Shown: piece by piece, positions 1-64,000 of the stretch
Numbering within the stretch: position 1 is the first letter of the stretch
Layout: each line of letters opens with the position of its first letter
NCBI RefSeq assembly: GCF_003033925.1
Contig: NZ_CP028365.1
Location: forward strand, 248,001-312,000
Reading direction: 5' to 3'
DNA: 64,000 nt
Source of the DNA: Tannerella serpentiformis
GTDB taxonomy: Bacteria; Bacteroidota; Bacteroidia; Bacteroidales; Tannerellaceae
Program-made: the position numbers and the translations under genes
Notes under the pieces: generated by a model
Told to the model about the DNA's origin: nothing
Seen by the model: the letters and a program-made list of their open reading frames with translations, nothing else
The model's database searches: none

Positions 1-387
1 TATTCTTTATCGGTATAAGTTATTCATCGCCTGGTAGGGGCGTAAAAGCATACGTCCCCGCATGTACCCTATATGTAAATGGGTAGACCCAAAGGAATGA
101 GCAGACCTATACATTCTCCCAATCAGGATTCAATCTATTCCTATCTGTATTTATCTGCATGCTACAGATGTATTGTAGGGCATATGCTTTTGCGCCCCAA
201 TCCTGTACATGATAGATCTTCCAAAATAAAAATGATACCTACACAAGCAGCGTGATTCACCTTTTGTTTTTCAATTTTTGATTACGCATATCGTAGGGGT
301 ATACACACGGTATACGCATGCTATACCTTTACGTCATTTAACCTATAAAACAAATCTCGATTCCATACTCCGCACGCTGAATGACTT
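1..387. other. Intergenic left edge with a diverged inverted repeat
   Basis: I see no gene here. An inverted pair is visible: GGGGCGTAAAAGCATACG at about 38-55 matches the reverse complement of the segment at about 178-199 (GGGCATATGCTTTTGCGCCC) with a few differences. The A+T content is higher than in the coding DNA around it. A weak -7-like string (TACCTTTA) lies at about 324, but no convincing reading frame follows. The pair could be the ends of a degraded miniature element. Confidence 0.4.
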
Positions 388-660
388 AAAAACAAGTTCT
401 GTTTTCCCACTCTGCACGCTGCGGAGTACGAAAACAAAATCTGTTTTCCGCATTCCGCAGTGTGCAGACCTCAAAAACAAAGTTTGTTTTGGCACTCTGC
501 AGTGTGCAGAACCCAAAAACAGATCTTGTTTTCGCACTCCGCAGCGTGCAAAACCCAAAAACAGACTTTGTTTTTCTACTCCGCAGCGTGCAGAACCTCA
601 AAACAGACTTTGTTTTCCTACTCTGCAGCGTGCAGAGTTGCCATTCAGCGTTTGTTTTTA
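388..660. repeat. Array A1: about 6 units of 42 bp with two dyads per unit
   Basis: Six units start at 389, 431, 474, 516, 558 and 600, so the period is 42-43 bp. Each unit holds an A/T dyad (AAAACA-n5-TGTTTT, for example AAAACAGACTTTGTTTT) and a G/C dyad (TCTGCAgcgTGCAGA or CCGCAgcgTGCaa). The last copy decays by about 660. Reading frames run through the array on both strands, but they have no ribosome site or recognisable protein and are not called as genes. The array lies beyond the porE terminators. Confidence 0.85.
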
Positions 661-763
661 TACCCCGCAAACGGCTCGCCAGCAACTCAATAAGCCGCTT
701 TACAGCCATTCTGCATACGGACCTATCTCTACGCAAACCGTTTTCCCATCCTGAAGAAAAAAA

Positions 764-794
764 AGCTCCCCCCACGTATCACGCAGGGGGAGCT
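764..794 (-). terminator. Second terminator downstream of porE
   Basis: AGCTCCCCC and GGGGGAGCT form a perfect 9-bp stem around a 13-nt loop. Read on the minus strand it is followed by a run of eight T. It lies beyond the stronger hairpin at 952-996 and may act as a backup or serve both directions. Confidence 0.7.
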
Positions 795-951
795 CTATCT
801 TGACGGTTATCAAGTGATGTGAAAATTTTCAGGTCTTAAACTAAGGACACTTCTCAGGAGAAATGGTTCCGCATCTCTCCTATGGGCGAACAAATATATG
901 TATTCTTTTAGAACTGCAACCCTGCAGTCGGCATAATCAATAAAATAAAAA

Positions 952-996
952 CGGCCGGACAGGTGCAGCGGCTGCGTAACTGCATCTGTCCGGCCG
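952..996 (-). terminator. Rho-independent terminator of porE
   Basis: CGGCCGGACAGGTGCAG (952-968) pairs with CTGCATCTGTCCGGCCG (980-996) with one wobble. On the minus strand a T-rich tract follows. It lies about 40 bp past the porE stop codon. Confidence 0.9.
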
Positions 997-1035
997 GATA
1001 GGCTGTCCGTCAGACGGCCCATGTGGTCGTGCGAT

Positions 1036-3033
1036 CTATTTTATCTCATAGTCCATGCCGGTCACCTGGAACTCCGTCCGCCGATTCAGTTGGTCGGCCA
1101 CTTCTTGCTGCTCCTGCGGCAGACTGTTGACGAACTCCTCACTGAGCACAGTGCCCTCGGGCAAGAAGGGATACTTCTCGGCCAGCTTGGCCGTGATGGT
1201 CTTCGGAACCATTTTGCCGTACCCTTTGGCCGTCAGGCGTGCCGCGTCGATGCCCGCAGCGATGAGGTAATCCACGACCGACTGTGCGCGGCGTTGCGCC
1301 AGACCCTCATTATAGGCGTCCGATCCCTTCCGATCGGTGTGCGCACCCAGCTCGATCCGCGCAGAGGGGTTATCACGAAGCAGTTTGATCAACCGATCCA
1401 AGGCTTCCTTTGACTCGGGGCGAAGCGTTGCACGATCGAAATCGTAGAAGATGTTCTCAACAACGACCGGCTTGTCGGTGGGCGAGAGGAAGAAGTCCAC
1501 GTAGTACGTCTCATTCTTCTCCTCCGCCTCGGTCTTCAGCTCGAAATTTTGGTTGAGGTAGTTGGGCGCTTCGGCCATCATCACGTAGTCCATCCCCCGG
1601 GCAAGCTCGACGCTGTACGACCCGTCTTTCTTAACCGGTATCTTGCGGTTCATGCCGTCACGACCTACAATTCGGACGATGGCTTTATCGATGGGCACCT
1701 CGTCGACATCGGAAACGTAACCATCAATCTTCATCGTGAACGTGGGATACTCGAACGAATAGATGTGATCCCAGCCCCGCGCATCGCCGCGATTAGAGGA
1801 GAAAAGTCCGCGCTCGCGTTGTCCCTCGAACGTGATACCGAAATCGTCGAACGACGAGTTGATGGGCGCGCCGAGGTTCTCCACGTGCCATTGCCCGGCG
1901 CTGTCCTGCTTGGCGCGGAACAGGTCGAGCCCGCCCATCCCGGGATGCCCGTCGGAGGCGAAGTAGATCGTCACCGAGTCGCGGACGTAGGGAAACAGCT
2001 CATCGCCCGCCGTATTGATCACGGGGCCAAGGTTCTCCATGCCGCCAAAGTCCGAACCGCCTACGATTCGCGATCGGAAGAGGTCCTTGCCACCGTATCC
2101 GCCGACGGATTCGGCCACGAAATAGAGGTACTTCCCGTCGGGCGAAACCGCTGGGTGGGCCAGCAGCGTGATCGAGTCCTTCAACACGTTCGCACGCTGA
2201 CCCTTGCTCCATGCAGCCCCGCTGCGCAAGGATTGGTAGATCTCAGCCGTGCGCGGCTCGGTAGCGTCGACGGCGCAGAAGGTGTAGTACATCGTGTTGC
2301 CATCTCGGGTGAACGAGGGCGTACCCTGATCATACTCGCTGGCCACTGGGTCCTCCACCTCCTTCGGCTTTGTCCAGACGCCCTGCTCATTCTTCTTGGC
2401 GAAGAAGAGCGCATTGTTTTTCAGCCCCGTGATAGCATTGACGGAATCCTTATGGACGATCCCCTGGGTGGAGTTGAAGTAAACTTGATCGTATTTGTCA
2501 CCATAATACATGGGGCAGCACTCACTGCGCCGAGAATTGAAGACCTCCATGCGGGAGACCTGGTAAAGCGTCGGCCGATCGCGCCATCTGACGGCCGAAT
2601 CACAGCCCGCCAAAGCCAGTACGGCACGCTGATCCGTGGGCGCCTCAGCCAAATATTCGCGGTAATACCGGGCGGCCTCGTCGTAGCGTCCCTCTTTCTG
2701 ACACGCCTGACCGAGTCTGAAGCGCAAGAGGCTGTCCGGATAATCGTAACGGAGGGCATTGAGGTAGGCACTGATCGCTCGGCCGTTGTTGTTTACGCGC
2801 TGGTTGCAGTATCCCATGCGGTAAGCGATGTAAGCGCGCAAGTCCTTCTGGTCGGGCTTCGACTTGGTGTAGAGCTTCCGATACATCTCCGCCGCGGCAT
2901 AGTACTCTCCGAGTTGCTGTTTTTCCTCGGCATCCTTCAGCTTGACCGTCTTGCAAGACGTGACGAGGCCGATCAGCAGGCAGCAGACCAGGGAAAGCGC
3001 CGCATGTTTTCTAATTGCGTACAGGGTTTTCAT
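1036..3033 (-). CDS. porE: PorE-like T9SS outer-membrane lipoprotein (TPR, PD40, CRD, OmpA)
   Basis: This 665-residue protein starts with a lipoprotein signal whose lipobox LVTSC puts the acylated cysteine at residue 27. In order come TPR helices (about 35-140), a WD40/PD40-type propeller (about 160-430, with repeats such as SPDGKYLYFVA), a carboxypeptidase-regulatory-like fold (about 435-515) and a C-terminal OmpA domain (about 530-660, with FDRATLRPESKEALD and the peptidoglycan-binding stretch NEGLAQRRAQSVVDYL). This order and length match PorE of Porphyromonas gingivalis, which links the type IX secretion machinery to peptidoglycan. The gene stands alone between divergent queA-side sequence and two terminators. 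The assignment rests on domain order; another PD40-OmpA lipoprotein is possible but less likely. Confidence 0.82.
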   Translation of the reverse strand: MKTLYAIRKHAALSLVCCLLIGLVTSCKTVKLKDAEEKQQLGEYYAAAEMYRKLYTKSKPDQKDLRAYIAYRMGYCNQRVNNNGRAISAYLNALRYDYPDSLLRFRLGQACQKEGRYDEAARYYREYLAEAPTDQRAVLALAGCDSAVRWRDRPTLYQVSRMEVFNSRRSECCPMYYGDKYDQVYFNSTQGIVHKDSVNAITGLKNNALFFAKKNEQGVWTKPKEVEDPVASEYDQGTPSFTRDGNTMYYTFCAVDATEPRTAEIYQSLRSGAAWSKGQRANVLKDSITLLAHPAVSPDGKYLYFVAESVGGYGGKDLFRSRIVGGSDFGGMENLGPVINTAGDELFPYVRDSVTIYFASDGHPGMGGLDLFRAKQDSAGQWHVENLGAPINSSFDDFGITFEGQRERGLFSSNRGDARGWDHIYSFEYPTFTMKIDGYVSDVDEVPIDKAIVRIVGRDGMNRKIPVKKDGSYSVELARGMDYVMMAEAPNYLNQNFELKTEAEEKNETYYVDFFLSPTDKPVVVENIFYDFDRATLRPESKEALDRLIKLLRDNPSARIELGAHTDRKGSDAYNEGLAQRRAQSVVDYLIAAGIDAARLTAKGYGKMVPKTITAKLAEKYPFLPEGTVLSEEFVNSLPQEQQEVADQLNRRTEFQVTGMDYEIK

Positions 3034-3101
3034 TTCTAATTGAACGAAGCAAGTTTGGGGGTTATTGCTGCACAGTCCGTGTGTCGATCCAGGACGACGG
3101 A

Positions 3102-4328
3102 CTATAACAACAGCGAGCTATCGCCGTAGCTCAAGAATCGGAAGTCGTGCGCCAAGGCGTAGTCGTAGATCGTGCGCCAATCCCCACCCACGAAGGCCGA
3201 GACAAGCAGCAGCAGGGTGCTCTGTGGCTGGTGGAAGTTGGTGACCATACCGCGTACGATCTTGAACTGGTACCCCGGCGCAATGATGATCTGTGTGGCG
3301 GCCCACAGGCGATCCATCCCGCGGCGGTCCAGGTAGCTAAGGATGGCCCGGAGCGCCTCCTCCGCCGTCAGCGTGGGTGCATCGGCGTCGTACGGCTCCC
3401 ATTGGCCCACGGTGAACGCTCCGTCGGCCGACTCGTCCGCTCCATCCCGCGCCAACGCACAACCGATATAATAGAGACTCTCGAGCGTACGTACCGACGT
3501 CGTACCCACGGCGATCACATGCTCCGGCTTAGCCAGCAGTCGGTCCACTGTCCGCCGCGTGACCGCAAAGTGCTCCGTGTGCATCGCATGACCGCCGATC
3601 GTGTCACTCTTGACGGGGCGGAAAGTTCCAGCGCCTACGTGTAGCGTCACTTCTTCGCGCTCGATCCCTCGGGCGTCCAGCTCGGCCAACACCGCAGGCG
3701 TGAAGTGCAGCCCGGCCGTAGGCGCCGCCACGGAGCCCTTGACCTTCGAATAGACGGTCTGATACGTCTGCAGATCTTGCGCCTCTGTCTCACGGTGCAG
3801 ATAGGGCGGAATGGGCAGTACGCCGACAGCCTCGAGCACGTCGGAGAAGGTGCAGCGGGGATTGTCCCAGTGGAAATCGACGAGATCGCCCGCCTCGCCC
3901 GCTACGGAGACGCGTTCGGCCGAGAGCGTAACTGGTTCACCGCCGACGGTGACCGTGGTGTGCAGCTGGCCCGACTTCCATCGCTTGCTGTTGCCCACGA
4001 GGCAATGCCAGGTGCAATGGGCCGTCTGTGCAAACGACTGCTCATAGTCGCTCGGCACGGCTGGCTCGAGGCAGAAGATTTCGATCATGGCGCCGGTGTC
4101 CTTACGGAACAGTAGGCGGGCCCGAATGACCCGGGTGTTGTTGAAGACAAGCAGTGCACCGTCCGGCAGGCAGTCGGGCAAGTGGCGGAAGAGCGTCTCG
4201 CGGATCTGCCCACCGCGATAGATGAGCAGTTTGGAGGCGTCGCGCTCGGCCAGGGGGTACTTCGCAATCCGATCGTCGGGGAGTGCGTACGCGTAATCGC
4301 TGATGTGTATCTGTTGGGGGGTATGCAT
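3102..4328 (-). CDS. queA: tRNA preQ1(34) S-adenosylmethionine ribosyltransferase-isomerase
   Basis: QueA transfers and isomerises the ribosyl part of SAM onto preQ1 at the wobble position of GUN tRNAs, giving epoxyqueuosine. The N-terminal motif ISDYAYALPDDRIAKYPL and the later GLHFTP, HVGAGTFRPVKSD, HTEHF and TNFHQPQSTLLLLVSAF blocks are diagnostic. The ATG at 4328 (MHTPQQIHI) is chosen because the family alignment begins there; the open frame continues 13 codons further upstream. The product of 408 residues is longer than the E. coli enzyme (about 356), with extra sequence between the conserved blocks. It is divergent from the DUF3078 gene. Confidence 0.95.
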   Translation of the reverse strand: MHTPQQIHISDYAYALPDDRIAKYPLAERDASKLLIYRGGQIRETLFRHLPDCLPDGALLVFNNTRVIRARLLFRKDTGAMIEIFCLEPAVPSDYEQSFAQTAHCTWHCLVGNSKRWKSGQLHTTVTVGGEPVTLSAERVSVAGEAGDLVDFHWDNPRCTFSDVLEAVGVLPIPPYLHRETEAQDLQTYQTVYSKVKGSVAAPTAGLHFTPAVLAELDARGIEREEVTLHVGAGTFRPVKSDTIGGHAMHTEHFAVTRRTVDRLLAKPEHVIAVGTTSVRTLESLYYIGCALARDGADESADGAFTVGQWEPYDADAPTLTAEEALRAILSYLDRRGMDRLWAATQIIIAPGYQFKIVRGMVTNFHQPQSTLLLLVSAFVGGDWRTIYDYALAHDFRFLSYGDSSLLL

Positions 4329-4371
4329 AACGGCGGACAAATGTAGGGCGTACAGCTTCAGATTCACCGCC

Positions 4372-4379
4372 TACTTTTG
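4372..4379 (+). promoter_or_regulatory. Bacteroidota -7 box (TACTTTTG)
   Basis: TACTTTTG matches the TAnnTTTG consensus and lies 39 bp before the ATG of the DUF3078 gene. No clear -33 TTTG was found. Confidence 0.7.
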
Positions 4380-4417
4380 CCGGCCATCACACACACTCCT
4401 ATTAATGTAGACACACG

Positions 4418-6034
4418 ATGAAGACTAAAACACGTAACGTTTGCACGCGACTCCTGACCGTCGCTACTGGACTGATCCTCCTGGCTACCGCTTCCGTAGC
4501 GCAAGACTTGAACAACGACGCCCGCATCCGCGCTCGCATGGAGCGGGCCATGCGACGCGATTCCGTCGCCCAATCGGCCGAGCCGACCCACACCTCGCAG
4601 CCCACCGTCCGCCAGCGTACCACCACGCCCGACACCCTCCGCGCGGAGCCCAGCGACCTGAACGCCCGCCTACTGGAGCGGATGGAGCGCCGTGCCCGAC
4701 GTGACACGACCCTGGAACGCCCCGCAGCCACCGACCTCAGCACGCCCATCATCCTCCCCACGGAACCGCTCACCATGTCCGACCGCGCGCTCTACTGGTC
4801 GCGCTACTGGAGGAGCGCCACGGGCCGCATACCGAGCTACTTCACCTTCAACGACACCATCATCGTCAACCCGCTCTTCATGCCCGTGCTCTTCAAAAAG
4901 AAGAACCTCGACAATGCGCGGCGCATCGTCTTCTACCGCCCCATGGATCTCAACGATCGACCGTGGGAGCGCTCCCTCTACCGCCCCATTCACCCCTTTG
5001 AACGGGCCGAAAACCGCATCATCATCCAGGACTACGCCTATCGCTACGTGCGCCATTACCACCCGAACTACTTCCGCCACAGTGCCGACGACCTGCCCGT
5101 GGAGCGCACGCTGCGAATGCGCATGAACGGCAATGTGCAGGTGCCCGTCTACCACGTCGAGCGCTCGGCCAACGACTACGACGCGCCCCCGAAGTTCATC
5201 CCCGACCGCCGCTACTGGACCTCGTCGCTCGAAAGCTCCCTCCGCTTCTCACAGAACTACGTCTCGCCCAACTGGTACAAAGAGGGCAACAGCAACCTGA
5301 ACATCCTCTCCAAAAACCTCTTCCAGTACAACTACGCCCGCGACCGCATCCAGCTCAAGAACCTCCTCCAGGTCGACCTCAGCGTCTACACCGCCTCCGA
5401 CGACACGCTCCGCAACTACAAGTTCGGCGACAACCTCTTCCGCCTTTACACCAACTTCGGCTACCGCGCCTTCAGCCGCTGGTTCTACACCATCGACGGC
5501 GAACTCAAGACGCCACTCGTGGCCAACTATAAGAAGAACACCAACGTCCGCCAGGTGGCCCTCCTCTCGCCCTACATCGTCAACGTGGGCCTGGGTATGA
5601 AGTACGACCTGGAGAAGAAATTCCGCACCCGCGGCCGCTCGCTCAAGCTGGCCGTCAACATCGCACCCATCTCCTACACCCACATGTACAGCCTCGACGC
5701 CGCCGTCGACCGCAGCCCCCACGGCTTCCCCAAAGACGCCTCCGGAGGCTACGAACGCGTGCTGCATAAGATCGGCTCCACGGTTCGTATGGACATGGTA
5801 CTCAAGCCCAACCACAACGTCACGTGGAAATCACGCCTCTACTACAACACCACCTACCGGAACATCCTGGCCGAGTTCGAAAACTCGCTCGACATGGCCT
5901 TCAGCCGCTTCTTCTCGACCATGATCAACGTCTACCTCCGCTTCGACGACAGCGTCACGAAGACGCCCGGCTACGATTCCTACGTCCAAACGAACCAGAT
6001 CCTCAGTTTCGGCTTCAGCTACAAGTGGGATTAG
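4418..6034 (+). CDS. DUF3078 outer-membrane protein
   Basis: The 538-residue product has a Sec signal peptide ending near ASVAQ. A low-complexity Arg/Thr-rich segment with ARMERAMRRD and ERMERRARRD repeats follows to about residue 100. The second half is rich in alternating aromatic and polar residues typical of an outer-membrane beta-barrel. The block FSQNYVSPNWYKEGNSN near residue 280 is characteristic of the DUF3078 family, and the chain ends with the barrel-like FGFSYKWD. The function of the family is unknown. The gene is monocistronic, with a good -7 box and a terminator at 6099-6126. Confidence 0.8.
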   Translation: MKTKTRNVCTRLLTVATGLILLATASVAQDLNNDARIRARMERAMRRDSVAQSAEPTHTSQPTVRQRTTTPDTLRAEPSDLNARLLERMERRARRDTTLERPAATDLSTPIILPTEPLTMSDRALYWSRYWRSATGRIPSYFTFNDTIIVNPLFMPVLFKKKNLDNARRIVFYRPMDLNDRPWERSLYRPIHPFERAENRIIIQDYAYRYVRHYHPNYFRHSADDLPVERTLRMRMNGNVQVPVYHVERSANDYDAPPKFIPDRRYWTSSLESSLRFSQNYVSPNWYKEGNSNLNILSKNLFQYNYARDRIQLKNLLQVDLSVYTASDDTLRNYKFGDNLFRLYTNFGYRAFSRWFYTIDGELKTPLVANYKKNTNVRQVALLSPYIVNVGLGMKYDLEKKFRTRGRSLKLAVNIAPISYTHMYSLDAAVDRSPHGFPKDASGGYERVLHKIGSTVRMDMVLKPNHNVTWKSRLYYNTTYRNILAEFENSLDMAFSRFFSTMINVYLRFDDSVTKTPGYDSYVQTNQILSFGFSYKWD

Positions 6035-6098
6035 CCTGAAGGGCAGACCCGCGGGCATCCGCCGCCCGTCATCCGGCCCTATTCTATAAGGTATAAGC

Positions 6099-6126
6099 AA
6101 AGGGAGCTCATCCGTGGGCTCCCTTT
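6099..6126 (+). terminator. Terminator of the DUF3078 gene
   Basis: AAAGGGAGC pairs with GCTCCCTTT around a 10-nt loop and is followed by CTTGTTT. The A/T outer pairs make it usable in both directions. Confidence 0.8.
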
Positions 6127-6155
6127 CTTGTTTCGTCCGCTTGCGTTATCCATGT

Positions 6156-6494
6156 GTCATCAAAATTCGATCACGTGAGAGGTAAAAAACCTCACGCGTC
6201 ATCAAAATTCGATCACGTGAGAGGTAAAAAACCTCACGCGTCATCAAAATTCGATCACGCGAGAGGTAAAAAACCTCACACGTCATCAAAATTCGATCAC
6301 GCGTGAACAAAATTTGATCACACGCCAGCTTTTTGTTACTCGCGCGTCATCAAAATTTGATCACGTAAGAGGTAAAAAAGCTCATGCGTCATCAAAATTT
6401 GATCACGCACCAGCTTCTTGTTGCTCGTGTGTCATCAAAATTTGATCACTCGCCAGCTTGTTGTTGCTCGCGCGTCATCAAAATTTGATCACAC
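6156..6494. repeat. Array A2: about 8 units of 42 bp, core ATCAAAATTTGAT
   Basis: Units beginning GTCATC start at 6156, 6198, 6240, 6282, 6346, 6388, 6431 and 6474. The 64-bp step after 6282 comes from an extra half-unit of 22 bp. The core drifts from ATCAAAATTCGAT to ATCAAAATTTGAT, which restores a perfect 6+1+6 dyad. Two scaffold types follow the core: a hairpin-forming GTGAGAGGTAAAAAACCTCAC and a second type with CAGCTT and TTGCTCG. The array lies between the terminator at 6126 and the -7-like box at about 6524. Confidence 0.9.
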
Positions 6495-6551
6495 AAGCAT
6501 CATTCAAAGACAGCCGCTACCTTTACGCCATCAATCATAACCCCTACTGCG

Positions 6552-7031
6552 ATGAACAAGACGAAAAATCTGGTCTCGGCCACGCTCAGCGAGGCATCAT
6601 GCGACAAAATCCAAGAGATGATCAAGAAAATCGAGTCCGAACTGCCTTTCCTGATCGCCCTCTCTACCGCTGACAAGCGGCGCATCAGGCCCTCCGGCCC
6701 GCGCACCGCCGCTTTTGTCGACATGGCCCTCCGCGGCGCCCAGAGCTTCCCCAAATACCTCTTGTCGACCTTCGACGTGGACGAGTTCGAGCACGACGTC
6801 CTGCTTATGCACCGACTCAAAGGCCTCCGCGCCTCCGTCGCCTCGCTGCTCGAAAAGCTCGACGACACCATCTACGCCTCCTCCGCCGACGCTCTGGCCG
6901 AGGCCAACGAGGTCTACGGCTACCTCAAGAAGGCCTCACGGTTCGAAGGCTCCCTCAAAGCCGTCGTCAAAGAGATCGGCCAGCGCTACGCCCGCCCCTC
7001 ACGCCGGAAAAACGTCGCCGACGACGAATAA
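6552..7031 (+). CDS. Conserved-looking small helical protein, function unknown
   Basis: The product has 159 residues, no signal peptide and no membrane segment, and is predicted to be mostly helical. I do not recognise a domain. Visible features are charged helices (EASCDKIQEMIKKIESEL) and a basic C-terminus (RYARPSRRKN). A weak -7 match (TACCTTTA at 6524-6531) lies about 20 bp before the ATG. The codon use resembles the neighbours, so this is probably a real gene. The next gene has its own promoter, so this one appears to be its own unit. Confidence 0.7.
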   Translation: MNKTKNLVSATLSEASCDKIQEMIKKIESELPFLIALSTADKRRIRPSGPRTAAFVDMALRGAQSFPKYLLSTFDVDEFEHDVLLMHRLKGLRASVASLLEKLDDTIYASSADALAEANEVYGYLKKASRFEGSLKAVVKEIGQRYARPSRRKNVADDE

Positions 7032-7130
7032 TCGCCCATCCCTCCGCAGCATCCATCCGCGCTTCAGCAAATTCAAAACAGCTTCCATTTCTTTAACCAC
7101 GCCTCGCGGGCACTCACTCGCTAAAGGGTC

Positions 7131-7138
7131 TACTTTTG
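7131..7138 (+). promoter_or_regulatory. -7 box for the moxR-bat operon
   Basis: A perfect TACTTTTG lies 46 bp before the moxR ATG. It is the only strong -7 match seen upstream of the nine-gene run to 17003. Confidence 0.75.
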
Positions 7139-7183
7139 CGCCCCAGAATAGAAAAGGACAGTATAAGTATCAATCAAACGTCT

Positions 7184-8179
7184 ATGAATCAAACAGTAGA
7201 TATCCGGGAATTGAATGAGCGAATCGAGCGCCACAGCACGTTCGTGACAACGCTCACCATGGGAATGAATCAAGTGATCGTCGGGCAGAAACACCTCATC
7301 GAGTCGCTGCTCATCGGCCTGCTTTCCGACGGGCACATCCTCCTCGAGGGCGTCCCCGGGCTGGCCAAAACGCTCGCCATTAAGACGCTCGCCTCACTGA
7401 TCGACGCCAAATACAGCCGCATCCAGTTCACCCCCGACTTGCTCCCGGCCGACGTGATCGGGACTATGGTTTACAGCCAGAAGAACGAGGAATTTCAAGT
7501 GCGCCAAGGCCCCATCTTCGCCAACTTCGTGCTGGCTGACGAGATCAACCGTGCCCCGGCCAAGGTGCAAAGCGCACTGCTCGAAGCCATGCAGGAGCGG
7601 CAGGTGACCATCGGCGAAACGACCTACAAGCTCCCCGCCCCCTTCCTCGTCATGGCCACGCAGAACCCCATCGAGCAAGAAGGCACCTACCCGCTGCCCG
7701 AGGCGCAGGTGGACCGATTCATGCTCAAGGTCATCATCAACTACCCGAAGAAGGAGGAAGAGAAACAGGTGATCCGGCAGAACATCACCGGGCACGCGCC
7801 TGAGATCCGCCCCGTGATGGACACGAAGCAGATCATGGCCGCCCGCGACATCGTGCGCGAGGTCTACATCGACGAGAAGATCGAGCGCTACATCGTGGAC
7901 ATCGTCTTCGCCACCCGCTTCCCGCAGGAGTACGGCCTCACCGACCTCCAGTCCATGATCGCCTTCGCCGCCTCACCCCGCGCCTCGATCAACCTCGCAC
8001 TGGCCTCCCGCGCCTACGCCTTCATCAAGCAGCGCGGGTACGTGATCCCCGAAGACGTGCGCGCCGTCTGCCACGACGTCATGCGTCACCGCATCGGGCT
8101 CAGCTACGAGGCCGAAGCCAACAACCTGACCTCCGAAGCCATCGTGAGCGAGATCCTCAACAAAGTCGAGGTGCCCTAA
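7184..8179 (+). CDS. MoxR-family AAA+ ATPase
   Basis: MoxR ATPases act as chaperones that assemble or activate partner VWA-domain proteins. This 331-residue protein has a Walker A motif (GVPGLAKT, about residue 55), a Walker B region (NFVLADEINRAPAKVQSALLEAMQE) and the family block ATQNPIEQEGTYPLPEAQVDRF. The ATG at 7184 (MNQTVDIREL) is preferred because the -7 box at 7131-7138 puts the transcript start just upstream; the frame is open 16 codons further. It is the first gene of the Bat operon and should act on the VWA proteins encoded downstream. Confidence 0.92.
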   Translation: MNQTVDIRELNERIERHSTFVTTLTMGMNQVIVGQKHLIESLLIGLLSDGHILLEGVPGLAKTLAIKTLASLIDAKYSRIQFTPDLLPADVIGTMVYSQKNEEFQVRQGPIFANFVLADEINRAPAKVQSALLEAMQERQVTIGETTYKLPAPFLVMATQNPIEQEGTYPLPEAQVDRFMLKVIINYPKKEEEKQVIRQNITGHAPEIRPVMDTKQIMAARDIVREVYIDEKIERYIVDIVFATRFPQEYGLTDLQSMIAFAASPRASINLALASRAYAFIKQRGYVIPEDVRAVCHDVMRHRIGLSYEAEANNLTSEAIVSEILNKVEVP

Positions 8180-8218
8180 CCCCCGCCGCCCATCATCCGT
8201 ATAGATTAATAGGTAAGG

Positions 8219-9088
8219 ATGGAGACGAGCGAACTCTTAAAGAAGGTCCGGCAGATCGAAATCAAGACGCGCGGACTCTCGAACAACATCTTCGCCGGGC
8301 AATACCACTCAGCCTTCAAGGGGCGCGGTATGGCCTTCAGCGAAGTCCGCGAATACCAGTTCGGCGACGACACGCGCGACATCGATTGGAAAGTCACCGC
8401 GCGCTACGTCCGGCCCTACATCAAGGTCTTCGAGGAAGAGCGCGAGCTGACTGTCATGCTGCTCATCGACGTATCGGGCAGCAAGGACTTCGGCACCGTG
8501 TCGCAGATGAAGCGCGACGTGACGACGGAGATCGCCGCCACGCTGGCCTTCTCCGCCATACAGAACAACGACAAGATCGGCGTCATCTTCTTCTCCGATA
8601 AGATCGAGAAGTTCATCCCCCCGCAGAAGGGCCGCCGACACATCTTATATATCATCCGCGAGCTGATCGACTTCCGGCCCGACGACCGTCAGACGGACAT
8701 CAACCAAGCGCTGAAGTACCTCACCAACGCCATCAAGAAGCGTTGCACGGCCTTCCTGCTCTCCGACTTCATCGACCGCGGCAACTACCGCGACGCGCTG
8801 ACCATCGCCAACCGCAAGCACGACATCGTAGCCATCCAAGTCTACGACCGCCGCGAGACGGAGCTGCCCGCCGTAGGCCTGATGAAAGTGCGCGACGCCG
8901 AGACCGGCCAAGAACGATGGATCGACAGCTCCTCCAAACGAGTGCGTGAAGCCTACCGCACGTGGTGGGACAAACGGCAGGCGGAGATGAACGCCGCCTT
9001 CCAAAAGAGCCGCATCGACGCCGTCTCTATCCGTACGGAGGACGACTATGTGAAGGCGCTGCTGGCTCTCTTCGATAAACGAAACTGA
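8219..9088 (+). CDS. DUF58 protein of the Bat operon
   Basis: This 289-residue cytoplasmic protein has the DUF58 signature (FSEVREYQFGDDTRDIDWKVTAR, about residues 40-62) followed by a VWA-like fold with a metal-site motif DVSGS. DUF58 proteins are constant partners of MoxR ATPases. It lies 39 bp after moxR and 12 bp before the next gene, so it is translated from the same message. Confidence 0.9.
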   Translation: METSELLKKVRQIEIKTRGLSNNIFAGQYHSAFKGRGMAFSEVREYQFGDDTRDIDWKVTARYVRPYIKVFEEERELTVMLLIDVSGSKDFGTVSQMKRDVTTEIAATLAFSAIQNNDKIGVIFFSDKIEKFIPPQKGRRHILYIIRELIDFRPDDRQTDINQALKYLTNAIKKRCTAFLLSDFIDRGNYRDALTIANRKHDIVAIQVYDRRETELPAVGLMKVRDAETGQERWIDSSSKRVREAYRTWWDKRQAEMNAAFQKSRIDAVSIRTEDDYVKALLALFDKRN

Positions 9089-9100
9089 CTTTTCCTGACA

Positions 9101-10084
9101 ATGAAATTGAAAGTGATAAGCGTCCGTATGCTTCTCCTCGTCGTATGCCTCCTCGCGGGGTTCAGCGCTGGAGCGCAGCAGACACTGATCGACGTGAAGG
9201 TCGACACGGCCGACATCCTCGTCGGCGAACAGACGACGCTGCACGTGACCGTCACAACCGACCCCAACCGACGGATCATCATCCCCCTGCCCAGCGACAC
9301 ACTGATGACGGGCGTAGAGGTGATCTCCGTCTCCGACGCTGATTCGACGGTGGCCGACGGTCGCTTGGTCATTCGCCGCGACATCCTCGTTACTTCCTTC
9401 GATTCGTCGCTCTACCTACTCCCGCCCTTCATCGCCATCGACGGCGCCGATACGATCGCGTCGAACCAGGTGGCGCTGAAAGTCTCCACCGTGCCCGTCG
9501 ACGTGGACAACCCGGAGAAGTTCTACGACATCAAGGACGTCTGGAAGCCGCCCTTCGTCTTGGCCGACTATTATCCGTGGATCTTCGGCGTTCTGACCGC
9601 GCTGTTCCTCATCTGCGTGATCGGCTACTTAGTGCAGCGCTACCGCCGCCATCGGTCGGAAGTGCCCGTCAAGCCAGCCGAACCGGAACTCCCGCCCTAC
9701 GAGACGGCTATCCGCGAGTTAGACTCCATCAAGGATCAAAAGCTCTGGCAGCAAGGCCTGAACAAGGAATACTATACGCAGGTGACCGACACGCTCCGCC
9801 GCTACATCTCTCGCCGCTACGGCGTGAATGCGATGGAGAAGACCTCCGAGGAGATCCTCGCCATCATCGAGCGTGAGACCGACGAACGCACCGTCTACGA
9901 CACGCTGCGGCAGGTGCTCCGCCTGTCGGACTATGTGAAGTTTGCCAAGCTGCACCCCCTGCCCGACGAGAACGACGAGAGCATGCGCAACGCCTACCTC
10001 TTCGTCAACCAAACGAAACGCACCGAGGCGCCGCAGCCCGATGGGACAGCCCCAGAAACCGTAACTAAGGAGGATAAGAAATGA
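9101..10084 (+). CDS. BatD-like membrane protein of the Bat operon
   Basis: The 327-residue product has a Sec signal ending near AGAQQ. An extracytoplasmic beta-rich domain (about 25-145) resembles the N-terminal part of BatD. A single membrane helix follows (about 160-180), then a cytoplasmic helical domain with YYTQVTDTLRRYISRRYGVNAMEKTSEEIL. Its stop overlaps the batA start by four bases (ATGA), which implies translational coupling. It occupies the place of the extra gene found between DUF58 and batA in Bacteroides Bat operons. The exact role is not known. Confidence 0.8.
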   Translation: MKLKVISVRMLLLVVCLLAGFSAGAQQTLIDVKVDTADILVGEQTTLHVTVTTDPNRRIIIPLPSDTLMTGVEVISVSDADSTVADGRLVIRRDILVTSFDSSLYLLPPFIAIDGADTIASNQVALKVSTVPVDVDNPEKFYDIKDVWKPPFVLADYYPWIFGVLTALFLICVIGYLVQRYRRHRSEVPVKPAEPELPPYETAIRELDSIKDQKLWQQGLNKEYYTQVTDTLRRYISRRYGVNAMEKTSEEILAIIERETDERTVYDTLRQVLRLSDYVKFAKLHPLPDENDESMRNAYLFVNQTKRTEAPQPDGTAPETVTKEDKK

Positions 10085-11070
10085 CGTTTGCTAATCCCGC
10101 CTATTTGTTTTTGTTGATCCTGCTTGCGCCGCTGATTGCTGCGTATGTGTGGAAACTACGCCGCAGCCAGGCGAGCATGGAGATGTCGTCGTCCGAAGCC
10201 TTCGCGCAGCCGGGCATGACGACTGCCAAGGTGCGCCTGCGCCATCTGCCCTTCGTGCTGCGCATGGTGGCCATCGCGCTCGTCATCGTCATTCTGGCCC
10301 GCCCGCAGTCGACGGACAGCTGGCAGAACTCCTCGACCGAAGGCATCGACATTATGATGGCCATGGACATCTCGGGCAGTATGCTCGCCCGTGACCTGCG
10401 CCCCGACCGACTGACGGCGGCCAAGAATGTAGCCGCCAGCTTCATCAACGGTCGACCGAACGACAACATCGGCCTCGTGGTCTTCTCCGGCGAGAGCTTC
10501 ACCCAGTGCCCCCTCACGACTGATCACGCCGTGCTGCTGAACCTCTTCAAAGACATCCAAAGCGGCATGATCGAGGACGGTACCGCCATTGGCGTCGGAC
10601 TGGCCAACGCCGTGAGTCGCATCAAGGACAGCCAAGCCAAGTCGAAGGTGATCATCCTCTTGACCGACGGCTCGAACAACCGCGGCGAGATCGCCCCGGT
10701 GACGGCGGCCGAGATCGCTCGCACGTTCGGCATCCGCGTCTATACGATCGGCGTGGGCACTCAGGGCGAGGCGCCCTACCCCTTCCGACTGCCCGGCGGC
10801 ACGATCCAAATGCAGATGGTGCCCGTCGACATCGACGAGCCGACTCTGCAACAGATCGCCTCCATCACCGGCGGCCAATACTTCCGCGCCACGAACAACT
10901 CGAGCCTCAAGTCCATCTACGCCGAGATCGACAAGATGGAGAAGACCAAAATCAGCGTCCGCGAGTTCAGCAAGAAGCAAGAGGAATACACGCGCATCGC
11001 CCTCGTCGTGCTGGGCCTGCTGCTCATCGAGTGGCTCCTGCGCATCACTATCCTCAAGAGAATCCCGTAA
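10081..11070 (+). CDS. batA: BatA, membrane-anchored VWA protein
   Basis: BatA is a von Willebrand A protein of the aerotolerance operon described in Bacteroides fragilis. The 329 residues contain two N-terminal membrane helices (about 6-24 and 57-77), a VWA domain with the metal-site motif DISGSM and the later LTDGSNNRGE block, and one C-terminal helix (about 303-322). The domain should lie in the periplasm. BatA and BatB are paralogues in tandem, 12 bp apart. Confidence 0.92.
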   Translation: MTFANPAYLFLLILLAPLIAAYVWKLRRSQASMEMSSSEAFAQPGMTTAKVRLRHLPFVLRMVAIALVIVILARPQSTDSWQNSSTEGIDIMMAMDISGSMLARDLRPDRLTAAKNVAASFINGRPNDNIGLVVFSGESFTQCPLTTDHAVLLNLFKDIQSGMIEDGTAIGVGLANAVSRIKDSQAKSKVIILLTDGSNNRGEIAPVTAAEIARTFGIRVYTIGVGTQGEAPYPFRLPGGTIQMQMVPVDIDEPTLQQIASITGGQYFRATNNSSLKSIYAEIDKMEKTKISVREFSKKQEEYTRIALVVLGLLLIEWLLRITILKRIP

Positions 11071-11082
11071 TCCCCCTCCCCC

Positions 11083-12105
11083 ATGTTTCGTTTTGCACAC
11101 CCCATATACCTCTACCTGCTGGCCGTGCTCCCGGTGATGATCGGGGGCTACGTCTACACCCTCATCGACCGTCGGCGGGCCGTGCGTCGCTTCGGCGACC
11201 CGAAGCTCGTGGCCGAGCTCATGCCGGAAGTGTCGCGTAAGCGCGAGCACCTGAAGTTCTGGCTCTTCTTCGCCGCCGTGGCCGTGATGATCTTCGTGAT
11301 CGCCGGGCCACAGTTCGGCTCCAAGCTCGAGACGGTAAAGAAGCGCGGCGTAGAGATCATGATCTGCCTCGACGTCTCCAACTCGATGATGGCCGAGGAC
11401 ATCCAGCCCAACCGCCTCGAGAAGGCCAAGCAGATGCTCTCCCGCATGACCGAGAGCTTCACCAACGACAAGGTGGGGCTGATCGTCTTCGCCGGCGACG
11501 CCTTCACGCAGCTGCCCATCACGTCGGACTATATCTCCGCCAAGATGTTCCTCTCCTCCATCAGCCCCTCGATGGTCTCCACGCAAGGCACGGCCATCGG
11601 CGCAGCCATCAACTTAGCCCTGCGTTCCTTCACGCCGAACGACCAGGCGGGTAAGACCATCCTGCTGATCACCGACGGCGAGAACCATGAGGACGACGCC
11701 GTGAAGGCCGCCAAAGCCGCTGCCGATCGAGGCATCAGCGTCAACATCGTCGGCATCGGGCAGCCCGAAGGCGCGCCCATCCCCGTCGGTGGAAGCAGCA
11801 ATTACATGAAGGACAACGACGGCAACGTGGTCATCACCCGACTCAACGAACAGATGTGTCAGGAGATAGCCGCCGCTGGCAAAGGCATCTATGTCCGCGC
11901 CGACAACACCAACTCGGCCCTGCACACGCTGCAAAAAGAGATCGACAAGATGCAGAAGGCCGAGCAAGAAAGCCAGGTCTATTCCGAATACGACGAGCAG
12001 TTCCAGAGCCTCGCGTGGATCGTGCTCCTGCTGCTCATCGCGGAGTATATCATCATGGATCGCCGGAATCGGATCTTCCGTCGGGTCAAGCTGTTTTCGA
12101 GATAG
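11083..12105 (+). CDS. batB: BatB, membrane-anchored VWA protein
   Basis: This 340-residue paralogue of BatA has two N-terminal helices (about 5-25 and 55-75), a VWA domain with DVSNSM and ITDGENHEDD, and a C-terminal helix (about 308-328) followed by a basic tail RRNRIFRRVKLFSR. The stop codon is followed not by batC but by the 730-bp array A3, so any message that joins batB to batC must carry the repeats. Confidence 0.92.
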   Translation: MFRFAHPIYLYLLAVLPVMIGGYVYTLIDRRRAVRRFGDPKLVAELMPEVSRKREHLKFWLFFAAVAVMIFVIAGPQFGSKLETVKKRGVEIMICLDVSNSMMAEDIQPNRLEKAKQMLSRMTESFTNDKVGLIVFAGDAFTQLPITSDYISAKMFLSSISPSMVSTQGTAIGAAINLALRSFTPNDQAGKTILLITDGENHEDDAVKAAKAAADRGISVNIVGIGQPEGAPIPVGGSSNYMKDNDGNVVITRLNEQMCQEIAAAGKGIYVRADNTNSALHTLQKEIDKMQKAEQESQVYSEYDEQFQSLAWIVLLLLIAEYIIMDRRNRIFRRVKLFSR

Positions 12106-12172
12106 CAGTGAAAGGCATCCGGCCCATCCTCCATATCCATCGGACGCGAGTACGTCCCACCCCGTCGGCGTC

Positions 12173-12901
12173 GGCAGAATGTCTGCCGGGGCTACCATGG
12201 GCCAAGATGGCGTCGGCAGAATGTCTGCCGGGGCTACCACAGGCCAAGATGACGTCGGCAGAATGTCTGCCGGGGCTATCATGGGGTAGGATGACGCTGG
12301 CAGAATGTCTGCCGGGGCTATCATGGGGTAGGATGGTGCTGGCAGAATGTCTGCCGGGGCTATCACAGGCCAAGATGGCGTCGGCAGAATGTCTGCCGGG
12401 GCTATCACAGGGCAGGATGACGCTGGCGACACTGTCGCCGAGGCTACCACAGGCCAAGATGACGCTGGCGACACTGTCGCCGGGGCTACCACAGGTCAAG
12501 ATGACGCTGGCGACACTGTCGCCGGGGCTACCACAGGGCATGGTGACGCTGGCGACACTGTCGCCGAGGCTACCACAGGGCATGGTGACGCTGGCGACAC
12601 TGTCGCCGAGGCTACCACAGGCCAAGATGACGCTGGCGACACTGTCGCCGGGGCTACCACAGGGCATGGTGACGCTGGCGACACTGTCGCCGGGGCTACC
12701 ACAGGGCATGATGACGCTGGCGACACTGTCGCCGGGACTACCACAGGCCAAGATGACGCTGGCGACACTGTCGCCGGGGCTACCACAGGCCAAGATGACG
12801 CTGGCGACACTGTCGCCGGAGCTACCACAGGGCATGGTGACGCTGGCGACACTGTCGCCGGGGCTACCACAGGGCGCGAGGACGTTGGCAAACCATTTGT
12901 C
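12173..12901. repeat. Array A3: 18 units of exactly 42 bp inside the bat operon, three core types
   Basis: Cores start every 42 bp from 12173 to 12887. The first six are GGCAGAatgTCTGCC, the next eleven (12425-12845) are GGCGACAcTGTCGCC, and the last (12887) is GGCAAAccaTTTGTC. All three are dyads although the arm sequences differ. The scaffold GGGGCTACCACAGGCCAAGATG varies only slightly across units. Just after the array GTCGGTT and AACCGAC form a further hairpin at about 12899-12917. Four long reading frames cross the array on both strands; all are repeat by-products. Confidence 0.95.
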
Positions 12902-12945
12902 GGTTCAACAAACCGACGCATAGATTGTTGGATCACCCAGAAAAG

Positions 12946-13674
12946 ATGAATATGAAAAGAAGCACGCTATACATCATCAGCATAGGCCTGCTGCTGGCCG
13001 CCGGAAGCGCATCGGCGCAGAAGGCTGAGCGGTCGAATATCCGCCAGGGCAACCGGCTTTATCGCAACGAGAAATATACCGAGTCCGAGATCGCCTATCG
13101 GAAGGGGCTGACGGTCAATCCGCGCTCCGTGGAGGCGGCCTACAACCTCGGCAATGCGCTGTACAAACAGAAGAAATACCCCGAAGCGGCCGAACAATAC
13201 ATGCAGATCGTGGGTCGGCGCGAGCAGTTGCTGGCCGACAACCCGGCCAACGGGCGACGCTTAGCGGAGGTCTATCACAACCTCGGTAACATCCAAATGC
13301 AAGGGAAGGATTACGCCAAGAGCGTGGAGGCCTACAAGCAGTCGCTGCGCCTGAACCCGAAGGACGACGAGACGCGTTACAACTTGGCGCTGGCGCAGAA
13401 ACTGCTCAAGAATCAACAGCAACAACAACAGAATCAACAGCAAAACCAGCAGCAGCAACAGCAGCAGCAACAAGAACAGCAGCAACAGCAGCAAAAGGAA
13501 GACAAGCGCGAGAACAAGACGCAGCAAGAGAAACAGCAGAACGAACAGATGAGCCAGGACAACGCGCAGCAGATACTCGACGCCTTCCTGCAAGACGAAC
13601 GCGACACGCAGGAGAAGGTGAAGAAGGCGCAGCGGCAACAACAGGAACGACGTAAAACAGATAAGCAATGGTAA
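12946..13674 (+). CDS. batC: BatC, periplasmic TPR protein with a Gln-rich tract
   Basis: The 242-residue product has a signal peptide ending near ASAQ, three TPR repeats (about 25-145, with AAYNLGNALYKQKKYPEAAEQY and VYHNLGN) and then a Gln-rich tract of about 40 residues (roughly 150-190) encoded by mixed CAG and CAA codons. A charged C-terminus follows. The ATG at 12946 is chosen because the signal peptide begins there; the open frame runs back into the end of the array. The gene overlaps batD by seven bases. Confidence 0.85.
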   Translation: MNMKRSTLYIISIGLLLAAGSASAQKAERSNIRQGNRLYRNEKYTESEIAYRKGLTVNPRSVEAAYNLGNALYKQKKYPEAAEQYMQIVGRREQLLADNPANGRRLAEVYHNLGNIQMQGKDYAKSVEAYKQSLRLNPKDDETRYNLALAQKLLKNQQQQQQNQQQNQQQQQQQQQEQQQQQQKEDKRENKTQQEKQQNEQMSQDNAQQILDAFLQDERDTQEKVKKAQRQQQERRKTDKQW

Positions 13675-15530
13675 ACGCAACGAAGCAACTGATTCTATTC
13701 CTCGCCCTCTGGCTCACGGCCGGGGCAACGCACCTCGCGAAAGCTAACGGGGTGACCTTCCGGGCCTCGGCCCCCAGCGCTGTCGTCATGGGGCAGCAAT
13801 TCCAACTCACCTACACGGTCAACACCGAGGGGGCCAGCTCGCTCCGCACGCCGGATCTCTCGGACTTCGAGGTGCTGATGGGCCCCAGCTCGTCCGTCAG
13901 CCGCAGCATGCAGATCGTCAACGGGCAGATGTCAAGCTCCTACTCCCAGACCTTCACCTATGTGCTGATGCCGAAGAAGGAGGGCACCTTCAACATCGGG
14001 CCGGGCAGCATCAAGATCAAGAACGCCAACTATAGCTCCAACTCGCTCGTCATTAAGGTGCTTCCGCCCGACAAGGCAGGCAGTGCCGGCGGTGGACGGA
14101 GCGGCGGGGCCGCCGCAGGAGCCGCTGGTGCGGGCGCCTCGCAAGGCTCGACGAGCGTGGGCGCGAACGAGCTCTTCGTACGTATGAACGTAGCCAACCG
14201 CAGCGTCTACGAGCAGGAGGGCATCCTCGTCACCTTCAAGATCTACTCCCTCTATGACGTCGACCTCGACGACATCAAATTCCCCGAGTTCGAGGGCTTC
14301 CTCGCCCAAGACATCGAGCTCAACCCCCAGTGGACACTCGAAAACTACAACGGCCGCAACTATCGCACCGCCGTCTTCAAGCAAACCATCCTCTACCCCC
14401 AGCGTTCGGGCAAGATCACCATTGGCTCGGGCCGCTTCGATGCCATTGCGCACGTCCGCGTCAAGCAACGCTCGGGAAGCATCTTCGACGAGCTTATGGG
14501 CGGCGGTTATCAGGACATCCGCAAGGTGCTCACCACGGCGCCCGTCACCATCGACGTCAAACCGCTACCCTCCGGCAAGCCCGAATCGTTCAATGGCGCC
14601 GTGGGTGGCTACACGATGAAGGCCACCATCAACTCCAACCAAGCCAAGACGAACGAGGCCGTGACCGTGACCGTCACACTCACCGGCAACGGCAACATCA
14701 AGCTGGCCAAGAATCCCACCGTGACCTTCCCCAACGACTTCGAAGTCTATGACCCGAAAGTGGAGACGAACATCCGCACCACCGCCTCGGGCTCAAGCGG
14801 CACGAAGACGATCGAATACATCGCCATCCCGCGCTACGCCGGCGACTTCGAGATCCCTGCCATCCGCTTCTCCTACTTCGACCCCCGTAGCGGATCGTAC
14901 AAGACGCTCACCTCGGAGCCCTTCAAGCTGCACGTCGAAAAGGGCCCCGAAGGCGCCGCCTCGCCCGCCGTCTCCAACTATGGGTCGCAGGAGGACGTCA
15001 AGTATCTCAGCAAAGACATCCGCTACATCAAAACCTCAAGCCCGCACTTCGTCAACTCTCGGGGCGACATCTTCTTCGGGTCATTCACTTACGTCCTTGC
15101 CTACGTGCTGATCGCCCTGCTCTTCGCCGTCTTCTTCGTCATCTACCGCAAGCAGATGAAGGAGAATGCCGACCTGGCCTTTGTCCGCACCAAACGCGCC
15201 AACAAGGTGGCGCTGCGTCGCCTCAAAACGGCAGAGAAGCTGATGAAGGAGGGTCGCAAGGAGGACTTCTACGACGAGATCTTCCGCACGCTTTGGGGTT
15301 ATCTCAGCGATAAGCTCAACATCCCGCAGGCCGACCTGACGCGCGAGAACGTCGGCAACGAGCTGGCCACCTTCGGCGCAGACGAGACACTGGCCAAAGA
15401 CCTGATGCAGATACTCGACACCTGCGAGTTCGCCCGCTATGCCCCCTCGCAAGCCTCCGACACCCTCGACACCCTCTATCGGCAGACCGCCGACGCCATC
15501 GGACGAATGGAAAACCTCACCAAACATTGA
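13668..15530 (+). CDS. batD: BatD, large membrane-anchored oxygen-tolerance protein
   Basis: This 620-residue protein has a signal peptide, several beta-sandwich domains of the BatD family (FRASAPSAVVMGQQFQLTYTVN at the start, VRMNVANRSVYEQEGILVTFKIYS in the middle), a Gly/Ala/Ser linker near residue 140-165, one membrane helix (about 475-497) and a cytoplasmic helical tail. In the family the protein is needed with BatA, BatB and BatC for stress tolerance; its chemistry is unknown. It overlaps batC by seven bases and is 6 bp from batE. Confidence 0.92.
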   Translation: MVNATKQLILFLALWLTAGATHLAKANGVTFRASAPSAVVMGQQFQLTYTVNTEGASSLRTPDLSDFEVLMGPSSSVSRSMQIVNGQMSSSYSQTFTYVLMPKKEGTFNIGPGSIKIKNANYSSNSLVIKVLPPDKAGSAGGGRSGGAAAGAAGAGASQGSTSVGANELFVRMNVANRSVYEQEGILVTFKIYSLYDVDLDDIKFPEFEGFLAQDIELNPQWTLENYNGRNYRTAVFKQTILYPQRSGKITIGSGRFDAIAHVRVKQRSGSIFDELMGGGYQDIRKVLTTAPVTIDVKPLPSGKPESFNGAVGGYTMKATINSNQAKTNEAVTVTVTLTGNGNIKLAKNPTVTFPNDFEVYDPKVETNIRTTASGSSGTKTIEYIAIPRYAGDFEIPAIRFSYFDPRSGSYKTLTSEPFKLHVEKGPEGAASPAVSNYGSQEDVKYLSKDIRYIKTSSPHFVNSRGDIFFGSFTYVLAYVLIALLFAVFFVIYRKQMKENADLAFVRTKRANKVALRRLKTAEKLMKEGRKEDFYDEIFRTLWGYLSDKLNIPQADLTRENVGNELATFGADETLAKDLMQILDTCEFARYAPSQASDTLDTLYRQTADAIGRMENLTKH

Positions 15531-15536
15531 ACTGAC

Positions 15537-16301
15537 ATGACTCCCATCAAGCAAATCACCCTCACCCTTTTGGCGTTCCTCTTCGCCGCCGTCAGTCTGC
15601 ATGCCGCCGACCGCGACGCCGAACTCCGCAGCGCCGAAAAGGCCTACGCCGACGGCAATTACCCCGCTGCCGCTGAGCAATACGAAGCCCTGATCAAGAA
15701 CTACGGCGACGCTGCCGAGGTCTACTACAACCTCGGCAACGCTTACTACAAGCTCGGACGCATCGCCCCTGCCATCCTCAACTATGAGCGCGCCCTGGTC
15801 ATGAACCCCGGCGACGGCGACACGCGTTTCAACCTCGAGATGGCCCGCCAACGCACGGCAGATCGCATCGAGCCCGCCGACGGCTTCTTCGGCCGTGCCT
15901 ATCGCAGCGTGCAACACCTGCTCAGCGTCGACGGTTGGGCTGCGGTCGGCCTGATCTGCTTCGTCGCCTTCGCTGGCTGCCTCGTCCTCTTCTTCTTTTC
16001 CAAGTGGATGCGCCTGCGTAAGACTGGCTTCTACCTCGGGCTCCTTCTCCTCTTCATCACCGTCATGGCCAACGTCTTTGCCTGGGGCGAGCGGCAGGAT
16101 TTGATCGTGCGCGACGCGGCAGTCGTCTTCACCTCCACCGTCACCATCAAAAGCTCACCCGATCGCAGTGGCACCGACCTCTTCATCCTGCACGAGGGCA
16201 CCAAGGTGACGATCAAGAACACCCTCGGCGAATGGTACGAGATCCGTCTCGGCGACGGCAAAGAGGGCTGGATCCCCCGCAAAGACCTCGAACGCATCTA
16301 A
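15537..16301 (+). CDS. batE: BatE, TPR and SH3-like membrane protein
   Basis: The 254 residues comprise a signal peptide, TPR repeats (about 25-110, with VYYNLGNAYYKLGRIAPAILNYERAL), two membrane helices (about 133-152 and 160-178) and a C-terminal bacterial SH3 domain (about 195-250, with SPDRSGTDLFILHEGTKVTI and GWIPRKDLERI). SH3 domains of this type often bind the cell wall. It follows batD by six bases. Confidence 0.88.
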   Translation: MTPIKQITLTLLAFLFAAVSLHAADRDAELRSAEKAYADGNYPAAAEQYEALIKNYGDAAEVYYNLGNAYYKLGRIAPAILNYERALVMNPGDGDTRFNLEMARQRTADRIEPADGFFGRAYRSVQHLLSVDGWAAVGLICFVAFAGCLVLFFFSKWMRLRKTGFYLGLLLLFITVMANVFAWGERQDLIVRDAAVVFTSTVTIKSSPDRSGTDLFILHEGTKVTIKNTLGEWYEIRLGDGKEGWIPRKDLERI

Positions 16302-16313
16302 CGCCCCACCGCC

Positions 16314-17003
16314 ATGCTCGAACAAATCCTCGTCTACGAACGCGACGCCTTCCTCTGGCTCAACGGCCTGCACACGCCCTACTTAGACCGCTTCATGTGG
16401 ATCTACTCCGGCAACCCCGCCTGGATCCCGCTGGCCGTCTTCATTCTTTTTGCCCTCTGCTACCGGCGACCTTGGCGCGAATCCGTGCTGCTCATCCTGG
16501 CCTTAGCGCTGGCCATCACCCTCTGCGACCAGTTCGCCTCCGGCTTCTGCAAACCCTTCTTCGCCCGCTTCCGACCCACGCGTCACCCAGACTTTATGCA
16601 TGTGGTGCAGACCGTCATCAGCCCCCGCACCGGCGAGCCTTACCTCAGCGGTCGCTACGGATTCATGTCGAGCCACGCAGCCAACACGTTTGGGTTCGCG
16701 CTGTTTACCTCGCTGCTCTTCCGTCACCGTGTCTACACGATCTGCCTCTTCCTCTGGGCCGCCGCCATGTCCTACACGCGCATCTACCTCGGTGTCCACT
16801 TCCTTTCGGACATCATCCCCGGCGCCCTCTTCGGTCTACTCTTCGCGTGGCTTGTCTTCCGACTCTACGTCCGTGTCCGCCCCCGCTTTATCCCTGACAC
16901 ACCGCTCCTGCCCTACCCTGCCGTCGTGCCCCGCACCATCCTCTGCGGCATGCTTCTCACTCACGCCGCGATCACGCTTATCGCTGTATGGTGGGTATGG
17001 TAG
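16314..17003 (+). CDS. PAP2-family membrane phosphatase
   Basis: This 229-residue integral membrane protein carries the three PAP2 motifs: KPFFARFRPTRHP (C1), SSHAANTFGFA (C2) and SYTRIYLGVHFLSDI (C3). The family dephosphorylates undecaprenyl pyrophosphate, phosphatidic acid or lipid A. The lipid substrate cannot be told from sequence. It lies 12 bp after batE and is probably the last gene of the operon. Confidence 0.88.
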   Translation: MLEQILVYERDAFLWLNGLHTPYLDRFMWIYSGNPAWIPLAVFILFALCYRRPWRESVLLILALALAITLCDQFASGFCKPFFARFRPTRHPDFMHVVQTVISPRTGEPYLSGRYGFMSSHAANTFGFALFTSLLFRHRVYTICLFLWAAAMSYTRIYLGVHFLSDIIPGALFGLLFAWLVFRLYVRVRPRFIPDTPLLPYPAVVPRTILCGMLLTHAAITLIAVWWVW

Positions 17004-17192
17004 ACACGATGAAAGCCCCCTCTTTCATACGTAGCGGAGCGCCCGACTCCCCGTCGAGAAAAACATTCGGAGCAGGCTGGGGCGTGCGTGATTAATGATG
17101 ATTTAGCAGCTTTGCACTCGAAAGAGCTCACCTCTAACCATTCTCCCCTTAGACATTCGCTTACAGACTACTCACTCTAAATATTTGACAGT

Positions 17193-17861
17193 ATGAAAAC
17201 TAAAAGAATGATTCTCCTCGCTGCATGTGCCATCGCCCTTGGCTTGACGCATGCCCAAGCACAGTCGCCCTTCTCCTTCGGAGTCAAGGCGGGTGTCAAC
17301 TTCTCCACAATCAGTAGGCCCAACCTGATCATCCACGGCCCCGGGGACGGCTTAGAGACAGACCAATTCAAGATGAAGTTCATCCCCGGCTATCATCTGG
17401 GGCTCTACGGCCGCTACAATTTCAGCCCCGCCGTGGGCGTGCAAGCCGAAGTGCTCTACTCTATGGCCGGCTACAAGGTGACCACCACGTTGCTCAATGG
17501 CACCTACATCCGCACTCAGCTGCACTATCTCAACGTGCCCGTGCTCTTCCGCTACACCATGCCGAGCAGTGGCTTCTATGCCGAGCTGGGTCCGCAGTTC
17601 GGGTATTTCCTGAAGGATAACATCGTGGGAACCGGACATATCGGCACCGTCAGAGGCGGCTTCTCCGATAGTGGTGAGGGTCAGGCAGCATCGCTAAGCC
17701 TTGAAGGCGTGGTGGGTGTCGGCTACAAGTTGGACAATGGCGTAGGCTTCGCCTTACGTTACCAGCACGAGTTCAAGACCTCGTCTAACGTCAACCGGCT
17801 CATCCCCGACAAGGCGCAGAAGCGCGGCATCCAGCTCTCTGTCACCTACGACCTGTTCTAA
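17193..17861 (+). CDS. PorT-like outer-membrane beta-barrel protein, copy 1
   Basis: The 222 residues start with a signal peptide ending near AQAQ and then show the pattern FGVKAGVNFSTI ... GYHLGLYGRYNFSP ... GVQAEVLYSMAGYK typical of the OMP_b-brl_2 family of eight-stranded barrels, ending in the aromatic VTYDLF. Copy 2 at 18091 is similar along its whole length. The gene and its terminator appear to have been duplicated together. The function is unknown. Confidence 0.82.
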   Translation: MKTKRMILLAACAIALGLTHAQAQSPFSFGVKAGVNFSTISRPNLIIHGPGDGLETDQFKMKFIPGYHLGLYGRYNFSPAVGVQAEVLYSMAGYKVTTTLLNGTYIRTQLHYLNVPVLFRYTMPSSGFYAELGPQFGYFLKDNIVGTGHIGTVRGGFSDSGEGQAASLSLEGVVGVGYKLDNGVGFALRYQHEFKTSSNVNRLIPDKAQKRGIQLSVTYDLF

Positions 17862-17889
17862 GCATTGCGGACGTCCGCCTGAATCAGGG

Positions 17890-17936
17890 AAGCCCCGCCT
17901 CCATCCTCGGTTTACCGAAGCGTGGGGGCGGGGCTT
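17890..17936 (+). terminator. Terminator of barrel gene copy 1
   Basis: AAGCCCCGCC pairs with GGCGGGGCTT, with an inner hairpin CGGTTTACCG. A near-copy follows barrel copy 2. Confidence 0.85.
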
Positions 17937-18090
17937 CTGATTATTTATATGGAACACCCAAAGGGCAGACACAGGCCCCAATAGCTCCCCTAAAACAGAA
18001 AGAAGGAAGATCCACCCGAACAGCCCCATTACAATCTCGGAGCCCTTTCTCCGTTATAAGGACTCACTTAACCCCTTAATAATTCACAGT

Positions 18091-18741
18091 ATGAAAAGAA
18101 TGATTCTCCTCCTGATGTGTGCGGCCATCGGTTTAACGCAGGCACAGGCCCAGCTTTCCTTCGGCGTAAAGGCTGGTGCAAACTTCTCGACGATCAGCAA
18201 GATCGATCTCTCCTCAATAGGTCCCGGTGGCAAAGCGCTCTCCGGTCTGTTTGAGAGCAAGTATCTGCCGGGCTATCACGTCGGCTTATACACACGCTAC
18301 AACCTCACCCCTGCGATGGGTGTACAAGCCGAATTGCTCTACTCGATGATGGGCTATAAGATCACCTCACCCCTGGTCGCAGACGCATCGGTCAAGACGC
18401 AGCTGCACTATCTCACCGTGCCCGTGCTCTTCCGCTACACCCTGCCCAACATCGGACTTTACGCCGAGCTGGGCCCGCAGGCAGGCTTCTTCCTGAAGGA
18501 TAACATCACCGTCACCGGCAATCTGGGCGGCCGCAACTCTTACATCACGGAGAGCGGCTCCAAGCAGGCCGCCCCGTTCGACCTCTCGGGCGTCGTTGGC
18601 TTGGGCTATCGGTTGGACAACGGGCTCTCAATCTCTGCGCGCTACATCCATGAGTTCAAGACCTCATCTGGCGATCACTTCATCCCCACGTATGCTAAGA
18701 AGCGCGGCTTTCAAGTCTCTCTGGCTTACGAGCTGTTCTAA
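18091..18741 (+). CDS. PorT-like outer-membrane beta-barrel protein, copy 2
   Basis: This 216-residue paralogue of the preceding gene shares the signal peptide (MKRMILLLMCAAIGLTQAQ), FGVKAGANFSTISK, PGYHVGLYTRYNLTPAMGVQAELLYSMMGYK, the strand TQLHYLTVPVLFRYT and the C-terminal aromatic end YELF. Loops differ most, as expected for surface-exposed parts of a duplicated barrel. The 229 bp between the copies include the first terminator. Confidence 0.82.
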   Translation: MKRMILLLMCAAIGLTQAQAQLSFGVKAGANFSTISKIDLSSIGPGGKALSGLFESKYLPGYHVGLYTRYNLTPAMGVQAELLYSMMGYKITSPLVADASVKTQLHYLTVPVLFRYTLPNIGLYAELGPQAGFFLKDNITVTGNLGGRNSYITESGSKQAAPFDLSGVVGLGYRLDNGLSISARYIHEFKTSSGDHFIPTYAKKRGFQVSLAYELF

Positions 18742-18766
18742 TCAGCGAAGTATCCCCGCATAGGGA

Positions 18767-18813
18767 AAGCCCCGCCTCCATCCTCGGTTCACCGAAGTTT
18801 GGGGGCGGGGCTT
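18767..18813 (+). terminator. Terminator of barrel gene copy 2
   Basis: AAGCCCCGCC and GGCGGGGCTT recur with the inner loop CGGTTCACCG. It is nearly identical to the hairpin at 17890-17936. Confidence 0.85.
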
Positions 18814-18831
18814 CTGATTTGACGTGAGTTC

Positions 18832-19097
18832 GATGTAGGCCATCCTACGATTTCCTGAGGAAATGAGCCGAAAAAGTTTGTGGCGAGCGATTTCCTGAGG
18901 AAATGAGCCGAAAAAGTTTGTGGCAAGCGATTTCCTGAGGAAATGAGCCGAAAAAGTTTTGTGGCGGCCGATTTCCTGAGGAAATGAGCTGAAGAAGTTT
19001 TTGGCAGGCATTTCCAAAAGCACTTTAGCCGTTACAGCGATCTATCCAAGGCATTCTTCAGGGATTAGGAACCCCATTCCTTCATCGAACTCACGTT
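18832..19097. mobile_element. MITE-like shell enclosing array A4
   Basis: The perfect 14-bp inverted repeat ACGTGAGTTCGATG (18832-18845) and its complement (19083-19096) bound 266 bp. The right terminal element (19008-19097) is 90 nt long and matches 51008-51097 without gaps at 73 of 90 positions. No protein is encoded. I see no clear target-site duplication. The family may be mobilised in trans, but a transposase is not visible in the window. Confidence 0.6.
18847..19018. repeat. Array A4: 4 units of 40-41 bp, core ATTTCCTgAGGAAAT
   Basis: The perfect 7+1+7 dyad ATTTCCTgAGGAAAT starts at 18850, 18890, 18930 and 18971; a half-core ATTTCC remains at about 19010. Read on the minus strand the scaffold is ACTTTTTCGGCTC, which shares TTTCGGCTCATT with array A6 and ACTTTTT with A7 and A10. 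The array lies between two terminators in a convergent gap. Confidence 0.92.
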
Positions 19098-19103
19098 CAA
19101 AAG

Positions 19104-19153
19104 AAGCGTCCCCCGAGCGATGGATTACGTATCCATAAGCCCGGAGGACGCTT
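19104..19153. terminator. Two-way terminator between converging genes
   Basis: AAGCGTCC pairs with GGACGCTT and the stem continues through CGAGC/GCcCG and ATGGAT/ATCCAT. It ends transcription of the minus-strand barrel gene that stops at 19201, and may also act on the plus strand. Confidence 0.75.
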
Positions 19154-19200
19154 TGTCTATCGGCGACTTCGGAAGTGTCGCCTGCTTTTATACGGACGTC

Positions 19201-21006
19201 TCAAAAATTGATGTTGATCCCCCCCATAAATCCAAACCGCTGCATCGGATAGCCGTACCAAAGATCCTGTCCACGCGAGAGGATGTTCGTGAACTTGAGG
19301 TAGGCGCCAAACGTGTCGTTGATGTTGTAAGCGGCGGTAAAGTTCAGGTCGTGCAGGTCGCTCATCTTGATATTGTCGCCGTGGAAGAGGGTGACGCGGC
19401 GGGCGCCGAGGTAATAGTCCAACGTGAGCGAGAGGGGCGTGATCGGCCGCACGGTGAGGTCGGCGTTAACCTCCACAGCGGGGCAGCCGTAGGGCTTCAT
19501 GTTCGACATACCGGCGCCGGAGAGCCACGAGTTGCCCTCCCCTTTGCGGAAGGTGCCGCGGTTGTAGACGGCCTTGACGGAAAAGTCGACCGTCTGGCGG
19601 TAGGCGTACTTGAGCGCAGCGCCGAGGCGCATCCAAGTGGCGTCGGGCTGGAAGGCTACGTGATAATTGCCGAAGTCGTAAGGCTCACCGAGATAGTCCG
19701 AGGGGACAAAGAAGGCGGCGCTCTTGATCACCGCATAGCCCGCAAATGCGTCGAGCCAAAGGCCGGGGACAATGCCCGACCGAACGCCCAACTCGGCGTC
19801 GAGCCATGTGCGCGAGGGCCGCACCTTGAGCGTGTGATCCACATAGCGGTTGCGGTCAGCAATTGAGGCCGCGTCGTTCATGCCGATGTTACCGTCGGCG
19901 CGCCCGTAGAGCAACGTGCGGTCGGCCAACTTGGCCTCGAAGCGGATGGCTGGCCCAGCGAAGAATTTGGCAGAGTCGCCCGTGACAAGCCCCAGATTGA
20001 TGCCAAGGCGGAGGTTGAATAGCTCGTCGAAATAGCGGTAGTAGGGCGTGAGGGTGATCTGGGCGTGGCTGCGATAGCCGTTGAAATCGACGGCGTTGCG
20101 GACGGTCGCGGGGTAGACGTAATTGAAGAGGTGAGCGATGGCGTCGAGTCCGAAGTAGCGGTCGTCGATGTTGGCCAGAAGGCCGAGGTTGAGGGAGAAG
20201 CGATTCTCTTGCAGGCCGTCGATCTGCGCGGTGTGGCCATAGCGCTGCACGAAGCGGAGGTAAGAGAGGTCGAGGCGATAGCTGAGATCGGTGGTGTCGT
20301 TCGATTGCAGTCCGAAGTAGGCATCGAACGTTTGGTTGCGTTGGTTACGGTCGCGGTCGGCGGGATAGATGACAGCGGGCGCCATGCTCCAAGGGCCGAG
20401 GCGATAGATGGAGTCGAGCGGGAAACCGTAATAGTTGAAGGTGTTGTAGCGGTATTGCCCGCCGAGGCGGAAGGTGAGCGGGGCGAAGCGATGGGCGTAA
20501 TGGACAGCGCCGCGGATGTCGGTGTACTTGGCGCGCTGCTTCTGGCCTCCCCAGTCGTTGTATCGCACGTTGCCGTGGGTGGATCGGAGAGAGAGGAGGG
20601 CGTTGAGGCGGTCGGTCGCATTGTCAAGGAAGTGGTAGCCGACGTCGCCGTCCATGTTGAGGTGCGTACCGATGCCGTAGTGGAAGTAGCCGCGGTTGCG
20701 GTTATAGGGGATGTCGGTCATGACGCGTCCTGAAGGCAGGGTGATGATCTCTCGGTCAGGGTCGGCCGTGGTGGTGAAGCGAGAGTACTCGATCTTGTGC
20801 TTAGTCACCTGCGGGTCTTTCACTTCAGGCAGCCGATTGACCTTGTCCGCGTCCTGCACACCGGGGTCATACTCACGTTCGAGGGTCAGTTCGCGGCGCA
20901 GTTTCTCGTCCGTGTTTTCGCGATCGTCCTGAGCCCGAAGGCCGAGGCTACAGCTGAGCAGCAGGACTGCTGCAGCGCAGATCCGTATCCGATTGTCTGT
21001 TCTCAT
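19201..21006 (-). CDS. TonB-receptor-like outer-membrane barrel lacking a plug
   Basis: The 601-residue product has a signal peptide ending near GLRAQ and a short charged segment (ELTLEREYDPGVQDADKVNRLPEV) that marks this Bacteroidota family. The rest is beta-barrel: alternating aromatic strands such as YFHYGIGTHLNMDGDVGYHFL and a final aromatic strand ending GFMGGININF. The N-terminal plug of a true TonB-dependent receptor is not seen. It follows the 1002-residue TPR gene by 73 bp on the same strand, so the two probably form one unit in which the TPR protein serves the barrel. The function is unknown. Confidence 0.72.
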   Translation of the reverse strand: MRTDNRIRICAAAVLLLSCSLGLRAQDDRENTDEKLRRELTLEREYDPGVQDADKVNRLPEVKDPQVTKHKIEYSRFTTTADPDREIITLPSGRVMTDIPYNRNRGYFHYGIGTHLNMDGDVGYHFLDNATDRLNALLSLRSTHGNVRYNDWGGQKQRAKYTDIRGAVHYAHRFAPLTFRLGGQYRYNTFNYYGFPLDSIYRLGPWSMAPAVIYPADRDRNQRNQTFDAYFGLQSNDTTDLSYRLDLSYLRFVQRYGHTAQIDGLQENRFSLNLGLLANIDDRYFGLDAIAHLFNYVYPATVRNAVDFNGYRSHAQITLTPYYRYFDELFNLRLGINLGLVTGDSAKFFAGPAIRFEAKLADRTLLYGRADGNIGMNDAASIADRNRYVDHTLKVRPSRTWLDAELGVRSGIVPGLWLDAFAGYAVIKSAAFFVPSDYLGEPYDFGNYHVAFQPDATWMRLGAALKYAYRQTVDFSVKAVYNRGTFRKGEGNSWLSGAGMSNMKPYGCPAVEVNADLTVRPITPLSLTLDYYLGARRVTLFHGDNIKMSDLHDLNFTAAYNINDTFGAYLKFTNILSRGQDLWYGYPMQRFGFMGGININF

Positions 21007-21079
21007 CTTCTTATGGGGTAGTAATCAGTAGTCAGAAAGTTATTTGTGGGGAGTGAGCGGTAGCAGAGGGGGCGGGGAC

Positions 21080-24000
21080 TCATTTCAATGCAGCCAGTCG
21101 CTTATCGATCATGGCCATGACGTCGTCCTTGTTGCCACCCTTGTAGTTCTTCTGCAAGCTGGTGAGGTATTGGCGCGCTTGGAACTTGTCGCCTTTGCGA
21201 GCATACACATCGGAGAGGAGGATGAAGCCGCGGGCCAGCCAGTAGCTGTGGGGCGTACCCTGCTCAATGAAACCGAGCATCTCTTTTTCAGCCTTGTCGA
21301 TCTCGTTGCGATCGAAGTAACGCTGGGCCAAGAGGTACTTAGATTCGGCGCCATAGACCGTACGCGTATCCTTACTCAGCGTGACGAGGTCGGCCTGCGC
21401 CTTGGCGTCTTCCTTGAGGTCGATGTACGACTTCATGCGCAGGAAACGCGCTTCGGCCGCTATCTCGGGACTAATCTTCTCGTTCTTCAGCAGCTCATCG
21501 GCCATCTTGACGGCATCGGCCGACTGCTTCGTACGACGTGCACAGCGTAGAGCACCCAGTCGAGCCCCGTCGCGCACTTCGGCCGTCGTAGCGATTGCAG
21601 CCAGTCGCTTGAAGCTCTCCAGCGCCGCCGCATAGTCCTTGTTCATGTACTCGATCTCGCCCTTACGCGTCAGGGCTTCCTCGCCGAACTTGGTGTCGCC
21701 GCTACGGATCACGACCTCGTAATACTTCTTGGCCTCCTCGTAGTTCTTCGCGTCGTAAGCGATCTGCGCTAAGTAGTAGTTGGCGCGCGCACTGAAGGCA
21801 CCCTTGGGGAATTGGCGCAGGTAGTTACGCAGACTCTGCTCTGCCTCGCTCTCGCCGCGCAGGAAACGCTTCTCGGCCGCGAAATAGGTTAGCGAATCCT
21901 GCTCACTGACCTCGAATCGGGCGGCCATGTCACCGAGCGAACGCACATAAGTGGCGTAACCCGCCACATCGTTCATGTCGACATACACGGCCTTGAGATC
22001 CTGCACCGCCGTGCGAGCTTCCTCGCTGCCGGGGTAGTCGGAGATGACCTTCTTATAGGCTTTGATGGACTGCTCGGGGCGGTTGCTATTGAAATAGAGC
22101 AGGCCCAACTGCAATCCAGCCTTGCGAGCCAGCGTATGGAGTGGATACTTCTGCTGCAGTTGCGTGAAGGCAGCCGCAGCACGATCCTCGTCCTCCAGCA
22201 TGACGTACGAGCGACCCATCTCGAAAAGTGCAGCGGCCGCGTGGGGCGACTCGGGGTATTCACGCACTACGCGCTCCATGACCGTGATCTTGCCCTGGTA
22301 ATTCTTTTGTAGTCCGAGCAGGAAGCCCTTGCGATAGAGGGCATAGTCGCCGCTGGAGGGTTGAAGTGCGGCAGCGCGGGTGTAGTTTTCGTCAGCGGCC
22401 TCAAACTGTCGGGCATGGAAGAGGCAGTCGCCCACGCGATTGTAAGCGTCGGCATAGGAGACACTCTCCTTGCGCGGCTCGAGATTGATGTATCGACGGA
22501 ACTCGGCGAGAGCGTCGTTGTAGCGCTGTTGTTTGAAGAGGCAGTAGCCCAGATTGTAGTATGCGAGAGGGTAAGCCTCAGCCGAGCGGTCGGTGGCGTT
22601 GCTGAGGTAGGAACGGTAATCGGCTGCGGCGTTGTTGAAATCGTCCTGGCGATAGTAGGTCTCGCCGCGCCAGTAGTACGCCTGACTGTAGGCGTCGGCG
22701 TCGTAGACCCCGGGGGTGATGGCCTCGTCAAAGCGGCGAATGGCCTCGGATGGGCGGCGCGCGGTGAAGGCCTCGACGCCCATACGGAAGAGGATGTTCT
22801 GCTTGGCGGCAAGGATTTTCCGACCCGGTCGGCGGATTTTGTCGATCGAGGCGAGTGCGGCGTCGTAGTTCTTGGTGGTAAGGTAGACCTCCGCGAGGTA
22901 GTCGCTGACCTTGTCAGCATACTTGGAGTCGGGGAAGCGATTGAGGAAGTCCTCGAAGATGGTGACCGACTCGCCAAAGCCTGAGAAGGACGTTTCGTGG
23001 ATAAGGAGGGCGTAGTTGTACATCGCGGTCTCTTGCACCTTCGGGTCGAAGGTCAGCGTGGCGGCCTGTTCGAAAGACATACGCGCACGGTTGCGGTCGC
23101 CGGTTTGCAGGTAGCACTGTCCGAGGTAAAGGCAGGCGTTCTGCATCAGCTCGTCCTCTTCGCCCACCACCTCGGCAAAGGCTTGGATGGCCTCGGGGTA
23201 ATCGCCTCGGTTATAGCGGCAGACGCCCAGGATATAGAGGTCGCCTCGGACGAAGGAGTCGGCCCGTTCGACGTACTTATCGAGCATCTTGATCGCCGTG
23301 GCCTCGTCGCCCTCCCGATAGGCTACGTCGCCCAACAGGCGGTAGGCCTCGGCGCTGTTCCGACTGTTCGGATATGCGCTCAGGAGGGCCTTGCCTTCCG
23401 ACTTGACGCGGTCGTAACGCTCATCCACATAGTGGATCTGCATCAGGTAATAGAGCGACTGCTCGCGGTAGGCGGGCTCGGATTTGAGTTGCTCGAAGCG
23501 CGGCTCGGCCTGCTTGAGTTTGTCCTCTGCGTAGTTGATGTAAGCCAGGTAATAGGTGGCCGGCACGCGGTATTTGCGACCCACCTCCTCAATGCGGGCG
23601 AAGTAATTGCGCGCCGTGCGTAGGTCGTGCAGCTGGAGCAGGGAGTAGGCCAATCGGTAGGCGTAATCCTCCTGCTGATCGATGCCGAGGAGGTCTATTT
23701 CGGACGTGTTAAACCATTGGATAGCCGTCCCATAATCCTCGTGAGCGAAGTAATACGAGCCCAGGAGGAAGGCGGCTTCATTGGCGTGGCGGGAGTCGGG
23801 GTAGAGGCTGAGGTAGCGCTCCATGACGGCGGCGGCGTCCTCGCGCCCCTGCTCAGAGGCCACCACGGCCAACATGTAGTCGGCCTCTTGGATCAGATCG
23901 CGATCGTGGGAGATGGCTTTGAAGGCCATCAACTTGTCCGAGCAACCGGGGAAGTTGCGCAATTCGAAAAACGCTTTTCCTTCTTGAAACAGCCTGTCCG

Positions 24001-24088
24001 CCCGCTCGAAGCGGTACGTGCGCTGCCCGTATGCCATCAGGCAGCTCGCCATCAAACACAGCGATACGACGATTTTTTTCATATTCAA
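21080..24088 (-). CDS. Large periplasmic TPR-repeat protein
   Basis: The 1002 residues begin with a signal peptide ending near LMAYGQ. The remainder is almost entirely tetratricopeptide repeats, for example YYNLGYCLFKQQRYNDALAEFRRYINLEP near residue 520 and YYLAQIAYDAKNYEEAKKYYEVV near 785. The ATG at 24082 is an equally good start. A -7 box (TACCTTTG) lies about 60 bp upstream. Such proteins are usually scaffolds; the conserved pairing with the downstream barrel suggests an envelope complex, which is inference. Confidence 0.8.
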   Translation of the reverse strand: MNMKKIVVSLCLMASCLMAYGQRTYRFERADRLFQEGKAFFELRNFPGCSDKLMAFKAISHDRDLIQEADYMLAVVASEQGREDAAAVMERYLSLYPDSRHANEAAFLLGSYYFAHEDYGTAIQWFNTSEIDLLGIDQQEDYAYRLAYSLLQLHDLRTARNYFARIEEVGRKYRVPATYYLAYINYAEDKLKQAEPRFEQLKSEPAYREQSLYYLMQIHYVDERYDRVKSEGKALLSAYPNSRNSAEAYRLLGDVAYREGDEATAIKMLDKYVERADSFVRGDLYILGVCRYNRGDYPEAIQAFAEVVGEEDELMQNACLYLGQCYLQTGDRNRARMSFEQAATLTFDPKVQETAMYNYALLIHETSFSGFGESVTIFEDFLNRFPDSKYADKVSDYLAEVYLTTKNYDAALASIDKIRRPGRKILAAKQNILFRMGVEAFTARRPSEAIRRFDEAITPGVYDADAYSQAYYWRGETYYRQDDFNNAAADYRSYLSNATDRSAEAYPLAYYNLGYCLFKQQRYNDALAEFRRYINLEPRKESVSYADAYNRVGDCLFHARQFEAADENYTRAAALQPSSGDYALYRKGFLLGLQKNYQGKITVMERVVREYPESPHAAAALFEMGRSYVMLEDEDRAAAAFTQLQQKYPLHTLARKAGLQLGLLYFNSNRPEQSIKAYKKVISDYPGSEEARTAVQDLKAVYVDMNDVAGYATYVRSLGDMAARFEVSEQDSLTYFAAEKRFLRGESEAEQSLRNYLRQFPKGAFSARANYYLAQIAYDAKNYEEAKKYYEVVIRSGDTKFGEEALTRKGEIEYMNKDYAAALESFKRLAAIATTAEVRDGARLGALRCARRTKQSADAVKMADELLKNEKISPEIAAEARFLRMKSYIDLKEDAKAQADLVTLSKDTRTVYGAESKYLLAQRYFDRNEIDKAEKEMLGFIEQGTPHSYWLARGFILLSDVYARKGDKFQARQYLTSLQKNYKGGNKDDVMAMIDKRLAALK

Positions 24089-24526
24089 TTTGTCCTCTTA
24101 ATGGCTTGATGAGACCCATTTTAGCGGCCTCTTTCGATGATGGGTGCAAAGGTAGGCGCGAAAATGAGAATCGGAAGGCGCCCCGGGAGGGTCTTGGATG
24201 TGCCTTTCGTACCCTCGGAACAAGCGCAGCCGTGTGCCTGAGACAGGCCCTGAGCCAATGTGCGCCGCCCCCCGTAGCGCTATATATATAAAGGTACGCG
24301 CGCGAAACAAGGGCACGAAAACCGACCTCCGATCTGGGGCCACGTCCGGAAAGTGCCCCCAAAAGAAATGTGCCCCAACAGGCTCCAGAAGCCAGCCCCC
24401 CCCACCCGATCCTCACAACCATTCCGCCTTTCTGACGATGGGGGTTAAGATGGAATGAGAATCCTATAAAAGACGAAAAAGCGGGGGCGACGTACCGTCC
24501 AAACCGGGCCAGGGAGGCAATTTCTC
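24089..24526. other. Divergent promoter region without a gene
   Basis: This gap separates the minus-strand TPR gene from a plus-strand lipoprotein gene. It holds two opposed -7 boxes (24147-24154 minus, 24527-24534 plus). I see no array, no credible gene and no long hairpin. It is the largest gap in the window without a palindromic array. Confidence 0.6.
24147..24154 (-). promoter_or_regulatory. -7 box (TACCTTTG) for the TPR-barrel unit
   Basis: On the minus strand TACCTTTG matches TAnnTTTG and lies about 60 bp before the TPR gene. Confidence 0.7.
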
Positions 24527-24534
24527 TACTTTTG
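24527..24534 (+). promoter_or_regulatory. -7 box (TACTTTTG) for the lipoprotein gene
   Basis: The box lies 37 bp before the ATG at 24571. It overlaps the longest open frame, which rules out a start upstream of about 24540. Confidence 0.75.
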
Positions 24535-24570
24535 CGCCGTACGAAACTCCTAATGACCCCCACACAGAAG

Positions 24571-25452
24571 ATGAAAACGACCTATTTGCTCCTGCTCTCC
24601 TTCGTGTTGCTGCTGTCCGGCTGCGAAATCACCTCGTCCGACCTGACCGAGGTGGATGAAAATGGCAACCGCGTGAACAACAAAGAAATCCGCATAGGCG
24701 CCTCACTGCTCGACGTCGGCATGACGGCCTACACCATCGACACCGTATGCACCGAGCTGATCCTCACGCGCCAAAAAGGCGGCGCGGTAAGAATCAGCGG
24801 CTTCCGCAAAGGCACCGTCATCTACGACGAGAACGGCGCCATCGACTCCATCGCTTGGGACTGGCGCCGCCCGGAGATCAATTACGGCTACGACTACCGC
24901 TACGTCTGGGACGATCTGGAATACCGCATCCTCTCCCTGCAGGACAACGGCTTCGTGGAGGACATGGAGATCTGGCGCCGCGGCAAGGATGGCGAGCGCG
25001 ACCGCCTCGTGGCCCAGCTCAGCTATTCCTACGACTACGCGGGTTATGTAAGCCGGATCGAGATCCCGAACCTTCAGGCCACGATCCGCTTCAAGTACCA
25101 CTATCGCGACCAGTCGAACTACGCCAACAGCATCACCATCACCGAAGTGCAACGCACCGACACCAGCACCTACACCCTGCGGCTGGCGCCCGAAAAGCTC
25201 CGCAATACGGGGTACGTCTGCAACGTCCTGCGTGCCGTGGGCGCGCCGCTGACGAACCAGTACGCGCTCAACCCCGATCTCTACTATCTCGGCATCTACG
25301 GAACGCCCGTCAAGCTGCTTCCCGATGCCATCATCGAACGTAACATCTACCGCGACGGTGAGGGTGACCTTCACAGCGTCTATTCGCGCGTAGGCTCGGA
25401 CTACTATTTCTACGAAGACAACGCCATGCTCACCCGCAGCCGACAGCCCTAA
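24571..25452 (+). CDS. Lipoprotein of unknown function
   Basis: The ATG at 24571 gives a classic lipoprotein signal (MKTTYLLLLSFVLLLSGC, cysteine 18); an ATG at 24553 is possible. The mature part of about 275 residues has regular beta-strand patterns with repeated Tyr/Asp pairs (YGYDYRYVWDD, YSYDYAGYVSRIE, YHYRDQSNY) that resemble the YD-type folds of DUF4595-like surface lipoproteins of Bacteroidota. I do not recognise a function. The gene is monocistronic. Confidence 0.75.
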   Translation: MKTTYLLLLSFVLLLSGCEITSSDLTEVDENGNRVNNKEIRIGASLLDVGMTAYTIDTVCTELILTRQKGGAVRISGFRKGTVIYDENGAIDSIAWDWRRPEINYGYDYRYVWDDLEYRILSLQDNGFVEDMEIWRRGKDGERDRLVAQLSYSYDYAGYVSRIEIPNLQATIRFKYHYRDQSNYANSITITEVQRTDTSTYTLRLAPEKLRNTGYVCNVLRAVGAPLTNQYALNPDLYYLGIYGTPVKLLPDAIIERNIYRDGEGDLHSVYSRVGSDYYFYEDNAMLTRSRQP

Positions 25453-25476
25453 GCCGTCGATCCCCATTACAACATC

Positions 25477-25518
25477 AAGCCGCCCACAGCCAGTAGCCCG
25501 TGGACGGCTTTTTTTTGC
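25477..25518 (+). terminator. Terminator of the lipoprotein gene
   Basis: AAGCCG pairs with CGGCTT, with the inner stem CCAC/GTGG, and is followed by eight T. Confidence 0.85.
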
Positions 25519-25545
25519 CCGCCATTTCCAGTCATCCGCCCCCGC

Positions 25546-25735
25546 CGGAAAACACTACGCCAGCCCCAACCCGTACCCAGCCTTCGTCGGAAAACACTGC
25601 GCAAGCCCCAACTCATACCCGGCCAACTTCGGAAAACACTACGCCAGCCCTATCCTGTACCCGGCCAACTTCGGAAAACACTACGCCAACTCCAACCCAT
25701 ACCCAGCCAACTTCCCCGCCACCGGTGGGGGCTTG
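25546..25735. repeat. Array A5a: 4 units of 42 bp in forward orientation
   Basis: CGGAAAACACT recurs at 25546, 25588, 25630 and 25672. The rest of the unit is GCCAGCCCTATCCTGTACCC followed by GGCCAACTT. No strong dyad is visible in this unit, unlike the other arrays. The array ends in CTTCCCCGCC-aCCGGTGGGGG, the same junction sequence that forms the centre of array A5b. Confidence 0.85.
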
Positions 25736-25748
25736 ATTTTCTTTTGCC

Positions 25749-25781
25749 CTCTTTTCTTTCATCAAGGAAAGAAAAGAGGAT
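25749..25781. other. Strong A/G-T/C hairpin between the two halves of A5
   Basis: CCTCTTTTCTTTC and GAAAGAAAAGAGG form a near-perfect 13-bp stem around a six-base loop. No T-run follows directly. It may be an extra terminator or a remnant of an element between the array halves. Confidence 0.55.
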
Positions 25782-25885
25782 TGAAAGAAAGTCGGAAAAC
25801 ACTTTCCAAGAGTAGCACCTGTCGCTCGGTTGCTCCCGTCAGATTTCGTTTTGAGAGCACACGTCGCTTGGTTGCCCTCATCAAG

Positions 25886-26080
25886 AAACACAACGCCCGC
25901 CCTATCCTGTACCCGGCCAACTTCCCCGCCCCCGGTGGGGGCGGGGAAGTTGGCCGGGTACGGGAAGGAGCCTGCGTAGTAATTTCCGAAGTTGGCCGGG
26001 TATGGGATGGGGCGGGCGTTGTGTTTTCCGAAATTGGCCGGGTACGGGATGGGGTTGAAGTTGTGTTTTCCAACTGGGGC
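25886..26080. repeat. Array A5b: head-to-head copies meeting in a long hairpin
   Basis: One forward unit (25886-25927) meets three to four inverted units (to about 26080) of the A5a repeat. At the junction CCAACTTCCCCGCCCCC and its complement form a perfect 17-bp stem with the loop GGT (about 25917-25953). The stem continues through GTACCCGG with few breaks, giving about 30 paired bases. Confidence 0.88.
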
Positions 26081-26087
26081 GGACGGG

Positions 26088-26121
26088 CAAAAAAAATCCC
26101 CGCCAAACGTCTTGACGGGGG
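26088..26121 (-). terminator. Terminator of the psd-pssA operon
   Basis: On the minus strand CCCCCGTCAAG pairs with TTTGGCGGGG and a run of eight T follows. It lies 34 bp past the pssA stop codon. Confidence 0.85.
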
Positions 26122-26154
26122 CAACTTACGGGTGGTGGCGAACGACGGAATGGA

Positions 26155-26916
26155 TTACGTGGGCGACTCTGCCTCGGGGGCTTTCCGATCGAAAATGGAG
26201 AGGAGGATGTAAAGCAAAATGGTGGCCGAAATGCCGGTCAGCATGGGCATTGCCAAGGTGAGCACAACGGCCGAAATGAGCAACAGGTACCGCCGCTCGT
26301 TGCCTTGCCACGCCATCGATTTGACCTTGAGCGAGAACATGGGGAGCTCGGACACCAGGAGCAATGATCCGGCCAAGGCGAGCACGGACAGGCCGATCAC
26401 CCACAGCGTGAGGTCGGCGGCTACGGCCGCGGGGTACTGCTCGGCTATCCGGGCCAGTGAGGCCAGCAACGACGACCAAAAGATGGCATGCGCGGGCACG
26501 GGTAAGCCGATGAAGGAGGTCGTCTGGCGGGCATCGTTGTTGAATTTGGCCAGTCGGAGGGCCGACCCAACGGGTATGGTCAGGACGGCTACCGTGGCGA
26601 GGATCGACAACGGGAGGGGCAGCGTGGCGTCTGGCCCCAAGAGGCTAAGGTCGACGAACAGGCGGTGAAGCATGGCCGCGGGGGCGAGGCCGAAACTGAC
26701 TACGTCGGCCAGTGAATCGAGGTCCTTGCCGATGGGCGAGGCGGCGTGGAGGAGGCGGGCGGCGAGGCCGTCCACGAAGTCGAACGCGACGGCGGCAAAG
26801 AGGAGCGCCACGGCCGTCATCAGTCGTCCGTCGAGGGCGGCCGCTGTGGCGATGCAACCGCAGATCAGGTTGCAGCAAGTGAGCGCGTTAGGGAGGTGAC
26901 GAAGGAGGTTCGGCAT
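26155..26916 (-). CDS. pssA: CDP-diacylglycerol-serine O-phosphatidyltransferase
   Basis: PssA makes phosphatidylserine from CDP-diacylglycerol and serine. The 253 residues include the CDP-alcohol transferase signature (DFVDGLAARLLHAASPIGKDLDSLADVVSFG, about residues 46-76) and about eight membrane helices. The start at 26916 (MPNLLRHLPNALTCCNL) is fixed by homology; the frame is open upstream but there it overlaps psd. The psd stop lies four bases before this ATG, so the two steps to phosphatidylethanolamine are made from one message. Confidence 0.93.
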   Translation of the reverse strand: MPNLLRHLPNALTCCNLICGCIATAAALDGRLMTAVALLFAAVAFDFVDGLAARLLHAASPIGKDLDSLADVVSFGLAPAAMLHRLFVDLSLLGPDATLPLPLSILATVAVLTIPVGSALRLAKFNNDARQTTSFIGLPVPAHAIFWSSLLASLARIAEQYPAAVAADLTLWVIGLSVLALAGSLLLVSELPMFSLKVKSMAWQGNERRYLLLISAVVLTLAMPMLTGISATILLYILLSIFDRKAPEAESPT

Positions 26917-26920
26917 AGCG

Positions 26921-27595
26921 CTATCGGTAGATGATTTTGCCCAGTCGGGCGATCGGTGTTTGGTTGGCCCGCACCTTCTGGCCGAGGCGGACGAGTACGT
27001 CGGTACCCACCGGCAGGAAGGTGTCCACGCGCGAGCCAAATTTGATGAAGCCCATCTGGTCGTCGACCTTGCACTGCTCTCCGGGCTGTGCGTAGGTGAC
27101 GATGCGGCGGGCCAAGGCACCAGCCACCTGGCGGGTGAGCACCTCGACGCCGTAAGAGGTGGTTATGACGATCGTGGAGCGCTCGTTGTCGGTGCTACTT
27201 TTGGGTAAGTAGGCCGCCTGAAAGCGCCCCTTCTGATGCGAGACGTGCTTGACGACGCCATTGACCGGATACCAGTTGGCGTGGACATTAAAGACGGACA
27301 TGAAGATGGAAACTTGGAGCCTGCGGTCGTGGAAATACTCATTCTCCGCCACCTCTTCGATGGCAACGACCGTTCCGTCGGCTGGGGCGATCACGAGGCC
27401 CTCCGAGTCGTACGGGAAGCGGCGGTGTGGGCTGCGGAAGAAATTCAATACGAGGGCAAAAAAGACGACCGACGAGGCGGTGAAGAGGTAAAAAAAGAAC
27501 CCTTTGTCGATCGTATAGTAGATCAAGAGATCAACGACAAACAAAAGGGTAAATAACGTCAGCAATAAGCCTGTTCCTTCGCGGTGAACTTTCAT
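26921..27595 (-). CDS. psd: Phosphatidylserine decarboxylase, short type
   Basis: Psd converts phosphatidylserine to phosphatidylethanolamine. The 224-residue product has two N-terminal membrane helices (about 10-50) and the conserved [29 protein letters not shown] and IKFGSRVD blocks; the Gly-Ser in FGSRVD is the self-cleavage site that yields the pyruvoyl group. The start at 27595 (MKVHREGTG) is supported by the -7 box 21 bp upstream; the open frame beyond it lacks family similarity. Confidence 0.93.
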
Positions 27596-27615
27596 CCTTA
27601 TCTTGTTAAGCGGGG

Positions 27616-27623
27616 CAAAAATA
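27616..27623 (-). promoter_or_regulatory. -7 box (TATTTTTG) for psd-pssA
   Basis: The box matches TAnnTTTG on the minus strand, 21 bp before the psd ATG. Confidence 0.7.
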
Positions 27624-27733
27624 GAATATTCATTGAGATACGGCCAGCCGAAAGTCGGTCGAGGGATAGGTCGCACGGGGCGCCTGAGGGGCGTCGGCCA
27701 CCCGTTTGACCGAGCGATGGCGGGGCATTCGGC

Positions 27734-30700
27734 TCATGCGCTCACCTCCTCCGTTTCGCCCAGCTCCACGTACCAGAGATAGCCCCGGACGTTGGCGTAA
27801 CCCATGGCGCCCAGAAGGGCCATGTAGTCGCGGATCTGTCGGGCGTAGCGCGTGGACTTGTGGAGGCCGAATTTGTAGTCTACGATGACGGCGCACGGCT
27901 CCTCGTCATCGGTGGCGAGCATGACGCGGTCGGGGCGGCGCGATCGGCCGTCGCCGGAGAGGATCTCGGCCTCGGTGAGGACCGTCATCGAGCCGTCAAA
28001 CCACGCTCGGACGGCGGGGAGGTCGAGCAGGGTGCGCAGGCGCTTCTCCAATTCATCGGCCGACCGGCGACCGATCTCGCCCGCGGAGACCTTGGCGGCT
28101 ACGGCCGCGGGAAGGTCGTCCACGGTGCGGATATGGCTGAGCAGGTCATGCATGAGCACGCCGTAATCGCGTTGCGTATCGTCGAACGACCGGCCGGAGA
28201 GGCTCAAGTACATGCGCGCATCGGGGCGGACGGAGGGCAGTGTGCGGACGATCGACGCGGTGTCGGCGGGTAGCTCGTCCGTGCACTTGGCCTCGCAATC
28301 GATCCAAGTGCCCCACTCGAAGAGTCCGTCCTCCGCGCGGAATCCGTCGGCTAAGGGGAGCAGCGGATCGCCTTCGGCTGTCTGCGTGAGGCGAGAGGTG
28401 AGGGCTTCGCGGAGGATGTCAGCGATCGATGCGGCGGCGTCCTTCTTGGCGTCCTTCTTGGATTTCTCGGCCGGAGTGAAGAGGATCAGCTCTTCCTTGG
28501 CGCGGGTGAGGGCGACGTAGAAGGTGTTCAGGGCGTCGATATAGGCGTGCAGCTTTTCGTGATAGTACTCCTCGGAGAAGATCGTGCGGCTAAGCTCAGC
28601 CTTGTAATTGACGGGCACGGCGCCGATGGCGTCAAACGGTGCGACGCGTGGCCGACACCAGAGGATGGTCTCCGACTTTGCGTCCAGCCCCCAATCGCTG
28701 AAGGGCAAGACGACGACATCGAAGCCGAGACCCTTGGCCTTGTGGATGGTCATGACGCGGAGCGCATCCTGCGTCTCAGGCATAGCGATCTGGGTCCGGA
28801 TACCCGTGTCTTTCCACCACGAGAGGAAGCGGTCGACGTCCGACCCTTCGCGCTCGGCATAGTCCGCTATGAGGTCGAGAAAGGACTGCACGAAGATCAG
28901 CTCGTCCTCTGGGAAGTCGCTCCCGAAGCGGCGGCAGATGGCCTCGACCGCCTCATAGATCGAGCGATGGCCCGCAAGGAGCGGATCGCGGGCCTCGGCA
29001 CCGTCCACGTCGAGCTCGGCACAAACGAGCGACGGGTTGGCGCCCTCCCCCATGCGCTTGATACGCATGGCCGAGAGCAGGAGGCCGGCGGAGCGCTGCA
29101 GCGTAGAGTCGTCCGGGCGGTTCATGTAGCGCAACATGCCCACGATGAAGCGTACAGCCGACGCGCCATCGAGCTGCAGCCCGTCGTCCGAGAGGATTCG
29201 GAGGGCCGCCTCCGGATGCTGCCGACCGTACGTCAGCAACGCGCCCGTGACGAGGGCCGCCTCGGCACGCGTACGGGTCAGCACGGCGATGTCTCCCCAC
29301 GACCGACCGTGTCGCCGCAGCTCACTGACGACGTCCACCAGACGCGCCATCGCCTGTTCCTGCCACTCCTCCTTCTTACCCGTATGCTCAAGCAGCTCCA
29401 CGCGCACGTGCCCGGCATTGGCAGCTCGACCTTCGGGCAGCGCCTGCCGACTGTGCGCGTAGGCCCGGAGAATGCGCCCGCCATAGAGCGCACAACGCTC
29501 CGGCGGCAACGTAGACTCGGCCAGCCCTACGTTGTATCGCTCCTGTAGCCGCGCGGGGAAGAAGGTGAAAAGCGCGTTGTTGAACTCCACCACGCGACCG
29601 AAGCTGCGCCAGTTCTCGGCCAGCGTACGCTCCGTGACGCCGGTCGGGAAATCGAGGCCGATGCGCTCGTCGAGCAATGTCCAGTCAGAATTGCGGAAGC
29701 GGTAGATGCTCTGCTTCACGTCGCCCACGATCAGATCGTCGTAGCCCGCGCCGAGACTGTCGGCCACCAAAGGGCGGAAGTTGCGCCATTGCAGCGCGCT
29801 GGTGTCCTGAAACTCGTCGATGAGGTAATGCCGGATGCGCGTGCCGGTTTTCTCGTAAATGAAGGGGACATCGCTGCCGTCGATGATGCGCGTGAGCAGT
29901 TCGGCGGTGTCGGCGATGAGCATGCGGTTTTTCTCGTCGCTCCGACGGCGAATCTCGCGGGCGATGTCGCCCAGGATGCCCAACGTGTAGAAGTTGGCGG
30001 CAATGGCTTGGGCCGTGAGATAGTCTCGCATGCGCGTGTCATAGAATCGGATCACCGCCTTGACACAGTCGTTCAGGCCGTCGGCGTAGGCCTGCTCGAT
30101 AGCCGCATTCTTCCCCGAGACCCACTCTGCGAGATTGTCCGGCAACTGACAGAACCGTTTGCCCGGCTCCTCGTCGATGACGCCCGATTGCAGCTTATTG
30201 AAAAACATCAGGCCCGATTTGTCCTTCCATTTGAAGCTCTCCGGCTTCAGCCCGTAGCGCGCCATGATGGCTAGCCCTCGTTCGCCCAGCTCGCGCGCCT
30301 CGCTTTTGATGGCATTCATGGTGGCGTAAAGCATGTCGCTGTAGGCCGTCATCTTCTTACGGTCCACCGTGGGCGCCGTCTCGTCAGCATCGTCCGCGCT
30401 GCGCAGCGCCTTGTAGTGTTCATTGAAGAGCTGCCGCCCGAGCGTCTTCATGTCGCGGCTCAAGACCCACGTTTCGCCCCGCTCCACCTTCTGCTCGCTG
30501 AAGCGCAGCAGCCACCGGAAAAGCTCCGAGTCGCCCCCCTCACGGTCTAAGCCGGCCAGCAAACTGTCCACCGCCTCGTCGAGCACCGGCTCGGCGTCCA
30601 GCTCCACGACATAGTTGCCCTGCAAGCCGATCTCACGCACAAAGGCGCGCAGGGTCTGCTGAAAAAAGTGATCGATCGTGCTCACGTTAAACGCTGCATA

Positions 30701-31006
30701 ATCATGCAGCATGCGCACCAGCAACGTCCGAGCCCGCGTCCGCACGTCGGCCTCCGTCGCCCCCCCGAGATGCGCCCGGAGCATTTCCAGATGACCCGAC
30801 CGCCCGCCCGAAGCCAGGGCGTAGAGGTCGCGAACGATGCGGTCTTTCATCTCCGCCGTCGCCTTATTGGTAAACGTCACGGCCAGGATGTGGCGATACG
30901 TTGCCTCGCCCTCTTGCCCCTTGCCGCCGAAAAGCATTTTGAGGTACTCCCCCGTCAGCGTGTGCGTCTTGCCCGCCCCGGCCGATGCGCGATAAACGGT
31001 CAGCAT
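27734..31006 (-). CDS. UvrD/RecB-type helicase with C-terminal nuclease domain (AddA-like)
   Basis: The 1090-residue protein is a superfamily-1 DNA helicase with a RecB-like nuclease. Walker A is ASAGAGKTHTL (residues 8-18). Other helicase motifs include LIDEFQDTSALQWRNF, VGDVKQSIYRFR, VMTIHKAKGLGFDVVVLP and FYVALTRAKEEL. Near the C-terminus RPDRVML and VIVDYKFG form the PD-(D/E)XK nuclease signature. It should act in double-strand break repair like AddA. An addB partner is not adjacent. The start at 31006 overlaps the stop of the eIF1-like gene by seven bases. Confidence 0.88.
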   Translation of the reverse strand: MLTVYRASAGAGKTHTLTGEYLKMLFGGKGQEGEATYRHILAVTFTNKATAEMKDRIVRDLYALASGGRSGHLEMLRAHLGGATEADVRTRARTLLVRMLHDYAAFNVSTIDHFFQQTLRAFVREIGLQGNYVVELDAEPVLDEAVDSLLAGLDREGGDSELFRWLLRFSEQKVERGETWVLSRDMKTLGRQLFNEHYKALRSADDADETAPTVDRKKMTAYSDMLYATMNAIKSEARELGERGLAIMARYGLKPESFKWKDKSGLMFFNKLQSGVIDEEPGKRFCQLPDNLAEWVSGKNAAIEQAYADGLNDCVKAVIRFYDTRMRDYLTAQAIAANFYTLGILGDIAREIRRRSDEKNRMLIADTAELLTRIIDGSDVPFIYEKTGTRIRHYLIDEFQDTSALQWRNFRPLVADSLGAGYDDLIVGDVKQSIYRFRNSDWTLLDERIGLDFPTGVTERTLAENWRSFGRVVEFNNALFTFFPARLQERYNVGLAESTLPPERCALYGGRILRAYAHSRQALPEGRAANAGHVRVELLEHTGKKEEWQEQAMARLVDVVSELRRHGRSWGDIAVLTRTRAEAALVTGALLTYGRQHPEAALRILSDDGLQLDGASAVRFIVGMLRYMNRPDDSTLQRSAGLLLSAMRIKRMGEGANPSLVCAELDVDGAEARDPLLAGHRSIYEAVEAICRRFGSDFPEDELIFVQSFLDLIADYAEREGSDVDRFLSWWKDTGIRTQIAMPETQDALRVMTIHKAKGLGFDVVVLPFSDWGLDAKSETILWCRPRVAPFDAIGAVPVNYKAELSRTIFSEEYYHEKLHAYIDALNTFYVALTRAKEELILFTPAEKSKKDAKKDAAASIADILREALTSRLTQTAEGDPLLPLADGFRAEDGLFEWGTWIDCEAKCTDELPADTASIVRTLPSVRPDARMYLSLSGRSFDDTQRDYGVLMHDLLSHIRTVDDLPAAVAAKVSAGEIGRRSADELEKRLRTLLDLPAVRAWFDGSMTVLTEAEILSGDGRSRRPDRVMLATDDEEPCAVIVDYKFGLHKSTRYARQIRDYMALLGAMGYANVRGYLWYVELGETEEVSA

Positions 31007-31344
31007 ACGCGCACCCCGTAGCCCTCGCCCTGAAGGATGTCCGCCACCTTTTGCCTGAGGTCGCCTTGCAGGATGATCTCCCCGTCCTTTGTCGCCCCGC
31101 CCACGCCGCAACGCACCTTCAGCGCCTTGCCCAGCGCCTCCAGATCGTCCGTCCGGCCGCGAAAGCCCTCCACGATCGTCACCGTCTTGCCGCCCCTGTT
31201 CCGCCGGTCAATCCTTACGCGCAGCCGCTGACGGTCGCAAGGCAGCGTCTCCACCTCCGGCGCCTCGTCTGTTTGATATGCAAAATCTGGATTCGTGGAA
31301 TAGATCACTCCGAGCCGCTCCTTCCAGTCGTTGTTCTTCTTCAT
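31000..31344 (-). CDS. eIF1/SUI1-family translation factor (YciH-like)
   Basis: The 114-residue protein has the SUI1 fold in its C-terminal 75 residues (RVRIDRRNRGGKTVTIVEGF, CGVGGATKDGEIILQGD). Family members bind the small ribosomal subunit and influence start-codon choice; the bacterial role is not settled. A -7 box lies 28 bp before the ATG. Its end overlaps the helicase gene, so both are probably made from one transcript. Confidence 0.9.
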   Translation of the reverse strand: MKKNNDWKERLGVIYSTNPDFAYQTDEAPEVETLPCDRQRLRVRIDRRNRGGKTVTIVEGFRGRTDDLEALGKALKVRCGVGGATKDGEIILQGDLRQKVADILQGEGYGVRVC

Positions 31345-31371
31345 TCTTCTATTGGATCATTATTCGGGCGG

Positions 31372-31379
31372 CAAAAATA
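31372..31379 (-). promoter_or_regulatory. -7 box (TATTTTTG) for the SUI1-helicase unit
   Basis: The minus-strand match to TAnnTTTG lies between array A6 and the SUI1 start codon. Confidence 0.7.
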
Positions 31380-31413
31380 GGCGCGCCTTGCACCTCATTC
31401 TCGCACCGCGTTC

Positions 31414-31708
31414 ATTGTATCGTACAATCAACAGATGACTCGTAGGCCGATTGTATCGTACAATGACGAGAAACAAAACCGTTTCGGCTCATTGTATCAT
31501 ACAATCGGCCGAATCGAAAAAAAAACGCCGATTGTATCGTACAATGGCGAGAATCAAAACCATTTCGGCTCATTGTATCATACAATCGGCCGAATCGAAA
31601 AAAAAACGCCGATTGTATCGTACAATGGCGAGAATCAAAACCATTTCGGCTCATTGTATCATACAATCGGCCGAAACGAAACCACCTCAGTTCATTGTCT
31701 CAGACAAG
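31414..31708. repeat. Array A6: 8 cores of ATTGTATcATACAAT at about 41 bp
   Basis: Cores start at 31414, 31450, 31491, 31531, 31572, 31612, 31653 and 31694. Forms ATTGTATcGTACAAT and ATTGTATcATACAAT alternate, with two alternating scaffolds (CGGCCGAATCGAAAA... and GGCGAGAATCAAAACC...). The last core is ATTGTCTcAGACAAg, in which both arms have changed together. TTTCGGCTCATT is shared with array A4. Confidence 0.93.
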
Positions 31709-31792
31709 CAGATCGCGTGAGAGTCCGTAAGGCTGCGCCCGACAATCCGCCGCGGAACCACCCGCTGGGGCGTGGAGCCCTGGGGTAAGGAC

Positions 31793-31829
31793 AAAAAAAA
31801 GGGCTCTCCATCACGGAAAACCCTTTTCT
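31793..31829 (-). terminator. Terminator after tRNA-Pro
   Basis: AAAAGGG pairs with CCCTTTT around a 17-nt loop. On the minus strand the T-rich stem end is followed by more T. Confidence 0.7.
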
Positions 31830-31866
31830 TCGAATCACCAATTTCTCAATTAATAATATGATGAGG

Positions 31867-31940
31867 TCGGGATGAGACGACTCGAACGTCCGACCTCCAC
31901 GTCCCGAACGTGGCGCGCTAGCCAACTGTGCTACATCCCG
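31867..31940 (-). tRNA. tRNA-Pro, anticodon CGG
   Basis: The minus strand folds as a full cloverleaf of 74 nt: acceptor CGGGATG/CATCCCG, anticodon stem CCACG/CGTGG with the loop TTCGGGA (anticodon CGG, reading CCG), T-loop TTCGAGT and discriminator A. CCA is not encoded. A -7 box lies about 19 bp upstream. Confidence 0.95.
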
Positions 31941-31958
31941 TGTCATTTTTGACGGGCG

Positions 31959-31966
31959 CAAAGGTA
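31959..31966 (-). promoter_or_regulatory. -7 box (TACCTTTG) for tRNA-Pro
   Basis: A minus-strand TAnnTTTG match lies 19 bp before the tRNA 5-prime end. Confidence 0.75.
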
Positions 31967-32062
31967 ACATCATTTTGAAACGAGCAAATTCCCGTGAGCT
32001 TTTTCTCCGAAATTTGCGCCGCATTCTCCTCAGACAGGAGGTACACAATAGATATAATAGGT

Positions 32063-33094
32063 ATGAGCAACGTAACAATATTGGGAATAGAATCTTCGTG
32101 CGACGACACGTCGTGCGCTGTGATACGCGACGGCGTGCTGCTGTCGAACGTGATTGCCAGCCAGGCCGTACATGAGGCCTACGGCGGCGTGGTGCCGGAG
32201 CTAGCCTCGCGGGCACATCAACAAAACATCGTCCCTGTGGTCTCCGAGGCCATCCGTCGGGCCGGTATTCATCGCTCGGAGCTGACGGCCGTGGCCTTCA
32301 CGCGCGGGCCGGGACTTTTAGGCTCACTGCTCGTGGGCACCTCTTTCGCCAAAGGGCTGGCCATCTCGCTCGGCATCCCCATGATCGAGGTCAATCATTT
32401 GCAGGCGCACGTGCTGGCGCACTTCATCAAGCAGTCGCCCGACGACAATGCGCACCCCGCGTTCCCCTTCATCTGCCTACTCGTCTCGGGCGGCAATTCG
32501 CAGATCATTCGCGTCGAGGCCTACGATCGCATGGAGGTCATCGGGCAAACGATCGACGACGCCGCGGGCGAAGCCTTCGACAAGTGCGCCAAGGTGATGG
32601 GGCTCGGTTATCCCGGCGGCCCCATCGTCAATCGCTTAGCCAACGAGGGCAATCCGCGGGCCTTCACCTTCAGCAAGCCACACGTCCCGGGCTACGATTA
32701 CAGCTTCAGCGGACTCAAAACGTCTTTCCTCTACACCCTCCGCGACGCGCTGAAGGACGATCCGGACTTCGTGGAGAAGCACAAGGCAGATCTCTGCGCC
32801 TCGTTGCAGGCCACTGTCATTGATATTCTGATGGACAAACTGCGCCGCGCTGTGGCTGACACCGGCATCCGCGAAGTGGCTGTGGCGGGGGGCGTTTCGG
32901 CCAACTCCGGCCTGCGCGACGCCTTCCGTGACCATGCCGAGTGCCTCGGCTGGAACATCTTCTTGCCGCCGAACGCCTTCACCACGGACAACGCCGCAAT
33001 GGTCGCCATGACGGGCTATTTCAAGTACGCCGACGGCCTCTTCTGCCCGATGGATGCCGCCCCCTATGCGCGCGTCACGTCGACGATCTGTTGA
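32063..33094 (+). CDS. tsaD: tRNA N6-threonylcarbamoyladenosine transferase subunit TsaD
   Basis: TsaD transfers the threonylcarbamoyl group to A37 of ANN-decoding tRNAs. The 343 residues show ILGIESSCDDTSCAVI, the metal-binding NHLQAHVLAH, LLVSGGNSQI, DDAAGEAFDKCAKVMGLGYPGGP and VAGGVSANSGLR. The ATG at 32063 (MSNVTILG) is chosen because the conserved domain begins three residues later; the open frame to 31994 has no family match. Confidence 0.97.
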   Translation: MSNVTILGIESSCDDTSCAVIRDGVLLSNVIASQAVHEAYGGVVPELASRAHQQNIVPVVSEAIRRAGIHRSELTAVAFTRGPGLLGSLLVGTSFAKGLAISLGIPMIEVNHLQAHVLAHFIKQSPDDNAHPAFPFICLLVSGGNSQIIRVEAYDRMEVIGQTIDDAAGEAFDKCAKVMGLGYPGGPIVNRLANEGNPRAFTFSKPHVPGYDYSFSGLKTSFLYTLRDALKDDPDFVEKHKADLCASLQATVIDILMDKLRRAVADTGIREVAVAGGVSANSGLRDAFRDHAECLGWNIFLPPNAFTTDNAAMVAMTGYFKYADGLFCPMDAAPYARVTSTIC

Positions 33095-33099
33095 GCCCG

Positions 33100-34329
33100 C
33101 TACTCGTAGACTAAGCACGAAAGGCGGTCTGGCGCGAGAAACTCGTTGGCCACGGCGAGGATTTCGTCGGCCGTCACCTCCTCGATGCGACGGGCCGTCT
33201 CGGCCGGCGTATCGCACCGACCGAAGCGCAGGAACGACTTGCCGAGCGTGAGGAACAGCCCCTCGCGATTGTCGCCTGCCACACGCAGCTGCCCGATGGC
33301 CTGCTTCTTGGCCGCAGCCAGTTGCGTGAGCGATAGGGGGCGCTCGCGGAGGCGCGCCAATTCGGCGCGGACAAGGTCGAGCGCCTGCGTGCGATTGCGC
33401 GGATCGGTGCCGAAATAGATCGTACAGAGACCTGCGTCGGTGTAGCACGTCAAGTTCGACTCCACGCCGTAGACCAGCCCGCGACGCTCGCGCAGGGCCA
33501 CGTTCAGTCGGCTGTTCATGCCCGGCCCGCCGAGGATGTTGTTCAGCAGATAGAGCGGCGCATGACGCGTGTCGTAGAGGTCGCAGGCGCGGGCGCCAAG
33601 GATCACGTGCGACTGGTGCGTACGTTTTCGGCTGACCGACTCGCGTGGCGAAACCTCAGCCGGCGACGTGCGCTGATGAGGGATACCCACGGCGGGTAGG
33701 TCGGCAAAATGTCGCTCGGCCATTCGCACAATCCGCTGGAACGCCGTGGCGCCCATCGAAAAGAAGACCATGTTCGCCGCCGTATAGTAACGCTCCATGA
33801 ACGATCGCCCGCGCAGGGTGTCGAAACGCCGCAGCGCGCGCTTATTGCCGAGGATCGGCCGACCGAGCGGGTGACCGTCGAAGAGCATCGACTCATATTC
33901 ATCGAAAATCAGTTCCGCAGGCGCATCCTCGTAGGATCGGATCTCGTCCAAGATCACCTCGCGCTCCTTCTCGATCTCGGCCGCAGGGAACTGCGCGTGT
34001 GCCGCCAAATCGGCGATCAGCTCCACCGCCCGCTCGAAGTGTGGCGCGGGAAAGACGGAATAGAGGAACGTCTCCTCCTTCGTCGTGTAGGCATCCAAAT
34101 CGCCGCCGACAGCCTCCATGCGATTCAGGATGTGCCATGCCCGGCGCCGACGGGTACCCTTGAAAAGCATATGCTCCACGAAATGCGCCAGCCCACTCTC
34201 GTCCGGCGCCTCGTCGCGCGTGCCAGCGTCGACGGCCAGCCCGCAATAAGCCACCTCCGAATCGGTCGGCAAATGGACCATCCGCAGCCCATTGGGCAGG
34301 GTGTGCGTAAGCGTGATTTCTTCTCTCAT
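33100..34329 (-). CDS. M16-family zinc peptidase
   Basis: The 409-residue protein has the inverted zinc motif HFVEH in GLAHFVEHMLFKG (about residue 45) and the usual downstream glutamate region, followed by the inactive-like second half of M16B enzymes (YLLNNILGGPGMNSRLN). The start at 34329 (MREEITLTH) agrees with the -7 box at 34353-34360; the longer frame to 34428 starts before the promoter and is rejected. It has no signal peptide and is likely cytoplasmic. It converges on tsaD with five bases between the stops. Confidence 0.9.
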   Translation of the reverse strand: MREEITLTHTLPNGLRMVHLPTDSEVAYCGLAVDAGTRDEAPDESGLAHFVEHMLFKGTRRRRAWHILNRMEAVGGDLDAYTTKEETFLYSVFPAPHFERAVELIADLAAHAQFPAAEIEKEREVILDEIRSYEDAPAELIFDEYESMLFDGHPLGRPILGNKRALRRFDTLRGRSFMERYYTAANMVFFSMGATAFQRIVRMAERHFADLPAVGIPHQRTSPAEVSPRESVSRKRTHQSHVILGARACDLYDTRHAPLYLLNNILGGPGMNSRLNVALRERRGLVYGVESNLTCYTDAGLCTIYFGTDPRNRTQALDLVRAELARLRERPLSLTQLAAAKKQAIGQLRVAGDNREGLFLTLGKSFLRFGRCDTPAETARRIEEVTADEILAVANEFLAPDRLSCLVYE

Positions 34330-34352
34330 CAGTTCTTCGTCTTTATCGGCCG

Positions 34353-34360
34353 CAAAAGTA
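34353..34360 (-). promoter_or_regulatory. -7 box (TACTTTTG) for the M16 peptidase
   Basis: This perfect match lies 23 bp before the chosen ATG and decides the start. Confidence 0.75.
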
Positions 34361-34493
34361 GACGGCGATCGGTGGCCGCACGAGGTGCGACAGACCGGCG
34401 TCAGGGCCTTAGAAGTTTTAACATCCACTCAATGCAACGCTATCGCACCCTCCCCCATCAAGGTTTGCAGTAAATCAAAAAAACAACACCCAG

Positions 34494-35246
34494 ATGAAAA
34501 CGACGAAATTCCTTTTGATGAGTCTCTGTGCGGCATTGATCATGTCGGGGGCCGTATCATGCAGCAAAGACGATAGCGGATACAGCTTAGGGCGCGTCTG
34601 GCGATCGGTCGTGACCGTCGACCCGATCGGCAAGGGCGGCACCTATTCGCTCACCCTCGACGACGGCACGCGCCTCTGGCCCGCCGGCACGGAGATCCCC
34701 TTCTATCGCCCCACCACGCGCCACCGCGCCCTGGCGTACTATACGATCCTCTCCGACACCTTCCAGGGCTACGACCACGCCATCCTTATGCGTAGCATCC
34801 GTGACATCCTCACGAAACCGTTCATAGAATCCGATATGTTGAGCACCTCAAAAACGTCGGACGACTTCGGCTCTGATCCTATCAGCGTGATCGACATTTG
34901 GTATGGCGACGGTTACATCAACGTGCATTTCGGGGCCAATCACGGCGGTACGAAGCGCCACTTGGTGAACCTTGTGCAGGTATCGCAATCGGGCATCCCA
35001 CCTTACGTCTTCGAGTTTCGCCACAACGCTTTCGGCGACCCCCCGCGCTACGGCCGACGCGCTTTCGTGGCCTTCGATATGGCTAAGCTAAAGTTCCCCG
35101 CCGGGTCAGACTCCACGGTGACGGTACGGGTGAAAACCTTCGACGGTGAGAAGCGCTACAAGATCGTTTGCCGCCGGTCGGTCGATAAGACCATCCCCTA
35201 CGAGGCGCGCAGCATGGCACAAGAGGAACTCATCGATGTGGAATAA
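34494..35246 (+). CDS. NigD-like lipoprotein
   Basis: The 250 residues begin with a lipoprotein signal (lipobox AVSC, cysteine at about 23). The N-terminal small beta-barrel (about 40-80) and the larger C-terminal immunoglobulin-like part (about 110-235, with HLVNLVQ and VTVRVKTFDGEKRYKI) match the NigD family of Bacteroidota, named from a Prevotella bacteriocin locus. The function is not established and no bacteriocin genes are nearby. The terminator is at 35369-35406. Confidence 0.8.
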   Translation: MKTTKFLLMSLCAALIMSGAVSCSKDDSGYSLGRVWRSVVTVDPIGKGGTYSLTLDDGTRLWPAGTEIPFYRPTTRHRALAYYTILSDTFQGYDHAILMRSIRDILTKPFIESDMLSTSKTSDDFGSDPISVIDIWYGDGYINVHFGANHGGTKRHLVNLVQVSQSGIPPYVFEFRHNAFGDPPRYGRRAFVAFDMAKLKFPAGSDSTVTVRVKTFDGEKRYKIVCRRSVDKTIPYEARSMAQEELIDVE

Positions 35247-35368
35247 GCAGAGCACCGTGTAAGTGTATAAGTATCAGTTATCATAGATCTCGTTTAGAAC
35301 ATAGACTAAGACAAACAACTAGTTAGAACAATCGTGTGTTTACCTTGACAATGAGGTAGTGTTCTGCG

Positions 35369-35406
35369 TGAGGATGTGTCCGTGAGGGTGCATCCTCATA
35401 CTTTTT
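35369..35406 (+). terminator. Terminator of the NigD-like gene
   Basis: TGAGGATG pairs with CATCCTCA around a 14-nt loop and is followed by TACTTTTTA. The 120 bp between the stop and this hairpin are A+T-rich with no gene. Confidence 0.75.
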
Positions 35407-35503
35407 ACGCCCCGTCCTGGCGGGATCGCTACGCAGCCGGCGCCCCATGCAAGCCGCTCCTTATCCTCACGCCTCCGCGTGTCCATCCTGTCGCTCGGGC
35501 CGC

Positions 35504-35997
35504 GCCGCTGGCACGCAGGCGCCCCAAAATGTCGCATGACGGAGCCGCTGGCACGCAGGCTCCTCAAAATGTCGCATGACGGAGCCGCTGGCATGCAGGC
35601 TCCTCAAAATGCCGCATGACGGAGCCGCTGGCACGCAGGCGCCCAAAAATGTCGCATGACGGGCCCGCTGTCACGCAGCGGCGCTAAAAAGTCGCTTGAC
35701 AGAGCCGCTGGCACGCAGCGGCGCCAAAAAGTCGCTTGACGGGGCCGCTGGCACGCAGCGGCGCCAAAAAGTCGCTTGACAGAGCCGCTGGCACGCAGCG
35801 GCGCCAAAAAGTCGCTTGACGGAGCCGCTGGCACGCAGCGGCGCCAAAAAGTCGCTTGACAGAGCCGCTGTCACGCAGCGACGCTAAAAAGTCGCTTGAC
35901 GGAGCCGCTGGCACGCAGCGACGCCAAAAAGTCGCTTGACGGGGCCGCTGGGTCACAGCGATGCGAAAAAGTTGCTTGACGGGGCCGCTGAGTCGCA
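35504..35997. repeat. Array A7: 13 units of exactly 40 bp, core CCGCTGgcacgCAGCGG
   Basis: Cores start every 40 bp from 35504 to 35984. The four leftmost units carry GGAGCC-n11-GGCTCC type dyads, and most others CCGCTGgcacgCAGCGG. On the minus strand the scaffold is ACTTTTTGGCG, shared with array A10. The two rightmost units lie inside the 3-prime end of the GNAT gene, which is unique among the arrays here. Confidence 0.93.
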
Positions 35998-36549
35998 AGT
36001 GCACACCATAACGACGACGTCGTCAAAGCCTTCGGCAGTGCGGACCCATCCGGGGAGTGTGCCGCAGGACTGGAAGCCAGCCGCAGCGAAAAGTCGCAGG
36101 CTGGGCGTGTTGCGCGTGGACACGTGGGCGTAAAGCAGATGGAGGTGAAGGAAACGAAAGGCGTAGGCCGAAACGAGGCCGATGGCCTCCCGCCCGAAGC
36201 CCTGTCCACGACAAGAGGCGTCGATGAGCACCCCCAGGCCGGCACGCTGATGGTGCGGATCGAAGTCGTAAAGATCCACCGTGCCGATGGCTCGATCGGC
36301 CGACTTGTCGATGATCATCAGGCGGAGCTGACGCATGGCGTAAAGGTCGCTCGTCGAGGCGGAGGCGATGTATTCGCGCAGGGCGTAGCGGGAGTAGGGC
36401 GCGAGGGTGCAGCCCTGCTCCCACGTCGCGGGGTCGTTCTCCCACCCATAGAGCGCCTCCAAATCTTCCGGTTCGAGGGCGCGCAGGCGCACCCGACGGC
36501 CGTCGAGCCACGCCTCGGGGGGCGGCGTTATCGGGTGGGTGAGATCCAT
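35953..36549 (-). CDS. GNAT-family N-acetyltransferase whose end runs into array A7
   Basis: The 198 residues resemble SpeG/RimJ-type GNAT enzymes, with RLRALEPEDLEALYGWENDP at the start, the acetyl-CoA-binding RGQGFGREAI (about residue 116) and the C-terminal NTPSLRLFAAAGF. The family fold ends at about VVVMVCT. The last 13 residues (CDSAAPSSNFFASL) are encoded by repeat units of array A7, and the stop TGA exists only because the second-last core is mutated. The gene overlaps the glycosyltransferase gene by 22 bases and ends the lipid-type cluster. The substrate is unknown. Confidence 0.82.
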   Translation of the reverse strand: MDLTHPITPPPEAWLDGRRVRLRALEPEDLEALYGWENDPATWEQGCTLAPYSRYALREYIASASTSDLYAMRQLRLMIIDKSADRAIGTVDLYDFDPHHQRAGLGVLIDASCRGQGFGREAIGLVSAYAFRFLHLHLLYAHVSTRNTPSLRLFAAAGFQSCGTLPGWVRTAEGFDDVVVMVCTCDSAAPSSNFFASL

Positions 36550-37682
36550 CGATCCGTGTCGGGGTAAAACGTGTGGTAGGTCATCCGCTTATCCGGACAG
36601 CGGTCCATGAGGTGAATCATGCGATCAAAAGAGAGGTCGGGGTGGCAGAAGATGATGTCCGTACACCCGTCCAGCGGGGGGATGGCGCCTATCTCGTCCG
36701 CCGCCTCCCAAGCGATCGATGCGGCCTCGGGGAATCGCTCCAATACACGGCGGCGCACATCGGCGGCGTGCGCTTTGCTGCACACATACATGAGTTCCGG
36801 CCTGCGCCCGCCTCGGCGACGAGAGGGGCGCGTGCGTTTCCAGCCAAACAGTCCGGCGAGGGCTTTGCGCAAACAAACCGCAAGACGGATCAGGGCCCAG
36901 GCCGGTCCGCCGGCGTTCGGGTAATGCTTCCGATAGAAAATCAGCATGGCATTATAGAAGGCATTCAAATAGCGTCGGTCGGCGTAGTGGGTGCTTTCGC
37001 CCTTGTAATGGAGGATGCTGAAGGGGAGGTAATAGTTGGCATAACCGGCGGGGATCATGCGATAAGAGAGGTCGATGTCCTCGCCGTACATGAAGAATGC
37101 CTCGTCCAGCAGGCCGATGCGCCGGAGCGCCTCGTGGCGGAGGAACATGAAGGCACCGGAGAGCACCTGCACCTCGTGGACGGCGTCGTCCGACAGGTAT
37201 CGCAGGCTGTATGCGGCCAGGCGGGGCGAACGGGGGAAGAGGCGCGAGAGGCCGGAGAGTTTGCAAAAGGCCACCCACGGCGTGGGGAAGCTGCGCTTGC
37301 TTTCGGGGAGGAAAGCGCCGTGCCCGTTGATCATTTTCACACCGATCGCGCCCGCGTTCGTGTGGCTGTCCATGAAGTGGCACGCGCCGCGCAGCGCCTC
37401 GCTGGTCACGATCGTGTCGGGGTTCAGAAGCAGCACGTAGCGCCCTCGCGAGAGGCGGATCGCCTGATTGTTCGCCTTGGCAAAGCCCGGATTGTCTGCG
37501 TTTTCGATGAAGTGTACCTCGGGGAAAAGTGGGCTCAGATAGTCGACAGACCCGTCCGTAGAAGCGTTGTCCACCACCCACGTCTCCACCTCAATGCCTT
37601 GCGCGGCCTCACGGACGGAGCGCAGACATTGCTCGAGCAGGTACTTCACATTGTAATTGACGATAACGATGGAGAGCAGCAT
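36528..37682 (-). CDS. Family 2 glycosyltransferase
   Basis: The 384-residue protein starts with MLLSIVIVNYNVKYLLEQCLRSV and carries the GT2 landmarks VDNASTDGS, NPGFAKANNQAI, LLNPDT (the DxD-equivalent region) and FMYGEDIDLSYR (rhamnosyltransferase-like). The C-terminal 90 residues (after about 290) do not belong to the GT-A fold and contain CSKAHAADVRRRVLERFPE; I do not recognise them. The longer frame upstream to 37772 overlaps the acyltransferase gene and lacks similarity. The sugar and acceptor are unknown. Confidence 0.85.
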   Translation of the reverse strand: MLLSIVIVNYNVKYLLEQCLRSVREAAQGIEVETWVVDNASTDGSVDYLSPLFPEVHFIENADNPGFAKANNQAIRLSRGRYVLLLNPDTIVTSEALRGACHFMDSHTNAGAIGVKMINGHGAFLPESKRSFPTPWVAFCKLSGLSRLFPRSPRLAAYSLRYLSDDAVHEVQVLSGAFMFLRHEALRRIGLLDEAFFMYGEDIDLSYRMIPAGYANYYLPFSILHYKGESTHYADRRYLNAFYNAMLIFYRKHYPNAGGPAWALIRLAVCLRKALAGLFGWKRTRPSRRRGGRRPELMYVCSKAHAADVRRRVLERFPEAASIAWEAADEIGAIPPLDGCTDIIFCHPDLSFDRMIHLMDRCPDKRMTYHTFYPDTDRWISPTR

Positions 37683-37713
37683 GGCGGTGGGGGCAATCGG
37701 TTGGGCGGGGGGA

Positions 37714-38562
37714 TTAATCCTCCTTCGGCAGCGCGTACGTGCGGCGATAGAGGAAGTCGGCCAGAGCCACATCGTCCGTATAGCTACGGATCACGTCCGG
37801 GTCGATGGGGGTGCCAACGTAGACTTCGGCCGTATGCCCGCGCTTGTTGAAGGCCTCTGCCGCTACGCGCAGCGTGCGGATCTTCCAGCTGATCCAGCCC
37901 AGCCCGTAGAAGAACCGGGAGTTGCGGAAATCGAAGTAGACAGGATAGACGGGGACGCCGGCCTTGCGAATCAGGCGGATCACGCTGTGCGTCCACGGCC
38001 GATCGAGCACCTCGCCGCGTGCGTTACCGAACGACATGGCGCCGGCGGGGAAGAATCCAATCGGGTGACCGTTCCGCAACCCTTCGAGGGCGAGGCGTAC
38101 GCCGCCCACATTGGCGTGATGGGCCGTCGTTTGGTTGCCCGTCTTGGGCGTGACTGAGATGAAGTTGTCCGACATGGCCCAGATGCGCTCCAGCACGCCG
38201 TTAACCATGACGCGAAAGTCGGGTCGGCGGGAGGCAAAAAGGTCGATGAGGATGATGCCGTCGAGCGACCCAATGGGATGGTTCGAGACGGTGATGAAGG
38301 CGCCCGTGGGGAGGGTGTCGAGTCGCTCGGCGTGATGAATGTTGTAGCGCACGTCCATCATCGGGTCGGCCAGCATGGCGGAGGTGAAGGCGGCGCCACG
38401 CAGGTGGCAATGTCGGGTGTGGATGGCGTTGACCTTGTCGATGGCGAGCCATTTCATCAGCCGGCGAGCGATGGGGATGGCCCATCGGTGGCGGAAGATG
38501 GGCGCAGCGGCCTGCAGATCGGCCAGGCCGAAGACGGGCTTCACGTCGGTCTGCTCACTCAT
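37714..38562 (-). CDS. Lysophospholipid-type acyltransferase (PlsC-like)
   Basis: This 282-residue protein has the acyltransferase motif SNHPIGSLDG (about residue 90), a slightly longer form of HX4D, and the later FFPAGAMSFGN block that matches the FPEGT acyl-acceptor site. It belongs to the family of Bacteroidota hemolysin-like LPLATs. The ATG at 38562 (MSEQTDVKPV) overlaps the stop of the CDP-alcohol transferase gene by eight bases. The lipid acceptor is unknown. Confidence 0.85.
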   Translation of the reverse strand: MSEQTDVKPVFGLADLQAAAPIFRHRWAIPIARRLMKWLAIDKVNAIHTRHCHLRGAAFTSAMLADPMMDVRYNIHHAERLDTLPTGAFITVSNHPIGSLDGIILIDLFASRRPDFRVMVNGVLERIWAMSDNFISVTPKTGNQTTAHHANVGGVRLALEGLRNGHPIGFFPAGAMSFGNARGEVLDRPWTHSVIRLIRKAGVPVYPVYFDFRNSRFFYGLGWISWKIRTLRVAAEAFNKRGHTAEVYVGTPIDPDVIRSYTDDVALADFLYRRTYALPKED

Positions 38563-39481
38563 GCCGGCTGCGTTCGTCAAGGGTGATGATGTCACGACAA
38601 ATCTGCTCGTGCCGATGGACAGAGAGGAGCAGAATGGCGTTGAGCACAACGATCTCGTACACGAAATAGATCCACACGATGCCGCTCCAGCGTATGCTAA
38701 GGAGCATGACCAGAAAGAGAACGACGGTGCGACCGTTGAAGGTCATGAAGTCGATAAAGTGCGTCATCAGGTGGCGGCTGCGACTGCGGAAGGCTTGGCG
38801 AAGGGGCTCGGGGATGTCGTCGCCATAGCGTGCCTGAAGCGTGCGGAGCATGCGCTGCAGGGCGGGCGTCCAAAACTCTTGCACCCGGGTGTAGACCTCA
38901 TAGAGGGCGAAGAAGGCGCGGTTGGTGCGGCTCTTCATGGCGCGTTGCTGGGCCTTGACCTGATCGATGCTATGGAACTCGCGGCCTTTCTCTTTGCTGA
39001 CGAAGTAGAGGTGGAGCGTCTTGTAATAGTCCGTGATGCCGGCCTGAAGCAGATGCGAGAGACCGGAAGCGACGGCGGGCACGAAGAACCAACCGCTACC
39101 GTAGAGGTGCGTGAGGCGCAGGGCGAGGCCAACGTAAATGAGGGTGAACCAGATGTCGCCAGCCATGCCGTCGAGGATGCGACCGATCTCGGACTTGATG
39201 CCGGTCAAGCGGGCCAACTGGCCGTCGACACAGTCGAGGATGTTGGCCACGATGAGCAGCAGGATGCCCGCCACGGTGTACTCCGGGCGGCCGGTGAAGT
39301 AGAAGAGGTAGCCCGTGCCGGCACCGACGAAGATGGAGAGGATGGTGACCATGTTCGGCGTGACGCCGGTGTGCTGCAGCATGCGCGCCAGGCGATAGCC
39401 GATGGGGCGATAGAAATAGAGATCGATCAGGTTCTCGGTCTCGATGGATTTCAGGGACGCTTCGAATGACTTGTCGCTCAT
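38555..39481 (-). CDS. CDP-alcohol phosphatidyltransferase
   Basis: The 308-residue membrane protein shows the complete family signature DG-x2-AR-x8-G-x3-D-x3-D as DCVDGQLARLTGIKSEIGRILDGMAGD (about residues 83-109) and several helices (for example MVTILSIFVGAGTGYLFYF). The family transfers a phosphoalcohol from a CDP-linked donor. It is distinct from PssA at 26155 and is longer, with a charged cytoplasmic segment (about 165-240). The TagD-like gene upstream could supply its CDP-alcohol. Confidence 0.88.
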   Translation of the reverse strand: MSDKSFEASLKSIETENLIDLYFYRPIGYRLARMLQHTGVTPNMVTILSIFVGAGTGYLFYFTGRPEYTVAGILLLIVANILDCVDGQLARLTGIKSEIGRILDGMAGDIWFTLIYVGLALRLTHLYGSGWFFVPAVASGLSHLLQAGITDYYKTLHLYFVSKEKGREFHSIDQVKAQQRAMKSRTNRAFFALYEVYTRVQEFWTPALQRMLRTLQARYGDDIPEPLRQAFRSRSRHLMTHFIDFMTFNGRTVVLFLVMLLSIRWSGIVWIYFVYEIVVLNAILLLSVHRHEQICRDIITLDERSRHE

Positions 39482-39484
39482 GGT

Positions 39485-40213
39485 TCACCGATAGCAATAT
39501 CCGCCGTCCGCCACGACCACTGCGCCGTTCATATAACTGTTCTCGACCAACATCCGGTAGACCTCGGCTACTTCCTCGGGGCTACAGAAGCGGCCGAGGG
39601 CGATCTTCCCTTCGATGTTGCGACGCACCTCGGCGGGCTTGGTGCGGTGCCAATCGGTGTCGACGAAGCCCGGTGCGACGGCATTCACGCGGACGCCGTA
39701 GGGGGCAAGAAACTTGACGAGGTTCTTGGCCAGGGCATGTACGGCCGACTTGGTGACGCCGTACGAGAGCGACATGCCGTGCGGCTCGACGGCCATCAGC
39801 GATCCGGTGAAGACGACGCCTGCACCGCGCCGTATGCGCTTCACAAGTCGCTGGAGGAGGAAGACGGGGAAGTGTACGTTGGCGAAGAACTGCCGCTCCC
39901 ACTCGGCCAGCTCCAGCTCCTCGAACGAAGCGCGATAGGTGGTGCCGGCGTTCAGGACGACGGCGTCAAGCGTGGCGTCTGAGGCCTCGAAATGGCTGGC
40001 GACACGCGCAATGGAGGCGGGGTCGGTAATGTCAGCCTGGAGCAGGTCGACCCGAACGGCCGACGCCGTGCGGATCGCTTCCGCGGCCTCCTCGGCGGCC
40101 ACGGTGTCGGCGCCGTAGGTCAGCGTCAGGTCGTAGCCAGCGCGGGCCAGCACGTCGGCTACGGCACGACCGATGCCCTTCGTACCGCCCGTGATCAATG
40201 CTTGTTTAGTCAT
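39485..40213 (-). CDS. SDR-family NAD(P)-dependent oxidoreductase (FabG-like)
   Basis: The 242 residues have the cofactor motif TGGTKGIG (about 8-15), NAG in DAVVLNAGTTY, a catalytic serine in FTGSLMAVEP and the catalytic YGVTK. The length and pattern resemble 3-oxoacyl-ACP reductases, but the cluster context leaves other ketone substrates open. The ATG at 40213 (MTKQALITGG) starts the Rossmann fold directly; it lies 20 bp after the TagD-like gene and three bases before the next. Confidence 0.85.
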   Translation of the reverse strand: MTKQALITGGTKGIGRAVADVLARAGYDLTLTYGADTVAAEEAAEAIRTASAVRVDLLQADITDPASIARVASHFEASDATLDAVVLNAGTTYRASFEELELAEWERQFFANVHFPVFLLQRLVKRIRRGAGVVFTGSLMAVEPHGMSLSYGVTKSAVHALAKNLVKFLAPYGVRVNAVAPGFVDTDWHRTKPAEVRRNIEGKIALGRFCSPEEVAEVYRMLVENSYMNGAVVVADGGYCYR

Positions 40214-40232
40214 ATCTCTCTGGGGTGCGGCG

Positions 40233-40733
40233 TTAGGATGGTTGGCCGGACGTCGGCTCGTCGTCAAGACCGATCTTCATGCCCTTCACCGACTCGGGCT
40301 TGGCCTGTCGCTCCTGCTGCAGGTGTTTCTCGTAAGAGTCGTGGATGGTCTTACGGAGCGAGGAGGAGGAGACGCCTGTGCCGTAAGGGAAGTAGAAGAC
40401 TTGCACGTCGAGCTCGCGCAGGTAGTCGTATTTTCCATACCAGTCGTCGCCCACCACGAAGGCATCGATGTTGAGCTTCTTAACGATCTCGGTATGGTCG
40501 AGCGTATGTTGGGGGATGACGATGTCGGGCGTCTTGAGGGCTTCGAGGATCTGCATCCGCTCGTTGAAGGGGATGATGGGGGGCGCCTTGTACGACGATA
40601 CGAGTTCGTCCGTGCTCACGCCGACAATCAGAATGTCGCCCAAGCTGCGGGCGTAATTGATCATCCGAAGATGATTGTAGTGGAACATGTCGAATGTCCC
40701 TGAGGTGTAAACCACCGTTTTATTCTTGAACAT
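40233..40733 (-). CDS. TagD-like cytidylyltransferase
   Basis: The 166-residue protein has the nucleotidyltransferase motif HYNH in GTFDMFHYNHLRMI (a HxxH form of HxGH) and GVSSSSLRKTI near residue 120, in the place of the RTxGISTT signature of glycerol-3-phosphate cytidylyltransferases. It should form a CDP-linked small alcohol. The variant signature means glycerol phosphate is only one candidate. A -7 box lies about 46 bp upstream; the gene heads the six-gene cluster running to 35953. Confidence 0.87.
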   Translation of the reverse strand: MFKNKTVVYTSGTFDMFHYNHLRMINYARSLGDILIVGVSTDELVSSYKAPPIIPFNERMQILEALKTPDIVIPQHTLDHTEIVKKLNIDAFVVGDDWYGKYDYLRELDVQVFYFPYGTGVSSSSLRKTIHDSYEKHLQQERQAKPESVKGMKIGLDDEPTSGQPS

Positions 40734-40778
40734 AGGATGCCGTTTTGAATTTTCTGATACCTATTTTTACACGGCGGG

Positions 40779-40786
40779 CAAAGGTA
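40779..40786 (-). promoter_or_regulatory. -7 box (TACCTTTG) for the lipid-type cluster
   Basis: A minus-strand TAnnTTTG match lies between array A8 and the TagD-like gene, so A8 lies upstream of the cluster promoter. Confidence 0.72.
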
Positions 40787-40818
40787 GAAGCTGTTTCGAT
40801 CTTACCAATTTCAGGAGG

Positions 40819-41165
40819 ACGGGGACTTTCCAGACGGGTACACCCCTATCCCCTCAGGGGATGGGAGCTTTCCAGACGGGTACACCCCTATCCCCTCAGG
40901 GGACGGGGACTTTCCGGACAGGTACGCCCCTATCCCCTCAGGGGACGGGGACTTTCCAGACGGGTACGCCCTTATCCCCTCAGGGGACGGGGACTTTCCA
41001 GGCGGGTACACCCCTATCCCCTCAGGGGACGGGGACTTTCCAGGCGAGTACACCCCTATCCCCTCAGGGGACGGGGACTTTCCAGAAGGGTACGCCCCTA
41101 TCCCCTCAGGGGACGGGGACTTTCCAGGCGGGTACGCCCCTATCCCCTGGAGGGGACGGGGACTG
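40819..41165. repeat. Array A8: 8 units of 42 bp, core TCCCCTcAGGGGA
   Basis: The perfect dyad TCCCCTcAGGGGA starts every 42 bp at 40849, 40891, 40933, 40975, 41017, 41059 and 41101. The eighth, at 41143, is TCCCCTggAGGGGA, a dyad with a two-base centre. The scaffold is CGGGGACTTTCCAGACGGG followed by TACACCCCTA, weakly like ACTTTTTGGCG. The array starts ten bases from the pdxA stop codon. Confidence 0.93.
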
Positions 41166-41174
41166 GCAGGGGCG

Positions 41175-42296
41175 CTACAGCTCGGGTTCTTCCACCTCTT
41201 GGGTGAGGTCGAGCTTCACGTTGTCCTTCCCGACCTTGTCGACAAACTCCTTACGCAGGGGATGCAGGGTAGCCTGGCGATAGGCCTCGCGGTTGCGATA
41301 GATGTCGATCGAGGCGTAGATGGCCTGTCGGAACGAGGCTTCCGAGGCCCGATTGCGTCCAGCGATGTCGTAGGCCGTACCGTGGTCGGGCGAGGTGCGG
41401 ACAATAGGCAGTCCGGCGGTGAAGTTCACGCCCTCGTCCATCACCAAGGCCTTGAACGGCGCCAGCCCCTGATCGTGATACATGGCCAGCACCCCGTCGA
41501 AGAGTTGGAAAGTGCTCGATCCAAAGAAACCATCCGAGGCGTAGGGGCCGAACGACAACACGCCTTTCTTCTTGGCCTCGGCCATCGCAGGACGAATCAC
41601 GGTCTCCTCCTCCTCGCCCAACAGTCCGGCGTCGCCGGCGTGGGGATTGAGCGAGAGCACAGCAATGCGTGGGCGGACGATGCCAAAGTCCTCCTTGAGC
41701 GACGTGTTGAAGAGGATCAGCTTATCCGTAATGGCCTCCGGCGTGAGGTGGGAGGCGACGCTGGCCAGCGGCACATGACCCGTCACTAAGGCCACGCGCA
41801 GCCTGTCGCTCGTGAGAATCATCAGCGAACGGTAGACGCCATTCTCCCCGAAACAGGCCTCGAGATATTCCGTATGACCGGGGAAGTGGAAGCCGTCGTG
41901 CTGGATGTTGTGCTTGTTGATGGGCGCCGTGACGAGCGTGTCGATGACGCCCCGCTTGAGGTCGGCCACGGCTGCCTCGAGCGACGCGAAGGCGGCCATG
42001 CCACCCTCCGCGGTCGACTCGCCCGGTGCAATGGGACAGTCGGCCGCCACGCAATTGATGAGGTTCACACGGCCCTCTTCCGCCTCCTCGGCGCGGGCGA
42101 TGACGTTCGGAATCACCGGTTCGGTGATGTCCGTCAGCGTATCCCGATAATACTGCAACGCCTTGAGTGAGCCATAGATGACCGGCGTGCAGATGTCCGT
42201 CATCATCTCTTCTGCGAACGTTTTCAGGATCACCTCGTATCCCACCCCGTTCATATCTCCTTGCGTGATACCCACGCGAATCAATCTTTCTTCCAT
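41175..42296 (-). CDS. pdxA: 4-hydroxythreonine-4-phosphate dehydrogenase
   Basis: PdxA oxidises 4-phosphohydroxy-L-threonine in vitamin B6 synthesis. The 373 residues contain VGITQGDMNGVGYEVI, the metal-binding histidine blocks HTEYL, LNPHAGDAGLLGEEE and YHDQGLAPFKAL, and SPDHGTAYDIAGRN. The start at 42296 (MEERLIRVG) fits the family; seven further open codons are ignored. The C-terminal VEEPEL lies right at the border of array A8, but the coding sequence is intact. Confidence 0.95.
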   Translation of the reverse strand: MEERLIRVGITQGDMNGVGYEVILKTFAEEMMTDICTPVIYGSLKALQYYRDTLTDITEPVIPNVIARAEEAEEGRVNLINCVAADCPIAPGESTAEGGMAAFASLEAAVADLKRGVIDTLVTAPINKHNIQHDGFHFPGHTEYLEACFGENGVYRSLMILTSDRLRVALVTGHVPLASVASHLTPEAITDKLILFNTSLKEDFGIVRPRIAVLSLNPHAGDAGLLGEEEETVIRPAMAEAKKKGVLSFGPYASDGFFGSSTFQLFDGVLAMYHDQGLAPFKALVMDEGVNFTAGLPIVRTSPDHGTAYDIAGRNRASEASFRQAIYASIDIYRNREAYRQATLHPLRKEFVDKVGKDNVKLDLTQEVEEPEL

Positions 42297-42397
42297 GCTG
42301 TCTCTGTAAGCTATCAAGTGAAAAGTGAAAAACGAAAAGCTAAGAACCCTGCCGATAAGTGCGGCGATGAGGCTCTTAGCTTTTTCGATTTTCGTTG

Positions 42398-43435
42398 TTA
42401 GTTCTTCTGTCCGTTCATCTCTTCCACGCCGTCCAGCGGCTTATCGAACTCGCCGGGCAGGCGCAGCGTGTGCAACCCCGCTTCGAGGCGACGGATGTAG
42501 TTGCGCTTGTCCGTCTCGGGGGCGTAGACAAAGCCTTCGGCTACGACCACGCGGTGGTTCGCCTCGTCCAGCCGGGCGAAGCTGACGAAGGGTCCGCCCA
42601 TCATGTCGCCCTCCATCTTCCACAGTCCGCGCAATACGCCACAATACTTGCCCTGAAGCGTCCGCGGCGTGTAGGTGAGGCCGATGGGCTGCGTCGTCAT
42701 GTGCGAGTTCGGGTAGGCTCCGGGGATGTTCGCGCCTAGGATGGAGTCACGCATGTGCTGCATGTATTCCAGCGTGAAGGTCTTCTCGTCGGTGTAGGGA
42801 AAGGTGTAAACCACCACGTCCATGCGACCCGTGTTGGCGTTGTTCGAGGCCCAGAAGAAGTTTGTGGTGTCCTTAAACGAGGTGATGTCCGATGGCACAT
42901 TGAGCATCACGCCGAACTTCGACTTTACCGAGTCCATCACCAGCGAGCTGTACGTCTCCTGCATCACCTGCGCCATGCGCATCATCTCCAGCCGCGTGAA
43001 ATAGTCCGTCAGCGCGCCGCGATGGTCGGCCAGATAGGTGAGCACCGACGCCTCGTCCGGCGACGAGATGTAGACCACCACCTGCCCCGTCGCCCAGCGA
43101 TCCTTCTCCGCCCGAACGGACAGCTTCGTGTAGCGCTCGGCGTCGACCGTGAGGATGATGATGTTGCGCACATAGGTTGTCAGCCCGTTGAAATCGTCCG
43201 GCGTGACAAACGTCACACGCATCGACGGCTCGGCTTGAGGCAGCCCGCTGATAGGCCGCTGCAACTCGGCGCGCAGGCTCACGCCCACCGTGTCGTCCCA
43301 GAGGGCGCGCGTCGTCACCACCTCCACCTCGTACGGCATGCCGGTGGCCGAAATGATCGACGGCGACGTGTGGCATGCGCTCCATAACAGGGCCACAAGG
43401 CCCATGATCATCGTCAAGAAAAAGGTCCTTTTCAT
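42398..43435 (-). CDS. DUF4837 lipoprotein
   Basis: The 345-residue protein has a lipoprotein signal (lipobox LLWSAC, cysteine at about 21). Recognisable DUF4837 blocks are GMPYEVEVV and ALWDDTVGVSLRAELQRPISGLPQAEPSMRV, and later NIPGAYPNSHMTTQ. The family is restricted to Bacteroidota and its role is unknown. A perfect -7 box lies 56 bp upstream and the gene ends about 100 bp before pdxA. Confidence 0.85.
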   Translation of the reverse strand: MKRTFFLTMIMGLVALLWSACHTSPSIISATGMPYEVEVVTTRALWDDTVGVSLRAELQRPISGLPQAEPSMRVTFVTPDDFNGLTTYVRNIIILTVDAERYTKLSVRAEKDRWATGQVVVYISSPDEASVLTYLADHRGALTDYFTRLEMMRMAQVMQETYSSLVMDSVKSKFGVMLNVPSDITSFKDTTNFFWASNNANTGRMDVVVYTFPYTDEKTFTLEYMQHMRDSILGANIPGAYPNSHMTTQPIGLTYTPRTLQGKYCGVLRGLWKMEGDMMGGPFVSFARLDEANHRVVVAEGFVYAPETDKRNYIRRLEAGLHTLRLPGEFDKPLDGVEEMNGQKN

Positions 43436-43490
43436 ATTGTCTTCTCTCTCTGTTTAGTTGTCCTATATATAAATGTATATGTGTACGGCC

Positions 43491-43498
43491 CAAAAGTA
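43491..43498 (-). promoter_or_regulatory. -7 box (TACTTTTG) for the DUF4837 gene
   Basis: The box lies between the rlmN stop and the DUF4837 start, so this lipoprotein has its own promoter. Confidence 0.72.
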
Positions 43499-43507
43499 GC
43501 GTGCGCC

Positions 43508-44542
43508 CTAATGTCTCTTCTCTAAAAGTCGCTTGGTCGAGAGCATGCCGCACGCGGCCTGAATGTCCTCCCCGCGCGAAGTGCGAATCGTGCAGACTAC
43601 GCCCCGCGCATTCAGCGCGTCGCGAAACCAGATCATCTTCTCCGCCGAGCAACTCCGTAGCGCCACGCCCGGGATGGCATGAAAGCGGATCAGATTCACC
43701 CGGCAGGGCAGCCCCCGAAGCAGCGCCGAGAGCGCCTTCACGTGGCGCATCGTGTCGTTTACGCCGTCGAAGAGGATGTACTCGAACGACACCCGCCGGC
43801 GGTGCGCAAAGTCGTACTCCTTGAGCAGCGCCACCACCTCCTCGACCGGGCAGGCTCGCTCGGCCGGCATCAGTCGGGCGCGCTCCTCGGCGAAGGGCGA
43901 ATGCAGGCTCACGGCCAGATGACACTCACTCTCGGCCAGAAACCGCCTGAGCGGCGCCGCCACGCCGACGGTCGAGACCGTGATCCGCCGCGGGCTCCAC
44001 CCGACTCCGTAGCTCGAGGTGAGGATCTCTAGCGCCTTCAGCACCTCATCCACGTTGTCTAACGGCTCCCCCATGCCCATGAAAACGAGGTTGGTCAGTT
44101 GTGTCGCCTCGGGCAGCCGGAGGATCTGGTTCATGATCTCGCCCGCCGTCAGGTTCGCCCCCAGTCCCTGCCGCCCCGTCATGCAGAAGTGGCACGCCAT
44201 GCGGCATCCCACCTGCGACGAGACGCAGAGCGTGTCTCGCTCCTCGGCCGGGATATAGACCGCCTCCACGAAACGCCCCGCGGCGGCTTCGAAGAGGTAC
44301 TTCACCGTCCCGTCCTTCGACTGCGCCGCCTCCGCCGGCTCACGTGCGCCCACGGTGTAGCCCGCGGCCAGCACTTCCCGCTTCCGCAGCGCGATGTTGG
44401 TCATTTCCGCCACCTCCGACACGCGTTTCTTGTACAGCCAATCGGCCATCTGACTCGCCGCGTAGGCCGGCAGACCCACCTCCGCGGCCACTGTGCGCAA
44501 CTCCGCGATGGTCATCCCCAGCAAACTCGTTTTCTGCTCCAT
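43508..44542 (-). CDS. rlmN: 23S rRNA (A2503-C2)/tRNA (A37-C2) methyltransferase RlmN
   Basis: RlmN is a radical-SAM methyltransferase acting on A2503 of 23S rRNA. The 344 residues include the cluster-binding CRMACHFC (CX3CX2C), GMGEPLDN, STVG in RITVSTVG and the C-terminal catalytic cysteine in GEDIQAACGML. The start at 44542 (MEQKTSLLG) is chosen; the frame is open five codons further and another ATG lies nine codons downstream. Confidence 0.93.
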   Translation of the reverse strand: MEQKTSLLGMTIAELRTVAAEVGLPAYAASQMADWLYKKRVSEVAEMTNIALRKREVLAAGYTVGAREPAEAAQSKDGTVKYLFEAAAGRFVEAVYIPAEERDTLCVSSQVGCRMACHFCMTGRQGLGANLTAGEIMNQILRLPEATQLTNLVFMGMGEPLDNVDEVLKALEILTSSYGVGWSPRRITVSTVGVAAPLRRFLAESECHLAVSLHSPFAEERARLMPAERACPVEEVVALLKEYDFAHRRRVSFEYILFDGVNDTMRHVKALSALLRGLPCRVNLIRFHAIPGVALRSCSAEKMIWFRDALNARGVVCTIRTSRGEDIQAACGMLSTKRLLEKRH

Positions 44543-44659
44543 TTTCCCTTTTGTCATCGATAAAAACGGCCCAAAAGTCCGTCATTTTTCCCTTTCCGCA
44601 CCGCTCTTCGGCCCATGCGGCGGCATTTGCGGGAGTACCCGCTGGGGCCGCGTCATTTG

Positions 44660-44978
44660 CCGGGAACCCCACGCAGCCTGCGCAAACGCCAAAGCAAATG
44701 CCGCAGAACTCACGCAGGCTGCGCAAACGCCAAAGCAATTGCCGCAGGACTTGCGCAGGCTGCGCAAACGCCAAGGCAAATGCCGCGAGACTCGCGCAGG
44801 CTGCGCAAACGTCAAGGCAAATGCCGCAGGACTTGCGCAGGCTGCGCAAACGTCAAAGCAAATGCCGCAGAACTCGCGCAGCCCGCGCAAACGCCAAGGC
44901 AAATGCCGCGGGACTTGCGCAGGCTGCGCAAACGCCAAAGCAAATGCCGCCGGAACCTCAAGCAGGCTGCGCGATTAA
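44660..44978. repeat. Array A9: 7-8 units of 41 bp, core TTGCGCAggcTGCGCAA
   Basis: Cores start near 44672, 44713, 44754, 44795, 44836, 44877, 44918 and 44960. The typical core TTGCGCAggcTGCGCAA is a perfect 7+3+7 dyad; terminal units are degenerate. Read on the minus strand the unit is TTTGGCGTTTGCG ... GCAAGTC, the same frame that surrounds the different core in array A10. All plus-strand frames are open across the array without a credible gene. Confidence 0.9.
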
Positions 44979-44985
44979 ACCCGTA

Positions 44986-45612
44986 TTAATCCAGCACCAC
45001 GGGCCGCTCAGGGTGACGGCGCAGCTCGTCGACCATACGGATATTCTCCGGCAGGGTGCGGTCGAGCGAGAGCGGCGGCAGGTTGTCGAGGGCGAAAAAA
45101 CGCTGGTCGAGGATGTCGAACGTGCCGGCCAGCTCGCCGCCCGTGACGGTGCAGAGGATGAACATTTTGTAGACGTAGAGCGGCGAGGCGGGGTAGTCGT
45201 GGCAACGCTTGTCGAGCACGGCCAGGAGGCGCTCGACGCGCACGTCGAGGCCCGTCTCCTCTTTCGTCTCCTTGACGGCCACCTCCGAGGGGGTGTAGCC
45301 CACGTCGGACCATCCGCCGGGCATGGCCCAGCGTCCGTCGGCCTTTTCGCGCACGAGGAGGATCTCGTCGCGGTCGTTGAAGATGGCAGCGCGGATGTCG
45401 ACTTTAGGGGTGACGTACTCCTTCATGGGGTGGTAGCAGGCGGCGATCTCCTCGTCCGGGAGGCCGCTGACGATGGACGTGATGCGGTCGCTGAGGCGGA
45501 GCAGCTCCTGGCAGCGGTCGGTCTCGTAATCACTCACGGAGTACGAGAGTCCGGTCTGCGCCAGAGCGCGCATGCGCTGTGCGATGGTGATGAGTGCTTT
45601 GGCTTTTTCCAT
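44986..45612 (-). CDS. NUDIX hydrolase with N-terminal Nudix_N helical domain
   Basis: The 208-residue protein has an N-terminal helical part (about 1-60, LRLSDRITSIVSGLPDEEI) typical of the YjhB-like NUDIX group and then the Nudix box GGWSDVGYTPSEVAVKETKEETGLDV (about 108-133), with lysine in place of the usual arginine in REUXEE. Substrates in this group are nucleotide sugars or ADP-ribose; the exact one is unknown. The start at 45612 (MEKAKALITI) begins the conserved domain. It follows gapA by about 105 bp and its stop lies next to array A9. Confidence 0.88.
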   Translation of the reverse strand: MEKAKALITIAQRMRALAQTGLSYSVSDYETDRCQELLRLSDRITSIVSGLPDEEIAACYHPMKEYVTPKVDIRAAIFNDRDEILLVREKADGRWAMPGGWSDVGYTPSEVAVKETKEETGLDVRVERLLAVLDKRCHDYPASPLYVYKMFILCTVTGGELAGTFDILDQRFFALDNLPPLSLDRTLPENIRMVDELRRHPERPVVLD

Positions 45613-45717
45613 AGGGAATAAAGATCGAGGCGCCCCCCTCATTGCTGAGAGTGACGCCCCGAAGAGAAATACCATTAAAAAATAACAATCCGGAGAATGT
45701 ACCTCCAAATGATGCGT

Positions 45718-46740
<1,023 letters not shown>

Positions 46741-46786
46741 TTAAAGGGTTGATGATTGTGTGATGATTGTATATGTTGCTCGAGCG

Positions 46787-46870
46787 CTAACAGCCACAGG
46801 GCGTTGCGCAAGATGTGAGCCATGCGGTGAGGAGGGCTGCGGTACAGAGGATGGTGATGATACGCCTCAT
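46787..46870 (-). CDS. 27-residue lipoprotein
   Basis: The minus strand encodes MRRIITILCTAALL, then a hydrophobic stretch ending in LTSC (lipobox, cysteine 21) and only six further residues (ATPCGC). An AAAGAGAAAGA stretch directly precedes the ATG. This is the layout of a tiny acylated peptide such as an entericidin-like or other miniature lipoprotein. It lies between the phage-holin group and gapA. Being short, it could be chance, but the signal peptide is convincing. Confidence 0.55.
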   Translation of the reverse strand: MRRIITILCTAALLTAWLTSCATPCGC

Positions 46871-46929
46871 TCTTTCTCTTTAGGGGGGGATCGCCTCAGT
46901 AGGAGTTTACCGGCTACCGGGGCGGGGTG

Positions 46930-47370
46930 TCACTTTTTCTTTTTTCGGGTGAAGGCACCACCGATAATCCGCTTGACGCGCTTGATGCTCCAAGTGATAA
47001 GAAGGGGTTGTGCCACCTCCCATGCTAGCGGCATCCACCCGGCGCCAATTGAGACCATCTTGGGCACCTTGAGCAAGGTCGATAGTCCCATGGGAAGCCC
47101 AGGGATGGCGGGTGCTGCGGCTGGACGTTTGGCAAACGATTGCGGACGCGGTCGCTGTTGCGTGGTGGATTCAGTCTTCTCTGCTTTCGGTGTACCGGTG
47201 CTGGAGAGCAGTGCGGATACGCCGGAGAGCAGCAGACTGCCCGCATTGTCTTGGAGATACCGGGCGTGCACTGCGAGTCGCTCTTCTTGCTTTTTGCAGA
47301 GCGCTTCTAACTCGCGTTTCTCAGCCTGCAGTTTGTTCAGCGGAGTTTGTGGCAGGGTGGTCGTTGTCAT
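46930..47370 (-). CDS. Coiled-coil protein with basic tail, unknown function
   Basis: From the ATG at 47370 the product has 146 residues: a coiled coil (about 9-45, LNKLQAEKRELEALCKKQEERLAVHARYL), a Gln/Pro/Ala-rich linker, a hydrophobic helix (WMPLAWEVAQPLLITWSI) and a very basic end (FTRKKKK). It overlaps the holin-III-like gene by about 50 bases, as is common for this three-gene group in Bacteroidota. I do not recognise a domain. Confidence 0.65.
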   Translation of the reverse strand: MTTTTLPQTPLNKLQAEKRELEALCKKQEERLAVHARYLQDNAGSLLLSGVSALLSSTGTPKAEKTESTTQQRPRPQSFAKRPAAAPAIPGLPMGLSTLLKVPKMVSIGAGWMPLAWEVAQPLLITWSIKRVKRIIGGAFTRKKKK

Positions 47371-47752
47371 GAGGTGCGTTTGTAACGGGTGGAGTGTCTT
47401 CGTCGTCTTCGTCATTCATCAACATATCGAGTATAGCATTGAGGATCAGCCTCCGAATTTTAGTCTTGAAGGCTACTACACCTCCGACGAGCATGACATA
47501 GAGAATGGCGACGATGGAGAATCCGACGCCGGTGGAGTGTAACCATTCGCTCAGAAAGAATCCGAGCGCCAGGAAGAGGAAAAGGGTTAGGAAGAAAGCG
47601 AGGGTGAGTAATATTAAGCTGTATGAGAGGACGGAAAACACTTTCCCCGCCTTCTCATACGCCCCCAGTTTCAAAAGCTCAAGTCGGAGCTCTCCGTACC
47701 GGGTCAAATCCTTCTTAATCTCCTGGAAGAATTGCTCCGAATCGCGCTTCAT
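47321..47752 (-). CDS. Phage-holin superfamily III-like membrane protein
   Basis: The 143 residues start with FFQEIKKDLTRYGELRLELLKLGAYEKAGK, the usual N-terminus of the Bacteroidota holin-III/DUF1469 family, followed by two membrane helices (about 40-65 and 72-95) and an acidic tail (MLMNDEDDEDT). The family name does not imply phage origin; these genes form stress-related chromosomal operons with YtxH proteins. It lies six bases after the YtxH gene. Confidence 0.82.
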   Translation of the reverse strand: MKRDSEQFFQEIKKDLTRYGELRLELLKLGAYEKAGKVFSVLSYSLILLTLAFFLTLFLFLALGFFLSEWLHSTGVGFSIVAILYVMLVGGVVAFKTKIRRLILNAILDMLMNDEDDEDTPPVTNAPHDNDHPATNSAEQTAG

Positions 47753-47758
47753 AAACTG

Positions 47759-47998
47759 TTACACGAGTTCGGCATCTTCAGCGGCGCTTTCCACCTCGTC
47801 GATAATCGGAGCTACGCGGCCTTCCTTGTATTTCGAGATGGCCATGTTTACGGTGCTCTTCACCTTTCCGACTACGTCGTTAAGTTCGTCGATGAGCTGT
47901 TCGCGCTTATCTGTTGCGGCTAAATAGCCAATGGCGGCTCCAACTGCCCCGCCGATTAGAAGTCCCAGTAAGAACTTGGAGTCTACATTATTCTTCAT
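47759..47998 (-). CDS. YtxH-domain protein
   Basis: This 79-residue protein begins with FLLGLLIGGAVGAAIGYLAATDKREQLIDEL, the glycine-rich membrane helix and amphipathic helix typical of YtxH (general-stress) proteins. It is the first gene of a three-gene group and has a -7 box about 37 bp upstream. Confidence 0.85.
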   Translation of the reverse strand: MKNNVDSKFLLGLLIGGAVGAAIGYLAATDKREQLIDELNDVVGKVKSTVNMAISKYKEGRVAPIIDEVESAAEDAELV

Positions 47999-48034
47999 AT
48001 TGACCTACAATTAAAAATCCGTTAGTGTTTTCGG

Positions 48035-48042
48035 CAAACGTA
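48035..48042 (-). promoter_or_regulatory. -7 box (TACGTTTG) for the YtxH group
   Basis: The minus-strand match to TAnnTTTG lies 37 bp before the YtxH ATG. Confidence 0.68.
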
Positions 48043-48091
48043 CGCATTCGGGAGAATAAGATTCTGCCAAATAGAGGGCTTTTAATGATCT

Positions 48092-48952
48092 TTACCATTC
48101 CCTCGCAGCCACCACTACAGCCCATTCGTTACGGGATGAATAGAGGCTTGATGTCATCCGTTGCGAGCGGCATTCCTGCGCTATGGTAGACACATCCGAC
48201 TCATAGAATCCACTCAAATAGAGACGTCCGCCCGAGCGAAGCGCAGACACGTAATGCGAAATATCGCGCAGAAGGATATTCCGATTGATATTGGCGAAGA
48301 TGTAATCAAACGTACCGCAGGCTGCTATCTGCTCGGCACCGCAGTGGAGAACATGAATGTCGGGCGTATTGTTCAGCCGACAGTTCTCGATGGCGTTGCG
48401 ATAGGCCCACTCGTCATTGTCGATGGCTACGACACGGTGCGCGCCCTTCTGTGCGGCCAAGATGGCCAGCACGGCGGTACCGCAGCCCATGTCGAGTACC
48501 TCCCGACCGTGCAGGTCGAGCGGCAATATGGCTCGGACCATCTGCTCTGTCGTAGCGTGATTACCCGTACCAAAGGCCATACGCGGATCGATGACGATCG
48601 TGTGCGCAAAACCCTCTTCCGGCTGATGGAAGGAGGCACGGATGAGGCATTCGTGACCGATGCGCACGGGCTGGAAATAGTTCTTCTCCCACTCCTCGTT
48701 CCAGTCACGATCGGGAACGGACGTGTGCGTGTAGCGGATTACGATATCCGACAGGGGAAAGTCGGCGAGCAGCTGTGCGAGCGACTCGGGATGATAATCC
48801 GCCACAGGGACGTAGGCGTTCAGTCCGTCGGTGTCGGGAGCGAAGCTATCGAAACCGATCGCGCCCAGCTCAGCGGCCAAGACGTCGTTGATCGTGTCCG
48901 CATCCATCGTTGCGGGATGGTCGTAGGTGAATCGAAACTCGTAGTATTCCAT
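48092..48952 (-). CDS. prmA: Ribosomal protein L11 methyltransferase
   Basis: PrmA methylates ribosomal protein L11. The 286 residues carry IDPRMAFGTGNHATTEQMV, the SAM-binding VLDMGCGTAVLAILAAQKGA and FANINRNILL (the NPPF-like region). The ATG at 48952 (MEYYEFRF) is chosen over a TTG at 48970 that overlaps the dnaJ stop. It follows dnaJ by 14 bases and is probably part of the grpE-dnaJ operon. Confidence 0.92.
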   Translation of the reverse strand: MEYYEFRFTYDHPATMDADTINDVLAAELGAIGFDSFAPDTDGLNAYVPVADYHPESLAQLLADFPLSDIVIRYTHTSVPDRDWNEEWEKNYFQPVRIGHECLIRASFHQPEEGFAHTIVIDPRMAFGTGNHATTEQMVRAILPLDLHGREVLDMGCGTAVLAILAAQKGAHRVVAIDNDEWAYRNAIENCRLNNTPDIHVLHCGAEQIAACGTFDYIFANINRNILLRDISHYVSALRSGGRLYLSGFYESDVSTIAQECRSQRMTSSLYSSRNEWAVVVAAREW

Positions 48953-48966
48953 CGGTGTGCAGGGGG

Positions 48967-50130
48967 TCAATCCTCAAAGTCTCTCAACGAGCGGAAGGCA
49001 CGTTCACGGGCCGAAGCATCGGGCGTAAAGTTGGCTGAGGCCACGAGACTCTCGATCTTCTTGCGTTCCTCGGCGGTCAGCTTCTCGGGGACGTAAACCT
49101 TGATATTGATCAGCAAGTCGCCCGTACCGTAACTGTTGACCGAAGGCAGACCTTTGTTGCGCAGGCGAAGCACCTTACCCGACTGTGTGCCCGGCTCAAT
49201 CTTCACCTTCACGCGACCGTCGACCGTCGGGATCTCGACCGACGCACCCAGAGCGGCTTGCGGGAAAGAGAGCAGGAGGTTATAAATAAGATCGTTCTCG
49301 TCACGGAGCAGTTCCGGGTGACGTTCCTCCTCGACGAGGATCAGCAGGTCGCCATTGATACCGCCACGACGCGCCGCGTTACCCTTCCCCTCCATCGACA
49401 GCTGCATGCCTTCGCTCACACCTGCGGGGATATGGAGTGTGATCACCTCTTCAGCACGCACGACGCCCTCGCCATTACACTCGGCGCATTTGCGTGTGAT
49501 CGTCTCGCCCGATCCGCCGCACGTGGGGCAGGTGGACTGCGTCTGCATTTGGCCAAAGATGGAGTTGGCCACGCGCGTCACGTAACCGCTGCCATGGCAG
49601 GTGGGGCACTTCTCGACGGCCTTCTCGTCCTCTGCCCCACTGCCGTGACAGTGTGTGCAGGGCACGTATTTCTTGACCTTGATCTTCTTCTCCACGCCCG
49701 TAGCGATCTCCTTGAGCGTGAGTTTCACCTTCACACGCAGGTCGGAGCCACGCTGCACGACACGTCGGCCACCGCCGGCGTTGCCGAAGCCGCTAAAGCC
49801 TCCGAACCCAGAGAAATGTCCGCCGAAGAGGTCGCCGAACTGCGAGAAGATGTCTTCCATCGACATACCGCCGCCGAATCCACCCGCACCGCCGTCGGCT
49901 GCACCGCTCATTCCGGCATGTCCGAAACGGTCATAACGGGCGCGTTTCTCGTCGTTGCTCAGCACGTCGTAAGCCTCAGCGGCTTCTTTGAACTTCTCCT
50001 CCGCCTCCTTATCGCCCGGGTTACGATCCGGGTGATACTGGATGGCCTTTTGCCTGTAAGCCTTCTTTATCTCGTCTGCTGAAGCGTTTTTCGCCACGCC
50101 CAGCACTTCGTAATAGTCTCTTTTTTCCAC
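48967..50130 (-). CDS. dnaJ: Chaperone DnaJ
   Basis: The 387-residue co-chaperone has the J domain (1-70, with HPDR at about 32-35), a Gly/Phe-rich region (about 75-120), four CxxCxGxG zinc repeats ([32 protein letters not shown]; about 155-225) and the C-terminal substrate-binding part. It is full length and type I. It lies 35 bp after grpE. Confidence 0.97.
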
Positions 50131-50165
50131 AGTCTTCTATTCCTCTTAGTTGATATTGGAGAGAA

Positions 50166-50765
50166 TCATTCACCGACGACCACCTTAGCGTGGCGGATCA
50201 CCTTATCGTTCAACACGTATCCCGTCTGCACACAATCGATCACGCGCCCCCTCTGCGCCTCGTCTGGGGCGGGGATCATGGCGACGGCCTCAAACATCTC
50301 CGTGCCGAAGGGTTGCCCGACGGCCTCGATGGGCTTCACGCCCTGCCGACCGAGGTAGTCCATGAATTTGCTATAGATCAGCTCCACGCCCTCAGCCACA
50401 GCCTTCGGGTCGGTCGCCTTTTTCATCGTATCGAGTGCCCGTTCGAAATCGTCGATCACGGGTAGTAAGCCGATCAGTGCACCCTCACCGCCGCTCTTGA
50501 TCAGATCAGACTTTTCGCGTAGGGTACGCTTGCGATAGTTGTCAAACTCGGCGCGCAGTCTGAGGTAAGAGTCGTTCAGCTCGTTGTATTTGGCTTCCCA
50601 GTCGGTCGTGGCTTCACCTCCATCTGGCGTTGCTGCAGTGTCTGTCAAATCGTCAGCTATAACGTTTTCGGCTGACGTGTTTTCTGTTTCACTCTGCACT
50701 TTTGTCGCCTCTGTGCCTTCTTCGTTCTCTTGATTATTGGCCGTCATTGGCTCGTTTCTATCCAT
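50166..50765 (-). CDS. grpE: Nucleotide exchange factor GrpE
   Basis: GrpE releases ADP from DnaK. The 199 residues have an acidic, disordered N-terminus (about 1-55), a coiled coil (LNDSYLRLRAEFDNYRKRTLREK) and the C-terminal beta domain (FGTEMFEAVAMIPAPDEAQRGRVIDCVQTGYVLNDKVIRHAKVVVGE). A near -7 box (CATATTTG at about 50815-50822, minus) lies about 50 bp upstream. No CIRCE element is visible. Confidence 0.95.
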   Translation of the reverse strand: MDRNEPMTANNQENEEGTEATKVQSETENTSAENVIADDLTDTAATPDGGEATTDWEAKYNELNDSYLRLRAEFDNYRKRTLREKSDLIKSGGEGALIGLLPVIDDFERALDTMKKATDPKAVAEGVELIYSKFMDYLGRQGVKPIEAVGQPFGTEMFEAVAMIPAPDEAQRGRVIDCVQTGYVLNDKVIRHAKVVVGE

Positions 50766-51007
50766 ATGATACTATATTTTGATTGTTCCTATTCTTATAT
50801 GTGTCCCCTCCTTAGCAAATATGCTGCCAGAAGTTGGCCCAGATTCTCCTTGGGATAGCTGCATGGTGATAATAGATGATCCAAGGCCGGAAATTGGCTA
50901 TCACAGCCCTAGCCGCCGCCAGGGCAACTGCATCAATACCGCACCAGCCTTCAGGCTTTTCGCCGACCTGTGGAGATCCCACCCCCACGCGTGATCTTCC
51001 TTTCCGT
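50766..51007. other. Gap upstream of grpE without a gene
   Basis: Apart from the likely grpE promoter region I see nothing coding here. The frames on both strands lack ribosome sites and protein-like composition. The segment ends at the start of the MITE-like element around array A10. Confidence 0.55.
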
Positions 51008-51602
51008 AACGTGAGTTCGACGAGGGAATGGGGGGCCTAATCCATAGAGATGGCCTTTGATAGCGCGCTGCAGCGGTCATAGTGCTTTTGGAAATGCTTG
51101 CAACACTGTTGCAAGTCTCACGAAAAACTTTCAGGCGTTTGCAACACCGTTGCAAGTCTCACGAAAAACTTTCTGGCGTTTGCAACACCGTTGCAAGTCC
51201 CACGAAAAACTTTTCGGCGTTTGCAACACCGTTGCAAGTCTCACGAAAAACTTTCTGGCGTTTGCAACACTGTTGCAAGTCCTACGAAAAACTTTTTGGT
51301 GTTTGCGGGAGTCCCGCAAGTCTCTCGAGAAACTTTTTGGTGTTTGCGGGAGCCCCGCAAGTGCCTCGGAAAACTTTTTGGCGTTTGCGGGAGTCCCGCA
51401 AGCCCCACGGGAAATGCTTTGGCGTTTGCGGGAGTCCCGCAAGTCTCTCGAGAAACTTTTTGGCGTTTGCGGGAGCCCCGCAAGTGCCTCGGAAAACTTT
51501 TTGGCGTTTGCGGGAGTGTTGCAAGCATTTCCAAAAACGTTTTGGCCATGGCGTGGCTTCCGTAGAAACTGCTGACTCTATTCTTACGCCGAACCCCACG
51601 TT
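51008..51602. mobile_element. MITE-like shell enclosing array A10
   Basis: The left 90 nt (51008-51097) match the terminal element of the A4 shell (19008-19097, opposite strand) at 73 of 90 positions without gaps. The right flank carries inverted remnants: GCATTTCCAAAA at 51525 (complement of TTTTGGAAATGC at 51086) and CGAACcCcACGTT at 51590 (compare the complement of the outer AACGTGAGTTCG). No protein is encoded. The right end is eroded. Confidence 0.58.
51098..51524. repeat. Array A10: 11 units of exactly 41 bp with a coordinated core switch
   Basis: Cores start every 41 bp from 51098 to 51508. The first five are TTGCAAC-n3-GTTGCAA, the next five are TTGCGGG-n3-CCCGCAA, and the eleventh is a hybrid TTGCGGGagtGTTGCAA. 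The scaffold GTCTCACGAAAAACTTTCTGG (with variants) is shared by both types. ACTTTTTGGCG is shared with A7, and TTTGGCGTTTGCG with A9. Confidence 0.95.
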
Positions 51603-51696
51603 TCGTAGATGAACAGAAGGCTCGGGAAGGTGCCGTTTTGATGCGGTCGCCCTGCCAGAGGCCGCTCGCAAGGCGGGGCGAAATCAAAACTGCTTC

Positions 51697-51704
51697 TATA
51701 TTTG
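51697..51704 (+). promoter_or_regulatory. -7 box (TATATTTG) for tRNA-Arg
   Basis: The TAnnTTTG match lies 24 bp before the tRNA gene. Confidence 0.72.
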
Positions 51705-51727
51705 CCGCCGCAAAAAGAAAAAACGAC

Positions 51728-51804
51728 GGTTCCGTAGCTCAGTTGGATAGAGCAACAGCCTTCTAAGCTGTGGGTCGTGCGTTCGAGTCGCACCGGAATC
51801 ACCA
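51728..51804 (+). tRNA. tRNA-Arg, anticodon TCT
   Basis: A full cloverleaf: acceptor GGTTCCG/CGGAATC (one wobble), D-arm GCTCAGTTGGATAGAGC, anticodon stem ACAGC/GCTGT with loop CTTCTAA (anticodon TCT, reading AGA), T-arm GTGCG/CGCAC with loop TTCGAGT, discriminator A and an encoded CCA. Confidence 0.96.
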
Positions 51805-51811
51805 ACCTTCA

Positions 51812-51997
51812 TCATTCATTACAAGCCCTTGCGCCTTCTGTTTTTAGATCCAGCGCAGGGGTTTGTTCTTTATCTGTAGGAGTGTTTCCATCCCACCAGA
51901 CACCATACTCGAAAGCCCTTCTGAGCCCCAAAATCAATGATTCCAGCATTTCGGATGCCAGTCGAAGTGCTTCGATGCACACCGCGAGGGATACCAT
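51812..51997 (-). CDS. Possible small protein or gene remnant next to tRNA-Arg
   Basis: From an ATG at 51997 the minus strand encodes 61 residues, starting MVSLAVCIEALRLASEMLESL and continuing with YGVWWDGNTPTDKE. The composition is protein-like and unlike the shadows of neighbouring genes. It lies eight bases from the tRNA 3-prime end, where integrated elements often leave remnants. I do not recognise it, and it has no clear promoter. Confidence 0.35.
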   Translation of the reverse strand: MVSLAVCIEALRLASEMLESLILGLRRAFEYGVWWDGNTPTDKEQTPALDLKTEGARACNE

Positions 51998-52023
51998 CCG
52001 TGTTCCGGATTCTCCACGATTGC

Positions 52024-52686
52024 TCACCAATCGATGGGCGACTCGCCGAGGGCTACTAAATAGTCGTTGGCGCGACTGAAATGGCGGTTGCCAAAGAAGC
52101 CGCGATGGGCCGACAGCGGCGAAGGGTGGGGCGAGGCGAGGACGAGGTTGCGCGAGGTATCGATCGAGGCGCCCTTCTTCTGTGCATACGCTCCCCAAAG
52201 CATGTATACGAGGTGCTGTCGCTCGGCGTTGAGGCAACGGATGGCGGCGTCGGTAAACGTCTCCCAACCATGCCCCTGATGCGATCCGGCACGGTGCGCG
52301 CGGACGGTCAGGGTGGCGTTGAGCAGCAGCACGCCCTGATCGGCCCAACGCGTGAGGTCGCCGCTCGTGGGGCGCGGTCGGCCGAGGTCGTCGGTGATCT
52401 CTTTGAAGATGTTTTGAAGCGAGGGGGGAAAGGGCGTGCCGTCCTGCACCGAGAAGCAGAGCCCGTGCGCCTGGCCGGGCTCGTGGTAGGGGTCTTGACC
52501 GATGATGACCACCTTGACGCGGTCGAAGGGACAGTGCGCAAAGGCGTTGAAGATGTTCGGCCCAGAGGGATAGACCGTCGCTTGGCGGTACTCCTGACGC
52601 ACGAAATCGGTCAGTTTCACGAAATAGTCTTTCTCAAATTCGCCGGCCAGACGTGTCTTCCAGCTCGGCTCCATTTTTACGTCCAT
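52024..52686 (-). CDS. ung: Uracil-DNA glycosylase, family 1
   Basis: Ung removes uracil from DNA. The 220 residues contain the catalytic GQDPYHEPGQAHGL (about 62-75), LLLNATLTVR and the HPSPLSAHRGFFGNRHF block. An ATG four codons further in is an equally good start. It lies 62 bp after the histidine-kinase gene on the same strand and may share its transcript. Confidence 0.96.
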   Translation of the reverse strand: MDVKMEPSWKTRLAGEFEKDYFVKLTDFVRQEYRQATVYPSGPNIFNAFAHCPFDRVKVVIIGQDPYHEPGQAHGLCFSVQDGTPFPPSLQNIFKEITDDLGRPRPTSGDLTRWADQGVLLLNATLTVRAHRAGSHQGHGWETFTDAAIRCLNAERQHLVYMLWGAYAQKKGASIDTSRNLVLASPHPSPLSAHRGFFGNRHFSRANDYLVALGESPIDW

Positions 52687-52748
52687 GTTGTTGGGTTGTT
52701 AGGGTAGTTATAAGTAGTAGGGAGTAGTTCGGGTGCTTTGTTTTCTCC

Positions 52749-54767
52749 TCACTTGGCTTTGAGGGTGAAGTGGAAAGTGGTGCCACGCGACTCTTCGCTG
52801 TGGGCAGTGAGGCGGCCGCCGTTGCGCTCCACGAAGTGTTTGCAGACGACGAGTCCGAGGCCGCTGCCGGTCTCGCCCCGGGTGCCGCGCGTGGACTGCT
52901 CGCGGCCAGCGTCGAAGAGGGTGCGCAGCTTGTCGGCCGACATGCCCACGCCGTCGTCAGCGACGGAGACGGTGATCCATGCGCCGTCTTGCCGCGCGGA
53001 GATGGCGATGCGGCCCTCCGGGTGACTGAATTTGATGGCGTTCGTGAGCAGGTTGCGCAGGACGGTGGCGACCATGTTGCGATCGGCGTTGGCGCAGAGA
53101 TCGTCCGAGACGTCGACGGTGAGGCGGATGGACTTCGATTCGATGGGCATATGCATGAGCGAAACCTCGTCCTCGACTACACGGCTGAGCGAAAACGTAA
53201 CCGGGGTAAAGGGAATGCGGCCCGTCTGCACACGCGCCCAGTCGAGGAGGTTGTAGAGCAGCTCCACCTGTGCGTCGGCGGACTTGAGGAGCATGGCGTA
53301 GTAATGCGAGAGCGATTCGGCGTCCAGCTCTGCAGCGTCGTTCACGAGCGCTTGCAGGGCGTTGCGTTGGGCCAAGGCGGGGTTCTTGAGGTCGTGCGAG
53401 ATGATGGAGAAGAACTTGTCTTTCGTCGCATTCATCTCGTGCAGTTCGCGGTTGCGCCGACGTTGCAGGCGGATCAGCAACACGGCCAACACGAGCAGGA
53501 CGATGAGCACCGACCCGATCAGGACGGACGAGAAGAGGATGAGCTGCCGATTGGCCTCCACGGCCTCGTTGCGACGGTGCAGGCGGAAGACCTCCGCGTC
53601 GTTCTTCTCGCGTTCGTAGCGGATGCGATTTTGGACCACCTCTCGCTCGTCGCGCTGTCGAGCCATGCTGTCTCGACAATCTAAGCAACACGCCTGCCGA
53701 TCGGAAGCCGCGCGATAGTCACCCCGCCGACGGTAATACTCGGCCTGACAGTAATACGTTTCCTCCAAATGGCCGAAGGAATGCGCGCGGAGGGCCACGA
53801 CCTCCGTCTCGTCGAGCAGCCGACGCGCCGCCTCGAGGTCGTTCTTCTGTAGGTAAATCCAAGCCATCGATAGGGCAGCCCGCTGCCGATTCCACACCTC
53901 ACCTTCGCCCTGAAGAACTCGGTAGGCGGCGCGGTGGTGGACGAGCGCAGAGTCCATTTCGCCGCGTTTCATGAGCAGCTGTCCGATGTGATTGTGACAG
54001 ATAGCTATGCCCGTGGCCGATCCGCCGCGGATGTTGCGCTCCAGGGCGCGATTGTAGAAGACCAAGGCGGAGTCGTTCTGCTTGCGGTACTCGTAGATAC
54101 TACCCAGCGTGGAGTAGTTCATGGCCACGCCATTGTTGTTGCCCAGCTCCTCGTCCAGTACGATGGCGCGGCGGAAGAAGATCTCGGCCTCGTCGCCGTC
54201 ATTGAGGTATTTATAGACGTTGCCGAGGTTGTTGTAAAGGAAGGCACGCATACGTTTGCCCTCGGGCGAGTCGGCGCCAGAGAAGGTCTCCACACGGTGC
54301 AGCGCATCGTAGAGTCGGTCGGAAGCCTCGAAGAGGGCGCCCATGCGTCGATAGCCCGTGGCTGCCGTGTTTTGCAGCGCAGCCTCGAGGATCGTGTCGG
54401 GCGTGTCATGCAGCGCCTCAATCCCCGTCTGCACCACCTGCGCCGCCTCGGCAAACCGCTGCTTGTTCTGCAACGCCATCGCGGCCGCCCGACAAGCCAC
54501 GGCTACCGCCACACTGTCACCCGAGGCACGTGCTTCGCGAAGGGCCACCGGAAGCGAATCGACCGAGGTCCAGCGACGCGCATTGAATAGCGCCTCGAGC
54601 GAGTCTCGCCGTGCCGCCCGTTCCGCGGCCGTCGGTTCCTGCCGACGCTCCCCGCCGCGTTGGCAGCCCGTGGCCACGGCACCCACGATCAGGCACCATA
54701 GCACACCGAGCCACGCACGCTCCGTCGTCGTTCTTCGTCTACGTTCGATGGTGGTCATTCTATCCAT
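52749..54767 (-). CDS. TPR-containing sensor histidine kinase
   Basis: From 54767 the product has 672 residues. The N-terminal segment contains a hydrophobic stretch that ends in a lipobox-like ATGC (cysteine at about 35) after a run of arginines. A TPR domain follows (about 60-380, with YNNLGNVYKYLNDGDEAEIFFRRAI), then a membrane helix (about 425-448), a dimerisation domain with FFSIISHDLKNP (phospho-histidine) and an ATPase domain with NLLTNAIKF, DDGVGM and GSGLGLVVCKHF. There is no receiver domain. The sensed signal and the partner regulator are unknown. The frame is open 43 codons upstream of the chosen start. Confidence 0.88.
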   Translation of the reverse strand: MDRMTTIERRRRTTTERAWLGVLWCLIVGAVATGCQRGGERRQEPTAAERAARRDSLEALFNARRWTSVDSLPVALREARASGDSVAVAVACRAAAMALQNKQRFAEAAQVVQTGIEALHDTPDTILEAALQNTAATGYRRMGALFEASDRLYDALHRVETFSGADSPEGKRMRAFLYNNLGNVYKYLNDGDEAEIFFRRAIVLDEELGNNNGVAMNYSTLGSIYEYRKQNDSALVFYNRALERNIRGGSATGIAICHNHIGQLLMKRGEMDSALVHHRAAYRVLQGEGEVWNRQRAALSMAWIYLQKNDLEAARRLLDETEVVALRAHSFGHLEETYYCQAEYYRRRGDYRAASDRQACCLDCRDSMARQRDEREVVQNRIRYEREKNDAEVFRLHRRNEAVEANRQLILFSSVLIGSVLIVLLVLAVLLIRLQRRRNRELHEMNATKDKFFSIISHDLKNPALAQRNALQALVNDAAELDAESLSHYYAMLLKSADAQVELLYNLLDWARVQTGRIPFTPVTFSLSRVVEDEVSLMHMPIESKSIRLTVDVSDDLCANADRNMVATVLRNLLTNAIKFSHPEGRIAISARQDGAWITVSVADDGVGMSADKLRTLFDAGREQSTRGTRGETGSGLGLVVCKHFVERNGGRLTAHSEESRGTTFHFTLKAK

Positions 54768-54820
54768 TGACTCCGTCCGTCTTCTCACCTCTTCCGGCAA
54801 AACGCCGTTTGTCGCTTTCA

Positions 54821-54904
54821 GAAGCTGTTTGGAATTTATTAGGGTAGAAACAGGCCCCGGATAGACCAGAAATAGAAATGGGGGAGATTCGCCCAAACAG
54901 CTTC
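54821..54904. repeat. Perfect 12-bp inverted repeat spanning 84 bp
   Basis: GAAGCTGTTTGG (54821-54832) and CCAAACAGCTTC (54893-54904) are exact complements. No gene lies between them. The layout fits a very small MITE or a regulatory stem-loop in front of the kinase gene. I found no second full copy in the window. Confidence 0.5.
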
Positions 54905-55014
54905 ATAAAACAATCATCCAATACATTCAAACCAGCTTCTACATATGTCCGGGGGGGATGGCGCGTGCACCCCTCGATCGGGAGATCGCGGCCCATTCCG
55001 CTCTTCAAAAAGAA

Positions 55015-55046
55015 GCCCCGTCGGCTAAAAGCATGACCGACGAGGC
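55015..55046 (-). terminator. Terminator after tRNA-Arg(CCG)
   Basis: On the minus strand GCCTCGTCGG pairs with CCGACGGGGC (one wobble) and is followed by TTCTTTTTG. Confidence 0.78.
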
Positions 55047-55129
55047 TCCTCGAAAACACTATCTATACTATAACAATTACATCTTCATTCCTAATCTAAA
55101 GCGCCTCACGGCGAAGAATGTCGAAGTAG

Positions 55130-55203
55130 TGACCCCGGTGCGACTCAAACGCACGACCTTCAGAACCGGAATCTGACGCTCTATTCAACTAAGCTACGGG
55201 GCC
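55130..55203 (-). tRNA. tRNA-Arg, anticodon CCG
   Basis: The minus strand folds as a cloverleaf: acceptor GGCCCCG/CGGGGTC, D-arm GCTTAGTTGAATAGAGC, anticodon stem CAGA/TCTG with loop TTCCGGT (anticodon CCG, reading CGG), T-loop TTTGAGT and discriminator A. CCA is not encoded, in contrast to tRNA-Arg(TCT). Confidence 0.95.
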
Positions 55204-55215
55204 TCAATTGCGCCG

Positions 55216-55223
55216 CAAATATA
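55216..55223 (-). promoter_or_regulatory. -7 box (TATATTTG) for tRNA-Arg(CCG)
   Basis: The minus-strand TAnnTTTG match lies 13 bp before the tRNA. Confidence 0.72.
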
Positions 55224-55249
55224 GACGGCTGTTTTGAATTGCTCTAAGT

Positions 55250-55417
55250 CGACAGTGTAGGTCGGGGCTTTTCAAGTCTGAAAAGCCGAATCGACAGTGT
55301 AGGTCGGGGCTTTGCAAGTCTGAAATGCCGGATCGACAGTGTAGGTCGGCGTTTTTCAAGTCTGAAATGCCGAATCGACAGTGTAGGTCGAGGCTTTGCA
55401 GGATTGAGAAACGGCCT
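55250..55417. repeat. Array A11: 4 units of exactly 42 bp
   Basis: The 15-mer CGACagtgtagGTCG starts at 55250, 55292, 55334 and 55376. The rest of the unit carries a second dyad GGCTTTTCaagtctGAAAAGCC, which decays in later units. It lies between two divergent promoters (tRNA-Arg at 55223 and the TonB receptor at 55492). Confidence 0.88.
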
Positions 55418-55491
55418 CTAACCCGATCAGGGCTTCTTTCTCCCAACAACCCTCCTTAAAAATAGGGATTGTGGCGCCCTACACGGGCCGA

Positions 55492-55499
55492 TACTTTTG
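55492..55499 (+). promoter_or_regulatory. -7 box (TACTTTTG) for the TonB receptor operon
   Basis: The perfect match lies 31 bp before the ATG at 55530 and excludes the earlier in-frame start at 55497. Confidence 0.75.
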
Positions 55500-55529
55500 C
55501 CCCAAAAACAAGAAAGCACTGTACCCACT

Positions 55530-57935
55530 ATGGTAAACATCCTAAACACAATCCGCCTCGGTCGAGGCGTCCGCCTGTTTGGACTGGCCTTCATCCTCCT
55601 ACTGTCGTTCGTCTCTCTGTTTGCGCAACAGGACGGCACGGGCGTCTGTCAGGGCGGCGTCACTGACGCGGAGACACACAGGGCGCTCGAGGGCGTATTG
55701 GTGCGCGATGCCAGCGGCTATCATGGCGCCGTGACCGATGCCGAGGGGCGTTATAGCGTTGCGCTACCGGCCGGACGATTCAAGCTGACCTTTTCTTGCT
55801 TGGGCTACACCTCGCAAACACTGACGGTAACGGTCGGTCGAGCAGGCACAACGCAACTCGACGTGGCGCTGCGACCGGACGACAGTCAGCTGTCCGAAGT
55901 CGTCGTGACCAGCAAGAGCGCGGCGCAGCGCCTGCGTGAAGCTCCGTCGGCCGTGACCGTGGTCGATGCCTCGGCCCTGCGCTATCATATGGCAACGCTC
56001 AACGAGGTGCTCGACAAGACGGCCGGCGTGCACGTAGCGCGACAGGGCGGCATGGGCAGCATGGCGCGTATCCTGGTGCAGGGCCTCGACGGTAAGCGCA
56101 TCGGCGTCTTCGTCAACGGTGTACCCATGGGGAGTTCGGAGGAGTTTTCACTCGGATCCATCCCGCCCGACATGGTGCAGGAGGTGGAGATCTACAAAGG
56201 CATCGTGCCGGCTTACTTGGGGGGCGACGGACTGGGTGGGGCGGTAAACATCATCCTCAAGGACTTCCAAAACGATCACCTCGAGGCCGCGTATGGCATC
56301 GGGTCCTACCACACGCACACGGCCAACTTCCAAGCCAAGAAATACCTGCCCGCGGCCGGTCTGGCTGTCCGCGCGGGCGGCTCATTCGACTACTCCAAAA
56401 ACGACTATACCTTCAATTCCCCCTTCGAACTTGGGCGCATCATCCGCCGCGATCACGACGCCTATCGGCGCATAGCCGCTGAGGTGGGCGTCGCTTTTAC
56501 CCACCTGCCGCTCGACCACGCAGAGCTGTCCGTAGGCTACGAAAACCTCTACGACGAGATCCAAGGCGGGCTGATGAACGTGCAGAACAATATCCGGCAC
56601 GCCTTCTCGCGCTACAATTCCCTCAACATCTCCCAAGCGCTGTCCAAGCGACTCGCCGACGGCCGATTCTCGATCCTACTCAACGCTTCGCAGGGCTTGG
56701 CTGTGGCCAATCAGGTGGACACCTCGCATTACAGCTACGACTTCCTCGGCAATCGCTTTCTCAGCGCCTCTGTGCAAGGCGAGGTGGGTTCGCTGCCGAA
56801 CGATTCCCGCGATCGATACACGAACCTACAGGAGCGACTCAACGCCAACTATCGTTTCAACGAAGTCCACGCCCTGAACGCCAACATCACCCACCGATAC
56901 AACCGCAAACTACCCAAGGACGACTTGGCCGACAGCTATTCGCGCTTCCCCACCGGCGGCTACCCGAGTCAGTTACATGCAATCGTGGCCGGCCTGACGT
57001 ACGAGTTGCATCTGGCCGGTGGACGCTGGGTCAATGAGGCGGGGATTAAGCTGTTCTATTACCAATCGGAGGTCATGCCGTCGCCTGAGCGAGTGGTGCT
57101 ACAAGAAAAATTGACGGCCGCCAAGAATGCTCAGGCGGCACCGGGATGGAGTGAGGCCATCGCCTGGCACCCCAGCGAAGCACTGACCGTGAAAGCCTCC
57201 GTGCAATCGCTGCGCAGAATGCCCACAGCCGACGAGATGTTTGGCAACGGTGTGCTGATCTATCCCTCCTATATGCTCCGCCCCGAACAGAGCCTGAACA
57301 TGAACCTCGGGGTCGGATGGATCGTCCGTTCCGGGCGCTATCCGCACGCCCGCATCGAGGTCAATGCTTTCTACATGCATCTCACGGACATGATCAAAAT
57401 GATGTACGGCACCATGTATATGGCTTACGAAAACATTGGCCGAGCGCGTATCACGGGCGTGGAGGGCAGCGTGGATGCCGGCCTCTTCCCGTGGCTCGAC
57501 GTGAGGGGCAACGTGTCCTGGCAAGATGCACGCGATACGCGCCGCGACGCCGTCGGTGGCGGGTCTAACTTCCACTACAACTACCGCATCCCCAACACGC
57601 CCTACTTCTTCGGCAACTGCGACATCAACCTGCACGCCGACCACCTGCTGGGCCGCAGATCGCATTCGGCCCTGACCCTCGGCTTTGAGTTCACGCACCG
57701 ATTCAATTACAACTGGGAGGCTCCCGGCGATCGCAGCTCGATGGAGATCCCTTCGAAATACGAAGTGAACGTGGGCCTGCACCACGCCTTCACTCCTCAG
57801 TGGCAGCTCGGCCTGGAGGTGCGCAACCTCTTCGACCGCGAGAACTGGGGCGAATACCGTTACCCCTTAGAGAAGCGCACCCTGCACTTCAAAGTCAAAT
57901 ACACGCTTAACAAACTTAATACGATCAAGGAATGA
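55530..57935 (+). CDS. TonB-dependent receptor with carboxypeptidase-like N-terminal domain
   Basis: The 801-residue outer-membrane receptor has a signal peptide ending near SLFAQ, a CarboxypepD_reg-like domain (about 40-120), a TonB box region (SEVVVT), a plug (about 130-240, with VLVQGLDGKRIGVFVNGVPM) and a 22-strand barrel ending in the C-terminal LHFKVKYTLNKL. It should take up a ligand with TonB energy. The next gene is a DUF4374-type lipoprotein, as in XusAB siderophore systems of Bacteroides, so a siderophore or iron complex is the likely cargo by inference. No riboswitch is seen. Confidence 0.9.
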   Translation: MVNILNTIRLGRGVRLFGLAFILLLSFVSLFAQQDGTGVCQGGVTDAETHRALEGVLVRDASGYHGAVTDAEGRYSVALPAGRFKLTFSCLGYTSQTLTVTVGRAGTTQLDVALRPDDSQLSEVVVTSKSAAQRLREAPSAVTVVDASALRYHMATLNEVLDKTAGVHVARQGGMGSMARILVQGLDGKRIGVFVNGVPMGSSEEFSLGSIPPDMVQEVEIYKGIVPAYLGGDGLGGAVNIILKDFQNDHLEAAYGIGSYHTHTANFQAKKYLPAAGLAVRAGGSFDYSKNDYTFNSPFELGRIIRRDHDAYRRIAAEVGVAFTHLPLDHAELSVGYENLYDEIQGGLMNVQNNIRHAFSRYNSLNISQALSKRLADGRFSILLNASQGLAVANQVDTSHYSYDFLGNRFLSASVQGEVGSLPNDSRDRYTNLQERLNANYRFNEVHALNANITHRYNRKLPKDDLADSYSRFPTGGYPSQLHAIVAGLTYELHLAGGRWVNEAGIKLFYYQSEVMPSPERVVLQEKLTAAKNAQAAPGWSEAIAWHPSEALTVKASVQSLRRMPTADEMFGNGVLIYPSYMLRPEQSLNMNLGVGWIVRSGRYPHARIEVNAFYMHLTDMIKMMYGTMYMAYENIGRARITGVEGSVDAGLFPWLDVRGNVSWQDARDTRRDAVGGGSNFHYNYRIPNTPYFFGNCDINLHADHLLGRRSHSALTLGFEFTHRFNYNWEAPGDRSSMEIPSKYEVNVGLHHAFTPQWQLGLEVRNLFDRENWGEYRYPLEKRTLHFKVKYTLNKLNTIKE

Positions 57936-59203
57936 AAAAGAGCAATTTGTACGGCCTACTGCCCACCGTGGCGGCAGCCTTGGCCCTGATGTTATCCACA
58001 TCATGCGGCGAGAACGACACCCCAACGCCAAAGCCCGATCCCAAGCCCGGACCGAACCCTATGCCGGAGGAGGCGGTGCACCATTACGCCTTCGCGGCAA
58101 ACGTGGACAATGCGTTTTACATCACCACCTTCGAAGACTTCAAGGAGGGCCTGAAGACCGACTTCAAAGGTGCCATCAAGCTGGCGTCCGGGCACCTCTT
58201 CATAGAGAAGTTTGGCGACTACGTCTACATGCAGTCCGGCTCCATGTATGGACAGCAGGGCGAGCAGACGCTCTATAAGTACGCCCTGAGCAAGACGGGC
58301 CGCCTCTCGGAAAAACCCGTGGCACAGCTGGCCTTCCCCGGATCGCCCAACGTGGTGGAGATCATCTTCGCCAGCGAAACGAAGGCTTACGCCGTGACCA
58401 CCGGTAGCCGCGGACAGCTCATCGTCATCAACCCCTCCACCATGACGGTCGTCAAGGAGATCGACCTCTCCGCGTACGCCGAGGGCGACAACGACCCGGA
58501 CGGTGGCAATGGCATTGTGCGCGACGGCAAACTGTTCCTCCCCCTCAACCAAGCCAAATCGATGCAGGAGATCCTGCCCACAGCGGCGCAAATAGCCGTC
58601 ATCGACGTGGCCACGGACCGCGTGGAGAAGGTGATCAAGGACGAGCGCGCTACGAGCCTCGGCATGGTGGGCCACACCTGCCCCGTGACGGACGAGGCGG
58701 GCAACATCTACTTCTACACCGGCCCCCGGTCAGCCATGATGGCGCAGTTCATGCCCGGAAAGGGTTACAAGGACGGCCTGCTGCGTATCAAGAAGGGTGA
58801 GACCGACTTCGACAAGGATTTCTACATGAGCCTGCAAACCACTAACGGCGGCGAAGTGGGGTCGTACGGCTTGTATATGGCCTACGGCGGCAACGGCAAG
58901 ATCTACCTCATGCTCTACAAGCCGAGCCTCGTGACCGAGAAGGACGATCCGAACATGACCAAGAACCGCAGCTTCGTGCCCTACGAGGTGGACGTGCGCG
59001 CCAAGACGGGCCGCGTGCTGCCCATGCCCGCCACCGTGGCTTGGACCTCCAGCGCCATCATCCGCGTAGGCAACGCCATCTACTTTGGCGAGCAGACCAG
59101 CGAGGGCATCGGCTTCTATCGCTACGACATGACCACCGGCAAAGGCAGCAACAAACCCACCGTAGAGACCCCCTCGGGCGCTTACAAGGTGATCGCACTC
59201 TAA
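57932..59203 (+). CDS. DUF4374-type surface lipoprotein (XusB-like)
   Basis: The 423 residues start with a lipoprotein signal (lipobox STSC, cysteine at about 27), a Pro-rich linker (TPTPKPDPKPGPNPMPEE) and a beta-propeller-like body (repeats such as YKYALSKTGRLSEKP and IAVIDVATDRVEKVI). The start overlaps the receptor stop by four bases (ATGA), so the two proteins are coupled. By analogy with XusB of Bacteroides it may bind a siderophore at the cell surface and hand it to the receptor; that link is inference. Confidence 0.78.
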   Translation: MKKSNLYGLLPTVAAALALMLSTSCGENDTPTPKPDPKPGPNPMPEEAVHHYAFAANVDNAFYITTFEDFKEGLKTDFKGAIKLASGHLFIEKFGDYVYMQSGSMYGQQGEQTLYKYALSKTGRLSEKPVAQLAFPGSPNVVEIIFASETKAYAVTTGSRGQLIVINPSTMTVVKEIDLSAYAEGDNDPDGGNGIVRDGKLFLPLNQAKSMQEILPTAAQIAVIDVATDRVEKVIKDERATSLGMVGHTCPVTDEAGNIYFYTGPRSAMMAQFMPGKGYKDGLLRIKKGETDFDKDFYMSLQTTNGGEVGSYGLYMAYGGNGKIYLMLYKPSLVTEKDDPNMTKNRSFVPYEVDVRAKTGRVLPMPATVAWTSSAIIRVGNAIYFGEQTSEGIGFYRYDMTTGKGSNKPTVETPSGAYKVIAL

Positions 59204-59224
59204 GAGATAGGAGGCACACAGACA

Positions 59225-59626
59225 ATGACACGCATACAAAAGATCATCACGCTCTGGGGGCTGGTGCTGGCGGGATTCTTGGCGCACAACATAGCCGACC
59301 TGCTGCCCATCTTCTGGGCCGTGGACGTAGCCGTGGAGCATGCCGAAGAGGCGCCCGTGGGCATGATGGCCTTCATGGCTATCATCACCTACACACTGCC
59401 CGCTGTGGGTATCGCCACAACGATGTACGGCCGTGGCCGTGGCGCGGCGCTCGTGAACCTCATCCTGGCCGCCGTCATGGCGCTCTTCAATGTCCTGCAC
59501 GATGGCGGCGAACTCATCATGGCTTTCAACCCGGTGCAGGTGTTCGTTCTTCCATTCGTACTCTGCTTCAGCATCCTCTTAGCCGTGGAGTCGTTCAAAT
59601 GGTATAAAGAAATGGGCGCGGAGTGA
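59225..59626 (+). CDS. Small four-helix membrane protein
   Basis: This 133-residue protein has four predicted membrane helices (about 8-30, 45-66, 72-92 and 100-122) and a cytoplasmic-type C-terminus (WYKEMGAE). Charged or histidine residues occur near the helix borders (AVEHAEEAP, LHDGGEL). It lies 21 bp after the lipoprotein gene and ends the operon. Related operons encode a PepSY reductase here; this protein is not PepSY and I do not recognise it. Confidence 0.72.
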   Translation: MTRIQKIITLWGLVLAGFLAHNIADLLPIFWAVDVAVEHAEEAPVGMMAFMAIITYTLPAVGIATTMYGRGRGAALVNLILAAVMALFNVLHDGGELIMAFNPVQVFVLPFVLCFSILLAVESFKWYKEMGAE

Positions 59627-59665
59627 CGACGCCTCAGCTGCGACACCCGTCGCAAGCCTAACCTC

Positions 59666-59708
59666 AAGACCCTGTTCCCCCTCTGGCGGGAGCAGGGTCT
59701 TTGCTTTC
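59666..59708 (+). terminator. Terminator of the TonB receptor operon
   Basis: AAGACCCTG pairs with CAGGGTCTT, with the inner stem TCCC/GGGA, and is followed by TGCTTT. Confidence 0.82.
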
Positions 59709-59768
59709 CGCACGTATAAGACCCAAAATCGGTATTGCTTTAGAAGCAAAACCCGACCCCGATTGGAG

Positions 59769-60487
59769 CCAAACCAGGTGGTTTGATGCGAAACACACCC
59801 GCGATTGGGGTCAAACCAGGTGGTTTGATGCAAAACCGACCCCGATTGGAGCCAAACCAGGTGGTTTGAAGCAAAACCGACCCCGATTTAGGCCAAACCA
59901 GGTGGTTTGAAGCAAAACCCGACCCCGATTGGAGCCAAACCAGGTGGTTTGAAGCAAACCCGACCCCGATTTAGGCCAAACCAGGTGGTTTGATGCGAAA
60001 CACACCCGCGATTGGGGTCAAACCAGGTGGTTTGATGCAAAACCGACCCCGATTGGAGCCAAACCAGGTGGTTTGAAGCAAAACCCGACCCCGATTTGGG
60101 CCAAACCAATGGTTTGAAGCAAAACCCGACCCCGATTCGGGTCAAACCAGGTGGTTTGAAGCAAAACCCGACCCTGATTTAGGCCAAACCAATGGTTTGA
60201 AGCAAAACCCGACCCCGATTCGGGCCAAACCAATGGTTTGAAGCAAAACCCGACCCCGATTTAGGCCAAACCAATGGTTTGAAGCAAAACCCGACCCTGA
60301 TTTAGGCCAAACCAATGGTTTGAAGCAAAACCCGACCCTGATTCGGGCCAAACCAATGGTTTGAAGCAAAACCCGACCCCGATTCGGGCCAAACCAATGG
60401 TTTGAAGCAAAACCCGACCCCGATTCGGGCCAAACCAATGGTTTGAAGCAAAACCGCCCTCAGATTGGAGCCAAACCAATGGTTTGA
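59769..60487. repeat. Array A12: 18 units of 41-43 bp with two core types
   Basis: Cores start at 59769, 59812, 59853, 59894, 59936, 59977, 60019, 60060, 60101, 60143, 60184, 60225, 60266, 60308, 60349, 60390, 60431 and 60472. Nine (the first eight and the tenth) are CAAACCAggTGGTTTG; nine are CAAACCAaTGGTTTG, a perfect 7+1+7 dyad. The scaffold is AAGCAAAACCCGACCCCGAT with variants. The array lies between a terminator and the PhoH gene. Confidence 0.95.
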
Positions 60488-60657
60488 GACTTTCTATAGC
60501 TGTAGAAGGGGGAAAACGAGTGTTCTTTTTCGGACCAAAAACTGCGGCAAGACGAGACACGGGTCCCCGCCTTCGGCGAAAAGCCCCTTATTTCGCCCCC
60601 GATTCTCCGAGCCTCGGATAACCACCAACCATTCACCACACACACATCTTACTCGTT

Positions 60658-61983
60658 ATGAAAAAGAACTTCGTCTTAGACACCAACGTCATCCTGCACG
60701 ACTACAGTTGCATCGACCATTTCGAGGACAACGACATCTATCTGCCCATCACCGTGCTCGAGGAGCTGGACCGATTCAAGAAGGGCAGCGAACAGATCCA
60801 TTACAACGCCCGCGCCTTCGTCCGTCGGCTCGACGAACTGACCTCCAACGAGCTGCACCTGCGCGGCGCATCGCTCGGCCCGGGACGCGGCATGCTCTAC
60901 GTCGTCGTGGGCGACCATTACCAGAGGCGCGTGGCCAACTCCTTCCCCGAGCGTATCCCCGACCACCGCATCCTCTCCGCAGCCGTGACCGTGGCCGAGC
61001 GACATCCGGACATGCTCACCATCCTCGTCACCAAAGACATCAACATGCGTATGAAGGCCCGCGCACTGGGCATTCCGGTCGAGGATTATTTCACGGACAA
61101 GGTGACGGATTTCGTGCCCTTCAGTGAAAATGAGACCGTCTACGAGGGCATCGACCCGGAGCTTATCGACCGCCTCTACGCCACGCCCGAAGGTGTCGAG
61201 GCCGACCTTTTCGGGCTACCCAAACGCCCCGAACCGAACGCCTGCTTCATTCTCAAAAGCCACCGAAACTCTGTGCCCGCGCGCTATGTGCCCTTCACCG
61301 AGCGCTTCCACCGTGTGGACAAGGGCGCGGCCGTGGGCCTTGGCATCCGGCCCCGCAACGTGGAGCAGAGCTTCGCTTTCGAGGTGCTCAACGACCCGGA
61401 GGTGAAGCTCGTCGGTATCACCGGTCGCGCAGGCACGGGCAAGACGCTTCTGGCGCTGGCTTCGGCTCTCCGACAGATGGACGACTATAAGCAGATCCTC
61501 CTGGCGCGGCCCATCGTGGCGCTGGCCAACAAAGACATTGGCTACCTGCCCGGGTCGGGCAAAGACAAGGTGGCGCCTTACATGCAGCCGCTCTTCGACA
61601 ACCTTAACGTGATCCGTGCCCAACTCGCCCCCGGGTCGAAGGAGCTGCGCCGGCTGGATGAGCTCCAGAAGAGCGACCGGCTCGTGATCGAGGCGCTGGC
61701 CTTCATCCGCGGACGGAGTCTCTCGGAGACCTTCTGCATCGTCGACGAGGCGCAAAACCTGACGCCGCACGAGATCAAGACCATCATCACCCGCACCGGC
61801 GAGGGCACCAAAATGGTCTTCACCGGCGACATCGAGCAGATTGACTCGCCCTACCTCGACGCCCAGAGCAACGGTCTGGCTTACATGATCGATAAAATGC
61901 GTGGCGAGCGACTCTTTGCGCACGTGAATCTGGTCAAAGGCGAGCGTAGCGCCCTGGCCGAACTGGCTTCGGAGCGCCTCTGA
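60658..61983 (+). CDS. PIN-domain and PhoH-domain ATPase/RNase
   Basis: The 441-residue protein joins a PIN nuclease domain (1-150, with FVLDTNVILHDY and the acidic residues of LEELDRFK and DHRILSAA) to a PhoH P-loop ATPase (about 240-441, Walker A GRAGTGKTLL, Walker B FCIVDEAQNL, TKMVFTGDIEQID). Such PhoH2-type proteins act as RNA helicases with ribonuclease activity. It lies 25 codons past array A12 and two bases before the transporter gene. Confidence 0.93.
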   Translation: MKKNFVLDTNVILHDYSCIDHFEDNDIYLPITVLEELDRFKKGSEQIHYNARAFVRRLDELTSNELHLRGASLGPGRGMLYVVVGDHYQRRVANSFPERIPDHRILSAAVTVAERHPDMLTILVTKDINMRMKARALGIPVEDYFTDKVTDFVPFSENETVYEGIDPELIDRLYATPEGVEADLFGLPKRPEPNACFILKSHRNSVPARYVPFTERFHRVDKGAAVGLGIRPRNVEQSFAFEVLNDPEVKLVGITGRAGTGKTLLALASALRQMDDYKQILLARPIVALANKDIGYLPGSGKDKVAPYMQPLFDNLNVIRAQLAPGSKELRRLDELQKSDRLVIEALAFIRGRSLSETFCIVDEAQNLTPHEIKTIITRTGEGTKMVFTGDIEQIDSPYLDAQSNGLAYMIDKMRGERLFAHVNLVKGERSALAELASERL

Positions 61984-61985
61984 CG

Positions 61986-62918
61986 ATGGCTGAGATCACC
62001 CCAAACACCCCCTGCGGCGAGCCGACAGACAGCGCACGTGAACGGGCACTCGTCGGCATCATCGCCGCTGGGGCGGCGGTCAATCTGCTGCTACTCCTCT
62101 TCAAATTCGCCGCCGGTGTAGGCGGGCATAGTGGCGCCATGATGGCCGACGCGGTGCATTCGCTCTCGGACTTCGCCACGGACCTCATCGTCTTCCTCTG
62201 CCTCCGTCTCTCGGCCCGCCCCTGGGACAAGGATTACGACTACGGCCACGGCAAGTATGAGACCCTGGCCACGTCCATCATCGGCATCGTGCTGCTCTTC
62301 GTCGGTATCGGCATCTTCTGGGAGGGGGCGGCTAAGATCCACGCCGTCCTTTTCCTCGGCTACGAGCTCGAAGCGCCGGGCCACATCGCACTCATCGCTG
62401 CCCTCGTCTCGGTCGTGGTCAAGGAACTGCTCTATCGTGTCACGCTCTCCGCCGGCCGACGGCGCAATAGCTCAACGATCATCGCCAACGCTTGGCATCA
62501 TCGCTCAGACGCCCTCTCGTCCGTCGGCACAGCGTTAGGCATCAGCGGCGCCATCTTCCTCGGACACGGCTGGACGGTGCTCGACCCCATTGCGGCCGTC
62601 GTCGTCAGCATCCTCATCGTGCGTGTGGCCATCAAGCTGACCGTCCCCGCCGTGAACGACCTCCTGGAGAAGTCCCTGCCCGAGGAGGTAGAGCGCGACA
62701 TCCTCACCACGATCCTCGAGGACCATCGCATCAGCAATCCGCACCATCTACAGACACGCCGCATCGGCAACGACTATGCGATCGACGTGCACATCCGCGT
62801 AGACGGCCACATGACAGTCGCCGAGGCGCACGAGATCATGTGTCACGCAGAGCGCCGCCTGCGCCAGAAGTACGGCCCCGGCACACAGATCACACTGCAC
62901 GCCGAGCCGGTGAAATGA
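61986..62918 (+). CDS. Cation diffusion facilitator family transporter
   Basis: The 310-residue efflux protein has six membrane helices in the first 215 residues, metal-binding HxxxD motifs in helix 2 (DAVHSLSDFATD) and helix 5 (AWHHRSDALSS), and a C-terminal cytoplasmic domain (HLQTRRIGNDYAIDVHIRVD). It probably exports zinc, iron or manganese from the cytoplasm. The ATG follows the PhoH stop by two bases. Confidence 0.92.
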   Translation: MAEITPNTPCGEPTDSARERALVGIIAAGAAVNLLLLLFKFAAGVGGHSGAMMADAVHSLSDFATDLIVFLCLRLSARPWDKDYDYGHGKYETLATSIIGIVLLFVGIGIFWEGAAKIHAVLFLGYELEAPGHIALIAALVSVVVKELLYRVTLSAGRRRNSSTIIANAWHHRSDALSSVGTALGISGAIFLGHGWTVLDPIAAVVVSILIVRVAIKLTVPAVNDLLEKSLPEEVERDILTTILEDHRISNPHHLQTRRIGNDYAIDVHIRVDGHMTVAEAHEIMCHAERRLRQKYGPGTQITLHAEPVK

Positions 62919-62921
62919 GAT

Positions 62922-62956
62922 AAGGGGCACCCCTCCGTTCGAGGGATGCCCCTTTT
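62922..62956 (+). terminator. Terminator of the PhoH-CDF operon
   Basis: AAGGGGCA pairs with TGCCCCTT around CCCCTCCGTTCGAGGGA, which itself pairs, and TTTG follows. Confidence 0.88.
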
Positions 62957-62989
62957 GTTATTATCGGTCGGCACTGGGAGGTGTTGACG

Positions 62990-63226
62990 CTATACAGGTA
63001 CACGCTCAGCGGCGGTCATTGTATGCTTTGTAAGGGTTGATGCACGTCCCGGTAAGGGATAATAAGCGGCTTCATATTCTATGACCGCGTCCGAAAGACG
63101 GATGTACTCGCGCTTCTCTTCGTCTGAGAGATAATCCATCCCTCCAAGCTCCGCTCCACGACGTATCAGCGCTTCGCAACCGTCTTGATATTCTCTGAAT
63201 TGTTTCTCTGTTTTGATTTTCATCAT
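62990..63226 (-). CDS. HigA-like N-terminal domain without the HTH part
   Basis: The 78-residue protein (MMKIKTEKQFREYQDGCEAL ... SDAVIEYEAAYYPLPG) resembles the N-terminal helical segment of HigA-type antitoxins, where a DNA-binding HTH domain normally follows the YE-x-HYPI-like motif. Here only 20 unrelated residues follow and no HTH is encoded. No toxin gene is adjacent. It may be a stand-alone regulator or a truncated antitoxin. Confidence 0.6.
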   Translation of the reverse strand: MMKIKTEKQFREYQDGCEALIRRGAELGGMDYLSDEEKREYIRLSDAVIEYEAAYYPLPGRASTLTKHTMTAAERVPV

Positions 63227-63265
63227 CGTCTACATTATGCAAGAGGGAGATAAGACTGGGAAAGA

Positions 63266-63318
63266 CGAAAGCCGGGTACATGAGAGTTTCCTCCGCTCGT
63301 GTATCCGGCTTCGTTTTT
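63266..63318. terminator. Two-way terminator between the response regulator and the small protein
   Basis: CGAAaGCCGG and CCGGCtTCG form the outer stem, TACA/TGTA and GAG/CTC the inner one, and TTTTT follows on the plus strand. On the minus strand it lies just past the regulator stop codon. Confidence 0.72.
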
Positions 63319-63337
63319 AGTTGGTAGTTCTTAGCTG

Positions 63338-64000
63338 TTAGTTCTCCACGTCTAACCGCAGCCCCACTCCCCTTATGGTGGAGATGGTGATTGCGGGATC
63401 GGCAGAAAGCAGCTTACGCAGCTTCGTGATAAAGACATCCAAGCGACGAGAGGCGTAGAAATAATCCACGTCGGGCCACAAAGTCTCCAAGATCGTATCT
63501 CGACCGACTGTCTCTCCCATGCTGCGGCAAAGCAGGCGGAGGATCTGCGATTCCAAAAGCGTCAGAGAGACGCTTTTCCCCTCCGTATCGCTGAGCGACG
63601 CCTTCTCGGCGTTGAACTTCCATCGGCCGATAGGATACGTTTCCGTGTTGTTCTCCATCCGCCCGCCCAGATTGATATTCCGAAGCAGCGCCCGGACGTG
63701 TGCGTCCAACTCCTCGGGCAGGTAGGGCTTCTTGATGTAGTTGTTCACACCCACCTCATAGCCCCGCATCACATGCGACGGATCCTCCATACCGGAGGCA
63801 AACACGATGGGCTGCAGGCGATCCGTCTCCCGGATCTTGGCCACCATCTCGTAGCCATCCATAACAGGCATCTCCACGTCGGCCACGATGATATCTGGCC
63901 GGAACGTCTTCCACAGTTCCAATCCTTCCGCACCGTTGGCGGCTTCGGCCATCTCATATCCGCCGATCACAACCTCCAAGCTGTTGCGAATCATATAGCG
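63338..64000 (-). CDS. OmpR-family response regulator, 5-prime part outside the window
   Basis: The visible 220 codons hold most of a receiver domain (phospho-acceptor Asp in IIVADVEMPVMDGYE, Lys in IKKPYLPEEL) and a winged-helix output domain (about 120-218, with LTLLESQILRLLCRSMGETVGRDTILETLWP and TISTIRGVGLRLDVEN). The conserved acidic pocket that should precede RYMIRNSLEVV lies beyond position 64000, so the gene is partial; the ATG at 63994 is internal. The cognate kinase is probably outside the window. Confidence 0.85.
   Translation of the reverse strand, partial: RYMIRNSLEVVIGGYEMAEAANGAEGLELWKTFRPDIIVADVEMPVMDGYEMVAKIRETDRLQPIVFASGMEDPSHVMRGYEVGVNNYIKKPYLPEELDAHVRALLRNINLGGRMENNTETYPIGRWKFNAEKASLSDTEGKSVSLTLLESQILRLLCRSMGETVGRDTILETLWPDVDYFYASRRLDVFITKLRKLLSADPAITISTIRGVGLRLDVEN

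Follow-up and report, generated by a model that had tools for sequence, protein, structure and literature searches.

How can tandem repeats scattered along one bacterial chromosome keep a single unit length while their sequences differ? This question is raised by a 64-kb region of the Tannerella serpentiformis chromosome (the window, meaning the whole stretch of DNA analysed), for which a first-pass annotation had listed twelve intergenic loci with about 110 tandem units of 40–42 bp, most of them built around a palindromic core. We examined the window together with 40 evenly spaced stretches, 864 kb in all, of the 3.01-Mb genome, and called tandem arrays with TRF. The observation is real and extends beyond the window, and the kind of array is already known; the way in which the units vary suggests a protein that lines one side of the helix.

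Arrays of the window

TRF returned arrays at each of the listed loci (Table 1). With 25546–25714 and 25946–26071 counted apart, 13 arrays have a 38–44-bp reading and comprise 103 copies by the best TRF row of each, or about 108 when the second half of 6156–6494 (4.6 copies) is added, close to the number first reported. A lag scan of 12-mers across the window peaked at 42 (653), 41 (407) and 40 bp (193), plus multiples of these lengths. By eye, the array at 6156–6494 resembles several others in the genome (L283, L287, L290 and L297) that lie at tyrosine-recombinase elements or close to them.

Table 1. Tandem arrays and associated features of the 64-kb window (positions are those of the window)
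Position	Strand	Feature	Source and remarks
388–636	.	Array, 42 bp x 5.9	TRF; dyad of AACAAA-x-TTTGTT type, dyad score 8
6156–6494	.	Array, 42/43 bp, GTCATCAAA...TTTGATCAC	TRF
12180–12889	.	Array, 42 bp x 16.9	Lag scan; core switches within the array from GGCAGA..TCTGCC to GGCGACAcTGTCGCC, spacer stays alike; related arrays elsewhere in the genome
18822–19096	.	MITE-like element	Inverted ACGTGAGTTCGA ends at 18822–18833 and 19085–19096 enclose a 40-bp array, 18848–19015, with dyad ATTTCCTgAGGAAAT
25546–25714	.	Array, 42 bp x 4	TRF; dyad not above shuffles
25946–26071	.	Array, 42 bp x 3	TRF; same family as 25546–25714 in opposite orientation (inverted partners)
31446–31707	.	Array, 40–41 bp, alternating units (81-bp double unit)	TRF, lag scan; dyad ATTGTAT-c-ATACAAT or ATTGTA-tcg-TACAAT
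35504–35990	.	Array, 40 bp x 12.2	TRF; CCGCTGgcacgCAGCGG in part of the units; family also at three other sampled loci
40811–41164	.	Array, 42 bp x 8.4, TCCCCTcAGGGGA	TRF; 14 bp downstream of pdxA
44672–44972	.	Array, 41 bp x 7.3, TTGCGCAggcTGCGCAA type	TRF
51098–51546	.	Array, 41 bp x ~11	Lag scan; units change core along the array, TTGCAACaccGTTGCAA giving way to TTGCGGGagtCCCGCAA; final unit a hybrid whose two halves meet at the core centre; at 51009–51020 a nearby MITE-like end, ACGTGAGTTCGA
55249–55397	.	Array, 42 bp x 3.5	TRF; adjoins tRNA-Arg
59743–60487	.	Array, 41–42 bp x 18, CAAACCA-x-TGGTTTG	TRF; upstream of a PhoH-family gene

One repeat length in many sequence families

The peak at 40–42 bp recurs across the sampled genome, where 123 of the 184 tandem arrays (TRF clusters) in 864 kb have this period. 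A 38–44-bp reading is found in 141 arrays, equivalent to 163 per Mb, and arrays with at least 4 copies amount to 120 per Mb. Grouped at a similarity of 0.45, the 141 arrays form 89 sequence families, 59 of which are single arrays, which bears out the earlier description of one geometry with many sequences. The placement is, as first described, mostly intergenic: the first 464 kb contain 75 arrays, of which 64 lie between genes. The remaining 11 overlap ORFs called by a rough in-house gene finder, and some of these ORFs extend through the repeats. Among these 75 arrays, the orientation of flanking genes showed no bias, and none toward gene 3' ends either.

A shared sequence motif was rejected as the common factor because the words held in common are weak, and no single word is present in most of the 89 families; a degenerate A-tract motif across families is weak and above shuffles. 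Strong intrinsic curvature was also rejected as a common feature, since the excess over shuffles is modest (mean percentile 0.66, p = 5e-5). The genome has one repeat length without one sequence in well over a hundred short intergenic arrays. With their narrow size peak, several unrelated families and noncoding location, these are constant-size, variable-sequence satellites.

Dyad symmetry and coordinated changes between arms

Strong dyads (score of at least 7) are present in 51 of the 141 consensus units, compared with 1.2% of shuffles, and by family in 33 of 89, compared with 0.9%; their absence from the other 90 arrays counts against the protein-binding explanation favoured below. Within the window, 7 of the 13 consensus units score at least 6 and 4 score at least 7. 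Against 40 dinucleotide shuffles per array, five of the 13 arrays carry a dyad at p ≤ 0.05 (388, 12180, 18848, 31450 and 59743), and eight do not (6156, 25546, 25946, 35504, 40811, 44672, 55249 and 51107, the last of which was scored on a TRF consensus that mixes two cores). The claim of dyads in most arrays thus holds for the population, as an enrichment over shuffles, but is too strong for the window when its arrays are judged singly.

The arms of dyads scoring 7–9 vary less than the rest of the unit (divergence 0.039 versus 0.085, in 37 of 45 arrays). Part of this effect may stem from choosing dyads on the consensus, because arms were quieter even for score-5 dyads, which hardly exceed chance (0.069 versus 0.108, 11 of 14, p = 0.009); for chance-level dyads (scores 2–4), divergence was 0.067 in the arms and 0.083 in the spacer (12 of 19, p = 0.10). 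The two arms also change together. Of 43 double changes within arrays, 33 are complementary, with slid controls giving 3–15 of 29–82; comparing the loci of one family gives 19 complementary changes among 29, with controls giving 4–6 of 10–23. All these cells count sequences and not independent events. Both properties, less variable arms and their coordination beyond slid controls, favour the first-pass proposal that the dyad is the selected part of the unit.

Where a second dyad scores at least 4, its distance to the first is 18.5–22 bp in 21 of 27 families, compared with 45% of shuffles. Dyads are of odd length in 26 of 33 families; we dropped this feature as a hallmark because shuffled strong dyads are likewise mostly odd (55 of 87).

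Ten-bp periodicity of variation between units

Spectra were computed for arrays of 39–43 bp with at least 4 nearly full units, that is, 105 of the 141 arrays in 62 families. Unit-to-unit divergence oscillates four times per unit, or about every 10.4 bp (harmonic 4, z = 8.8), and retains z = 7.5 after removal of base and CpG effects, a value reached by 0 of 300 permutations. The same harmonic is present in weak-dyad arrays (z = 4.2; 33 arrays, 26 families), and AT content likewise peaks there (z = 5.2). In 35 of 44 families the phase follows the dyad (p = 3e-5), and the positions outside the dyad show this lock by themselves in 30 of the 44 (p = 0.009). Low-divergence zones lie 3–7 and 14–18 bp from the dyad centre. 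Binding to one face of the helix, originally guessed from 42 bp being four turns, thereby gains independent support from conservation that cycles four times per unit.

Other Bacteroidales and orthologous sites

In other Bacteroidales, 65 of 87 distinct arrays have a period of 20–23 or 41–42 bp. Only 32 arrays of 20–23 bp and 11 of 39–43 bp passed the unit threshold; the former gave harmonic 2 at z = 5.0 (harmonic 1, z = 3.5) with dyads enriched, and the latter did not show four cycles per unit (z = 1.0; harmonic 3, 3.3). G010, a 90%-complete MAG rich in arrays (32 in 296 kb), yielded harmonic 4 at z = 3.7 from nine arrays, some with units that are doubled 21-bp ones; its 14 arrays of 21 bp, taken alone, gave harmonic 2 at z = 1.8, below harmonic 1 (2.5). 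The range of periods in other genomes, from 20 to 23 bp, is looser than strict phasing suggests.

Three genes chosen for having an array in this genome (phoH, rlmN and pdxA) were compared with 29 other loci each. Own genome included, an array lies on the same gene side in 2 of 30 cases upstream of phoH, 2 of 30 upstream of rlmN and 4 of 30 downstream of pdxA, so that few of the 29 other loci share it (1, 1 and 3, respectively), and persistence at orthologous sites was rejected on these counts. One of the four pdxA arrays (L273) consists of short A/T-rich repeats; the others are the 41–42-bp arrays of this genome, G014 and G026, those of the two relatives being 41-bp. The units of G014 and G026 are alike (score 17, shuffle maximum 12.5) and both are unlike ours (scores 2.5 and 3.5; shuffle means 3.2 and 3.1). 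At this site, size was kept while sequence was exchanged.

Mobile-element ends and candidate proteins

We searched for ISPg3/MITE239-type ends (CGTGAGTTCGA, one mismatch allowed) within 450 bp of the 141 arrays, and found both ends at 4, one at 6 and neither at 131, where 2.8 arrays with any end were expected. The ACGTGAGTTCGA end accompanies several unit families, yet lies within 450 bp of only 10 of the 141 arrays; IS-type terminal inverted repeats around an array are present at 18822–19096 and absent for most arrays. The BrickBuilt-type end (GAGAC..TTGCA) is not enriched, occurring near 1 of 141 arrays against 0.85 expected, and was rejected.

The first-pass annotation advised a search for expanded DNA-binding or recombinase genes in array-bearing genomes. 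No protein that would act on the arrays was found, and the HU-type families counted show no expansion: PF00216 has 5 matches here versus 0–13 in 40 relatives and PF18291 has 3 versus 1–12, on which counts an expanded HU family was rejected. The genome does have an expanded set of tyrosine recombinases, with 42 PF00589 genes of which 32 form 16 adjacent pairs, but across genomes this expansion does not track the arrays, as discussed below.

Comparison with known systems

REP and BIME elements are intergenic palindromes present in many copies, with one sequence family per RAYT. The present arrays are similar as many-copy intergenic palindromes, whereas here 89 families stand against one Y1_Tnp gene, and we therefore rejected both a RAYT and REP/BIME membership. 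CRISPR arrays consist of regularly spaced, partly palindromic, identical repeats with unique spacers; regular spacing and partial palindromes are shared, but here the unit repeats over its full length and there are no unique spacers, so this class was set aside as well. Plasmid iterons and parS arrays are bound by the replication or partition protein of their replicon; the present arrays are spread over one chromosome.

The first-pass annotation knew of no described family with such properties, which is contradicted by the literature. Subirana and Messeguer describe constant-size, variable-sequence arrays in several bacteria, with sizes of 20–21, a few of 40–41, and 52 nt; these satellites are likewise mostly noncoding and narrow in size, with many unrelated families per genome and dispersed copies, and the authors too propose a protein polymerising on DNA of constant repeat size (PMC6749651, PMC8161180). 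The highest bacterial density in Table 1 of PMC6749651 is 23 per Mb, lower than the 120 per Mb (at least 4 copies) counted here with another program and thresholds. PMC8161180 equates 20–21 nt with two helical turns, reports that short signals and their reverse often fall within one repeat, and suggests an RNA-level role for Bacillus 52-nt repeats; its main text does not contain the words palindrom, dyad or symmetr. In the published Bacillus 52-nt consensus units, inverted repeats score at least 7 in 13 of 26, versus 1.5% of shuffles, by a looser dyad score with wide gaps allowed, under which T. serpentiformis families give 40 of 89 versus 3.0%.

In Porphyromonas gingivalis, which belongs to the same order as Tannerella, 41-nt (MITE464/PgRS) and 23-nt (BrickBuilt) arrays lie inside MITEs with about 10–20 copies per element, BrickBuilt being intergenic (PMC4596501). 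According to the same source, these two repeat-bearing elements have the GAGAC..TTGCA end type; the other, the ACGTGAGTTCGA end of MITE239, MITE700 and ISPg3, is also present here. For the present satellites, dyads, coordinated arms and a dyad-locked ten-bp periodicity of variation were measured, and it is this periodicity that is new.

Alternative explanations

The arrays could be neutral minisatellites produced by slippage, with dyads created or kept by quasi-palindrome template switching, a mutational unit length and no selection. Cores inverted in place between conserved flanks (FAM 22, L099 12329 versus L115 6677; FAM 3, L025 versus L116), the hybrid last unit of 51098–51546, unbiased gene orientation and patchy orthologous presence all fit such an origin; it would not, however, yield a ten-bp periodicity outside the dyad or in weak-dyad arrays, and we consider it unlikely. 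The dyads could also pair as RNA, so that transcribed hairpin arrays would act as terminator, stabiliser or sponge, and B. coagulans repeats are transcribed (PMC8161180). Yet where pairing is broken, G-U is not favoured on either strand (61 GT versus 69 AC types), nor is there a per-array skew (p = 0.34), for which reason RNA structure was rejected as the basis; the lack of bias to gene 3' ends, a helical periodicity reaching beyond the stem and window Rfam matches limited to two tRNAs make this role very improbable. A protein-coding origin, to which the 11 of 75 arrays overlapping called ORFs might point, is hardly credible: lengths of 40 and 41 are not multiples of three, as a coding VNTR in an open frame would have, and the codon-period harmonic 14 of divergence is at z = -1.6 (105 arrays).

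Alternatively, the arrays might be binding or attachment sites of tyrosine recombinases. The diversity of cores on a single geometry would then reflect the 42 paralogues, and isolated arrays would be remnants or targets. Among 19 recombinase stretches examined (14 pairs and 5 single genes), 13 have an array (22 or 40–43 bp) within the element, at its end or close by and 6 have none; these 13 are not independent, as they include related copies (L288/L289, L293/L294/L301 and L295/L296). The 96.8% match of L295 to L296 starts and stops inside arrays. Against this, array-rich G010 has 5 such genes, whereas G009 and G023, with 25 and 15, have one and no array, respectively, in 40 kb each, and the 13 window arrays have none of the 42 PF00589 genes among them. 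We judge this explanation quite unlikely.

A proposed protein along one helix face

We observed a length peak, dyads, coordinated and quieter arms, and a dyad-locked ten-bp periodicity. The explanation we favour, to which we give about an even chance, is that the helix dictates the unit length of these satellites and that a dimeric DNA-binding or architectural protein contacts one helix face. Each 40–42-bp unit would represent four helical turns, and the half-sites of the putative protein would flank the dyad centre at a distance of about 5 bp. It would also touch two further zones some 16 bp from that centre, which would correspond to a second site centred about 21 bp away, often A/T-rich, so that dimer-like sites would follow one another roughly every two turns; the relatives may hold a simpler form, with one site per 20–23-bp unit. 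Repetition could allow cooperative coating of the array. A minority of arrays is carried inside IS5-type MITE-like elements or sits at tyrosine-recombinase elements. We infer the protein as the cause, and its dimeric and cooperative nature; its role might be that of a chromosome scaffold, or local silencing or insulation. A bolder version, doubtful in our view though conceivable, is a chromatin-like lattice in which a single architectural protein, or a few related ones, would recognise DNA by its helical geometry and dyad symmetry and scarcely by sequence, one dimer occupying every two turns of the intergenic arrays throughout the chromosome.

The function of constant-size bacterial satellites is stated as an open question in PMC8161180. 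The dyad-locked ten-bp periodicity points to a one-face protein and turns the puzzle of repeat length into one for direct experiment. If this is true, a noticeable share of the intergenic DNA in this genome would be protein scaffold, and, should the lattice exist, the same principle would underlie the 20–23-, 40–44- and 52-nt constant-size satellites of unrelated bacteria.

Array population and dyad cores

The genome is a single contig of 3,013,500 bases, which was sampled outside the window in 20 evenly spaced 20-kb stretches and later in 20 more, giving 864 kb together with the window. All arrays reported in the first-pass annotation were recovered in the window, where the strongest basic lags in a lag scan are 42, 41, and 40. 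The common unit length proposed there extends to the genome sample, which peaks at 40-42 bp: 123 of the 184 clusters with a TRF score of at least 80 have a period of 40, 41, or 42 bp. The others have periods of 84 bp (ten), 21-22 bp (nine), or scattered values (42 clusters, including six of 7 bp, five of 43-44 bp, and at most three of any other period). A 38-44-bp reading was obtained for 141 arrays, which cover 4.6% of the sampled bases; 104 of them have at least four copies.

The same annotation regarded the palindromic core as the selected part of the unit, and at the population level strong dyads are far more frequent than in shuffled units. A dyad score (for the best dyad in the unit) of at least 7 was reached by 51 of 141 consensus units, compared with 1.2% in shuffles; counted by family, it was reached by 33 of 89 best arrays (0.9% in shuffles) and 30 of 89 random members. 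Variation is lower in the arms than elsewhere in the unit in 37 of 45 strong-dyad arrays, in 11 of 14 with a score of 5, and in 12 of 19 with scores of 2-4 (chance level).

The two arms tend to co-vary, both within arrays and between loci. Counted as cells, not independent events, complementary changes account for 33 of 43 double changes within arrays, against 3 to 15 of 29 to 82 when one arm is slid by 1 to 3 columns, and for 19 of 29 when loci of a family are compared, slid controls giving 4 to 6 of 10 to 23. Alignments of two families contain the core inverted inside conserved flanks.

Features with coordinates (L-numbers are stretches of this genome with local positions; G000:C1 is the contig of T. 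serpentiformis)
Feature	Position	Observation
Inverted arrays	window 25546-25714 and 25946-26071	One family in opposite orientation, flanking ~230 bp with G/C-rich motifs at both ends (25546-26071)
41-bp array	window 51098-51546	Core TTGCAACaccGTTGCAA gives way to TTGCGGGagtCCCGCAA; spacer unchanged (direct reading)
Compared loci	L010 2777; L011 939	Common spacer, complementary differences
CAG/CAA-rich tract	window 13407-13494	Within TPR-protein gene; VWA/BatA gene adjoins
7-bp arrays, TAGAGGG / CTCTACC	L009 18790; L019 669 and 15860; L021 7969; L291 8429	Dispersed
Second dispersed repeat	L028 319-1019; L026 16014-16371; L017 13426-13610	GGGGCGTATGCAATACGCCCC-like motifs; partly 84-bp tandem
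DDE_Tnp_1 transposase genes or fragments	G000:C1:920123-920623; 1713455-1713724; 2200805-2201143	One of three with a stop; each at most 0.9 kb from a ACGTGAGTTCGA end
Recombinase pairs	L283-L296, e.g. G000:C1:2840452-2842118	Many within related ~2.9-kb elements
Duplicate	L288 1-7845; L289 157-8001	At least 7.8 kb, 99.98% identity, ~650 kb apart; includes a 42-bp array

Helical periodicity of variation

The divergence of units from their consensus was calculated per column and Fourier-transformed array by array, with permuted columns as the null. Four cycles per unit stand out (z 8.8; 105 arrays, 62 families); in the same arrays, z is 2.7 for two cycles, -0.9 for five, and -1.6 for the codon period. 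The signal is also present in weak-dyad arrays (z 4.2; 33 arrays, 26 families) and in AT content (z 5.2), and with base and CpG effects removed it stands at z 7.5, matched by 0 of 300 permutations. Its phase is locked to the dyad centre in 35 of 44 families (p 3e-5) and, with the dyad left out, in 30 of 44 (p 0.009). Quiet zones lie 3-7 and 14-18 bp from the dyad centre and variable zones at 0, 9-13, and 19-20 bp, the quiet zones being spaced by about one helical turn, as expected of contacts along a single face.

Elsewhere, arrays of 20-23 bp (n=32) show two cycles per unit (z 5.0; one cycle, z 3.5), whereas the four-cycle peak is absent from those of 39-43 bp (n=11; z 1.0, with harmonic 3 at z 3.3). 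In G010, an array-rich Bacteroidales MAG, the four-cycle z is 3.7 over nine arrays, among them doubled 21-bp units. Replication outside T. serpentiformis is therefore good for the short class and less certain for the long one.

A purely mutational origin would account for the inverted cores but fails to explain the periodicity beyond the dyad. The data speak against RNA, coding, and CRISPR explanations, the codon-period value counting against coding. The best fit is a one-face protein with dimer-like sites, whose identity, cooperativity, and role we infer; the intrinsic curvature of the arrays, slightly above that of shuffles, is compatible with it. Such a protein would sit on a single face of the duplex, with a dimer-like site every two turns; units of 20-23 bp would then hold one site and those of 40-42 bp two, namely the variable dyad and a second site ~21 bp further.

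Genomic setting and relatives

Gene calls from a rough custom gene finder place 64 of the first 75 arrays between genes. The genes on either side of these 64 are in tandem in 35 cases, convergent in 13, divergent in 13, and undetermined in 3; as all gaps of at least 60 bp give 139, 36, and 39 for the first three classes, the arrays are not particular to either the 3' or the 5' side of genes. Across 2.6 Mb of other Bacteroidales DNA, part of it represented twice in the set, there are 87 distinct arrays, with periods of 20-23 bp in 47 and 41-42 bp in 18; G010 has 32 per 296 kb examined, and T. forsythia ATCC 43037 (G027) none in 56 kb examined. Arrays therefore occur throughout the order and are far denser in T. 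serpentiformis, whose PhoH protein is 75-76% identical to those of same-genus G014 and G027. Downstream of pdxA, the array has 42-bp units in T. serpentiformis and 41-bp units in G014 and G026; the units of the latter two resemble each other and not those of the former, so that this site has retained the repeat size while its sequence was swapped. At most other loci compared, a same-place array is missing.

Possible routes of dispersal

Members of an array family are found at as many as nine sampled loci. In the largest flank cluster (21 outward flanks), 11 rows from seven arrays and four families reach a common end, ...TCGAACTCACGT, with variants; the remaining flanks align through additional units of an array or a portion of the leader. 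The reverse complement of the common end, ACGTGAGTTCGA, is given in PMC4596501 as the end of MITE239 of P. gingivalis; it also agrees with the right end of MITE700 and is one base away from the ISPg3 end. In exact form the genome has 34 copies of the motif (reversed control, 0), with seven cases of inverted pairs less than 400 bp apart, and an end of this type lies within 450 bp of 10 of 141 arrays (chance expectation, 2.8). The DDE_Tnp_1 loci near such ends are a possible source of the MITE-like elements.

The first-pass annotation had advised looking for an expanded family of DNA-binding or recombinase genes in array-bearing genomes. T. serpentiformis does carry 42 tyrosine recombinase genes, 16 adjacent pairs (32 genes) and ten single, but the 0-25 genes of its relatives (n=40) are unrelated to the arrays seen. 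An array lies at, near, or inside recombinase elements in 13 of 19 stretches, some not independent.

Relation to known repeats

Subirana and Messeguer (PMC6749651 and PMC8161180) described satellites whose size is constant and whose sequence varies, for which they propose small RNAs or a protein that polymerises. The main text of PMC8161180 lacks the words palindrom, dyad, and symmetr, and it remarks on signals and their reverse within one repeat; among the Bacillus consensus units of its Table 1, 13 of 26 have an inverted-repeat score of at least 7 (1.5% in shuffles), by a looser score than the dyad score used here. P. gingivalis MITEs hold 41-nt (PgRS/MITE464) and 23-nt (BrickBuilt) arrays, according to PMC4596501. 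No publication on Tannerella arrays of this type was found among the open-licence papers listed, and PMC13298647 contains none of the terms tandem repeat, repetitive, intergenic, or palindrom. This kind of array has already been described, and the periodicity adds a new structural clue.
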